Shown: piece after piece, positions 1 to 64,000 of the stretch
How positions within the stretch are numbered: position 1 is the first letter of the stretch
Layout: every line of letters begins with the position of its first letter
Origin: Siphonodentalium dalli
Taxonomy: Eukaryota; Mollusca; Scaphopoda; Gadilida; Siphonodentaliidae
Assembly (NCBI GenBank): GCA_032622095.1
Contig: CP136064.1
Location: forward strand, 2,172,001-2,236,000
Direction of reading: 5' to 3'
Length of the DNA: 64,000 nt
The notes under the pieces: model-generated
Seen by the model: the letters and a program-made list of their open reading frames with translations, nothing else
Told to the model about the DNA's origin: nothing
Database searches by the model: none
Position numbers and translations under genes: made by a program

Positions 1-3000
1 TGGAGTACTGTTGGATATTTTCAATTTGGCGCTTGTTTTTCCATACCGCGCCATGTCAAATCTGGCCATATCCGAATCGGGTTGTCATTTACAATGACTA
101 CAGAAAATAGATATCTTCTTGTTGGAATGCAATAGTATGTTTAAAGGAACAGATGTAACTCAACTTAAAGGGATTAAGTAACACATTCACCAACTTTAAG
201 GGGTATCTGATTTAGACTGGTTCCATGGTGGAGTACGGTTGGATATTTTCAATTTGGCGCATGTTTCTCCATACCGCGCCATGTCAAATCTGGCCATATC
301 CGAATCGGGTTGTCATTTACAATGTCTACAGAAAACAAATATCTTCATGTTGGAATGCAAATGTATGTTTAAAGGAACAGATGTATCTCAACTTAAAGGG
401 ACATAAGTAACACAGTCACCAACTTTAAGGGGTGTCTGATATAGACTGGTTCCATGGTGGAGTACGGTTGGATATTTTCAATTTGGCGCATGTTTTTCCA
501 TACCGCGCCATGTCAAATCTGGCCATATCCGAATCGGGTTGTCATTTACAATGACTGCAGAAAATATATATCTTCATGGTGGAATGCAAATGTATGTTTA
601 AAGGAACAGATGTATCTCAACTTAAAGGGACATAAGTAACACAGTCACCAACTTTAAGGGGTGTCTGATATAGACTGGTTCCATGGTGGAGTACGGTTGG
701 ATATTTTCTATTTGGCGCATGTTTCTCCATACCGCGCCATGTCAAATCTGGCCATATCCGAATCGGGTTGTCATTTACAATGACTACAGAAAATAGATAT
801 CTTCTTGTTGGAATGCAATAGTATGTTTAAAGGAACAGATGTAACTCAACTTAAAGGGATTAAGTAACACATTCACCAACTTTAAGGGGTATCTGATTTA
901 GACTGGTTCCATGGTGGAGTACGGTTGGATATTTTCAATTTGGCGCATGTTTCTCCATACCGCGCCATGTCAAATCTGGCCATATCCGAATCGGGTTGTC
1001 ATTTACAATGTCTACAGAAAACAAATATCTTCATGTTGGAATGCAAATGTATGTTTAAAGGAACAGATGTATCTCAACTTAAAGGGACATAACTAACACA
1101 GTCACCAACTTTAAGGGGTATCTGCTATAGACTGGTTACATGGTGGAGTACGGTTGGATATTTTCAATTTGGCGCATGTTTTTCCATACCGCGCCATGTC
1201 AAATCTGGCCATATCCGAATCGGGTTGTCATTTACAATGACTGCAGAAAATATATATCTTCATGGTGGAATGCAAATGTATGTTTAAAGGAACAGATGTA
1301 TCTCAACTTAAAGGGACATAAGTAACACAGTCACCAACTTTAAGGGGTGTCTGATATAGACTGGTTCCATGGTGGAGTACGGTTGGATATTTTCAATTTG
1401 GCGCATGTTTCTCCATACCGCGCCATGTCAATTCTGGCCATATCCGAATCGGGTTGTCATTTACAATGACTACAGAAAATAAATATCTTCATGTTGGAAT
1501 GCAAATGTATGTTTAAAGGAACAGATGTATCTCAACTTAAAGGGACATAAGTAACACAGTCACCAACTTTAAGGGGTATCTGCTATAGACTGGTTCCATG
1601 GTGGAGTACGGTTGGATATTTTCAATTTGGCGCATGTTTCTCCATACCGCGCCATGTCAAATCTGGCCATATCCGAATCGGGTTGTCATTTACAATGACT
1701 GCAGAAAATAATTATCTTCATGTTGGAATGCAAATGTATGTTTAAAGGAACAGATGTATCTCAACTTAAAGGGACACAAGTAACACAGTCACCAACTTTA
1801 AGGGGTGTCTGATATAGACTGGTTCCATGGTGGAGTACGGTTGGATATTTTCAATTTGGCGGATGTTTCTCCATACCGCGCCATGTCAATTCTGGCCATA
1901 TCCGAATCGGGTTGTCATTTACAATGACTACAGAAAATAAATATCTTCATGTTGGAATGCAAATGTATGTTTAAAGGAACAGATGTATCTCAACTTAAAG
2001 GGACATAAGTAACACAGTCACCAACTTTAAGGGGTATCTGCTATAGACTGGTTCCATGGTGGAGTACGGTTGGATATTTTCAATTTGGCGCATGTTTCTC
2101 CATACCGCGCCATGTCAAATCTGGCCATATCCGAATCGGGTTGTCATTTACAATGACTGCAGAAAATAAATATCTTCATGTTGGAATGCAAATGTATGTT
2201 TAAAGGAACAGATGTATCTCAACTTAAAGGGACACAAGTAACACAGTCACCAACTTTAAGGGGTGTCTCATATAGACTGGTTCCATGGTGGAGTACGGTT
2301 GGATATTTTCAATTTGGCGCATGTTTCTCCATACCGCGCCATGTCAATTCTGGCCATATCCGATTCGGGTTGTCATTTACAATGACTGCAGAAAATATAT
2401 ATCTTCATGGTGGAATGCAAATGTATGTTTAAAGGAACAGATGTATCTCAACTTAAAGGGACATAAGTAACACAGTCACCAACTTTAAGGGGTATCTGCT
2501 ATAGACTGGTTCCATGGTGGAGTACGGTTGGATATTTTCAATTTGGCGGATGTTTCTCCATACCGCGCCATGTCAAATCTGGCCATATCCGAATCGGGTT
2601 GTCATTTACAATGACTACAGAAAATAAATATCTTCATGTTGGAATGCAAATGTATGTTTAAAGGAACAGATGTATCTCAACTTAAAGGGACATAAGTAAC
2701 ACAGTCACCAACTTTAAGGGGTGTCTGCTATAGACTGGTTCTATGGTGGAGTACGGTTGGATATTTTCAATTTGGCGCATGTTTCCCCATACCGCGCCAT
2801 GTCAAATCTGGCCATATCCGAATCGGGTTGTCATTTACAATGACTACAGAAAATAAATATCTTCATGTTGGAATGCAAATGTATGTTTAAAGGAACAGAT
2901 GTATCTCAACTTAAAGGGACATAAATAACACAATCACCAACTTTAAGGGGTATCTGCTATAGACTGGTTCCATGGTGGAGTACTGTTGGATATTTTCAAT

Positions 3001-5031
3001 TTGGCGCATGTTTTTCCATACCGCGCCATGTCAAATCTGGCCATATCCGAATCGGGTTGTCATTTACAATGACTACAGAAAATAGATATCTTCTTGTTGG
3101 AATGCAAATGTATGTTTAAAGGAACAGATGTATCTCAACTTAAAGGGACATAAGTAACACAGTCACCAACTTTAAGGGGTATCTGATTTAGACTGGTTCC
3201 ATGGTGGAGTACGGTTGGATATTTTCAATTTGGCGCATGTTTCTCCATACCGCGCCATGTCAAATCTGGCCATATCCGAATCGGGTTGTCATTTACAATG
3301 TCTACAGAAAACAAATATCTTCATGTTGGAATGCAAATGTATGTTTAAAGGAACAGATGTATCTCAACTTAAAGGGACATAAGTAACACAGTCACCAACT
3401 TTAAGGGGTATCTGCTATAGACTGGTTCCATGGTGGAGTACGGTTGGATATTTTCAATTTGGCGCATGTTTCTCCATACCGCGCCTTGTCAAATCTGGCC
3501 ATATCCGAATCGGGTTGTCATTTACAATGACTACAGAAAATAAATATCTTCATGTTGGAATGCAAATGTATGTTTAAATGAACAGATGTATCTCAACTTA
3601 AAGGGACATAAATAACACAATCACCAACTTTAAGGGGTATCTGCTATAGACTGGTTCCATGGTGGAGTACTGTTGGATATTTTCAATTTGGCGCTTGTTT
3701 TTCCATACCGCGCCATGTCAAATCTGGCCATATCCGAATCGGGTTGTCATTTACAATGACTGCAGAAAATAAATATCTTCATGGTGGAATGCAAATGTAT
3801 GTTTAAAGGAACAGATGTATCTCAACTTAAAGGGACATAAGTAACACAGTCACCAACTTTAAGGGGTGTCTGATATAGACTGGTTCCATGGTGGAGTACG
3901 GTTGGATATTTTCTATTTGGCGCATGTTTCTCCATACCGCGCCATGTCAAATCTGGCCATATCCGAATCGGGTTGTCATTTACAATGACTACAGAAAATA
4001 AATATCTTCATGTTGGAATGCAAATGTATGTTTAAAGGAACAGATGTATCTCAACTTAAAGGGACATAAGTAACACAGTCACCAACTTTAAGGGGTGTCT
4101 GCTATAGACTGGTTCCATGGTGGAGTACGGTTGGATATTTTCAATTTGGCGCATGTTTCCCCATACCGCGCCATGTCAAATCTGGCCATATCCGAATCGG
4201 GTTGTCATTTACAATGACTACAGAAAATAAATATCTTCATGTTGGAATGCAAATGTATGTTTAAAGGAACAGATGTATCTCAACTTAAAGGGACATAAAT
4301 GACACAATCACCAACTTTAAGGGGTATCTGCTATAGACTGGTTCCATGGTGGAGTACTGTTGGATATTTTCAATTTGGCGCATGTTTTTCCATACCGCGC
4401 CATGTCAAATCTGGCCATATCCGAATCGGGTTGTCATTTACAATGACTACAGAAAATAGATATCTTCTTGTTGGAATGCAAATGTATGTTTAAAGGAACA
4501 GATGTATCTCAACTTAAAGGGACATAAGTAACACAGTCACCAACTTTAAGGGGTATCTGATTTAGACTGGTTCCATGGTGGAGTACGGTTGGATATTTTC
4601 AATTTGGCGCATGTTTCTCCATACCGCGCCATGTCAAATCTGGCCATATCCGAATCGGGTTGTCATTTACAATGTCTACAGAAAACAAATATCTTCATGT
4701 TGGAATGCAAATGTATGTTTAAAGGAACAGATGTATCTCAACTTAAAGGGACATAAGTAACACAGTCACCAACTTTAAGGGGTATCTGCTATAGACTGGT
4801 TCCATGGTGGAGTACGGTTGGATATTTTCAATTTGGCGCATGTTTCTCCATACCGCGCCATGTCAAATCTGGCCATATCCGAATCGGGTTGTCATTTACA
4901 ATGACTACAGAAAATAAATATCTTCATGTTGGAATGCAAATGTATGTTTAAAGGAACAGATGTATCTCAACTTAAAGGGACATAAATAACACAATCACCA
5001 ACTTTAAGGGGTATCTGCTATAGACTGGTTC

Positions 5032-5260
5032 CATGGTGGAGTACTGTTGGATATTTTCAATTTGGCGCTTGTTTTTCCATACCGCGCCATGTCAAATCTG
5101 GCCATATCCGAATCGGGTTGTCATTTACAATGACTACAGAAAATAGATATCTTCTTGTTGGAATGCAATAGTATGTTTAAAGGAACAGATGTAACTCAAC
5201 TTAAAGGGATTAAGTAACACATTCACCAACTTTAAGGGGTATCTGATTTAGACTGGTTCC
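5032..5260. repeat. 228-bp subfamily monomer (example; eleven in the main array)
   Basis: Eleven monomers are 228 bp long because GGGACATAAG is replaced by GGGATTAAG. They share a linked haplotype: AAAATAGAT, CTTCTTGTTGG, GCAATAGTATG, GATGTAACTC, CATTCACC and then GGGGTATCTGATTTAG leading into the next unit. They start at about -3, 683, 5032, 5719, 9382, 13731, 14418, 17623, 18080, 20368 and 21054 and are absent to the right of about 21.3 kb. Related monomers at 38459 and 48075 keep most of the haplotype but have GGGACATAAG, so the 1-bp deletion is separable from the rest. Confidence 0.85.
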
Positions 5261-6403
5261 ATGGTGGAGTACGGTTGGATATTTTCAATTTGGCGCATGT
5301 TTCTCCATACCGCGCCATGTCAAATCTGGCCATATCCGAATCGGGTTGTCATTTACAATGTCTACAGAAAACAAATATCTTCATGTTGGAATGCAAATGT
5401 ATGTTTAAAGGAACAGATGTATCTCAACTTAAAGGGACATAAGTAACACAGTCACCAACTTTAAGGGGTGTCTGATATAGACTGGTTCCATGGTGGAGTA
5501 CGGTTGGATATTTTCAATTTGGCGCATGTTTTTCCATACCGCGCCATGTCAAATCTGGCCATATCCGAATCGGGTTGTCATTTACAATGACTGCAGAAAA
5601 TATATATCTTCATGGTGGAATGCAAATGTATGTTTAAAGGAACAGATGTATCTCAACTTAAAGGGACATAAGTAACACAGTCACCAACTTTAAGGGGTGT
5701 CTGATATAGACTGGTTCCATGGTGGAGTACGGTTGGATATTTTCTATTTGGCGCATGTTTCTCCATACCGCGCCATGTCAAATCTGGCCATATCCGAATC
5801 GGGTTGTCATTTACAATGACTACAGAAAATAGATATCTTCTTGTTGGAATGCAATAGTATGTTTAAAGGAACAGATGTAACTCAACTTAAAGGGATTAAG
5901 TAACACATTCACCAACTTTAAGGGGTATCTGATTTAGACTGGTTCCATGGTGGAGTACGGTTGGATATTTTCAATTTGGCGCATGTTTCTCCATACCGCG
6001 CCATGTCAAATCTGGCCATATCCGAATCGGGTTGTCATTTACAATGTCTACAGAAAACAAATATCTTCATGTTGGAATGCAAATGTATGTTTAAAGGAAC
6101 AGATGTATCTCAACTTAAAGGGACATAACTAACACAGTCACCAACTTTAAGGGGTATCTGCTATAGACTGGTTACATGGTGGAGTACGGTTGGATATTTT
6201 CAATTTGGCGCATGTTTTTCCATACCGCGCCATGTCAAATCTGGCCATATCCGAATCGGGTTGTCATTTACAATGACTGCAGAAAATATATATCTTCATG
6301 GTGGAATGCAAATGTATGTTTAAAGGAACAGATGTATCTCAACTTAAAGGGACATAAGTAACACAGTCACCAACTTTAAGGGGTGTCTGATATAGACTGG
6401 TTC
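5032..6403. repeat. Nested 22-monomer repeat unit (5,036-bp shift)
   Basis: The run of variants at -3, 225, 454, 683, 911 and 1140 reappears at 5032, 5261, 5490, 5719, 5947 and 6176, a shift of 22 monomers minus 2 bp. The same run appears again 3,663 bp (16 monomers minus 1 bp) later at 8695-9839, so the 38-monomer period is itself 22 + 16. The run includes two 228-bp monomers and a monomer opening with GGTTACATGG in place of GGTTCCATGG. Confidence 0.85.
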
Positions 6404-8699
6404 CATGGTGGAGTACGGTTGGATATTTTCAATTTGGCGCATGTTTCTCCATACCGCGCCATGTCAATTCTGGCCATATCCGAATCGGGTTGTCATTTAC
6501 AATGACTACAGAAAATAAATATCTTCATGTTGGAATGCAAATGTATGTTTAAAGGAACAGATGTATCTCAACTTAAAGGGACATAAGTAACACAGTCACC
6601 AACTTTAAGGGGTATCTGCTATAGACTGGTTCCATGGTGGAGTACGGTTGGATATTTTCAATTTGGCGCATGTTTCTCCATACCGCGCCATGTCAAATCT
6701 GGCCATATCCGAATCGGGTTGTCATTTACAATGACTGCAGAAAATAAATATCTTCATGTTGGAATGCAAATGTATGTTTAAAGGAACAGATGTATCTCAA
6801 CTTAAAGGGACATAAGTAACACAGTCACCAACTTTAAGGGGTGTCTGATATAGACTGGTTCCATGGTGGAGTACGGTTGGATATTTTCAATTTGGCGCAT
6901 GTTTCTCCATACCGCGCCATGTCAATTCTGGCCATATCCGAATCGGGTTGTCATTTACAATGACTACAGAAAATAAATATCTTCATGTTGGAATGCAAAT
7001 GTATGTTTAAAGGAACAGATGTATCTCAACTTAAAGGGACATAAATAACACAATCACCAACTTTAAGGGGTATCTGCTATAGACTGGTTCCATGGTGGAG
7101 TACTGTTGGATATTTTCAATTTGGCGCATGTTTTTCCATACCGCGCCATGTCAAATCTGGCCATATCCGAATCGGGTTGTCATTTACAATGACTACAGAA
7201 AATAGATATCTTCTTGTTGGAATGCAAATGTATGTTTAAAGGAACAGATGTATCTCAACTTAAAGGGACATAAGTAACACAGTCACCAACTTTAAGGGGT
7301 ATCTGATTTAGACTGGTTCCATGGTGGAGTACGGTTGGATATTTTCAATTTGGCGCATGTTTCTCCATACCGCGCCATGTCAAATCTGGCCATATCCGAA
7401 TCGGGTTGTCATTTACAATGTCTACAGAAAACAAATATCTTCATGTTGGAATGCAAATGTATGTTTAAAGGAACAGATGTATCTCAACTTAAAGGGACAT
7501 AAGTAACACAGTCACCAACTTTAAGGGGTATCTGCTATAGACTGGTTCCATGGTGGAGTACGGTTGGATATTTTCAATTTGGCGCATGTTTCTCCATACC
7601 GCGCCTTGTCAAATCTGGCCATATCCGAATCGGGTTGTCATTTACAATGACTACAGAAAATAAATATCTTCATGTTGGAATGCAAATGTATGTTTAAAGG
7701 AACAGATGTATCTCAACTTAAAGGGACATAAATAACACAATCACCAACTTTAAGGGGTATCTGCTATAGACTGGTTCCATGGTGGAGTACTGTTGGATAT
7801 TTTCAATTTGGCGCTTGTTTTTCCATACCGCGCCATGTCAAATCTGGCCATATCCGAATCGGGTTGTCATTTACAATGACTGCAGAAAATAAATATCTTC
7901 ATGGTGGAATGCAAATGTATGTTTAAAGGAACAGATGTATCTCAACTTAAAGGGACATAAGTAACACAGTCACCAACTTTAAGGGGTGTCTGATATAGAC
8001 TGGTTCCATGGTGGAGTACGGTTGGATATTTTCTATTTGGCGCATGTTTCTCCATACCGCGCCATGTCAAGTCTGGCCATATCCGAATCGGGTTGTCATT
8101 TACAATGACTACAGAAAATAAATATCTTCATGTTGGAATGCAAATGTATGTTTAAAGGAACAGATGTATCTCAACTTAAAGGGACATAAGTAACACAGTC
8201 ACCAACTTTAAGGGGTGTCTGCTATAGACTGGTTCCATGGTGGAGTACGGTTGGATATTTTCAATTTGGCGCATGTTTCCCCATACCGCGCCATGTCAAA
8301 TCTGGCCATATCCGAATCGGGTTGTCATTTACAATGACTACAGAAAATAAATATCTTCATGTTGGAATGCAAATGTATGTTTAAAGGAACAGATGTATCT
8401 CAACTTAAAGGGACATAAATGACACAATCACCAACTTTAAGGGGTATCTGCTATAGACTGGTTCCATGGTGGAGTACTGTTGGATATTTTCAATTTGGCG
8501 CATGTTTTTCCATACCGCGCCATGTCAAATCTGGCCATATCCGAATCGGGTTGTCATTTACAATGACTACAGAAAATAGATATCTTCTTGTTGGAATGCA
8601 AATGTATGTTTAAAGGAACAGATGTATCTCAACTTAAAGGGACATAAGTAACACAGTCACCAACTTTAAGGGGTATCTGATTTAGACTGGTTCCATGGT

Positions 8700-11600
8700 G
8701 GAGTACGGTTGGATATTTTCAATTTGGCGCATGTTTCTCCATACCGCGCCATGTCAAATCTGGCCATATCCGAATCGGGTTGTCATTTACAATGTCTACA
8801 GAAAACAAATATCTTCTTGTTGGAATGCAAATGTATGTTTAAAGGAACAGATGTATCTCAACTTAAAGGGACATAAGTAACACAGTCACCAACTTTAAGG
8901 GGTATCTGCTATAGACTGGTTCCATGGTGGAGTACGGTTGGATATTTTCAATTTGGCGCATGTTTCTCCATACCGCGCCATGTCAAATCTGGCCATATCC
9001 GAATCGGGTTGTCATTTACAATGTCTACAGAAAACAAATATCTTCATGTTGGAATGCAAATGTATGTTTAAAGGAACAGATGTATCTCAACTTAAAGGGA
9101 CATAAGTAACACAGTCACCAACTTTAAGGGGTGTCTGATATAGACTGGTTCCATGGTGGAGTACGGTTGGATATTTTCAATTTGGCGCATGTTTTTCCAT
9201 ACCGCGCCATGTCAAATCTGGCCATATCCGAATCGGGTTGTCATTTACAATGACTGCAGAAAATATATATCTTCATGGTGGAATGCAAATGTATGTTTAA
9301 AGGAACAGATGTATCTCAACTTAAAGGGACATAAGTAACACAGTCACCAACTTTAAGGGGTGTCTGATATAGACTGGTTCCATGGTGGAGTACGGTTGGA
9401 TATTTTCTATTTGGCGCATGTTTCTCCATACCGCGCCATGTCAAATCTGGCCATATCCGAATCGGGTTGTCATTTACAATGACTACAGAAAATAGATATC
9501 TTCTTGTTGGAATGCAATAGTATGTTTAAAGGAACAGATGTAACTCAACTTAAAGGGATTAAGTAACACATTCACCAACTTTAAGGGGTATCTGATTTAG
9601 ACTGGTTCCATGGTGGAGTACGGTTGGATATTTTCAATTTGGCGCATGTTTCTCCATACCGCGCCATGTCAAATCTGGCCATATCCGAATCGGGTTGTCA
9701 TTTACAATGTCTACAGAAAACAAATATCTTCATGTTGGAATGCAAATGTATGTTTAAAGGAACAGATGTATCTCAACTTAAAGGGACATAACTAACACAG
9801 TCACCAACTTTAAGGGGTATCTGCTATAGACTGGTTACATGGTGGAGTACGGTTGGATATTTTCAATTTGGCGCATGTTTTTCCATACCGCGCCATGTCA
9901 AATCTGGCCATATCCGAATCGGGTTGTCATTTACAATGACTGCAGAAAATATATATCTTCATGGTGGAATGCAAATGTATGTTTAAAGGAACAGATGTAT
10001 CTCAACTTAAAGGGACATAAGTAACACAGTCACCAACTTTAAGGGGTGTCTGATATAGACTGGTTCCATGGTGGAGTACGGTTGGATATTTTCAATTTGG
10101 CGCATGTTTCTCCATACCGCGCCATGTCAATTCTGGCCATATCCGAATCGGGTTGTCATTTACAATGACTACAGAAAATAAATATCTTCATGTTGGAATG
10201 CAAATGTATGTTTAAAGGAACAGATGTATCTCAACTTAAAGGGACATAAGTAACACAGTCACCAACTTTAAGGGGTATCTGCTATAGACTGGTTCCATGG
10301 TGGAGTACGGTTGGATATTTTCAATTTGGCGCATGTTTCTCCATACCGCGCCATGTCAAATCTGGCCATATCCGAATCGGGTTGTCATTTACAATGACTG
10401 CAGAAAATAATTATCTTCATGTTGGAATGCAAATGTATGTTTAAAGGAACAGATGTATCTCAACTTAAAGGGACACAAGTAACACAGTCACCAACTTTAA
10501 GGGGTGTCTGATATAGACTGGTTCCATGGTGGAGTACGGTTGGATATTTTCAATTTGGCGGATGTTTCTCCATACCGCGCCATGTCAATTCTGGCCATAT
10601 CCGAATCGGGTTGTCATTTACAATGACTACAGAAAATAAATATCTTCATGTTGGAATGCAAATGTATGTTTAAAGGAACAGATGTATCTCAACTTAAAGG
10701 GACATAAGTAACACAGTCACCAACTTTAAGGGGTATCTGCTATAGACTGGTTCCATGGTGGAGTACGGTTGGATATTTTCAATTTGGCGCATGTTTCTCC
10801 ATACCGCGCCATGTCAAATCTGGCCATATCCGAATCGGGTTGTCATTTACAATGACTGCAGAAAATAAATATCTTCATGTTGGAATGCAAATGTATGTTT
10901 AAAGGAACAGATGTATCTCAACTTAAAGGGACACAAGTAACACAGTCACCAACTTTAAGGGGTGTCTGATATAGACTGGTTCCATGGTGGAGTACGGTTG
11001 GATATTTTCAATTTGGCGCATGTTTCTCCATACCGCGCCATGTCAATTCTGGCCATATCCGATTCGGGTTGTCATTTACAATGACTGCAGAAAATATATA
11101 TCTTCATGGTGGAATGCAAATGTATGTTTAAAGGAACAGATGTATCTCAACTTAAAGGGACATAAGTAACACAGTCACCAACTTTAAGGGGTATCTGCTA
11201 TAGACTGGTTCCATGGTGGAGTACGGTTGGATATTTTCAATTTGGCGCATGTTTCTCCATACCGCGCCATGTCAAATCTGGCCATATCCGAATCGGGTTG
11301 TCATTTACAATGACTACAGAAAATAAATATCTTCATGTTGGAATGCAAATGTATGTTTAAAGGAACAGATGTATCTCAACTTAAAGGGACATAAGTAACA
11401 CAGTCACCAACTTTAAGGGGTGTCTGCTATAGACTGGTTCTATGGTGGAGTACGGTTGGATATTTTCAATTTGGCGCATGTTTCCCCATACCGCGCCATG
11501 TCAAATCTGGCCATATCCGAATCGGGTTGTCATTTACAATGACTACAGAAAATAAATATCTTCATGTTGGAATGCGAATGTATGTTTAAAGGAACAGATG

Positions 11601-14600
11601 TATCTCAACTTAAAGGGACATAAATAACACAATCACCAACTTTAAGGGGTATCTGCTATAGACTGGTTCCATGGTGGAGTACTGTTGGATATTTTCAATT
11701 TGGCGCATGTTTTTCCATACCGCGCCATGTCAAATCTGGCCATATCCGAATCGGGTTGTCATTTACAATGACTACAGAAAATAGATATCTTCTTGTTGGA
11801 ATGCAAATGTATGTTTAAAGGAACAGATGTATCTCAACTTAAAGGGACATAAGTAACACAGTCACCAACTTTAAGGGGTATCTGATTTAGACTGGTTCCA
11901 TGGTGGAGTACGGTTGGATATTTTCAATTTGGCGCATGTTTCTCCATACCGCGCCATGTCAAATCTGGCCATATCCGAATCGGGTTGTCATTTACAATGT
12001 CTACAGAAAACAAATATCTTCATGTTGGAATGCAAATGTATGTTTAAAGGAACAGATGTATCTCAACTTAAAGGGACATAAGTAACACAGTCACCAACTT
12101 TAAGGGGTATCTGCTATAGACTGGTTCCATGGTGGAGTACGGTTGGATATTTTCAATTTGGCGCATGTTTCTCCATACCGCGCCTTGTCAAATCTGGCCA
12201 TATCCGAATCGGGTTGTCATTTACAATGACTACAGAAAATAAATATCTTCATGTTGGAATGCAAATGTATGTTTAAAGGAACAGATGTATCTCAACTTAA
12301 AGGGACATAAATAACACAATCACCAACTTTAAGGGGTATCTGCTATAGACTGGTTCCATGGTGGAGTACTGTTGGATATTTTCAATTTGGCGCTTGTTTT
12401 TCCATACCGCGCCATGTCAAATCTGGCCATATCCGAATCGGGTTGTCATTTACAATGACTGCAGAAAATAAATATCTTCATGGTGGAATGCAAATGTATG
12501 TTTAAAGGAACAGATGTATCTCAACTTAAAGGGACATAAGTAACACAGTCACCAACTTTAAGGGGTGTCTGATATAGACTGGTTCCATGGTGGAGTACGG
12601 TTGGATATTTTCTATTTGGCGCATGTTTCTCCATACCGCGCCATGTCAAATCTGGCCATATCCGAATCGGGTTGTCATTTACAATGACTACAGAAAATAA
12701 ATATCTTCATGTTGGAATGCAAATGTATGTTTAAAGGAACAGATGTATCTCAACTTAAAGGGACATAAGTAACACAGTCACCAACTTTAAGGGGTGTCTG
12801 CTATAGACTGGTTCCATGGTGGAGTACGGTTGGATATTTTCAATTTGGCGCATGTTTCACCATACCGCGCCATGTCAAATCTGGCCATATCCGAATCGGG
12901 TTGTCATTTACAATGACTACAGAAAATAAATATCTTCATGTTGGAATGCAAATGTATGTTTAAAGGAACAGATGTATCTCAACTTAAAGGGACATAAATG
13001 ACACAATCACCAACTTTAAGGGGTATCTGCTATAGACTGGTTCCATGGTGGAGTACTGTTGGATATTTTCAATTTGGCGCATGTTTTTCCATACCGCGCC
13101 ATGTCAAATCTGGCCATATCCGAATCGGGTTGTCATTTACAATGACTACAGAAAATAGATATCTTCTTGTTGGAATGCAAATGTATGTTTAAAGGAACAG
13201 ATGTATCTCAACTTAAAGGGACATAAGTAACACAGTCACCAACTTTAAGGGGTATCTGATTTAGACTGGTTCCATGGTGGAGTACGGTTGGATATTTTCA
13301 ATTTGGCGCATGTTTCTCCATACCGCGCCATGTCAAATCTGGCCATATCCGAATCGGGTTGTCATTTACAATGTCTACAGAAAACAAATATCTTCATGTT
13401 GGAATGCAAATGTATGTTTAAAGGAACAGATGTATCTCAACTTAAAGGGACATAAGTAACACAGTCACCAACTTTAAGGGGTATCTGCTATAGACTGGTT
13501 CCATGGTGGAGTACGGTTGGATATTTTCAATTTGGCGCATGTTTCTCCATACCGCGCCATGTCAAATCTGGCCATATCCGAATCGGGTTGTCATTTACAA
13601 TGACTACAGAAAATAAATATCTTCATGTTGGAATGCAAATGTATGTTTAAAGGAACAGATGTATCTCAACTTAAAGGGACATAAATAACACAATCACCAA
13701 CTTTAAGGGGTATCTGCTATAGACTGGTTCCATGGTGGAGTACTGTTGGATATTTTCAATTTGGCGCTTGTTTTTCCATACCGCGCCATGTCAAATCTGG
13801 CCATATCCGAATCGGGTTGTCATTTACAATGACTACAGAAAATAGATATCTTCTTGTTGGAATGCAATAGTATGTTTAAAGGAACAGATGTAACTCAACT
13901 TAAAGGGATTAAGTAACACATTCACCAACTTTAAGGGGTATCTGATTTAGACTGGTTCCATGGTGGAGTACGGTTGGATATTTTCAATTTGGCGCATGTT
14001 TCTCCATACCGCGCCATGTCAAATCTGGCCATATCCGAATCGGGTTGTCATTTACAATGTCTACAGAAAACAAATATCTTCATGTTGGAATGCAAATGTA
14101 TGTTTAAAGGAACAGATGTATCTCAACTTAAAGGGACATAAGTAACACAGTCACCAACTTTAAGGGGTGTCTGATATAGACTGGTTCCATGGTGGAGTAC
14201 GGTTGGATATTTTCAATTTGGCGCATGTTTTTCCATACCGCGCCATGTCAAATCTGGCCATATCCGAATCGGGTTGTCATTTACAATGACTGCAGAAAAT
14301 ATATATCTTCATGGTGGAATGCAAATGTGTGTTTAAAGGAACAGATGTATCTCAACTTAAAGGGACATAAGTAACACAGTCACCAACTTTAAGGGGTGTC
14401 TGATATAGACTGGTTCCATGGTGGAGTACGGTTGGATATTTTCTATTTGGCGCATGTTTCTCCATACCGCGCCATGTCAAATCTGGCCATATCCGAATCG
14501 GGTTGTCATTTACAATGACTACAGAAAATAGATATCTTCTTGTTGGAATGCAATAGTATGTTTAAAGGAACAGATGTAACTCAACTTAAAGGGATTAAGT

Positions 14601-15739
14601 AACACATTCACCAACTTTAAGGGGTATCTGATTTAGACTGGTTCCATGGTGGAGTACGGTTGGATATTTTCAATTTGGCGCATGTTTCTCCATACCGCGC
14701 CATGTCAAATCTGGCCATATCCGAATCGGGTTGTCATTTACAATGTCTACAGAAAACAAATATCTTCATGTTGGAATGCAAATGTATGTTTAAAGGAACA
14801 GATGTATCTCAACTTAAAGGTACATAACTAACACAGTCACCAACTTTAAGGGGTATCTGCTATAGACTGGTTACATGGTGGAGTACGGTTGGATATTTTC
14901 AATTTGGCGCATGTTTTTCCATACCGCGCCATGTCAAATCTGGCCATATCCGAATCGGGTTGTCATTTACAATGACTGCAGAAAATATATATCTTCATGG
15001 TGGAATGCAAATGTATGTTTAAAGGAACAGATGTATCTCAACTTAAAGGGACATAAGTAACACAGTCACCAACTTTAAGGGGTGTCTGATATAGACTGGT
15101 TCCATGGTGGAGTACGGTTGGATATTTTCAATTTGGCGCATGTTTCTCCATACCGCGCCATGTCAATTCTGGCCATATCCGAATCGGGTTGTCATTTACA
15201 ATGACTACAGAAAATAAATATCTTCATGTTGGAATGCAAATGTATGTTTAAAGGAACAGATGTATCTCAACTTAAAGGGACATAAGTAACACAGTCACCA
15301 ACTTTAAGGGGTATCTGCTATAGACTGGTTCCATGGTGGAGTACGGTTGGATATTTTCAATTTGGCGCATGTTTCTCCATACCGCGCCATGTCAAATCTG
15401 GCCATATCCGAATCGGGTTGTCATTTACAATGACTGCAGAAAATAAATATCTTCATGTTGGAATGCAAATGTATGTTTAAAGGAACAGATGTATCTCAAC
15501 TTAAAGGGACATAAGTAACACAGTCACCAACTTTAAGGGGTGTCTGATATAGACTGGTTCCATGGTGGAGTACGGTTGGATATTTTCAATTTGGCGCATG
15601 TTTCTCCATACCGCGCCATGTCAATTCTGGCCATATCCGAATCGGGTTGTCATTTACAATGACTACAGAAAATAAATATCTTCATGTTGGAATGCAAATG
15701 TATGTTTAAAGGAACAGATGTATCTCAACTTAAAGGGAC
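8700..15739. repeat. Higher-order block, copy 2 of the 38-monomer repeat
   Basis: Partner of the block at 1-7040. Differences between the copies are scattered single bases: for example CTTCTTGTTGG near 8816 against CTTCATGTTGG in copy 1, TTTCACCAT near 12856 against TTTCCCCAT, and AAAGGTACATAAC near 14816 against AAAGGGACATAAC. So few differences point to a recent duplication or continuing homogenisation. Confidence 0.9.
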
Positions 15740-17393
15740 ATAAGTAACACAGTCACCAACTTTAAGGGGTGTCTGCTATAGACTGGTTCCATGGTGGAGT
15801 ACGGTTGGATATTTTCAATTTGGCGCATGTTTCTCCATACCGCGCCATGTCAAATCTGGCCATATCCGAATCGGGTTGTCATTTACAATGACTACAGAAA
15901 ATAAATATCTTCATGTTGGAATGCAAATGTATGTTTAAAGGAACAGATGTATCTCAACTTAAAGGGACATAAATAACACAATCACCAACTTTAAGGGGTA
16001 TCTGCTATAGACTGGTTCCATGGTGGAGTACTGTTGGATATTTTCAATTTGGCGCATGTTTTTCCATACCGCGCCATGTCAAATCTGGCCATATCCGAAT
16101 CGAGTTGTCATTTACAATGACTACAGAAAATAGATATCTTCTTGTTGGAATGCAAAAGTATGTTTAAAGGAACAGATGTAACTCAACTTAAAGGGACATA
16201 AGTAACACAGTCACCAACTTTAAGGGGTATCTGATTTAGACTGGTTCCATGGTGGAGTACGGTTGGATATTTTCAATTTGGCGCATGTTTCTCCATACCG
16301 CGCCATGTCAAATCTGGCCATATCCGAATCGGGTTGTCATTTACAATGTCTACAGAAAACAAATATCTTCATGTTGGAATGCAAATGTATGTTTAAAGGA
16401 ACAGATGTATCTCAACTTAAAGGAACATAAGTAACACAGTCACCAACTTTAAGGGGTATCTGCTATAGACTTGTTCCATGGTGGAGTACGGTTGGATATT
16501 TTCAATTTGGCGCATGTTTCTCCATACCGCGCCATGTCAAATCTGGCCATATCCGAATCGGGTTGTCATTTACAATGACTGCAGAAAATATATATCTTCA
16601 TGTTGGAATGCAAATGTATGTTTAAAGGAACAGATGTATCTCAACTTAAAGGGACATAACTAACACAGTCACCAACTTTAAGGGGTATCTGCTATAGACT
16701 GGTTACATGGTGGAGTACAGTTGGATATTTTCAATTTTGCGCATGTTTCTCCATACCGCGCCATGTCAAATCTGGCCATATCCGAATCGGGTTGTCATTT
16801 ACAATGACTGCAGAAAATAAATATCTTCATGTTGGAATGCAAAGGTATGTTTAAAGGAACAGATGTATCTCAACTTAAAGGGACATAAGTAACACAGTCA
16901 CCAACTTTAAGGGGTATCTGCTATAGACTGGTTACATGGTGGAGTACGGTTGGATATTTTCAATTTTGCGCATGTTTCTCCATACCGCGCCATGTCAAAT
17001 CTGGCCATAACCGAATCGGGTTGTCATTTACAATGACTACAGAAAATAAATATCTTCATGTTGGAATGCAAATGTATGTTTAAAGGAACAGATGTATCTC
17101 AACTTAAAGGGACATAAATAACACAATCACCAACTTTAAGGGGTATCTGCTAAAGACTGGTTCCATGGTGGAGTACTGTTGGATATTTTCAATTTGGCGC
17201 ATGTTTTTCCATACCGCGCCATGTCAAATCTGGCCATATCCGAATCGAGTTGTCATTTACAATGACTACAGAAAATAGATATCTTCTTGTTGGAATGCAA
17301 AAGTATGTTTAAAGGAACAGATGTAACTCAACTTAAAGGGACATAAGTAACACAGTCACCAACTTTAAGGGGTATCTGATTTAGACTGGTTCC
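13731..17393. repeat. Higher-order block, copy 1 of a 29-monomer (6,637 bp) repeat
   Basis: Monomers at 13960, 14189, 14646, 14875, 16249 and 16478 recur at 20597, 20826, 21283, 21512, 22886 and 23115, a shift of 29 x 229 minus 4. Shared rare states include GAATCGAGT near 16101 and 22738, AAAGGAACATAAG near 16421 and 23058, GACTTGTTCC near 16468 and 23105, and CATAACCGAATC near 17006 and 23643. The left part of this block also belongs to the 38-monomer repeat, so exchange events overlap. Confidence 0.88.
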
Positions 17394-18493
17394 ATGGTGG
17401 AGTACGGTTGGATATTTTCTATTTGGCGCATGTTTCTCCATACCGCGCCATGTCAAATCTGGCCATATCCGAATCGGGTTGTCATTTACAATGACTGCAG
17501 AAAATATATATCTTCATGGTGGAATGCAAATGTATGTTTAAAGGAACAGATGTATCTCAACTTAAAGGGACATAAGTAACACAGTCACCAACTTTAAGGG
17601 GTGTCTGATATAGACTGGTTCCATGGTGGAGTACGGTTGGATATTTTCTATTTGGCGCATGTTTCTCCATACCGCGCCATGTCAAATCTGGCCATATCCG
17701 AATCGGGTTGTCATTTACAATGACTACAGAAAATAGATATCTTCTTGTTGGAATGCAATAGTATGTTTAAAGGAACAGATGTAACTCAACTTAAAGGGAT
17801 TAAGTAACACATTCACCAACTTTAAGGGGTATCTGATTTAGACTGGTTCCATGGTGGAGTACGGTTGGATATTTTCAATTTGGCGCATGTTTCTCCATAC
17901 CGCGCCATGTCAAATCTGGCCATATCCGAATCGGGTTGTCATTTACAATGACTGCAGAAAATATATATCTTCATGGTGGAATGCAAATGTATGTTTAAAG
18001 GAACAGATGTATCTCAACTTAAAGGGACATAAGTAACACAGTCACCAACTTTAAGGGGTGTCTGATATAGACTGGTTCCATGGTGGAGTACGGTTGGATA
18101 TTTTCTATTTGGCGCATGTTTCTCCATACCGCGCCATGTCAAATCTGGCCATATCCGAATCGGGTTGTCATTTACAATGACTACAGAAAATAGATATCTT
18201 CTTGTTGGAATGCAATAGTATGTTTAAAGGAACAGATGTAACTCAACTTAAAGGGATTAAGTAACATATTCACCAACTTTAAGGGGTATCTGATTTAGAC
18301 TAGTTCCATGGTGGAGTACGGTTGGATATTTTCAATTTGGCGCATGTTTTTCCATACCGCGCCATGTCAAATCTGGCCATATCCGAATCGGGTTGTCATT
18401 TACAATGACTGCAGAAAATATATATCTTCATGGTGGAATGCAAATGTATGTTTAAAGGAACAGATGTATCTCAACTTAAAGGGACACAAGTAA
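17394..18493. repeat. Local dimer amplification (457-bp period)
   Basis: A dimer of one monomer with ACTGCAG...AAAATATATAT...CATGGTGG followed by a 228-bp monomer with TTCTATTTGG and GGGATTAAG is present at 17394-17850 and again at 17851-18307. A third copy of its first monomer follows at 18308. The period is 457 bp (229 + 228). Private changes such as AACATATTCACC near 18264 and GACTAGTTCC near 18298 occur in the second copy only. Confidence 0.85.
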
Positions 18494-20367
18494 CACAGTC
18501 ACCAACTTTAAGGGGTGTCTGATATAGACTGGTTCCATGGTGGAGTACGGTTGGATATTTTCAATTTGGCGGATGTTTCTCCATACCGCGCCATGTCAAT
18601 TCTGGCCATATCCGAATCGGGTTGTCATTTACAATGACTACAGAAAATAAATATCTTCATGTTGGAATGCAAATGTATGTTTAAAGGAACAGATGTATCT
18701 CAACTTAAAGGGACATAAGTAACACAGTCACCAACTTTAAGGGGTATCTGCTATAGACTGGTTCCATGGTGGAGTACGGTTGGATATTTTCAATTTGGCG
18801 CATGTTTCTCCATACCGCGCCATGTCAAATCTGGCCATATCCGAATCGGGTTGTCATTTACAATGACTGCAGAAAATAAATATCTTCATGTTGGAATGCA
18901 AATGTATGTTTAAAGGAACAGATGTATCTCAACTTAAAGGGACATAAATAACACAATCACCAACTTTAAGGGGTATCTGCTATAGACTGGTTCCATGGTG
19001 GAGTACTGTTGGATATTTTCAATTTGGCGCATGTTTTTCCATACCGCGCCATGTCAAATCTGGCCATATCCGAATCGGGTTGTCATTTACAATGACTACA
19101 GAAAATAGATATCTTCTTGTTGGAATGCAAATGTATGTTTAAAGGAACAGATGTATCTCAACTTAAAGGGACATAAGTAACACAGTCACCAACTTTAAGG
19201 GGTATCTGATTTAGACTGGTTCCATGGTGGAGTACGGTTGGATATTTTCAATTTGGCGCATGTTTCTCCATACCGCGCCATGTCAAATCTGGCCATATCC
19301 GAATCGGGTTGTCATTTACAATGTCTACAGAAAACAAATATCTTCATGTTGGAATGCAAATGTATGTTTAAAGGAACAGATGTATCTCAACTTAAAGGGA
19401 CATAAGTAACACAGTCACCAACTTTAAGGGGTATCTGCTATAGACTGGTTCCATGGTGGAGTACGGTTGAATATTTTCAATTTGGCGCATGTTTCTCCAT
19501 ACCGCGCCTTGTCAAATCTGGCCATATCCGAATCGGGTTGTCATTTACAATGACTACAGAAAATAAATATCTTCATGTTGGAATGCAAATGTATGTTTAA
19601 AGGAACAGATGTATCTCAACTTAAAGGGACATAAATAACACAATCACCAACTTTAAGGGGTATCTGCTATAGACTGGTTCCATGGTGGAGTACTGTTGGA
19701 TATTTTCAATTTGTCGCTTGTTTTTCCATACCGCGCCATGTCAAATCTGGCCATATCCGAATCGGGTTGTCATTTACAATGACTGCAGAAAATAAATATC
19801 TTCATGGTGGAATGCAAATGTATGTTTAAAGGAACAGATGTATCTCAACTTAAAGGGACATAAGTAACACAGTCACCAACTTTAAGGGGTGTCTGATATA
19901 GACTGGTTCCATGGTGGAGTACGGTTGGATATTTTCTATTTGGCGCATGTTTCTCCATACCGCGCCATGTCAAATCTGGCCATATCCGAATCGGGTTGTC
20001 ATTTACAATGACTACAGAAAATAAATATCTTCATGTTGGAATGCAAATGTATGTTTAAAGGAACAGATGTATCTCAACTTAAAGGGACATAAGTAACACA
20101 GTCACCAACTTTAAGGGGTGTCTGCTATAGACTGGTTCCATGGTGGAGTACGGTTGGATATTTTCAATTTGGCGCATGTTTCCCCATACCGCGCCATGTC
20201 AAATCTGGCCATATCCGAATCGGGTTGTCATTTACAATGACTACAGAAAATAAATATCTTCATGTTGGAATGCAAATGTATGTTTAAAGGAACAGATGTA
20301 TCTCAACTTAAAGGGACATAAATAACACAATCACCAACTTTAAGGGGTATCTGCTATAGACTGGTTC

Positions 20368-23300
20368 CATGGTGGAGTACTGTTGGATATTTTCAATTTG
20401 GCGCTTGTTTTTCCATACCGCGCCATGTCAAATCTGGCCATATCCGAATCGGGTTGTCATTTACAATGACTACAGAAAATAGATATCTTCTTGTTGGAAT
20501 GCAATAGTATGTTTAAAGGAACAGATGTAACTCAACTTAAAGGGATTAAGTAACACATTCACCAACTTTAAGGGGTATCTGATTTAGACTGGTTCCATGG
20601 TGGAGTACGGTTGGATATTTTCAATTTGGCGCATGTTTCTCCATACCGCGCCATGTCAAATCTGGCCATATCCGAATCGGGTTGTCATTTACAATGTCTA
20701 CAGAAAACAAATATCTTCATGTTGGAATGCAAATGTATGTTTAAAGGAACAGATGTATCTCAACTTAAAGGGACATAAGTAACACAGTCACCAACTTTAA
20801 GGGGTGTCTGATATAGACTGGTTCCATGGTGGAGTACGGTTGGATATTTTCAATTTGGCGCATGTTTTTCCATACCGCGCCATGTCAAATCTGGCCATAT
20901 CCGAATCGGGTTGTCATTTACAATGACTGCAGAAAATATATATCTTCATGGTGGAATGCAAATGTATGTTTAAAGGAACAGATGTATCTCAACTTAAAGG
21001 GACATAAGTAACACAGTCACCAACTTTAAGGGGTGTCTGATATAGACTGGTTCCATGGTGGAGTACGGTTGGATATTTTCTATTTGGCGCATGTTTCTCC
21101 ATACCGCGCCATGTCAAATCTGGCCATATCCGAATCGGGTTGTCATTTACAATGACTACAGAAAATAGATATCTTCTTGTTGGAATGCAATAGTATGTTT
21201 AAAGGAACAGATGTAACTCAACTTAAAGGGATTAAGTAACACATTCACCAACTTTAAGGGGTATCTGATTTAGACTGGTTCCATGGTGGAGTACGGTTGG
21301 ATATTTTCAATTTGGCGCATGTTTCTCCATACCGCGCCATGTCAAATCTGGCCATATCCGAATCGGGTTGTCATTTACAATGTCTACAGAAAACAAATAT
21401 CTTCATGTTGGAATGCAAATGTATGTTTAAAGGAACAGATGTATCTCAACTTAAAGGGACATAACTAACACAGTCACCAACTTTAAGGGGTATCTGCTAT
21501 AGACTGGTTACATGGTGGAGTACGGTTGGATATTTTCAATTTGGCGCATGTTTTTCCATACCGCGCCATGTCAAATCTGGCCATATCCGAATCGGGTTGT
21601 CATTTACAATGACTGCAGAAAATATATATCTTCATGGTGGAATGCAAATGTATGTTTAAAGGAACAGATGTATCTCAACTTAAAGGGACATAAGTAACAC
21701 AGTCACCAACTTTAAGGGGTGTCTGATATAGACTGGTTCCATGGTGGAGTACGGTTGGATATTTTCAATTTGGCGCATGTTTCTCCATACCGCGCCATGT
21801 CAATTCTGGCCATATCCGAATCGGGTTGTCATTTACAATGACTACAGAAAATAAATATCTTCATGTTGGAATGCAAATGTATGTTTAAAGGAACAGATGT
21901 ATCTCAACTTAAAGGGACATAAGTAACACAGTCACCAACTTTAAGGGGTATCTGCTATAGACTGGTTCCATGGTGGAGTACGGTTGGATATTTTCAATTT
22001 GGCGCATGTTTCTCCATACCGCGCCATGTCAAATCTGGCCATATCCGAATCGGGTTGTCATTTACAATGACTGCAGAAAATAAATATCTTCATGTTGGAA
22101 TGCAAATGTATGTTTAAAGGAACAGATGTATCTCAACTTAAAGGGACATAAGTAACACAGTCACCAACTTTAAGGGGTGTCTGATATAGACTGGTTCCAT
22201 GGTGGAGTACGGTTGGATATTTTCAATTTGGCGCATGTTTCTCCATACCGCGCCATGTCAATTCTGGCCATATCCGAATCGGGTTGTCATTTACAATGAC
22301 TACAGAAAATAAATATCTTCATGTTGGAATGCAAATGTATGTTTAAAGGAACAGATGTATCTCAACTTAAAGGGACATAAGTAACACAGTCACCAACTTT
22401 AAGGGGTGTCTGCTATAGACTGGTTCCATGGTGGAGTACGGTTGGATATTTTCAATTTGGCGCATGTTTCTCCATACCGCGCCATGTCAAATCTGGCCAT
22501 ATCCGAATCGGGTTGTCATTTACAATGACTACAGAAAATAAATATCTTCATGTTGGAATGCAAATGTATGTTTAAAGGAACAGATGTATCTCAACTTAAA
22601 GGGACATAAATAACACAATCACCAACTTTAAGGGGTATCTGCTATAGACTGGTTCCATGGTGGAGTACTGTTGGATATTTTCAATTTGGCGCATGTTTTT
22701 CCATACCGCGCCATGTCAAATCTGGCCATATCCGAATCGAGTTGTCATTTACAATGACTACAGAAAATAGATATCTTCTTGTTGGAATGCAAAAGTATGT
22801 TTAAAGGAACAGATGTAACTCAACTTAAAGGGACATAAGTAACACAGTCACCAACTTTAAGGGGTATCTGATTTAGACTGGTTCCATGGTGGAGTACGGT
22901 TGGATATTTTCAATTTGGCGCATGTTTCTCCATGCCGCGCCATGTCAAATCTGGCCATATCCGAATCGGGTTGTCATTTACAATGTCTACAGAAAACAAA
23001 TATCTTCATGTTGGAATGCAAATGTATGTTTAAAGGAACAGATGTATCTCAACTTAAAGGAACATAAGTAACACAGTCACCAACTTTAAGGGGTATCTGC
23101 TATAGACTTGTTCCATGGTGGAGTACGGTTGGATATTTTCAATTTGGCGCATGTTTCTCCATACCGCGCCATGTCAAATCTGGCCATATCCGAATCGGGT
23201 TGTCATTTACAATGACTGCAGAAAATATATATCTTCATGTTGGAATGCAAATGTATGTTTAAAGGAACAGATGTATCTCAACTTAAAGGGACATAACTAA

Positions 23301-24030
23301 CACAGTCACCAACTTTAAGGGGTATCTGCTATAGACTGGTTACATGGTGGAGTACAGTTGGATATTTTCAATTTTGCGCATGTTTCTCCATACCGCGCCA
23401 TGTCAAATCTGGCCATATCCGAATCGGGTTGTCATTTACAATGACTGCAGAAAATAAATATCTTCATGTTGGAATGCAAAGGTATGTTTAAAGGAACAGA
23501 TGTATCTCAACTTAAAGGGACATAAGTAACACAGTCACCAACTTTAAGGGGTATCTGCTATAGACTGGTTACATGGTGGAGTACGGTTGGATATTTTCAA
23601 TTTTGCGCATGTTTCTCCATACCGCGCCATGTCAAATCTGGCCATAACCGAATCGGGTTGTCATTTACAATGACTACAGAAAATAAATATCTTCATGTTG
23701 GAATGCAAATGTATGTTTAAAGGAACAGATGTATCTCAACTTAAAGGGACATAAATAACACAATCACCAACTTTAAGGGGTATCTGCTAAAGACTGGTTC
23801 CATTGTGGAGTACTGTTGGATATTTTCAATTTGGCGCATGTTTTTCCATACCGCGCCATGTCAAATCTGGCCATATCCGAATCGAGTTGTCATTTACAAT
23901 GACTACAGAAAATAGATATCTTCTTGTTGGAATGCAAAAGTATGTTTAAAGGAACAGATGTAACTCAACTTAAAGGGACATAAGTAACACAGTCACCAAC
24001 TTTAAGGGGTATCTGATTTAGACTGGTTCC
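20368..24030. repeat. Higher-order block, copy 2 of the 29-monomer repeat
   Basis: Partner of 13731-17393. Private differences include CCATGCCGCGCC near 22932 and CCATTGTGG near 23801. The next monomer, at 24031, is 230 bp long because of CAAAACATGGCC near 24092, one base longer than the usual CAAATCTGGCC. Confidence 0.85.
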
Positions 24031-25863
24031 ATGGTGGAGTACGGTTGGATATTTTCAATTTGGCGCATGTTTCTCCATACCGCGCCATGTCAAAACATGG
24101 CCATATCCGAATCGGGTTGTCATTTACAATGTCTACAGAAAACAAATATCTTCATGTTGGAATGCAAATGTATGTTTAAAGGAACAGATGTATCTCAACT
24201 TAAAGGAACATAAGTAACACAGTCACCAACTTTAAGGGGTATCTGCTATAGACTGGTTCCATGGTGGAGTACGGTTGGATATTTTCAATTTGGCGCATGT
24301 TTCTCCATACCGCGCCATGTCAAATCTGGCCATATCCGAATCGGGTTGTCATTTACAATGACTGCAGAAAATATATATCTTCATGTTGGAATGCAAATGT
24401 ATGTTTAAAGGAACAGATGTATCTCAACTTAAAGGGACATAACTAACACAGTCACCAACTTTAAAGGGTATCTGCTATAGACTGGTTACATGGTGGAGTA
24501 CGGTTGGATATTTTCAATTTTGCGCATGTTTCTCCATACCGCGCCATGTCAAATCTGGCCATATCCGAATCGGGTTGTCATTTACAATGACTGCAGAAAA
24601 TAAATATCTTCATGTTGGAATGCAAAGGTATGTTTAAAGGAACAGATGTATCTCAACTTAAAGGGACATAAGTAACACATTCACCAACTTTAAGGGGTAT
24701 CTGCTATAGACTGGTTACATGGTGGAGTACGGTTGGATATTTTCAATTTTGCGCATGTTTCTCCATACCGCGCCATGTCAAATCTGGCCATAACCGAATC
24801 GGGTTGTCATTTACAATGACTGCAGAAAATAAATATCTTCATGTTGGAATGCAAAGGTATGTTTAAAGGAACAGACGTATCTCAACTTAAAGGGACATAA
24901 GTAACACAGTCACCAACTTAAAGAGGTGTCTGATTTAGACTGGTTCCATGGTGGAGTACAGTTGGATATTTTCTATTTGGCGCATGTTTCTCCATACCGC
25001 GCCATGTCAATTCTGGCCATATCCGAATCGGGTTGTCATTTACAATGACTACAGAAAATAAATATCTTCATGTTGGAATGCAAATGTATGTTTAAAGGAA
25101 CAGATGTATCTCAACTTAAAGGGACATAAGTAACACAGTCACCAACTTTAAGGGGTGTCTGATATAGACTGGTTCCATGGTGGAGTACGGTTGGATATTT
25201 TCAATTTGGCGCATGTTTCTCCATACCGCGCCATGTCAATTCTGGCCATATCCGAATCGGGTTGTCATTTACAATGACTACAGAAAATAAATATCTTCAT
25301 GTTGGAATGCAAATGTATGTTTAAAGGAACAGATGTATCTCAACTTAAAGGGACATAAGTAACGCAGTCACCAACTTTAAGGGGTGTCTGCTATAGACTG
25401 GTTCCATGGTGGAGTACGGTTGGATATTTTCAATTTGGCGCATGTTTCTCCATACCGCGCCATGTCAAATCTGGCCATATCCGAATCAGGTTGTCATTTA
25501 CAATGACTACAGAAAATAAATATCTTCATGTTGGAATGCAAATGTATGTTTAAAGGAACAGATGTATCTCAACTTAAAGGGACATAAATAGCACAATCAC
25601 CAACTTTAAGGGGTATCTGCTATAGATTGGTTCCATGGTGGAGTACTGTTGGATATTTTCAATTTGGCGCATGTTTTTCCATACCGCGCCATGTCAAATC
25701 TGGCCATATCCGAATCGAGTTGTCATTTACAATGACTACAGAAAATAGATATCTTCTTGTTGGAATGCAAAAGTATGTTTAAAGGAACAGATGTAACTCA
25801 ACTTAAAGGGACATAAGTAACACAGTCACCAACTTTAAGGGGTATCTGATTTAGACTGGTTCC

Positions 25864-26779
25864 ATGGTGGAGTACGGTTGGATATTTTCAATTTGGCGCA
25901 TGTTTCTCCATACCGCGCCATGTCAAATCTGGCCATATCCGAATCGGGTTGTCATTTACAATGTCTACAGAAAATATATATCTTCATGTTGGAATGCAAA
26001 TGTATGTTTAAAGGAACAGATGTATCTCAACTTAAAGGAACATAAGTAACACAGTCACCAACTTTAAGGGGTATCTGCTATAGACTTGTTCCATGGTGGA
26101 GTACGGTTGGATATTTTCAATTTGGCGCATGTTTCTCCATACCGCGCCATGTCAAATCTGGCCATATCCGAATCGGGTTGTCATTTACAATGACTGCAGA
26201 AAATATATATCTTCATGGTGGAATGCAAATGTATGTTTAAAGGAACAGATGTATCTCAACTTAAAGGGACATAGGTAACACAGTCACCAACTTTAAGGGG
26301 TATCTGCTATAGACTGGTTCCATGGTGGAGTACGGTTGGATATTTTCAATTTGGCGCATGTTTCTCCATACCGCGCCATGTCAAATCTGGCCATATCCGA
26401 ATCGGGTTGTCATTTACAATGTCTACAGAAAATATATATCTTCATGTTGGAATGCAAATGTATGTTTAAAGGAACAGATGTATCTCAACTTAAAGGAACA
26501 TAAGTAACACAGTCACCAACTTTAAGGGGTATCTGCTATAGACTTGTTCCATGGTGGAGTACGGTTGGATATTTTCAATTTGGCGCATGTTTCTCCATAC
26601 CGCGCCATGTCAAATCTGGCCATATCCGAATCGGGTTGTCATTTACAATGACTGCAGAAAATATATATCTTCATGGTGGAATGCAAATGTATGTTTAAAG
26701 GAACAGATGTATCTCAACTTAAAGGGACATAGGTAACACAGTCACCAACTTTAAGGGGTATCTGCTATAGACTGGTTCC
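25864..26779. repeat. Local dimer duplication (458-bp period)
   Basis: Monomers at 25864 (ATGTCTACAG, AAAATATAT, AAAGGAACATAAG) and 26093 (preceded by GACTTGTTCC, ending GGGACATAGG) are repeated as 26322 and 26551. In the related block at 32276-32919 the same pair occurs once, so the extra dimer is specific to this copy. The junction changes the flanking text from CTGATTTAG before 25864 to CTGCTATAG before 26322. Confidence 0.9.
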
Positions 26780-29700
26780 ATGGTGGAGTACGGTTGGATA
26801 TTTTCAATTTGGCGCATGTTTCTCCATACCGCGCCATGTCAAATCTGGCCATATCCGAATCGGGTTGTCATTTACAATGACTGCAGAAAATAAATATCTT
26901 CATGTTGGAATGCAAATGTATGTTTAAAGGAACAGATGTATCTCAACTTAAAGGGACATAAGTAACACAGTCACCAACTTTAAGGGGTGTCTGATATAGA
27001 CTGGTTCCATGGTGGAGTACGGTTGGATATTTTCAATTTGGCGCATGTTTCTCCATACCGCGCCATGTCAATTCTGGCCATATCCGAATCGGGTTGTCAT
27101 TTACAATGACTACAGAAAATAAATATCTTCATGTTGGAATGCAAATGTATGTTTAAAGGAACAGATGTATCTCAACTTAAAGGGACATAAATAACACAAT
27201 CACCAACTTTAAGGGGTATCTGCTATAGACTGGTGCCATGGTGGAGTACTGTTGGATATTTTCAATTTGGCGCATGTTTTTCCATACCGCGCCATGTCAA
27301 ATCTGGCCATATCCGAATCGGGTTGTCATTTACAATGACTGCAGAAAATATATATCTTCATGGTGGAATGCAAATGTATGTTTAAAGGAACAGATGTATC
27401 TCAACTTAAAGGGACATAAGTAACACAGTCACCAACTTTAAGGGGTGTCTGATATAGACTGGTTCCATGGTGGAGTACGGTTGGATATTTTCTATTTGGC
27501 GCATGTTTCTCCATACCGCGCCATGTTAAATCTGGCCATATCCGAATCGGGTTGTCATTTACAATGACTACAGAAAATAAATATCTTCATGTTGGAATGC
27601 AAATGTATGTTTAAAGGAACAGATGTATCTCAACTTAAAGGGACATAAGTAACACAGTCACCAACTTTAAGGGGTGTCTGCTATAGACTGGTTCCATGGT
27701 GGAGTACGGTTGGATATTTTCAATTTGGCGCATGTTTCTCCATACCGCGCCATGTCAATTCTGGCCATATCCGAATCGGGTTGTCATTTACAATGACTGC
27801 AGAAAATATATATCTTCATGGTGGAATGCAAATGTATGTTTAAAGGAACAGATGTATCTCAACTTAAAGGGACATAGGTAACACAGTCACCAACTTTAAG
27901 GGGTATCTGCTATAGACTGGTTCCATGGTGGAGTACGGTTGGATATTTTCAATTTGGCGCATGTTTCTCCATACCGCGCCATGTCAAATCTGGCCATATC
28001 CGAATCGGGTTGTCATTTACAATGACTGCAGAAAATAAATATCTTCATGTTGGAATGCAAATGTATGTTTAAAGGAACAGATGTATCTCAACTTAAAGGG
28101 ACATAAGTAACACAGTCACCAACTTTAAGGGGTGTCTGATATAGACTGGTTCCATGGTGGAGTACGGTTGGATATTTTCAATTTGGCGCATGTTTCTCCA
28201 TACCGCGCCATGTCAATTCTGGCCATATCCGAATCGGGTTGTCATTTACAATGACTACAGAAAATAAATATCTTCATGTTGGAATGCAAATGTATGTTTA
28301 AAGGAACAGATGTATCTCAACTTAAAGGGACATAAGTAACACAGTCACCAACTTTAAGGGGTGTCTGATATAGACTGGTTCCATGGTGGAGTACGGTTGG
28401 ATATTTTCAATTTGGCGCATGTTTCTCCATACCGCGCCATGTCAATTCTGGCCATATCCGAATCGGGTTGTCATTTACAATGACTACAGAAAATAAATAT
28501 CTTCATGTTGGAATGCAAATGTATGTTTAAAGGAACAGATGTATCTCAACTTAAAGGGACATAAGTAACACAGTCACCAACTTTAAGGGGTGTCTGCTAT
28601 AGACTGGTTCCATGGTGGAGTACGGTTGGATATTTTCAATTTGGCGCATGTTTCTCCATACCGCGCCATGTCAAATCTGGCCATATCCGAATCGGGTTGT
28701 CATTTACAATGACTACAGAAAATAAATATCTTCATGTTGGAATGCTAATGTATGTTTAAAGGAACAGATGTATCTCAACTTAAAGGGACATAAATAGCAC
28801 AATCACCAACTTTAAGGGGTATCTGCTATAGACTGGTTCCATGGTGGAGTACTGTTGGATATTTTCAATTTGGCGCATGTTTTTCCATACCGCGCCATGT
28901 CAAATCTGGCCATATCCGAATCGAGTTGTCATTTACAATGACTACAGAAAATAGATATCTTCTTGTTGGAATGCAAAAGTATGTTTAAAGGAACAGATGT
29001 AACTCAACTTAAAGGGACATAAGTAACACAGTCACCAACTTTAAGGGGTATCTGATTTAGACTGGTTCCATGGTGGAGTACGGTTGGATATTTTCAATTT
29101 GGCGCATGTTTTTCCATACCGCGCCATGTCAAATCTGGCCATATCCGAATCGGGTTGTCATTTACAATGTCTACAGAAAACAAATATCTTCATGTTGGAA
29201 TGCAAATGTATGTTTAAAGGAACACATGTATCTCAACTTAAAGGGACATAACTAACACAGTCACCAACTTTAAGGGGTATCTGCTATAGACTGTTAACAT
29301 GGTGGAGTACGGTTGGATATTTTCAATTTTGCGCATGTTTCTCCATACCGCACCATGTCAAATCTGGCCATATCCGAATCGGGTTGTCATTTACAATGAC
29401 TGCAGAAAATATATATCTTCATGGTGGAATGCAAATGTATGTTTAAAGGAACAGATGTATCTCAACTTAAAGGGACATAGGTAACACAGTCACCAACTTT
29501 AAGGGGTATCTGCTATAGACTGGTTCCATGGTGGAGTACGGTTGGATATTTTCAATTTGGCGCATGTTTCTCCATACCGCGCCATGTCAAATCTGGCCAT
29601 ATCCGAATCGGGTTGTCATTTACAATGACTGCAGAAAATAAATATCTTCATGTTGGAATGCAAATGTATGTTTAAAGGAACAGATGTATCTCAACTTAAA

Positions 29701-32275
29701 GGGACATAAGTAACACAGTCACCAACTTTAAGGGGTGTCTGATATAGACTGGTTCCATGGTGGAGTACTGTTGGATATTTTCAATTTGGCGCATGTTTTT
29801 CCATACCGCGCCATGTCAAATCTGGCCATATCCGAATCGAGTTGTCATTTACAATGACTACAGAAAATAGATATCTTCTTGTTGGAATGCAAAAGTATGT
29901 TTAAAGGAACAGATGTAACTCAACTTAAAGGGACATAAGTAACACAGTCACCAACTTTAAGGGGTATCTGATTTAGACTGGTTCCATGGTGGAGTACGGT
30001 TGGATATTTTCAATTTGGCGCATGTTTCTCCATACCGCGCCATGTCAAATCTGGCCATATCCGAATCGGGTTGTCATTTACAATGTCTACAGAAAACAAA
30101 TATCTTCATGTTGGAATGCAAATGTATGTTTAAAGGAACACATGTATCTCAACTTAAAGGGACATAACTAACACAGTCACCAACTTTAAGGGGTATCTGC
30201 TATAGACTGTTAACATGGTGGAGTACGGTTGGATATTTTCAATTTTGCGCATGTTTCTCCATACCGCACCATGTCAAATCTGGCCATATCCGAATCGGGT
30301 TGTCATTTACAATGACTGCAGAAAATATATATCTTCATGGTGGAATGCAAATGTATGTTTAAAGGAACAGATGTATCTCAACTTAAAGGGACATAGGTAA
30401 CACAGTCACCAACTTTAAGGGGTATCTGCTATAGACTGGTTCCATGGTGGAGTACGGTTGGATATTTTCAATTTGGCGCATGTTTCTCCATACCGCGCCA
30501 TGTCAAATCTGGCCATATCCGAATCGGGTTGTCATTTACAATGACTGCAGAAAATAAATATCTTCATGTTGGAATGCAAATGTATGTTTAAAGGAACAGA
30601 TGTATCTCAACTTAAAGGGACATAAGTAACACAGTCACCAACTTTAAGGGGTGTCTGATATAGACTGGTTCCATGGTGGAGTACGGTTGGATATTTTCAA
30701 TTTGGCGCATGTTTCTCCATACCGCGCCATGTCAATTCTGGCCATATCCGAATCGGGTTGTCATTTACAATGACTACAGAAAATAAATATCTTCATGTTG
30801 GAATGCAAATGTATGTTTAAAGGAACAGATGTATCTCAACTTAAAGGGACATAAATAACACAATCACCAACTTTAAGGGGTATCTGCTATAGACTGGTTC
30901 CATGGTGGAGTACTGTTGGATATTTTCAATTTGGCGCATGTTTTTCCATACCGCGCCATGTCAAATCTGGCCATATCCGAATCGGGTTGTCATTTACAAT
31001 GACTGCAGAAAATATATATCTTCATGGTGGAATGCAAATGTATGTTTAAAGGAACAGATGTATCTCAACTTAAAGGGACATAAGTAACACAGTCACCAAC
31101 TTTAAGGGGTGTCTGATATAGACTGGTTCCATGGTGGAGTACGGTTGGATATTTTCTATTTGGCGCATGTTTCTCCATACCGCGCCATGTCAAATCTGGC
31201 CATATCCGAATCGGGTTGTCATTTACAATGACTACAGAAAATAAATATCTTCATGTTGGAATGCAAATGTATGTTTAAAGGAACAGATGTATCTCAACTT
31301 AAAGGGACATAAGTAACACAGTCACCAACTTTAAGGGGTGTCTGCTATAGACTGGTTCCATGGTGGAGTACGGTTGGATATTTTCAATTTGGCGCATGTT
31401 TCCCCATACCGCGCCATGTCAAATCTGGCCATATCCGAATCGGGTTGTCATTTACAATGACTACAGAAAATAAATATCTTCATGTTGGAATGCAAATGTA
31501 TGTTTAAAGGAACAGATGTATCTCAACTTAAAGGGACATAAATAACACAATCACCAACTTTAAGGGGTATCTGCTATAGACTGGTTCCATGGTGGAGTAC
31601 TGTTGGATATTTTCAATTTGGCGCATGTTTTTCCATACCGCGCCATGTCAAATCTGGCCATATCCGAATCGGGTTGTCATTTACAATGACTACAGAAAAT
31701 AGATATCTTCTTGTTGGAATGCAAATGTATGTTTAAAGGAACAGATGTATCTCAACTTAAAGGGACATAAGTAACACAGTCACCAACTTTAAGGGGTATC
31801 TGATTTAGACTGGTTCCATGGTGGAGTACGGTTGGATATTTTCAATTTGGCGCATGTTTCTCCATACCGCGCCATGTCAAATCTGGCCATATCCGAATCG
31901 GGTTGTCATTTACAATGTCTACAGAAAACAAATATCTTCATGTTGGAATGCAAATGTATGTTTAAAGGAACAGATGTATCTCAACTTAAAGGGACATAAG
32001 TAACACAGTCACCAACTTTAAGGGGTATCTGCTATAGACTGGTTCCATGGTGGAGTACGGTTGGATATTTTCAATTTGGCGCATGTTTCTCCATACCGCG
32101 CCATGTCAAATCTGGCCATATCCGAATCGGGTTGTCATTTACAATGACTACAGAAAATAAAAATCTTCATGTTGGAATGCAAATGTATGTTTAAAGGAAC
32201 AGATGTATCTCAACTTAAAGGGACATAAATAACACAATCACCAACTTTAAGGGGTATCTGCTATAGACTGGTTCC
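26322..32275. repeat. Higher-order block, copy 1 of a 27-monomer (6,183 bp) repeat
   Basis: Monomers at 26322, 26551, 27238, 27696, 29070, 29299, 29986, 30215, 30902 and 31818 recur exactly 6,183 bp (27 x 229) later at 32505, 32734, 33421, 33879, 35253, 35482, 36169, 36398, 37085 and 38001. Shared rare states include ACTGGTGCC near 27231 and 33414, CATGTTAAATC near 27523 and 33706, GAATGCTAATG near 28740 and 34923, and ATAAAAATCTTC near 32157 and 38340. There is no net length change between copies, so this duplication looks young. Confidence 0.92.
28841..30672. repeat. Nested tetramer duplication (916-bp period)
   Basis: Four monomers starting at 28841, 29070, 29299 and 29528 are repeated at 29757, 29986, 30215 and 30444. 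Shared states are GAACACATGTATC, GACTGTTAACATGG and CCGCACCATG. The tetramer pair is itself carried into the 27-monomer copy (35024-36855), so the tetramer duplicated before the larger block did. Confidence 0.9.
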
Positions 32276-32504
32276 ATGGTGGAGTACTGTTGGATATTTT
32301 CAATTTGGCGCATGTTTTTCCATACCGCGCCATGTCAAATCTGGCCATATCCGAATCGAGTTGTCATTTACAATGACTACAGAAAATAGATATCTTCTTG
32401 TTGGAATGCAAAAGTATGTTTAAAGGAACAGATGTAACTCAACTTAAAGGGACATAAGTAACACAGTCACCAACTTTAAGGGGTATCTGATTTAGACTGG
32501 TTCC

Positions 32505-35500
32505 ATGGTGGAGTACGGTTGGATATTTTCAATTTGGCGCATGTTTCTCCATACCGCGCCATGTCAAATCTGGCCATATCCGAATCGGGTTGTCATTTAC
32601 AATGTCTACAGAAAATATATATCTTCATGTTGGAATGCAAATGTATGTTTAAAGGAACAGATGTATCTCAACTTAAAGGAACATAAGTAACACAGTCACC
32701 AACTTTAAGGGGTATCTGCTATAGACTTGTTCCATGGTGGAGTACGGTTGGATATTTTCAATTTGGCGCATGTTTCTCCATACCGCGCCATGTCAAATCT
32801 GGCCATATCCGAATCGGGTTGTCATTTACAATGACTGCAGAAAATATATATCTTCATGGTGGAATGCAAATGTATGTTTAAAGGAACAGATGTATCTCAA
32901 CTTAAAGGGACATAGGTAACACAGTCACCAACTTTAAGGGGTATCTGCTATAGACTGGTTCCATGGTGGAGTACGGTTGGATATTTTCAATTTGGCGCAT
33001 GTTTCTCCATACCGCGCCATGTCAAATCTGGCCATATCCGAATCGGGTTGTCATTTACAATGACTGCAGAAAATAAATATCTTCATGTTGGAATGCAAAT
33101 GTATGTTTAAAGGAACAGATGTATCTCAACTTAAAGGGACATAAGTAACACAGTCACCAACTTTAAGGGGTGTCTGATATAGACTGGTTCCATGGTGGAG
33201 TACGGTTGGATATTTTCAATTTGGCGCATGTTTCTCCATACCGCGCCATGTCAATTCTGGCCATATCCGAATCGGGTTGTCATTTACAATGACTACAGAA
33301 AATAAATATCTTCATGTTGGAATGCAAATGTATGTTTAAAGGAACAGATGTATCTCAACTTAAAGGGACATAAATAACACAATCACCAACTTTAAGGGGT
33401 ATCTGCTATAGACTGGTGCCATGGTGGAGTACTGTTGGATATTTTCAATTTGGCGCATGTTTTTCCATACCGCGCCATGTCAAATCTGGCCATATCCGAA
33501 TCGGGTTGTCATTTACAATGACTGCAGAAAATATATATCTTCATGGTGGAATGCAAATGTATGTTTAAAGGAACAGATGTATCTCAACTTAAAGGGACAT
33601 AAGTAACACAGTCACCAACTTTAAGGGGTGTCTGATATAGACTGGTTCCATGGTGGAGTACGGTTGGATATTTTCTATTTGGCGCATGTTTCTCCATACC
33701 GCGCCATGTTAAATCTGGCCATATCCGAATCGGGTTGTCATTTACAATGACTACAGAAAATAAATATCTTCATGTTGGAATGCAAATGTATGTTTAAAGG
33801 AACAGATGTATCTCAACTTAAAGGGACATAAGTAACACAGTCACCAACTTTAAGGGGTGTCTGCTATAGACTGGTTCCATGGTGGAGTACGGTTGGATAT
33901 TTTCAATTTGGCGCATGTTTCTCCATACCGCGCCATGTCAATTCTGGCCATATCCGAATCGGGTTGTCATTTACAATGACTGCAGAAAATATATATCTTC
34001 ATGGTGGAATGCAAATGTATGTTTAAAGGAACAGATGTATCTCAACTTAAAGGGACATAGGTAACACAGTCACCAACTTTAAGGGGTATCTGCTATAGAC
34101 TGGTTCCATGGTGGAGTACGGTTGGATATTTTCAATTTGGCGCATGTTTCTCCATACCGCGCCATGTCAAATCTGGCCATATCCGAATCGGGTTGTCATT
34201 TACAATGACTGCAGAAAATAAATATCTTCATGTTGGAATGCAAATGTATGTTTAAAGGAACAGATGTATCTCAACTTAAAGGGACATAAGTAACACAGTC
34301 ACCAACTTTAAGGGGTGTCTGATATAGACTGGTTCCATGGTGGAGTACGGTTGGATATTTTCAATTTGGCGCATGTTTCTCCATACCGCGCCATGTCAAT
34401 TCTGGCCATATCCGAATCGGGTTGTCATTTACAATGACTACAGAAAATAAATATCTTCATGTTGGAATGCAAATGTATGTTTAAAGGAACAGATGTATCT
34501 CAACTTAAAGGGACATAAGTAACACAGTCACCAACTTTAAGGGGTGTCTGATATAGACTGGTTCCATGGTGGAGTACGGTTGGATATTTTCAATTTGGCG
34601 CATGTTTCTCCATACCGCGCCATGTCAATTCTGGCCATATCCGAATCGGGTTGTCATTTACAATGACTACAGAAAATAAATATCTTCATGTTGGAATGCA
34701 AATGTATGTTTAAAGGAACAGATGTATCTCAACTTAAAGGGACATAAGTAACACAGTCACCAACTTTAAGGGGTGTCTGCTATAGACTGGTTCCATGGTG
34801 GAGTACGGTTGGATATTTTCAATTTGGCGCATGTTTCTCCATACCGCGCCATGTCAAATCTGGCCATATCCGAATCGGGTTGTCATTTACAATGACTACA
34901 GAAAATAAATATCTTCATGTTGGAATGCTAATGTATGTTTAAAGGAACAGATGTATCTCAACTTAAAGGGACATAAATAGCACAATCACCAACTTTAAGG
35001 GGTATCTGCTATAGACTGGTTCCATGGTGGAGTACTGTTGGATATTTTCAATTTGGCGCATGTTTTTCCATACCGCGCCATGTCAAATCTGGCCATATCC
35101 GAATCGAGTTGTCATTTACAATGACTACAGAAAATAGATATCTTCTTGTTGGAATGCAAAAGTATGTTTAAAGGAACAGATGTAACTCAACTTAAAGGGA
35201 CATAAGTAACACAGTCACCAACTTTAAGGGGTATCTGATTTAGACTGGTTCCATGGTGGAGTACGGTTGGATATTTTCAATTTGGCGCATGTTTCTCCAT
35301 ACCGCGCCATGTCAAATCTGGCCATATCCGAATCGGGTTGTCATTTACAATGTCTACAGAAAACAAATATCTTCATGTTGGAATGCAAATGTATGTTTAA
35401 AGGAACACATGTATCTCAACTTAAAGGGACATAACTAACACAGTCACCAACTTTAAGGGGTATCTGCTATAGACTGTTAACATGGTGGAGTACGGTTGGA

Positions 35501-38458
35501 TATTTTCAATTTTGCGCATGTTTCTCCATACCGCACCATGTCAAATCTGGCCATATCCGAATCGGGTTGTCATTTACAATGACTGCAGAAAATATATATC
35601 TTCATGGTGGAATGCAAATGTATGTTTAAAGGAACAGATGTATCTCAACTTAAAGGGACATAGGTAACACAGTCACCAACTTTAAGGGGTATCTGCTATA
35701 GACTGGTTCCATGGTGGAGTACGGTTGGATATTTTCAATTTGGCGCATGTTTCTCCATACCGCGCCATGTCAAATCTGGCCATATCCGAATCGGGTTGTC
35801 ATTTACAATGACTGCAGAAAATAAATATCTTCATGTTGGAATGCAAATGTATGTTTAAAGGAACAGATGTATCTCAACTTAAAGGGACATAAGTAACACA
35901 GTCACCAACTTTAAGGGGTGTCTGATATAGACTGGTTCCATGGTGGAGTACTGTTGGATATTTTCAATTTGGCGCATGTTTTTCCATACCGCGCCATGTC
36001 AAATCTGGCCATATCCGAATCGAGTTGTCATTTACAATGACTACAGAAAATAGATATCTTCTTGTTGGAATGCAAAAGTATGTTTAAAGGAACAGATGTA
36101 ACTCAACTTAAAGGGACATAAGTAACACAGTCACCAACTTTAAGGGGTATCTGATTTAGACTGGTTCCATGGTGGAGTACGGTTGGATATTTTCAATTTG
36201 GCGCATGTTTCTCCATACCGCGCCATGTCAAATCTGGCCATATCCGAATCGGGTTGTCATTTACAATGTCTACAGAAAACAAATATCTTCATGTTGGAAT
36301 GCAAATGTATGTTTAAAGGAACACATGTATCTCAACTTAAAGGGACATAACTAACACAGTCACCAACTTTAAGGGGTATCTGCTATAGACTGTTAACATG
36401 GTGGAGTACGGTTGGATATTTTCAATTTTGCGCATGTTTCTCCATACCGCACCATGTCAAATCTGGCCATATCCGAATCGGGTTGTCATTTACAATGACT
36501 GCAGAAAATATATATCTTCATGGTGGAATGCAAATGTATGTTTAAAGGAACAGATGTATCTCAACTTAAAGGGACATAGGTAACACAGTCACCAACTTTA
36601 AGGGGTATCTGCTATAGACTGGTTCCATGGTGGAGTACGGTTGGATATTTTCAATTTGGCGCATGTTTCTCCATACCGCGCCATGTCAAATCTGGCCATA
36701 TCCGAATCGGGTTGTCATTTACAATGACTGCAGAAAATAAATATCTTCATGTTGGAATGCAAATGTATGTTTAAAGGAACAGATGTATCTCAACTTAAAG
36801 GGACATAAGTAACACAGTCACCAACTTTAAGGGGTGTCTGATATAGACTGGTTCCATGGTGGAGTACGGTTGGATATTTTCAATTTGGCGCATGTTTCTC
36901 CATACCGCGCCATGTCAATTCTGGCCATATCCGAATCGGGTTGTCATTTACAATGACTACAGAAAATAAATATCTTCATGTTGGAATGCAAATGTATGTT
37001 TAAAGGAACAGATGTATCTCAACTTAAAGGGACATAAATAACACAATCACCAACTTTAAGGGGTATCTGCTATAGACTGGTTCCATGGTGGAGTACTGTT
37101 GGATATTTTCAATTTGGCGCATGTTTTTCCATACCGCGCCATGTCAAATCTGGCCATATCCGAATCGGGTTGTCATTTACAATGACTGCAGAAAATATAT
37201 ATCTTCATGGTGGAATGCAAATGTATGTTTAAAGGAACAGATGTATCTCAACTTAAAGGGACATAAGTAACACAGTCACCAACTTTAAGGGGTGTCTGAT
37301 ATAGACTGGTTCCATGGTGGAGTACGGTTGGATATTTTCTATTTGGCGCATGTTTCTCCATACCGCGCCATGTCAAATCTGGCCATATCCGAATCGGGTT
37401 GTCATTTACAATGACTACAGAAAATAAATATCTTCATGTTGGAATGCAAATGTATGTTTAAAGGAACAGATGTATCTCAACTTAAAGGGACATAAGTAAC
37501 ACAGTCACCAACTTTAAGGGGTGTCTGCTATAGACTGGTTCCATGGTGGAGTACGGTTGGATATTTTCAATTTGGCGCATGTTTCCCCATACCGCGCCAT
37601 GTCAAATCTGGCCATATCCGAATCGGGTTGTCATTTACAATGACTACAGAAAATAAATATCTTCATGTTGGAATGCAAATGTATGTTTAAAGGAACAGAT
37701 GTATCTCAACTTAAAGGGACATAAATAACACAATCACCAACTTTAAGGGGTATCTGCTATAGACTGGTTCCATGGTGGAGTACTGTTGGATATTTTCAAT
37801 TTGGCGCATGTTTTTCCATACCGCGCCATGTCAAATCTGGCCATATCCGAATCGGGTTGTCATTTACAATGACTACAGAAAATAGATATCTTCTTGTTGG
37901 AATGCAAATGTATGTTTAAAGGAACAGATGTATCTCAACTTAAAGGGACATAAGTAACACAGTCACCAACTTTAAGGGGTATCTGATTTAGACTGGTTCC
38001 ATGGTGGAGTACGGTTGGATATTTTCAATTTGGCGCATGTTTCTCCATACCGCGCCATGTCAAATCTGGCCATATCCGAATCGGGTTGTCATTTACAATG
38101 TCTACAGAAAACAAATATCTTCATGTTGGAATGCAAATGTATGTTTAAAGGAACAGATGTATCTCAACTTAAAGGGACATAAGTAACACAGTCACCAACT
38201 TTAAGGGGTATCTGCTATAGACTGGTTCCATGGTGGAGTACGGTTGGATATTTTCAATTTGGCGCATGTTTCTCCATACCGCGCCATGTCAAATCTGGCC
38301 ATATCCGAATCGGGTTGTCATTTACAATGACTACAGAAAATAAAAATCTTCATGTTGGAATGCAAATGTATGTTTAAAGGAACAGATGTATCTCAACTTA
38401 AAGGGACATAAATAACACAATCACCAACTTTAAGGGGTATCTGCTATAGACTGGTTCC
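32505..38458. repeat. Higher-order block, copy 2 of the 27-monomer repeat
   Basis: Partner of 26322-32275. The match breaks at the monomer starting at 38459, which has GGCGCTTG and GCAATAGTATG, where the first copy at 32276 has GGCGCATG, GAATCGAGT and GCAAAAGTATG. Confidence 0.92.
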
Positions 38459-39374
38459 ATGGTGGAGTACTGTTGGATATTTTCAATTTGGCGCTTGTTT
38501 TTCCATACCGCGCCATGTCAAATCTGGCCATATCCGAATCGGGTTGTCATTTACAATGACTACAGAAAATAGATATCTTCTTGTTGGAATGCAATAGTAT
38601 GTTTAAAGGAACAGATGTAACTCAACTTAAAGGGACATAAGTAACACATTCACCAACTTTAAGGGGTATCTGATTTAGACTGGTTCCATGGTGGAGTACG
38701 GTTGGATATTTTCAATTTGGCGCATGTTTCTCCATACCGCGCCATGTCAAATCTGGCCATATCCGAATCGGGTTGTCATTTACAATGTCTACAGAAAACA
38801 AATATCTTCATGTTGGAATGCAAATGTATGTTTAAAGGAACAGATGTATCTCAACTTAAAGGGACATAAGTAACACAGTCACCAACTTTAAGGGGTATCT
38901 GCTATAGACTGGTTCCATGGTGGAGTACGGTTGGATATTTTCAATTTGGCGCATGCTTCTCCATACCGCGCCATGTCAAATCTGGCCATATCCGAATCGG
39001 GTTGTCATTTACAATGACTGCAGAAAATATATATCTTCATGTTGGAATGCAAATGTATGTTTAAATGAACAGATGTATCTCAACTTAAAGGGACATAACT
39101 AACACAGTCACCAACTTTAAGGGGTATCTGCTATAGACTGGTTACATGGTGGAGTACGGTTGGATATTTTCAATTTTGCGCATGTTTCTCCATACCGCGC
39201 CATGTCAAATCTGGCCATATCCGAATCGGGTTGTCATTTACAATGACTGCAGAAAATAAATATCTTCATGTTGGAATGCAAAGGTATGTTTAAAGGAACA
39301 GATGTATCTCAACTTAAAGGGACATAAGTAACACAGTGACCAACTTTAAGGGGTGTCTGATATAGACTGGTTCC
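37085..39374. repeat. Ten-monomer segment repeated at +42 monomers and partly at +31 monomers
   Basis: Monomers at 37085, 38001, 38688, 38917 and 39146 recur at 46701, 47617, 48304, 48533 and 48762. The shift is 9,616 bp: 42 x 229 minus the 2-bp deletion near 46560. Shared rare states include GCGCATGCTTCTCC and TTTAAATGAACAG in the 38917/48533 pair. The first four monomers (37085-37999) also recur at 44184-45099, a shift of exactly 31 x 229 bp. Confidence 0.88.
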
Positions 39375-40290
39375 ATGGTGGAGTACGGTTGGATATTTTC
39401 AATTTGGCGCATGTTTCTCCATACCGCGCCATGTCAATTCTGGCCATATCCGAATCGGGTTGTCATTTACAATGACTACAGAAAATAAATATCTTCATGT
39501 TGGAATGCAAATGTATGTTTAAAGGAACAGATGTATCTCAACTTAAAGGGACATAAGTAACACAGTCACCAACTTTAAGGGGTATCTGCTATAGACTGGT
39601 TCCATGGTGGAGTACGGTTGGATATTTTCAATTTGGCGCATGTTTCTCCATACCGCGCCATGTCAAATCTGGCCATATCCGAATCGGGTTGTCATTTACA
39701 ATGACTGCAGAAAATAAATATCTTCATGTTGGAATGCAAATGTATGTTTAAAGGAACAGATGTATCTCAACTTAAAGGGACATAAGTAACACAGTCACCA
39801 ACTTTAAGGGGTGTCTGATATAGACTGGTTCCATGGTGGAGTACGGTTGGATATTTTCAATTTGGCGCATGTTTCTCCATACCGCGCCATGTCAATTCTG
39901 GCCATATCCGAATCGGGTTGTCATTTACAATGACTACAGAAAATAAATATCTTCATGTTGGAATGCAAATGTATGTTTGAAGGAACAGATGTATCTCAAC
40001 TTAAAGGGACATAAGTAACACAGTCACCAACTTTAAGGGGTGTCTGCTATAGACTGGTTCCATGGTGGAGTACGGTTGGATATTTTCAATTTGGCGCATG
40101 TTTCTCCATACCGCGCCATGTCAAATCTGGCCATATCCGAATCGGGTTGTCATTTACAATGACTACAGAAAATAAATATCTTCATGTTGGAATGCAAATG
40201 TATGTTTAAAGGAACAGATGTATCTCAACTTAAAGGGACATAAATAACACAATCACCAACTTTAAGGGGTATCTGCTATAGACTGGTTCC

Positions 40291-43200
40291 ATGATGGAGT
40301 ACTGTTGGATATTTTCAATTTGGCGCATGTTTTTCCATACCGCGCCATGTCAAATCTGGCCATATCCGAATCGAGTTGTCATTTACAATGACTACAGAAA
40401 ATAGATATCTTCTTGTTGGAATGCAAAAGTATGTTTAAAGGAACAGATGTAACTCAACTTAAAGGGACATAAGTAACACAGTCACCAACTTTAAGGGGTA
40501 TCTGATTTAGACTGGTTCCATGGTGGAGTACGGTTGGATATTTTCAATTTGGCGCATGTTTCTCCATACCGCGCCATGTCAAATCTGGCCATATCCGAAT
40601 CGGGTTGTCATTTACAATGTCTACAGAAAACAAATATCTTCATGTTGGAATGCAAATGTATGTTTAAAGGAACAGATGTATCTCAACTTAAAGGAACATA
40701 AGTAACACAGTCACCAACTTTAAGGGGTATCTGCTATAGACTGGTTCCATGGTGGAGTACGGTTGGATATTTTCAATTTGGCGCATGTTTCTCCATACCG
40801 CGCCATGTCAAATCTGGCCATATCCGAATCCGGTTGTCATTTACAATGACTGCAGAAAATATATATCTTCATGTTGGAATGCAAATGTATGTTTAAAGGA
40901 ACAGATGTATCTCAACTTAAAGGGACATAACTAACACAGTCACCAACTTTAAGGGGTATCTGCTATAGACTGGTTACATGGTGGAGTACGGTTGGATATT
41001 TTCAATTTTGCGCATGTTTCTCCATACCGCGCCATGTCAAATCTGGCCATATCCGAATCGGGTTGTCATTTACAATGACTGCAGAAAATAAATATCTTCA
41101 TGTTGGAATGCAAAGGTATGTTTAAAGGAACAGATGTATCTCAACTTAAAGGGACATAAGTAACACATTCACCAACTTTAAGGGGTATCTGCTATAGACT
41201 GGTTACATGGTGGAGTACGGTTGGATATTTTCAATTTTGCGCATGTTTCTCCATACCGCGCCATGTCAAATCTGGCCATAACCGAATCGGGTTGTCATTT
41301 ACAATGACTGCAGAAAATAAATATCTTCATGTTGGAATGCAAAGGTATGTTTAAAGGAACAGACGTATCTCAACTTAAAGGGACATAAGTAACACAGTCA
41401 CCAACTTAAAGAGGTGTCTGATTTAGACTGGTTCCATGGTGGAGTACAGTTGGATATTTTCTATTTGGCGCATGTTTCTCCATACCGCGCCATGTCAATT
41501 CTGGCCATATCCGAATCGGGTTGTCATTTACAATGACTACAGAAAATAAATATCTTCATGTTGGAATGCAAATGTATGTTTAAAGGAACAGTTGTATCTC
41601 AACTTAAAGGGACACAAGTAACACAGTCACCAACTTTAAGGGGTGTCTGATATAGACTGGTTCCATGGTGGAGTACGGTTGGATATTTTCAATTTGGCGC
41701 ATGTTTCTCCATACCGCGCCATATCAATTCTGGCCATATCCGAATCGGGTTGTCATTTACAATGACTACAGAAAATAAATATCTTCATGTTGGAATGCAA
41801 ATGTATGTTTAAAGGAACAGATGTATCTCAACTTAAAGGGACATAAGTAACACAGTCACCAACTTTAAGGGGTGTCTGATATAGACTGGTTCCATGGTGG
41901 AGTACGGTTGGATATTTTCTATTTGGCGCATGTTTCTCCATACCGCGCCATGTTAAATCTGGCCATATCCGAATCGGGTTGTCATTTACAATGACTACAG
42001 AAAATAAATATCTTCATGTTGGAATGCAAATGTATGTTTAAAGGAACAGATGTATCTCAACTTAAAGGGACATAAGTAACACAGTCACCAACTTTAAGGG
42101 GTGTCTGCTATAGACTGGTTCCATGGTGGAGTACGGTTGGATATTTTCAATTTGGCGCATGTTTCTCCATACCGCGCCATGTCAATTCTGGCCATATCCG
42201 AATCGGGTTGTCATTTACAATGACTACAGAAAATATATATCTTCATGGTGGAATGCAAATGTATGTTTAAAGGAACAGATGTATCTCAACTTAAAGGGAC
42301 ATAGGTAACACAGTCACCAACTTTAAGGGGTATCTGCTATAGACTGGTTCCATGGTGGAGTACGGTTGGATATTTTCAATTTGGCGCATGTTTCTCCATA
42401 CCGCGCCATGTCAAATCTGGCCATATCCGAATCGGGTTGTCATTTACAATGACTACAGAAAATAAATATCTTCATGTTGGAATGCAAATGTATGTTTAAA
42501 GGAACAGATGTATCTCAACTTAAAGGGACATAAGTAACACAGTCACCAACTTTAAGGGGTGTCTGCTATAGACTGGTTCCATGGTGGAGTACGGTTGGAT
42601 ATTTTCAATTTGGCGCATGTTTCCCCATACCGCGCCATGTCAAATCTGGCCATATCCGAATCGGGTTGTCATTTACAATGACTACAGAAAATAAATATCT
42701 TCATGTTGGAATGCAAATGTATGTTTAAAGGAACAGATGTATCTCAACTTAAAGGGACATAAATAACACAATCACCAACTTTAAGGGGTATCTGCTATAG
42801 ACTGGTTCCATGATGGAGTACTGTTGGATATTTTCAATTTGGCGCATGTTTTTCCATACCGCGCCATGTCAAATCTGGCCATATCCGAATCGAGTTGTCA
42901 TTTACAATGACTACAGAAAATAGATATCTTCTTGTTGGAATGCAAAAGTATGTTTAAAGGAACAGATGTAACTCAACTTAAAGGGACATAAGTAACACAG
43001 TCACCAACTTTAAGGGGTATCTGATTTAGACTGGTTCCATGGTGGAGTACGGTTGGATATTTTCAATTTGGCGCATGTTTCTCCATACCGCGCCATGTCA
43101 AATCTGGCCATATCCGAATCCGGTTGTCATTTACAATGACTGCAGAAAATATATATCTTCATGTTGGAATGCAAATGTATGTTTAAAGGAACAGATGTAT

Positions 43201-46200
43201 CTCAACTTAAAGGGACATAACTAACACAGTCACCAACTTTAAGGGGTATCTGCTATAGACTGGTTACATGGTGGAGTACGGTTGGATATTTTCAATTTTG
43301 CGCATGTTTCTCCATACCGCGCCATGTCAAATCTGGCCATAACCGAATCGGGTTGTCATTTACAATGACTGCAGAAAATAAATATCTTCATGTTGGAATG
43401 CAAAGGTATGTTTAAAGGAACAGACGTATCTCAACTTAAAGGGACATAAGTAACACAGTCACCAACTTAAAGAGGTGTCTGATTTAGACTGGTTCCATGG
43501 TGGAGTACAGTTGGATATTTTCTATTTGGCGCATGTTTCTCCATACCGCGCCATGTCAATTCTGGCCATATCCGAATCGGGTTGTCATTTACAATGACTA
43601 CAGAAAATAAATATCTTCATGTTGGAATGCAAATGTATGTTTAAAGGAACAGTTGTATCTCAACTTAAAGGGACACAAGTAACACAGTCACCAACTTTAA
43701 GGGGTGTCTGATATAGACTGGTTCCATGGTGGAGTACGGTTGGATATTTTCAATTTGGCGCATGTTTCTCCATACCGCGCCATATCAATTCTGGCCATAT
43801 CCGAATCGGGTTGTCATTTACAATGACTACAGAAAATAAATATCTTCATGTTGGAATGCAAATGTATGTTTAAAGGAACAGATGTATCTCAACTTAAAGG
43901 GACATAAGTAACACAGTCACCAACTTTAAGGGGTGTCTGCTATAGACTGGTTCCATGGTGGAGTACGGTTGGATATTTTCAATTTGGCGCATGTTTCTCC
44001 ATACCGCGCCATGTCAAATCTGGCCATATCCGAATCGGGTTGTCATTTACAATGACTACAGAAAATAAATATCTTCATGTTGGAATGCAAATGTATGTTT
44101 AAAGGAACAGATGTATCTCAACTTAAAGGGACATAAATAACACAATCACCAACTTTAAGGGGTATCTGCTATAGACTGGTTCCATGGTGGAGTACTGTTG
44201 GATATTTTCAATTTGGCGCATGTTTTTCCATACCGCGCCATGTCAAATCTGGCCATATCCGAATCGGGTTGTCATTTACAATGACTGCAGAAAATATATA
44301 TCTTCATGGTGGAATGCAAATGTATGTTTAAAGGAACAGATGTATCTCAACTTAAAGGGACATAAGTAACACAGTCACCAACTTTAAGGGGTGTCTGATA
44401 TAGACTGGTTCCATGGTGGAGTACGGTTGGATATTTTCTATTTGGCGCATGTTTCTCCATACCGCGCCATGTCAAATCTGGCCATATCCGAATCGGGTTG
44501 TCATTTACAATGACTACAGAAAATGAATATCTTCATGTTGGAATGCAAATGTATGTTTAAAGGAACAGATGTATCTCAACTTAAAGGGACATAAGTAACA
44601 CAGTCACCAACTTTAAGGGGTGTCTGCTATAGACTGGTTCCATGGTGGAGTACGGTTGGATATTTTCAATTTGGCGCATGTTTCCCCATACCGCGCCATG
44701 TCAAATCTGGCCATATCCGAATCGGGTTGTCATTTACAATGACTACAGAAAATAAATATCTTCATGTTGGAATGCAAATGTATGTTTAAAGGAACAGATG
44801 TATCTCAACTTAAAGGGACATAAATAACACAATCACCAACTTTAAGGGGTATCTGCTATAGACTGGTTCCATGATGGAGTACTGTTGGATATTTTCAATT
44901 TGGCGCATGTTTTTCCATACCGCGCCATGTCAAATCTGGCCATATCCGAATCGAGTTGTCATTTACAATGACTACAGAAAATAGATATCTTCTTGTTGGA
45001 ATGCAAAAGTATGTTTAAAGGAACAGATGTAACTCAACTTAAAGGGACATAAGTAACACAGTCACCAACTTTAAGGGGTATCTGATTTAGACTGGTTCCA
45101 TGGTGGAGTACGGTTGGATATTTTCAATTTGGCGCATGTTTCTCCATACCGCGCCATGTCAAATCTGGCCATATCCGAATCGGGTTGTCATTTACAATGT
45201 CTACAGAAAACAAATATCTTCATGTTGGAATGCAAATGTATGTTTAAAGGAACAGATGTATCTCAACTTAAAGGAACATAAGTAACACAGTCACCAACTT
45301 TAAGGGGTATCTGCTATAGACTGGTTCCATGGTGGAGTACGGTTGGATATTTTCAATTTGGCGCATGTTTCTCCATACCGCGCCATGTCAAATCTGGCCA
45401 TATCCGAATCCGGTTGTCATTTACAATGACTGCAGAAAATATATATCTTCATGTTGGAATGCAAATGTATGTTTAAAGGAACAGATGTATCTCAACTTAA
45501 AGGGACATAACTAACACAGTCACCAACTTTAAGGGGTATCTGCTATAGACTGGTTACATGGTGGAGTACGGTTGGATATTTTCAATTTTGCGCATGTTTC
45601 TCCATACCGCGCCATGTCAAATCTGGCCATATCCGAATCGGGTTGTCATTTACAATGACTGCAGAAAATAAATATCTTCATGTTGGAATGCAAAGGTATG
45701 TTTAAAGGAACAGATGTATCTCAACTTAAAGGGACATAAGTAACACATTCACCAACTTTAAGGGGTATCTGCTATAGACTGGTTACATGGTGGAGTACGG
45801 TTGGATATTTTCAATTTTGCGCATGTTTCTCCATACCGCGCCATGTCAAATCTGGCCATAACCGAATCGGGTTGTCATTTACAATGACTGCAGAAAATAA
45901 ATATCTTCATGTTGGAATGCAAAGGTATGTTTAAAGGAACAGACGTATCTCAACTTAAAGGGACATAAGTAACACAGTCACCAACTTAAAGAGGTGTCTG
46001 ATTTAGACTGGTTCCATGGTGGAGTACAGTTGGATATTTTCTATTTGGCGCATGTTTCTCCATACCGCGCCATGTCAATTCTGGCCATATCCGAATCGGG
46101 TTGTCATTTACAATGACTACAGAAAATAAATATCTTCATGTTGGAATGCAAATGTATGTTTAAAGGAACAGTTGTATCTCAACTTAAAGGGACACAAGTA

Positions 46201-46473
46201 ACACAGTCACCAACTTTAAGGGGTGTCTGATATAGACTGGTTCCATGGTGGAGTACGGTTGGATATTTTCAATTTGGCACATGTTTCTCCATACCGCGCC
46301 ATATCAATTCTGGCCATATCCGAATCGGGTTGTCATTTACAATGACTACAGAAAATAAATATCTTCATGTTGGAATGCAAATGTATGTTTAAAGGAACAG
46401 ATGTATCTCAACTTAAAGGGACATAAGTAACACAGTCACCAACTTTAAGGGGTGTCTGCTATAGACTGGTTCC
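40291..46473. repeat. Three related blocks starting with the CCATGATGG monomer (period 20 monomers, one internally deleted)
   Basis: The rare start CCATGATGGAGTACTG occurs only at 40291, 42810 and 44871. After 40291 come monomers 40520, 40749 (GAATCCGGTT), 40978, 41207 (CATAACCG), 41436 (TACAGTTGG) and 41665 (CCATATCAATTC). The block at 44871 has the same full order (45100, 45329, 45558, 45787, 46016, 46245; shift 4,580 bp = 20 x 229). The block at 42810 keeps 43039, 43268, 43497 and 43726 but lacks the equivalents of 40520 and 40978. This is direct evidence of whole-monomer loss in phase. Confidence 0.9.
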
Positions 46474-46700
46474 ATGGTGGAGTACGGTTGGATATTTTCA
46501 ATTTGGCGCATGTTTCTCCATACCGCGCCATGTCAAATCTGGCCATATCCGAATCGGGTTCATTTACAATGACTACAGAAAATAAATATCTTCATGTTGG
46601 AATGCAAATGTATGTTTAAAGGAACAAATGTATCTCAACTTAAAGGGACATAAATAACACAATCACCAACTTTAAGGGGTATCTGCTATAGACTGGTTCC
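46474..46700. repeat. 227-bp monomer with 2-bp deletion
   Basis: The usual GGGTTGTCATTT is GGGTTCATTT near 46558, a loss of two bases. The change is unique in the window and sits next to the boundary of the +42-monomer duplicate, so it can mark this copy. Confidence 0.85.
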
Positions 46701-49677
46701 ATGGTGGAGTACTGTTGGATATTTTCAATTTGGCGCATGTTTTTCCATACCGCGCCATGTCAAATCTGGCCATATCCGAATCGGGTTGTCATTTACAATG
46801 ACTGCAGAAAATATATATCTTCATGGTGGAATGCAAATGTATGTTTAAAGGAACAGATGTATCTCAACTTAAAGGGACATAAGTAACACAGTCACCAACT
46901 TTAAGGGGTGTCTGATATAGACTGGTTCCATGGTGGAGTACGGTTGGATATTTTCTATTTGGCGCATGTTTCTCCATACCGCGCCATGTCAAATCTGGCC
47001 ATATCCGAATCGGGTTGTCATTTACAATGACTACAGAAAATAAATATCTTCATGTTGGAATGCAAATGTATGTTTAAAGGAACAGATGTATCTCAACTTA
47101 AAGGGACATAAGTAACACAGTCACCAACTTTAAGGGGTGTCTGCTATAGACTGGTTCCATGGTGGAGTACGGTTGGATATTTTCAATTTGGCGCATGTTT
47201 CCCCATATCGCGCCATGTCAAATCTGGCCATATCCGAATCGGGTTGTCATTTACAATGACTACAGAAAATAAATATCTTCATGTTGGAATGCAAATGTAT
47301 GTTTAAAGGAACAGATGTATCTCAACTTAAAGGGACATAAATAACACAATCACCAACTTTAAGGGGTATCTGCTATAGACTGGTTCCATGGTGGAGTACT
47401 GTTGGATATTTTCAATTTGGCGCATGTTTTTCCATACCGCGCCATGTCAAATCTGGCCAGATCCGAATCGGGTTGTCATTTACAATGACTACAGAAAATA
47501 GATATCTTCTTGTTGGAATGCAAATGTATGTTTAAAGGAACAGATGTATCTCAACTTAAAGGGACATAAGTAACACAGTCACCAACTTTAAGGGGTATCT
47601 GATTTAGACTGGTTCCATGGTGGAGTACGGTTGGATATTTTCAATTTGGCGCATGTTTCTCCATACCGCGCCATGTCAAATCTGGCCATATCCGAATCGG
47701 GTTGTCATTTACAATGTCTACAGAAAACAAATATCTTCATGTTGGAATGCAAATGTATGTTTAAAGGAACAGATGTATCTCAACTTAAAGGGACATAAGT
47801 AACACAGTCACCAACTTTAAGGGGTATCTGCTATAGACTGGTTCCATGGTGGAGTACGGTTGGATATTTTCAATTTGGCGCATGTTTCTCCATACCGCGC
47901 CATGTCAAATCTGGCCATATCCGAATCGGGTTGTCATTTACAATGACTACAGAAAATAAAAATCTTCATGTTGGAATGCAAATGTATGTTTAAAGGAACA
48001 GATGTATCTCAACTTAAAGGGACATAAATAACACAATCACCAACTTTAAGGGGTATCTGCTATAGACTGGTTCCATGGTGGAGTACTGTTGGATATTTTC
48101 AATTTGGCGCTTGTTTTTCCATACCGCGCCATGTCAAATCTGGCCATATCCGAATCGGGTTGTCATTTACAATGACTACAGAAAATAGATATCTTCTTGT
48201 TGGAATGCAATAGTATGTTTAAAGGAACAGATGTAACTCAACTTAAAGGGACATAAGTAACACATTCACCAACTTTAAGGGGTATCTGATTTAGACTGGT
48301 TCCATGGTGGAGTACGGTTGGATATTTTCAATTTGGCGCATGTTTCTCCATACCGCGCCATGTCAAATCTGGCCATATCCGAATCGGGTTGTCATTTACA
48401 ATGTCTACAGAAAACAAATATCTTCATGTTGGAATGCAAATGTATGTTTAAAGGAACAGATGTATCTCAACTTAAAGGGACATAAGTAACACAGTCACCA
48501 ACTTTAAGGGGTATCTGCTATAGACTGGTTCCATGGTGGAGTACGGTTGGATATTTTCAATTTGGCGCATGCTTCTCCATACCGCGCCATGTCAAATCTG
48601 GCCATATCCGAATCGGGTTGTCATTTACAATGACTGCAGAAAATATATATCTTCATGTTGGAATGCAAATGTATGTTTAAATGAACAGATGTATCTCAAC
48701 TTAAAGGGACATAACTAACACAGTCACCAACTTTAAGGGGTATCTGCTATAGACTGGTTACATGGTGGAGTACGGTTGGATATTTTCAATTTTGCGCATG
48801 TTTCTCCATACCGCGCCATGTCAAATCTGGCCATATCCGAATCGGGTTGTCATTTACAATGACTGCAGAAAATAAATATCTTCATGTTGGAATGCAAAGG
48901 TATGTTTAAAGGAACAGATGTATCTCAACTTAAAGGGACATAAGTAACACAGTCACCAACTTTAAGGGGTGTCTGATATAGACTGGTTCCATGGTGGAGT
49001 ACAGTTGGATATTTTCAATTTGGCGCATGTTTCTCCATACCGCGCCATATCAAATCTGGCCATATCCGAATCGGGTTGTCATTTACAATGTCTACAGAAA
49101 ACAAATATCTTCATGTTGGAATGCAAATGTATGTTTAAAGGAACAGATGTATCTCAACTTAAAGGAACATAAGTAACACAGTCACCAACTTTAAGGGGTA
49201 TCTGCTATAGACTGGTTCCATGGTGGAGTACGGTTGGATATTTTCAATTTGGCGCATGTTTCTCCATAACGCGCCATGTCAAATCTGGCCATATCCGAAT
49301 CGGGTTGTCATTTACAATGACTGCAGAAAATAAATATCTTCATGTTGGAATGCAAATGTATGTTTAAAGGAACAGATGTATCTCAACTTAAAGGGACATA
49401 AGTAACACAGTCACCAACTTTAAGGGGTGTCTGATATAGACTGGTTCCATGGTGGAGTACGGTTGGATATTTTCAATTTGGCGCATGTTTCTCCATACCG
49501 CGCCATGTCAATTCTGGCCATATCCGAATCGGGTTGTCATTTACAATGACTACAGAAAATAAATATCTTCATGTTGGAATGCAAATGTATGTTTAAAGGA
49601 ACAGATGTATCTCAACTTAAAGGGACATAAGTAACACAGTCACCAACTTTAAGGGGTGTCTGCTATAGACTGGTTCC

Positions 49678-50071
49678 ATGGTGGAGTACGGTTGGATATT
49701 TTCAATTTGGCGCATGTTTCTCCATACCGCGCCATGTCAAATCTGGCCATATCCGAATCGGGTTGTCATTTACAATGACTACAGAAAATAAATATCTTCA
49801 TGTTGGAATGCAAATGTATGTTTAAAGGAACAGATGTATCTCAACTTAAAGGGACATAAATAACACAATCACCAACTTTAAGGGGTATCTGCTATAGCAT
49901 GTCAAATCTGGCCCTATCCGAATCGGGTTGTCATTTACAATGACTGCAGAAAATATATATCTTCATGGTGGAATGCAAATGTATGTTTAAAGGAACAGAT
50001 GTATCTCAACTTAAAGGGACATAAGTAACACAGTCACCAACTTTAAGGGGTATCTGCTATAGACTGGTTCC
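49678..50071. repeat. Monomer pair with a 64-bp internal deletion
   Basis: At 49897/49898 the text jumps from TCTGCTATAG straight to CATGTCAAATC, missing the 64 bases from ACTGG through CCGCGC. The next monomer starts at 50072 where 50136 was expected, which confirms the size. It is the largest internal deletion in the array. Confidence 0.93.
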
Positions 50072-52984
50072 ATGGTGGAGTACGGTTGGATATTTTCAAT
50101 TTGGCGCATGTTTCTCCATACCGCGCCATGTCAAATCTGGCCATATCCGAATCGGGTTGTCATTTACAATGACTACAGAAAATAAATATCTTCATGTTGG
50201 AATGCAAATGTATGTTTAAAGGAACAGATGTATCTCAACTTAACAGGACATGAGTAACACAGTCACCAACTTTAAGGGGTGTCTGCTATAGACTGGTTCC
50301 ATGGTGGAGTACGGTTGGATATTTTCAATTTGGCGCATGTTTCTCCATACCGCGCCATGTCAAATCTGGCCATATCCGAATCGGGTTGTCATTTACAATG
50401 ACTGCAGAAAATAAATATCTTCATGTTGGAATGCAAATGTATGTTTAAAGGAACAGATGTATCTCAACTTAAAGGGACACAAGTAACACAGTCACCAACT
50501 TTAAGGGGTGTCTGATATAGACTGGTTCCATGGTGGAGTACAGGTTGGATATTTTCAATTTGGCGCATGTTTCTCCATACCGCGCCATGTCAATTCTGGC
50601 CATATCCGAATCGGGTTGTCATTTACAATGACTACAGAAAATAAATATCTTCATGTTGGAATGCAAATGTATGTTTAAAGGAACAGATGTATCTCAACTT
50701 AAAGGGACATAAGTAACACAGTCACCAACTTTAAGGGGTGTCTGCTATAGACTGGTTCCATGGTGGAGTACGGTTGGATATTTTCAATTTGGCGCATGTT
50801 TCTCCATACCGCGCCATGTCAAATCTGGCCCTATCCGAATCGGGTTGTCATTTACAATGACTGCAGAAAATATATATCTTCATGGTGGAATGCAAATGTA
50901 TGTTTAAAGGAACAGATGTATCTCAACTTAAAGGGACATAAGTAACACAGTCACCAACTTTAAGGGGTATCTGCTATAGACTGGTTCCATGGTGGAGTAC
51001 GGTTGGATATTTTCAATTTGGCGCATGTTTCTCCATACCGCGCCATGTCAAATCTGGCCATATCCGAATCGGGTTGTCATTTACAATGACTACAGAAAAT
51101 AAATATCTTCATGTTGGAATGCAAATGTATGTTTAAAGGAACAGATGTATCTCAACTTAAAGGGACATAAGTAACACAGTCACCAACTTTAAGGGGTATC
51201 TGCTATAGACTGGTTCCATGGTGGAGTACGGTTGGATATTTTCAATTTGGCGCATGTTTCTCCATACCGCGCCATGTCAAATCTGGCCATATCCGATTCG
51301 GGTTGTCATTTACAATGACTGCAGAAAATATATATCTTCATGGTGGAATGCAAATGTATGTTTAAAGGAACAGATGTATCTCAACTTAAAGGGACATAAG
51401 TAACACAGTCACCAACTTTAAGGGGTATCTGCTATAGACTGGTTCCATGGTGGAGTACGGTTGGATATTTTCAATTTGGCACATGTTTCTCCATACCGCG
51501 CCATGTCAAATCTGGACATATCCGAATCGGGTTGTCATTTACAATGACTACAGAAAATAAATATCTCCATGTTGGAATGCAAATGTATGTTTAAAGGAAC
51601 AGATGTATCTCAACTTAAAGGGACATAAGTAACACAGTCACCAACTTTAAGGGGTATCTGCTATAGACTGGTTCCATGGTGGAGTACGGTTGGATATTTT
51701 CAATTTGGCGCATGTTTCTCCATACCGCGCCATGTCAAATCTGGCCCTATCCGAATCGGGTTGTCATTTACAATGACTGCAGAAAATATATATCTTCATG
51801 GTGGAATGCAAATGTATGTTTAAAGGAACAGATGTTTCTCAACTTAAAGGGACATAAGTAACACAGTCACCAACTTTAAGGGGTATCTGCTATAGACTGG
51901 TTCCATGGTGGAGTACGGTTGGATATTTTCTATTTGGCGCATGTTTCTCCATACCGCGCCATGTCAAATCTGGCCATATCCGAATCGGGTTGTCATTTAC
52001 AATGACAACAGAAAATAAATATCTCCATGTTGGAATGCAAATGTATGTTTAAAGGAACAGATGTATCTCAACTTAAAGGGACATAAGTAACAGTCATCAA
52101 CTTTAAGGGGTATCTGCTATAGACTGGTTCCATGGTGGAGTACGGTTGGATATTTTCAATTTGGCGCATGTTTCTCCATACCGCGCCATGTCAAATCTGG
52201 CCATATCCGAATCGGGTTGTCATTTACAATGACTGCAGAAAATAAATATCTTCATGTTGGAATGCAAATGTATATTTAAAGGAACAGATGTATCTCAACT
52301 TAAAGGGACATAAGTAACACAGTCACCAACTTAAAGGGGTGTTTGCTATAGACTGGTTCCATGGTGGAGTACGGTTGGATATTTTCAATTTGGCGCATGT
52401 TTCTCCATACCACGCCATGTCAAATCTGGCCATATCCGAATCGGGTTGTCATTTACAATGACTACAGAAAATAAATATCTTCAAGTTGGAATGCAAATGT
52501 ATGTTTAAAGGAACAGATGTATCTCAACTTAAAGGGACATAAGTAACACAGTCACCAACTTTAAGGGGTATCTGCTATAGACTGGTTCCATGGTGGAGTA
52601 CGGTTGGATATTTTCAATTTGGCGCATGTTTCTCCATACCGCGCCATGTCAAATCTGGCCATATCCGAATCGGGTTGTCATTTACAATGACTGCAGAAAA
52701 TAAATATCTTCATGTTGGATTGCAAATGTATGTTTAAAGGAACAGATGTATCTCAACTTAAAGGGACACAAGTAACACAGTCACCAACTTTAAGGGGTGT
52801 CTGATATAGACTGGTTCCATGGTGGAGTACGGTTGGATATTTTCAATTTGGCGCATGTTTCTCCATACCGCGCCATGTCAATTCTGGCCATATCCGAATC
52901 GGGTTGTCATTTACAATGACTACAGAAAATAAATATCTTCATGTTGGAATGCAAATGTATGTTTAAAGGAACAGATGTATCTCA

Positions 52985-52990
52985 ACTTAA
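52985..52990. repeat. Left copy of ACTTAA flanking the 3.2-kb insert
   Basis: ACTTAA at monomer offset 166 is the last satellite sequence before the foreign segment. The satellite resumes with the same ACTTAA at 56172. The ambiguity allows a duplication of 4 (TTAA), 5 or 6 bp. Confidence 0.8.
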
Positions 52991-53072
52991 TCCACAGTCG
53001 CCATATTTTCTATTGTTCTCCCTTGCACAATATCCAGCCGATTGCCCACTGGTAACAATAGCTGTGGATTAT
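52988..53072. repeat. Interrupted inverted repeat at the left end of the insert
   Basis: TAATCCACAG (52988-52997) and CTATTGTT (53010-53017), separated by 12 bases, together are the reverse complement of AACAATAGCTGTGGATTA at 53054-53071. This gives a bulged hairpin at the left boundary. TAA belongs to the flanking satellite side, so part of the match may be fortuitous. Confidence 0.55.
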
Positions 53073-53119
53073 TTAAACAATAAGTGTGCATTATTTTAAC
53101 AATAACTGTGGAATATTAA
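53054..53119. repeat. Three-copy 22-bp tandem repeat
   Basis: AACAATA starts at 53054, 53076 and 53098, exactly 22 bp apart. Each is followed by a related TGTGG/CATTA-type tail (AGCTGTGGATTATTT, AGTGTGCATTATTTT, ACTGTGGAATATTAA). It is a short imperfect minisatellite. Confidence 0.8.
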
Positions 53120-53187
53120 AATATTCCCCAGGTATTGTCATAACAATCGCAAGTCATTGTTTGCTGTGTTCTCCACTTGCTGACACA

Positions 53188-53545
53188 CCGGAATGTAAAA
53201 TTGGTGTGACCAATCAATCAATCAAATAAGAAACTGAACAGTCTTAGGTGATTATAATGATCATAGGGATACTAAGAAAGACGGTGGGTGGAATTTGTTT
53301 AATGTAATAACAACAATTTTACATCAATGTTAGACAATTCGGACTAGAAAAATATAGATCACCCCTGGTCAAGTGGTCCAGCAATATACTGAATTATGAT
53401 CTAGTTATGTGTTAATTTATTGTACTATTAATATGTGTATTATAAATAAAATTATCCTATCCTATCCTATCTGCTATGATGCGGTTGGGTCCTGCTGAAT
53501 TGCTCTGATGATGGTAGGGCAAACTGATGCTGTTAACAAATAGTA
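53188..53545 (+). repeat. Diverged direct repeat, copy A (interrupted twice)
   Basis: Three colinear blocks match copy B downstream: 53188-53205 (CCGGAATGTAAAATTGGT) with 54241-54258, 53330-53394 with 54269-54324, and 53470-53545 with 54325-54400. Copy A has about 120 bp of extra sequence between the first two blocks and 75 bp between the last two. The match is colinear but not identical. Confidence 0.75.
53395..53469 (+). mobile_element. 75-bp LINE-like 3' tail inserted in copy A
   Basis: This stretch interrupts copy A where copy B is continuous (GTCCTGCTAATCTGC). It is AT-rich, contains ATAAATAAAA and ends in a run of TATCC units up to the junction with TCTGCTATGATG. An AATAAA-type signal followed by a short microsatellite is typical of the extreme 3' end of 5'-truncated non-LTR retrotransposons, and a comparable tail (AATAAATTCTATTCTATTCT) ends the LINE fragment at 58345. 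The family is not identified. Confidence 0.6.
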
Positions 53546-53862
53546 GCGTGAGTTCCACAACGAATTAAAACAATGTACAAGCTAAAATTGAAGTCTGCTC
53601 TTGTGTGAGTTTGGACAATATGCATAGCAAATGCATTGCTCAACGCCACATATGCTAAGTCAGTGTCGTAATTTGGTTGCGAACAAACAATATATTTATT
53701 AGATTTATTATTTAAGTTACCAGTGTGATTATGGGAATAAGTGGTATGAAGGTCTAAATTATGCTCGCGTTTGTTATATTCGTATAAGGCCTCTGTATGC
53801 CGCACATAGCCTAGTTCAAGAGATTGAATTGAGAAAGTTCGGTTCCCCAACTTCTTTGGCAT
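53533..53862 (-). other. Unrecognised 109-codon open frame in the insert
   Basis: This open frame lies on the minus strand between copy A and the left foldback arm. Its product would be rich in Asn, His and Tyr with no signal peptide, membrane segment or family motif that I recognise. It overlaps the end of copy A, so part of it is repeat-derived. A chance frame or remnant of a mobile-element ORF is more likely than a gene. Confidence 0.15.
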
Positions 53863-53865
53863 TGA

Positions 53866-53925
53866 ACAATAAAGAGCGTTCCTTGTTAATACATTCCTGG
53901 TGTGGTATGAATAAAGAGCGTTTTT
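53866..53925 (+). repeat. Foldback arm, left (about 60 bp)
   Basis: The arm carries AATAAAGAGCGTT twice (53868-53880 and 53909-53921). It is the reverse complement, with scattered mismatches, of 54641-54701, where AACGCTCTTTAT also occurs twice with similar spacing. The two arms enclose about 715 bp holding the RT fragment and copy B. Confidence 0.75.
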
Positions 53926-54009
53926 CTCTCCCTTGTGTGCGAAATATTTAAAACAGCTGAAAAATATATGTTATATTAACATTTATTTTCAGAGCACACA
54001 AAGCCGGTA

Positions 54010-54250
54010 TATCACTGGGGCTCTCCTCGCCTTTGTCGATTATGCAGAAGCTTGGAAGCTTCAAGTCAATACAAAAACAAAAAAAATAATGATTTTCACG
54101 AAGAAATGGTCGAAAAATCTCCCCACATTCAAGTATGGAGGCTGTAGCCTAGAAATAGTTAAAGAATTCACTTATTTGGGGGGGGGTAAATTATTTTATA
54201 ATCGTCGATTCCGCCAGAACATAAAGAAAACAGTTACAAACCGGAATGTG
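54010..54250 (+). pseudogene. Fragment of a LINE reverse transcriptase
   Basis: The open frame at 53933-54286 (117 codons) contains, from about residue 26 to 105, a stretch typical of the late RT domain of non-LTR retrotransposons: a short helix ending WKLQVN, then K.KKIMIF.K, F.YGG..LEIV and FTYLG. These are the conserved W.L.VN..KTK.M.F and Y.G..LE.V..F.YLG blocks of CR1/Jockey-like and related polymerases. The catalytic FADD box, the rest of RT and the endonuclease are absent, and the frame runs into copy B. A G-run near 54179-54187 sits where the glycine after YLG is expected, and polymerase slippage there could have shifted the frame. It is a dead fragment. The N-terminal 25 residues have no RT likeness. 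Confidence 0.75.
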
Positions 54251-54400
54251 AAATTGGTAATTTCGGAATTAGACAATTCGGACTAGAAAAAATATATTCC
54301 ACCCCGGTCAAGTAGTCCTGCTAATCTGCTATGATGCGGTTGGGTCCTACTGAATTTCTCTGATGATGTTAGGGCAAACTGATGCTGATAACAAATACTA
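54241..54400 (+). repeat. Diverged direct repeat, copy B
   Basis: Uninterrupted partner of 53188-53545, including TTAGACAATTCGGACTAG, GGTCAAGTAGTCC, GATGCGGTTGGGTCCTA and GGGCAAACTGATGCTG. It follows the RT fragment directly, so it may derive from the same LINE or from the sequence that LINE landed in. Confidence 0.75.
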
Positions 54401-54640
54401 CCATTATATATTTTTTAATTTGTCTTTTTCGCGGTGTTGCGATAATCTGAAAATATCCACGAAAAGCCATTATGCGTATCAAACATTCAAAACATATTTA
54501 TTGCGAAATATGTTTAATACTGGTTGTATTAGTTGTTGAAATTCGACTATATTTTCGTACGATGGTGTACGTAAACACACACAAGTTGTGCTCTGCTTAC
54601 ATAACACAGAGCAATTCGATTGGTTATTCATACACAATGA

Positions 54641-54701
54641 TATAAACGCTCTTTATTATTTCCATATCAGGAAAACAGTAATAAATAACGCTCTTTATGT
54701 T
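54641..54701 (-). repeat. Foldback arm, right (about 60 bp)
   Basis: Reverse-complement partner of 53866-53925, with AACGCTCTTTATT at 54645-54657 and AACGCTCTTTAT at 54688-54699. The arms could be terminal inverted repeats of a small decayed DNA element or two opposed copies of a dispersed repeat. No target duplication next to the arms is obvious. Confidence 0.7.
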
Positions 54702-56060
54702 TACCATATCCGGATCTAAACAAAAGCCAGAAAACGTAACATGTTTTGCTTTTGTTTACATGCCAAAGGGGAAGAAATCGACAATAACTTACTGCTTATG
54801 TCATATTTCTGATTGCTATAAGAACAAAGTCTGTCTATATTTCACTATTTATGGCGGTTTTTGACGGATGGGAATATTTTAACAGCATACCCACCGCCAA
54901 CGCCGCCCGTATCTTTAACGACACATTTGCATTGTATTTGAGACTTGTTCTAATAATGAAAAACTTACGAAGGTGGAGCCTTCTTATAACACGGAATCAC
55001 TCGCACAATATAATTTTCTGGTAAATGCTAAATATTTAAATGTTGATAATCCAAATCAGTTCGTAATGTCGGGTACACCACACTATAACTTAAGTGGATT
55101 AGTTACGTTGATTACATGGATTTTAATAAAAATGTTAAGAATTTGATGTCAAAATGCTGAAATTGAAGATCGTTTTATACGGGTAACGACTACTATATAT
55201 TTATAGTAAATAAACCTCATTCGATAACTTACGTTGGTCAAGAACTCCTTGTAAATCCAACTTCGAATTCATGGAAATAAATCAGATAAACAGTACAATA
55301 CGAAAACGACTCATCGAAAGATTTTTTTATTCCAATATTAACGGAAAACATCAGTTTGATCATCGGCTGGATTGTCATTTACCTCCGGGTGCTTGTGATG
55401 TTTATTTCGCTTATAAAATGAACGCCATGCTGATAACATATAACTATGTAATATCCATTTAGATAACGTCGACACAGAAAGTTTAGAAAATTACTTCATT
55501 CCCTGTTCGAGTACGTTTTACTGACAAAATTCACTCTTCTCACATTCAATTTACAAATGCGCCCGAGAACGACGTGTTAATTAATTAGATTAAAGCGTGG
55601 GGTAAGCTAATCGGCGACAAAGGCAATATCATGTTTGGGGCTACCTATAACTGATATCCCGATAACCACTCATCATAACTGGATTGTCAACGCGGCTCAG
55701 TGCATACCAACTCAATGCGACAATTTTGATTTGAGACAATGCAGCGAGGACGAGCAGTATCAGGCCAAGCAAATTAAATGTTTGTTGTAACTGGAAGGTG
55801 TCAATGGCGATTGACACATTTTTAATGACAATTTTAATTCCAAATCTCCAGATCACTATTTAAAGTGGCAACTGAATTTGCGTACAAATCTTTATTTGTC
55901 TGACAGATTCGGAAATTGTTTAATGGTCATGTTCACATTTTTTGTTAAAACTTTTATTGACTTTTAGTTGAATATATCATACATTGTAATGTCATTGACA
56001 AATTTCAAAGTAATACTATAGGTAAAATGAAATTTCGTCTTGTTATTCTTTAAATACTGA
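54702..56060. other. AT-rich part of the insert with no recognised gene
   Basis: About 1.36 kb without recognisable domains. Two open frames are long enough to mention: 55271-55462 on the plus strand (63 codons) and 55641-55856 on the minus strand (71 codons, with a hydrophobic stretch around residues 28-50 that could span a membrane). Neither resembles a family I know, and both are within chance length for AT-rich DNA. Confidence 0.5.
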
Positions 56061-56070
56061 GTATTAAGCC

Positions 56071-56168
56071 AGATATTCCCCTCGCTGTCGGCCATTCGTC
56101 CAAATAAACGCCTCGGCTTCGCCTCGGTGAATTATTTCTCCGAATGCCCGACAGCTCGGGGAATATCC
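56071..56168. repeat. 98-bp imperfect palindrome at the right end of the insert
   Basis: Left arm AGATATTCCCC...GCTGTCGG.CATTCG...AAATAA...GCCTCGG pairs with right arm CCTCGGTGAATTATTTCTCCGAATG.CCGACAGC..GGGGAATATCC. The apex is the short palindrome CCTCGGCTTCGCCTCGG. TTAA lies at 56064-56067 and again at 56174-56177, 6-7 bp outside each arm, so this may be a small foldback or MITE-like element in its own right. GC-rich CGAGGCGAAGCC-type apices contrast with the AT-rich surroundings. Confidence 0.8.
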
Positions 56169-56171
56169 TAT

Positions 56172-56177
56172 ACTTAA
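56172..56177. repeat. Right copy of ACTTAA flanking the insert
   Basis: The satellite resumes here at offset 166. It continues AAAGGAACATAAG, CACCAACTTTAAGG and reaches the next ATG at 56235, exactly 63 bp on as in an intact monomer. Confidence 0.8.
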
Positions 56178-57867
56178 AGGAACATAAGTAACACAGTCAC
56201 CAACTTTAAGGGGTGTCTGCTATAGACTGGTTCCATGGTGGAGTACGGTTGGATATTTTCAATTTGGCGCATGTTTCTCCATACCGCGCCATGTCAAATC
56301 TGGCCCTATCCGAATCGGGTTGTCATTTACAATGACTGCAGAAAATATATATCTTCATGGTGGAATGCAAATGTATGTTTAAAGGAACAGATGTATCTCA
56401 ACTTAAAGGGACATAAGTAACACAGTCACCAACTTTAAGGGGTATCTGCTATAGACTGGTTCCATGGTGGAGTACGGTTGGATATTTTCAATTTGGCGCA
56501 TGTTTCTCCATACCGCGCCATGTCAAATCTGGCCATATCCGAATCGGGTTGTCATTTACAATGACTACAGAAAATAAATATCTTCATGTTGGAATGCAAA
56601 TGTATGTTTAAAGGAACAGATGTATCTCAACTTAAAGGGACATAAGTAACACAGTCACCAACTTTAAGGGGTATCTGCTATAGACTGGTTCCATGGTGGA
56701 GTACGGTTGGATATTTTCAATTTGGCGCATGTTTCTCCATACCGCGCCATGTCAAATCTGGCCATATCCGATTCGGGTTGTCATTTACAATGACTGCAGA
56801 AAATATATATCTTCATGGTGGAATGCAAATGTATGTTTAAAGGAACAGATGTATCTCAACTTAAAGGGACATAAGTAACACAGTCACCAACTTTAAGGGG
56901 TATCTGCTATAGACTGGTTCCATGGTGGAGTACGGTTGGATATTTTCAATTTGGCGCATGTTTCTCCATACCGCGCCATGTCAAATCTGGCCCTATCCGA
57001 ATCGGGTTGTCATTTACAATGACTGCAGAAAATATATATCTTCATGGTGGAATGCAAATGTATGTTTAAAGGAACAGATGTATCTCAACTTAAAGGGACA
57101 TAAGTAACACAGTCACCAACTTTAAGGGGTATCTGCTATAGACTGGTTCCATGGTGGAGTACGGTTGGATATTTTCAATTTGGCGCATGTTTCTCCATAC
57201 CGCGCCATGTCAAATCTGGCCATATCCGAATCGGGTTGTCATTTACAATGACTACAGAAAATAAATATCTTCATGTTGGAATGCAAATGTATGTTTAAAG
57301 GAACAGATGTATCTCAACTTAAAGGGACATAAGTAACACAGTCACCAACTTTAAGGGGTGTCTGCTATAGACTGGTTCCATGGTGGAGTACGGTTGGATA
57401 TTTTCAATTTGGCGCATGTTTCTCCATACCGCGCCATGTCAAATCTGGCCATATCCGAATCGGGTTGTCATTTACAATGACTGCAGAAAATAAATATCTT
57501 CATGTTGGAATGCAAATGTATGTTTAAAGGAACAGATGTATCTCAACTTAAAGGGACACAAGTAACACAGTCACCAACTTTAAGGGGTGTCTGATATAGA
57601 CTGGTTCCATGGTGGAGTACAGGTTGGATATTTTCAATTTGGCGCATGTTTCTCCATACCGCGCCATGTCAATTCTGGCCATATCCGAATCGGGTTGTCA
57701 TTTACAATGACTACAGAAAATAAATATCTTCATGTTGGAATGCAAATGTATGTTTAAAGGAACAGATGTATCTCAACTTAAAGGGACATAAGTAACACAG
57801 TCACCAACTTTAAGGGGTGTCTGCTATAGACTGGTTCCATGGTGGAGTACGGTTGGATATTTTCTAT
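56172..57867. repeat. 229-bp satellite array, right block (about 7.4 monomers)
   Basis: Monomer starts are at 56235, 56464, 56693, 56922, 57151, 57380, 57609 and 57839 (the last truncated). The order GGCCCTATCC, plain, CCGATTCGG matches monomers 50760, 50989 and 51218. The later order GGCCCTATCC (56922), plain, GGGACACAAG (57380), TACAGGTTGG (57609) matches the truncated 49898 monomer, then 50072, 50301 and 50530. The block is therefore the continuation of the edge-type satellite and not a separate family. It ends inside a monomer at TATTTTCTAT. Confidence 0.96.
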
Positions 57868-57975
57868 ACGAAAAGAAATCCGAAAACGCGATAAATTAAG
57901 GAAAAAAGCCCTGAAAATGAAAACAATCATATCTCGAAGAATTCACCATTGCCTAGAAAATAATGTTATTAATTA
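57868..57975 (+). pseudogene. Possible LINE ORF2 linker fragment abutting the satellite
   Basis: In the frame starting at 57866, a strongly basic stretch of about 36 codons reads IRKEIRKRDKLRKKALKMK and ends at TAG near 57974. A charged R.RDRL.KKA.K segment is common between the endonuclease and RT domains of LINE ORF2 proteins. The stretch is short and basic sequences are easily found in A-rich DNA, so this is tentative. If correct, the LINE here lost its central part, since the C-terminal end follows directly. Confidence 0.3.
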
Positions 57976-57993
57976 GGGTATGGAGATCTTCTT

Positions 57994-58345
57994 TTGGTGT
58001 GCAAAGGTGGTAACGGAGTTGACAAAAGTAAGTGTACCAGCCCTTACAGTAACAATCTGGCGTGTCACTTGTGTTGCGAAACATATGAAAATGAACTCTT
58101 ACACGTTATGTGCTCCTGCAAGTCTCAAATAATGGTTTATCTTCGTGACAGGTACCATTGTAACTCGCAGGTCCCGTTTGGCGATATTATATATTATGGA
58201 ATAATACAATTATTTGTACTTACAAATTTGTACTTATTTGCAACATTATGGTGTGTGTTCATGTACCACATTAATATTATATATATGTATGGCAACCTGT
58301 CCCAACCCAGGGACGTATTTTGCTTAATAAATTCTATTCTATTCT
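57994..58345 (+). pseudogene. 3' end of a decayed LINE ORF2 with microsatellite tail
   Basis: The open frame contains, around residues 24-55, C.LCCE..ENELLHVMCSC.......LRDRY, which matches the CxxC...E.E..H....C......R..Y signature near the C-terminus of many LINE ORF2 proteins. A region resembling the final helical segment follows. The frame then runs into noncoding DNA ending AATAAATTCTATTCTATTCT (58326-58345), a signal-plus-microsatellite tail expected at a LINE 3' terminus. There is no RT or endonuclease in front. The fragment is strongly decayed and gives plus-strand orientation for the element. Confidence 0.7.
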
Positions 58346-58346
58346 G

Positions 58347-58513
58347 ACATCCAAGGATTTTTTTTTTACAGCCCCTTCTTCGCAAAATATTCAATTATCA
58401 GCGGACATCATTTCGCGGAGAAATGGGCACACATCCAAGGAATTTTGTTTACAGCCCTGCCTCGCAAAATATTTAATTATAATGGGACTTCAGTTTCGCG
58501 GAGAAATGGGCAC
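58347..58513. repeat. Two-copy tandem repeat (84 and 83 bp)
   Basis: Copy 1 (58347-58430) and copy 2 (58431-58513) both run ACATCCAAGGA...TTTACAGCCC...CGCAAAATATT.AATTAT...GGAC.TCA.TTTCGCGGAGAAATGGGCAC. They differ by point changes and the length of a T run. The first copy starts directly after the LINE tail, so the LINE may have landed at the edge of this repeat. Confidence 0.88.
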
Positions 58514-58739
58514 CTTTAATTACGACACATGGTCCGAGTAGCATTTTAATTGTGTTCTTTCCTGTGGCAGCTTATGCTGTGATAATTGTATTATGTAATC
58601 AAGCCACAGATTTTATCATTGGTCACGTCAGCTGTATCATGATCAAGCATGCCAACACACTATGGGGTTTTGTATATGTAAAATTATAAAAGTTTGTTTT
58701 GTCTGACCGACGAGGAAATTCTTATAAGATGAGTGAAAC
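58514..58739. other. AT-rich stretch with no recognised feature
   Basis: No long open frame, tandem repeat or inverted repeat was noticed between the 84-bp tandem pair and the CCCACCC-rich segment. Confidence 0.4.
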
Positions 58740-58799
58740 TTAGATGTTGCTAAAGACATTGATTAATGAGGAAGAATTATCTACAGAACAGAATGAGCC

Positions 58800-58980
58800 A
58801 CCAAGCTGGAGGAGGGGCCAGGGGGGATATGGGAAAAATATTGCACATTTCTGCAAACAAACAAAAATTTCCTCCAATTTTTTAGGACCCACCCCCCACC
58901 CATTCGCAAAAAAAAGATTTTTTTCCTCCAAAATTTTGGGGACCCACCCCCTTTTTCTCATGTTTTTATCCAAATTTAAG
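58800..58980. repeat. CCCACCC-box low-complexity repeat
   Basis: T/A-rich runs alternate with GGACCCACCCCCCACCC (58887-58903) and GGGGACCCACCCCC (58937-58950), after a G-rich AGGAGGGGCCAGGGGGG. The overlapping open frames on both strands are composition artefacts: they encode runs of Pro, Phe and Lys. Similar boxes recur at 59440-59555, 60777-60800 and 62300-62360. Confidence 0.6.
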
Positions 58981-59031
58981 AGGTTTTTAAAAACATTTTT
59001 CAATGGAAATAATTCACTACATATTTCCTAG

Positions 59032-59370
59032 ATATGTTCACCAATGCAGATCCATGTCGTAAATATGTATCTCATTGATCTCAGACAATGGTTTGATTTG
59101 CATCAACTAAATGCACTGAGTATTTTGAATGTTCTAAAAGTGGTCATTCATTATATCTTATTCAGTTTTATTCACTTCCACTCATTCAAGATGAAAAATA
59201 ACCAGAAGGAATGAACCAATGATCCTAATTTTTCATTAAGCCTGCGTGCCTGTTGACCAGCCCTTTGCTATTATTTAAGCAATAAAACATATTTACACCC
59301 AAAAAAAATTTGCATCTGCTTACATGCCAGAACAAGACAGTATTTTAGACATTCAAAATTGACGAGATAC
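59032..59370. other. AT-rich intergenic stretch with no recognised feature
   Basis: Nothing beyond AT-rich sequence and short homopolymers was seen here. Confidence 0.4.
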
Positions 59371-59380
59371 CTTTTTCAAT

Positions 59381-59423
59381 CAGGGGGGGGGGGGTCGGAA
59401 AAAAAATTCCAGGCACGTATGAT
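59381..59423 (+). repeat. Inverted-repeat arm, left (G run plus ATTCCAGGCACGTATGAT)
   Basis: A run of 12 G, then TCGGAAAAAAAA and ATTCCAGGCACGTATGAT. The reverse complement stands at 60802-60844 with 14 C and one different base beside the run. The arms are about 1.4 kb apart in opposite orientation. Confidence 0.8.
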
Positions 59424-59435
59424 CATTTTAATTTT

Positions 59436-59560
59436 TTCCGGCCACCCACCCAATTTCTTCCGTTTCTGGCCTTTTTTTCCAGGCAATTTTGGACACCCAC
59501 CCTTTTTTTCCGTTTCAGGAAGTTTTTTCCGGTCAGTTTTGGACACCCACCCACCTTAAA
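59436..59560. repeat. Three CCCACCC boxes alternating with TTTTTTCCGG tracts
   Basis: TTTTTTCCGGCCACCCACCC, then TTTTGGACACCCACCC, then TTTTGGACACCCACCCACC occur in succession, spaced about 50 bp, with TTTCCGTTTC... spacers. This is an imperfect 50-bp tandem arrangement of the CCCACCC box. Confidence 0.65.
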
Positions 59561-59882
59561 TTTGAGAAAAATTATCAATTGAGCAACCAAATAGCTGATT
59601 ATCCTGCATTATCATAATTTATTGCGCTATATTTGAATAGAACAGTGCATAATGAGATAACTATACTATTTGAATTTATCATATAAGTGTCATTAATCAA
59701 GAAATGTGTCAACATAATCACATTTCTAGGGATATATAGGCAGAGTGCCAAGGTTTTTATTAACATTCATTTTCATAATATATAGTCACATGATCTAGTC
59801 ACATAATCACATTTGAGTATTCTACAGAATACATGGTACTGGTACAACACATTTCAGATTATTTGATATTTGCTATGTGATA
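59561..59882. other. AT-rich intergenic stretch with no recognised feature
   Basis: No supported gene or repeat was seen. The next feature begins at the TA dinucleotide 59883-59884. Confidence 0.4.
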
Positions 59883-59884
59883 TA

Positions 59885-60019
59885 CAGTAATGCCCTAATT
59901 AATCGACTCCACAACCACAGCAGAATAATGGGTAATTTAATTTTAATTTCAGACTAAATCCTGAAAAATTACCCATTATTCTGCTGTGGTTATGGAGTCG
60001 TTTAATTAGGGCATTACTG
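59885..60019. mobile_element. 135-bp MITE with 54-bp terminal inverted repeats and TA target duplication
   Basis: The element begins CAGTAATGCCCTAATTAA and ends with the inverse, TTAATTAGGGCATTACTG. The two 54-bp arms match at all but two positions, separated by a loop of about 27 bp. TA flanks both ends (59883-59884 and 60020-60021). A TA duplication with CAGT-type termini is characteristic of the Tc1/mariner/pogo superfamily, so this is a non-autonomous derivative. No transposase is present. The near-perfect arms suggest fairly recent insertion or a strong hairpin maintained by conversion. Confidence 0.92.
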
Positions 60020-60021
60020 TA

Positions 60022-60776
60022 TTGCTGGAATCAAATTGTTTATCAAAACATGTGGAAATACAACTGTTCATCCCAGTTCATCCCAGTTTGAAGAATAATG
60101 CTAATACCAAACATAACCATGATATACATGCGTGACTCTTCTTATGGCATCTCAGAAACCAGAACTGAGGAAACATGTTATAGCGTGTAATGGCAGGCTG
60201 GTAGCCACTGCCTGAAGTAATAGGCTTCGTAATAATTGGGAATAATATGGATGGATAGCCCAATTTCACTTCTTTTTTGCTCACGATATCAGTGACGATA
60301 AAATCTTCGTTACTGTGATTAACATTACAAGCTGATCCACATTAACATGAAAAACAATGTGAAATTGTTCAAGCTGGCCCGGCTGGCCTTAAATTTATTT
60401 GTTAAGATTTGTCAAAAGTCTATTTTATTCCATTATTTATTATATCTTTATTTCCAAGTCACATATGGTCAAGTGTGCTTTCGTTTTATTGCTTATTTTC
60501 AGCTGAGTTCTGCATAGTTATTCTTATTTTGCTGTATTCAGTAGATGGAATCCTGATTAAATTTTATTTTTCCAATAGCGCAGTGTCTAGTTCTATCAAG
60601 TTGAATTTGGGTTATTGTTGGCCATTGTGCAACTGATCCAATTTCTGATAACCTCTATATGTAGTATAGCATTAGTATTAACTATATATGACCTGTTTCT
60701 GTTCAAAACACATCAAAATAAGACTCAATAGCAGGAATGGAAAAAAAAATTGGCATATGGAAAAAACAGTTTTTTG
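60022..60776. other. AT-rich stretch with no recognised gene
   Basis: Two chance-length frames lie here: 60078-60284 on the minus strand and 60409-60636 on the plus strand. The latter gives a Phe/Ile/Leu-rich product expected from T-rich DNA. Neither shows a family motif. CAGTTCATCCCAG near 60074 repeats CTGTTCATCCCAG just upstream. Confidence 0.4.
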
Positions 60777-60800
60777 GACCCAAGAGACACCCACTCACCC
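60777..60800. repeat. CCCACCC-box remnant
   Basis: GGACCCAAGAGACACCCACTCACCCC follows a TTTTTT tract and directly precedes the right inverted arm, as in the other box-containing segments. Confidence 0.5.
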
Positions 60801-60801
60801 C

Positions 60802-60844
60802 ATCATACGTGCCTGGAATTTTTTTCGACCCCCCCCCCCCCCTG
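60802..60844 (-). repeat. Inverted-repeat arm, right
   Basis: ATCATACGTGCCTGGAAT, T run, CGA and 14 C form the reverse complement of 59381-59423. The conserved core is 18 bp without mismatch. Confidence 0.8.
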
Positions 60845-61140
60845 TTTCAATTGCATTTTATGCATGTATTGGGTTAATGATATCTAATCATAATTTTGAG
60901 TATTCACCATGTAATGTCCAATTTGTAATATAGTTTTTGGTTTGATTTTACTATAACTATTATCTTCCGTTGATCATAAGTTTCCTGAAAACTGCTACGA
61001 ATCCTGGACCAGGATTCTGTGAATTCCAGAATGTTGCTAAACATGAGGCTAATGAGTCATTATAGCTGCCTATATATCCCAACAAGTTTGTTATCCTTCT
61101 CCCTATTTTCCACCCTTCTGATTGGCCCATGTCCAGTCAC
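60845..61140. other. Intergenic stretch with no recognised feature
   Basis: CTACGAATCCTGGACCAGGATTCTGTGAAT near 60997-61025 contains a short palindrome (AATCCTGG/CCAGGATT). Nothing else was seen. Confidence 0.4.
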
Positions 61141-61145
61141 GTGCC

Positions 61146-61203
61146 GGGCGACAAATCACACTGTCGCCCGCTGACCCGGGAGACATTGTTTTTGTCGCCC
61201 GCC
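61146..61203. repeat. Short GTCGCCCG/GGGAGACATTG repeat, relative of the 62.1-kb foldback
   Basis: GGGCGACA (61146-61153) pairs with TGTCGCCC (61162-61169). It is followed by GGGAGACATTG and a second TGTCGCCCGC. The string GGGAGACATTG...TTGTCRCCCGC is shared with the arms of the element at 62025-62175. Confidence 0.7.
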
Positions 61204-61462
61204 TGATGTTACATTGCAAGAATATCTCCAAACACACACTGCAGTAACTCATCTATTTCACATCACTATACGTAATAAAAAAATCATAGATCTTATATAC
61301 CCCACGGATTCGAAATATACACCAGTTGTGGTGTTTGCTAATTTGCATATATTTAGTGAACACTAATATTCGAACTTTTAAGTTGATACTTTTATCGGAC
61401 AAGCGTTATTATTTACTTTTTACATCGAAACATCTCGGTGATTCAATTTGTTCATGTCGACA

Positions 61463-61872
61463 TTATGATGCAAGTTTGAAAGGGAGGATCCCTTGAAGTT
61501 GGTTGGTTATATATGTTTGCTGGTATATAGACAACGTAATGCATACTTTGTCGCGAATGAATAGTACTGTACGCGTATCCTCCGCGATGTCTGCAATGTG
61601 ATCATAGAAGTATTTTATGTGAGGATCGCCATGAGCACTGACACATATGAATGTACATAAATGAAGTTGACAACTTCCCAATAGCTTTCGGGGAAGACCG
61701 TTATGAAATGAAGATAGCGAGTAAATTGCGCACACAAGACGACATTGAATATGCCACATTGCAGAAGACGAGAACATACCTATATGGCTTATTGGTTTAC
61801 ATTGCATGGACCTATATTGACGATTTAACCACCAAAATGATCGTAAATAAACGCGGATGTTCACACGCTTAA
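61463..61872. other. Two overlapping opposed open frames, unrecognised
   Basis: The minus-strand frame at 61463-61864 (133 codons) overlaps the plus-strand frame at 61651-61872 (73 codons). The C-terminal 55 residues of the minus frame (HGDPHIKYFYDHIADIAEDT and on) look more protein-like than the other frames in the flank. I cannot place them in a family; they could be an exon or mobile-element remnant. The two frames cannot both be genes, and either or both may be chance. Confidence 0.2.
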
Positions 61873-62024
61873 CGGATTGACTATTGTTTATGGAACGGAA
61901 ATCCTATGGGACGATAAGAAGTTACTGAAAATATATATAATCGGGAAGAAAGCACTCGTGACTCAGTGCAACATCATGCGTGTGGATGACAAGTATATTT
62001 TCTGTGGTATAATCGGATAACAAA

Positions 62025-62175
62025 ACAGTTGTTGCCCTTCTTCTCGGGAGACATTGAGATTTGTCACCCGCTCGAGAACGGAATGTCTCCCTCGGAGCTT
62101 CGCTCATCGGGAGACATTCCGTTCTCGAGCGGGTGACAAATCTCAATGTCTCCCTCAACAACGGGCGACAACTGT
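62025..62175. mobile_element. 151-bp foldback element with 67-bp inverted arms
   Basis: Arms 62025-62091 and 62109-62175 surround a 17-bp loop. The inner 46 bp of each arm (62046-62091 and 62109-62154) are perfectly complementary, from GGGAGACATTGAGATTTGTC to GGAATGTCTCCC. The outer 21 bp (ACAGTTGT...) match less well. It is GC-richer than the flanks. Opposed open frames across it at 61922-62489 are artefacts of the palindrome. It resembles a foldback or MITE insertion; no clear target duplication could be assigned. Confidence 0.88.
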
Positions 62176-62299
62176 ATAATGGCACTAACATGCTTACAAA
62201 CAACATTACATGCATGCCCAATACTTGTAAATTGTTTGAAAAAAAACCCATTTTGAAAAAAAATTACAAGCATGGAAAAATGTTTTTTTTTCTGCCTCT

Positions 62300-62360
62300 G
62301 GACCACCCACCCACCCGGCCCTATATCCAGGGTACAAGGACGGAGTGGGTGGGTGGTTCC
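62300..62360. repeat. Inverted pair of CCCACCC boxes
   Basis: GGACCACCCACCCACCC (62300-62316) and GTGGGTGGGTGGTTCC (62345-62360) form a hairpin of about 16 bp around a 28-bp loop. It follows a T tract, as other members of this box family do. Confidence 0.7.
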
Positions 62361-62559
62361 GAGCCGCGAAATAACAATTCTTCCGGCCTCTTGAATTTTT
62401 TTGCCATCTGTCATCTTAAAAACATAGAAACACATGTAGCCAAAGTGAATTCAAAGGCTTATATTCTTATATACTATAGAACAAAATAGAGCCTTAATAA
62501 TGTAAGGGGGCTCAATGTGAGAAAATGTTCCATTCAAATTCTTTTTAAACACTTGTTTA

Positions 62560-62640
62560 GTCTAAACCAGGGGGTGGGTCCGTTTTTTTTTATTAGGCGC
62601 GAATTTATAACTGAGCGAAATATAGTACGATACAGTATTT
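62560..62640. repeat. Inverse CCCACCC box plus a GCGCGAATTTA repeat copy
   Basis: CCAGGGGGTGGGTCCG with a T run (62569-62591) is an inverse box. It is followed by GGCGCGAATTTATAACTGAG and CGAAATATAGTAC (62597-62629), a diverged copy of the sequence at 63015-63054. Confidence 0.6.
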
Positions 62641-63000
62641 TTCCGATAAATTTATTTTAAATTATGTTAGATTCTGAGACCGGAGTGAACTATATAATTA
62701 TTCGTTATTACAGTTGTCTGAAAACACTGATCTGACTACACTTGCTGACAGTCGGGTTATTTATAAGTTATCATTAGAAATTGTGGAAATTTATAATTAG
62801 TGTATAATTTATACATGTGGTCTATTTTCACAACTTTCCAGTTGAAGGTGGGAATTGTTACTATGGTTCATACGTGTCGTTAATTCATTGTTTATACAAT
62901 TTATTTCATAACTACAACATGTTGGGTTAAAGTTCACGAGAACACGATGGAAGCTTTAGATTTATACATGAATTGTCGCCACCATTATTTATTTGGGTTT
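62641..63000. other. AT-rich stretch with no recognised feature
   Basis: No supported gene or repeat was seen. Confidence 0.4.
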
Positions 63001-63014
63001 ATGTATATTCCCAA

Positions 63015-63110
63015 GGTGCGCGAATTCAAAGTGCGCGAATTTAAAAATGAGCGAAAAATAGTACTGCGCGAATGTAAATACGAGTAAGGTAGCACGAATT
63101 TGGACCGGAA
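63015..63110. repeat. Cluster of GTGCGCGAATTTAAA-type motifs
   Basis: GTGCGCGAATTC, GTGCGCGAATTTAAAAATGAG, CTGCGCGAATGTAAATACGAG and GTAGCACGAATTTGG follow one another with 14-46 bp spacing. The second with its CGAAAAATAGTAC tail is the partner of 62597-62629 in the same orientation. Confidence 0.65.
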
Positions 63111-64000
63111 ATTGGAAATGATAGATTATGCGGCAATCGGCGTCTGCATTATAATTTATACAGGAAAACACTGGTTCGATACTTATCAAATTGGCCACAC
63201 TTTTAAACCCAAAATTTATTTAGCAAGCTCCAATTACTCCGGCTAGGACACACTAATACAATTTTTTTTTAAATGAAACTTACACCACCTTATCTATACA
63301 ATTATGTACCATCGCTAACGATGGTGTCAATTTTTTTCATTTAATATTATTTTCTTATTATTTTATATTATTATATAAGTTGATTATAATAACGGAATTT
63401 GCGTTACTGATCAAAATAATTTACTGATCAAAGTCATCAAACGACTAATAGGCCCCTATCACGGGGTAGGAACAGCTCCACGAGAGAGAATATACCTCTT
63501 CCGATTTTGGTCCAGTTCAATTATCGATTTCTGGTCCATGAGTTAACTTATGAGTTTTTGTGGAAAATTAAGATAGTTACTACAATTCCTATGATTACTC
63601 CATAGATATGGCATAAAATAGACCATGCATAGAACACCACGACAATGAACGTGTTTAAATACTGAAGATCGTACGAGATTCCATATAAAACCGATAAACA
63701 TTAATTGTTAACTAATTTCATGACTTTGCGGATATAGACGTGTTGTACTAGACCATTTACCAAACTTGCGTATTGCAACAATTTACCCTTTAGAGATTAA
63801 TTCCAAACAAAACTGAGTTTAATTTGGAGTTTTATTTCGAACATATGAACACATGTATATATTTCGTCGTTGTGGAAAACTTGCGTTATTAAAGGTACTC
63901 AACCCGATAAAACTCCTCTCAATTACTATTTCAATGGCTTCGGGGGTCAAAAATATTTGATTCGAGTCGAGGAAGTCACCCATCAAAGCTCAGATTTGTT
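63111..64000. other. AT-rich end of window with no recognised gene
   Basis: It contains a small perfect palindrome, ACCATCGCTAACGATGGT (63308-63325). No open frame of note, tRNA or recognised element was seen. GGTTCGATAC near 63174 resembles part of a pol III B box but lacks an A box at suitable distance. Confidence 0.4.

Follow-up and report, generated by a model that had tools for sequence, protein, structure and literature searches.

The inner edge of a megabase-long array of a 229-bp satellite has probably been reshaped by repeated local duplication and deletion of monomer blocks through unequal exchange, with larger duplications on top. Unequal exchange is supported by duplications whose matched length is close to their offset, by the local sharing of monomer order, by breakpoints without clear clustering, and by the similarity of the array, in most measures, to simulations with blocks of variable length. 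The window that we analysed is a stretch of 64,000 nucleotides (contig C4, positions 2172001 to 2236000) in a genome of 2.23 Gb and nine contigs, and all readings of the array come from the sequence of one assembly of one individual.

The satellite array and its genomic setting

The 229-bp satellite array in the window is real, given that TRF reports this period in two adjoining rows at 1-52990, with 96% matches in the main part, and again at 56172-57864. The original prediction had described positions 1-57867 as satellite, which is correct for the array itself and wrong for 52988-56173, where a non-satellite insert of 3186 bp interrupts it. The window is composed of the following features (M and N are array domains that are described below):

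1-52987, + strand: 229-bp satellite array, head to tail; the inner part of the array at the end of C4, which by probes extends from position 1 to about 2.23 Mb
49682-49846, + strand: monomer shortened to 165 bp by a 64-bp deletion, near the end of the N-type monomers
50764-52987, + strand: some ten monomers on the left side of the insert, with M as closest domain and runs of 4-6 monomers in common with it
52988-56173, + strand: mobile-element insert of 3186 bp that starts TAATCCACAG and ends CTATAC, with a 3' hairpin and no target duplication seen
56174-57866, + strand: seven distal satellite monomers that reach the array edge, with M as closest domain and 3 monomers as longest run shared with it
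57867-64000, no strand assigned: non-satellite flank with inverted-repeat (foldback) sequences

Two of the foldbacks in the flank are inverted repeats at 59882-60022 (57-nt arms, 96%) and 62025-62175 (74-nt arms, 86%). An Rfam search of 49000-64000 found no structured RNA at the gathering threshold.

Cutting the window at an anchor yielded 239 monomer starts in place of the 231 monomers initially counted. Near full length was reached by 236, and the monomers comprise 96 distinct aligned sequences with a mean pairwise difference of 7.9 nt. The array is also far longer than the 53 kb first assigned to it, since all 20 probes of C4 between position 1 and 2.08 Mb hit satellite. Of these probes, 16 are on the plus strand, and the 4 on the minus strand (position 1 and 10, 200, and 600 kb) do not go beyond 0.6 Mb. 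Within the first 0.8 Mb of the contig, the satellite strand switches several times from probe to probe, and C4:1-10240 opens inside minus-strand satellite without telomere repeat. The opposite end of C4, when probed, contained no satellite. As far as its sequence goes, the location of the array at a contig end would fit a centromere or a subtelomere.

Across the genome, an exact 42-base piece of the satellite has 6591 matches on the plus and 893 on the minus strand, and a thinner satellite pattern occurs at 183 places (120 plus, 63 minus). Among the 100 of these places that were listed, 60 lie on C4 and 40 on C3 (3 at 288.37-288.64 Mb, 2 at 296.39 Mb, and 35 at 301.20-301.35 Mb), where the first of the three satellite stretches reaches to 288.66 Mb. 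Direct probing found satellite at 4 of 17 sites on C3, the start of this contig counted, and no satellite on the remaining contigs at any of 6 starts or 16 further probes. The satellite in a 20-kb sample of C3 is more diverged (94% to the consensus). A rare variant from the window edge has matches in the window only. Among the contig ends that were probed, a CCCTAA telomere-repeat array was seen at the start of C3 only, while short tandem repeats of other kinds were noticed by eye at the starts of C2 and C8, 100 kb before the end of C6, and at 100 kb on C7. A literature search for a 229-bp satellite, made without a species name, gave no match, and this satellite may still be in print.

Overlapping and nested periods without a dominant unit

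Monomer order was analysed with the 217 of 236 monomers left of the 165-bp monomer, and a run was defined as at least four monomers with at most one difference each. By this measure the window contains 33 off-diagonal runs, compared to a mean of 0.04 and a maximum of 1 in 200 shuffles of monomer order. Of the ten shifts that the original prediction had listed, nine (4, 16, 20, 22, 27, 29, 31, 38, and 42) show runs of at least four monomers and shift 2 does not, being present just as a short exact 2-mer duplication. Runs further occur at 18 shifts outside that list (11, 18, 23, 32, 43, 51, 52, 58, 60, 67, 69, 77, 89, 101, 106, 119, 128, and 146). The longest comprise 29 monomers at shift 38, 26 at shift 27, 17 at shift 29, and 10 at shift 42, and correspond to these blocks:

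213-7044, + strand: copy A of the duplication with an offset of 38 monomers (6832 bp matched, 7 mismatches); copy B at about 8912-15743
13507-17399, + strand: copy A of a 17-monomer block that recurs at an offset of 29 monomers, with copy B starting near 20144
26310-32615, + strand: copy A of the tandemly duplicated 27-mer, which matches over 6306 bp at an offset of 6183; copy B starts at 32493
37089-39378, + strand: 10-monomer block that recurs 42 monomers on; the copy from about 46705

The nesting that had been proposed is borne out in both instances, with runs at shifts 22 and 16 falling within the 38-monomer structure (38 = 22 + 16) and a tetramer duplicated inside the 27-mer (runs 126 to 130 and 153 to 157, 27 apart). 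Because the tetramer duplication is present in both copies of the 27-mer, the tetramer was duplicated first and the 27-mer second.

We extended this analysis to a contiguous 214 kb (the window and 150 kb adjoining it) with 876 monomers, of which 873 were used after three spans holding inserts or the array edge had been set aside. There are 393 runs of at least four monomers in this region, and they use 85 of the first 100 shifts. A single period over the larger region is rejected, as expected from the proposal that no one unit dominates: among the 873 monomers, no shift up to 300 scores above 0.10, and shifts above 700 give values up to 0.23 that come from few pairs. Taken domain by domain (117, 380, and 345 monomers), the best shift has values of 0.22, 0.25, and 0.19, respectively. 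In the sample from 1.00-1.03 Mb, shift 13 scores highest of those up to 69 (0.26), and shift 87 reaches 0.53 from few pairs; in the 20-kb sample of C3, shift 17 reaches 0.56 with a 17-mer in three copies. Over these 214 kb, the array lacks the one dominant n-mer unit in many copies of a Willard-type higher-order repeat array and has the overlapping blocks of many lengths, all from one monomer family, that characterize irregular multi-monomer duplication.

Lengths, ends, and order of block duplications

Ten segments are tandem-like in that the run exceeds 0.7 of its shift. In six of them (shifts 29, 27, 23, 20, 13, and 11), the matched length departs from the offset by just -7 to +123 bp, which is what simple tandem duplication requires, and the other four deviate by 663-1867 bp. 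The 38-mer, 22-mer, and second 20-mer events are shorter than their offset by 1867, 860, and 687 bp, while the match of a 9-mer event continues 663 bp beyond its offset, as with a partial third copy. The six clean duplications span 11 to 29 monomers, are two-copy, adjacent, and in order, and have diverged by 0.00-0.17%; divergence reaches 0.39% among 58 local segments.

The positions of block ends within the monomer were compared for 48 left and 47 right ends, drawn from at most 124 of 141 segments, and agree with uniform crossover (chi-square 2.2 and 7.1, 6 bins). One bin of right ends holds 13 where 7.6 are expected. A crossover hotspot within the monomer was considered and discarded, given no clear clustering beyond polymorphic sites.

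Greedy collapse of duplicated blocks shortened the domains from 345 to 250 (N2), from 380 to 300 (M), and from 117 to 94 monomers (N1), that is, by 95, 80, and 23 monomers, and three collapses emerge only once earlier ones are done. Ten shuffled controls (five for N2, five for M) gave at most four collapses of no more than 3 monomers each. The suggestion that the events could be put in order is partly right, with the tetramer firmly placed before the 27-mer; the full history is unreadable, and collapse explains part of each domain.

Neutral simulations

We simulated the array under three models with neutral mutation (30 runs each, settings chosen by hand after earlier trials). Simulations with tandem duplication and deletion of variable length agree with the array in the mean difference, the length of the longest run, and the number of shifts, and those with fixed 16-mers develop a dominant period (top shift 0.76-0.87). 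The fit is imperfect, however: in 60 of 60 variable-length runs, shifts of at most 8 are commoner than in the real array, in 58 of 60 the top shift is higher than the real one, and the real array has more distinct monomers than any run of one of the models. With longer blocks and more mutation, 3 of 12 settings reach the low short-shift value that was observed. Judging from these misfits of the models, real exchange may use longer steps than those that we fitted.

Domains of shared monomer order

In 10-kb bins, the region around the window separates into a domain M (2.052-2.142 Mb) and a domain N on both of its sides (2.022-2.048 and 2.142-2.221 Mb). M and N have no run of at least four monomers in common within the 214 kb, and the lone count at an M/N bin border is a run inside N. 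N order is common to both flanks of M, and bins within M share up to 115 monomers. N-type monomers end near the 165-bp monomer at window position 49682, and the seven monomers beyond the insert have minimum differences of 0-1 to M versus 0-2 to N2. Five monomers of 269-270 bp (C4 positions 2054161, 2081431, 2081701, 2102563, and 2103062) contain the same internal 41-bp tandem duplication, which is a further mark of shared ancestry inside domain M, the insert being the first.

The stretch from 1.70 to 2.022 Mb was sampled by ten 5-kb pieces, one 10-kb piece, and short probes. All nine pieces from 1.80 to 2.005 Mb share runs with 2.02-2.23 Mb: a 5-kb piece at 1.80 Mb matches M, and eight pieces between 1.86 and 2.005 Mb match N. 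The pieces at 1.70 Mb and 1.00-1.03 Mb (126 of 130 monomers examined in the latter) have no run in common with 2.02-2.23 Mb and match neither M nor N, even though the mean difference of the sharing pieces is similar to that of the non-sharing ones. From these sampled sequences, the layout of C4 reads as an old array followed by M(insert)-N-M(insert)-N-M(insert)-edge.

A mobile-element insert present three times

Near-identical copies of the insert element are found on all nine contigs among 40 places scored. The junction between satellite and the 5' end of the insert, searched with up to 2 mismatches, occurs three times in the genome (C4 1.795, 2.049, and 2.225 Mb, thus 254 and 176 kb apart). 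A variant near the 3' end of the insert, searched without mismatches, likewise has three matches in the genome, in the same three array copies, and is missing from all seven outside copies read at this end. One junction and one private variant in all three copies show that the array inserts descend from a single insertion that was then multiplied. Independent insertions at a preferred site are ruled out by the same two features. Pairwise, the array copies differ at 6 of 3155, 11 of 3145, and 12 of 3116 bases (0.19-0.39%). The middle insert (C4 about 2.049-2.054 Mb) holds 1429 additional bp, and 40 bp found in the other two are missing from it.

Helitrons begin with 5' TC and end with CTRR at the 3' end. 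The insert element resembles them in having no clear target-site duplication (judged by eye in seven of seven outside copies with both ends read) and a hairpin near its 3' end (36-nt arms at 56072-56167). Its ends are of another kind, starting with TAATCC (or AATCC) and finishing with CTATAC, so that the element appears only partly Helitron-like. A 117-aa open frame inside the insert (window 53933-54286) resembles, by eye, the end of a LINE reverse transcriptase.

Ordered runs at 745 and 749 monomers connect 2.025-2.041 with 2.201-2.217 Mb, close to the offset of 748 monomers between the inserts, and the longest segment of this chain comprises 19 monomers at 749 with 0.21% divergence. Since runs at 740, 760, 771, 778, 791, and 820 monomers link the two regions as well, the chain at 745-749 is suggestive only. 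To the left of the inserts, homology between copies is gone within one or two monomers: at the first insert, exact matches comprise the abutting monomer and one other singly, and at the second, the two or three monomers just before it tend towards M. This loss would also fit conversion of the insert or misassembly.

Large duplications with later erosion are the likeliest carriers of the inserts, as far as the sequences can tell, and we infer the order of the large events as well. It is a good deal less likely that the insert spread by gene conversion or break-induced copying with short flanks instead of by duplications of 176-254 kb. Such short-flank copying would account for homology ending within one or two monomers left of all three inserts and for an N-to-M change at a different distance from each of them, but it would not predict the runs near the insert's own offset that connect 2.025-2.041 with 2.201-2.217 Mb, nor the M-type monomers that follow the first insert (in the 1.80-Mb piece) and surround the third.

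The older part of the array, M, and N might be viewed as exchange compartments of one monomer family with about equal divergence and no shared variant order, in which the insert may have served as the alignment point that drove the duplications of 176-254 kb. We consider this idea speculative and improbable; each of the three inserts is found near a compartment border, at a distance of about 0.2 to 3 kb.

Discussion

We propose that misaligned copies of the array would exchange unequally between sister chromatids, between homologues, or in break repair, causing local tandem duplication and deletion of blocks whose length differs from event to event. Because block length would vary in this way, no unit wins, and periods overlap and nest. 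Larger duplications would then copy whole stretches and carry one insertion into M-type satellite to three copies, with alternating M and N blocks forming to the right of the older array. The sequence itself establishes the blocks with their offsets and divergences, the M and N domains, and the common descent of the three inserts; it is the recombination route in this scheme that we infer. The pattern of the array can be explained without any biological role.

The nested order could alternatively be an artefact of assembly, with near-identical blocks misjoined or wrongly repeated. Some features of the contig would suit this explanation, in that the shared zone has its border at 1.795 Mb, no more than about one monomer away from a high-copy insert element, and C4 opens in satellite without a telomere, with four of the 20 probes on the other strand and none of these four beyond 0.6 Mb. 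We nevertheless regard an artefact as improbable, as the blocks have distinct edges and scattered substitutions between copies, the three inserts differ from each other (one by an extra 1429 bp), and the 264 kb examined (200 kb and the window) contain no letter N.

Unequal exchange had originally been offered side by side with rolling-circle amplification, and it is the former that the data favor through length matching offset in six of ten events, locality, and simulations. Amplification on extrachromosomal circles followed by reinsertion might explain the 9-mer match that runs 663 bp beyond its offset and the 17-mer in three copies on C3, but it is very improbable and not needed, because the six clean events are two-copy, adjacent, and ordered, and common order in the sampled pieces is local and not scattered.

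The contrast that the original prediction drew between this array and well-known satellites was overdrawn with regard to maize CentC, Arabidopsis CEN178, and human multi-period arrays. In the passages on maize centromere 10, the higher-order repeats of CentC are described as adjacent segmental duplications of mixed age, dated by substitutions, in a region with mobile elements and a 22.7-kb segmental duplication (PMC4806543). The array studied here is similar in its block duplications of differing age and nearby mobile elements, and most simply arose by unequal exchange as in the account given there (PMC4806543); it differs in sequence and length and in containing one element three times, 176 and 254 kb apart. 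Arabidopsis CEN178 has overlapping multi-monomer duplications, and one monomer may join several of them (TRASH paper, PMC10199239, in the part concerned with such repeats). Our array resembles it in these overlapping duplications, and the likeness of the 229-bp satellite is one of repeat order only, centromeric position being a feature of CEN178.

For human arrays, the relevant sections report cascading higher-order repeats with several periods in one array for alpha satellite of chromosome 15 (PMC11050224) and saltatory higher-order repeats with new blocks intermixed with older ones, for which mechanisms beyond simple unequal crossover are argued in that particular case (PMC11062924). Several periods per array and new blocks among older ones are likewise seen here. 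In the portions cited, the human arrays retain a canonical unit in many copies (e.g., 429 of a 15-mer), whereas no unit prevails here. Smith's model of 1976, as summarized in a review (PMC8122249, section on this model), holds that unselected tandem DNA turns repetitive via out-of-register exchange. That model is general; in the present array, the sizes and locality of events can be read. Growth by the copying of blocks is ordinary for satellite DNA, and CentC, CEN178, and human higher-order repeats cover the kind.

What this array adds is the thrice-copied insert, by which the largest copying steps can be traced. The array offers a clear example of a satellite without dominant unit in which block sizes, edges, and locality are measurable, and the simulations relate this state to mechanism: fixed-length steps lead to a dominant unit, and variable-length exchange leads to a mixture like the real array. 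With a divergence of 0.19-0.39%, the insert provides an outside yardstick for events that are poorly dated by satellite sequence, and comparison with its flanks suggests that satellite order near the insert changes faster than the insert itself. If the view of the array as exchange compartments were true, a single insertion would both tag and drive the largest scale of array growth.
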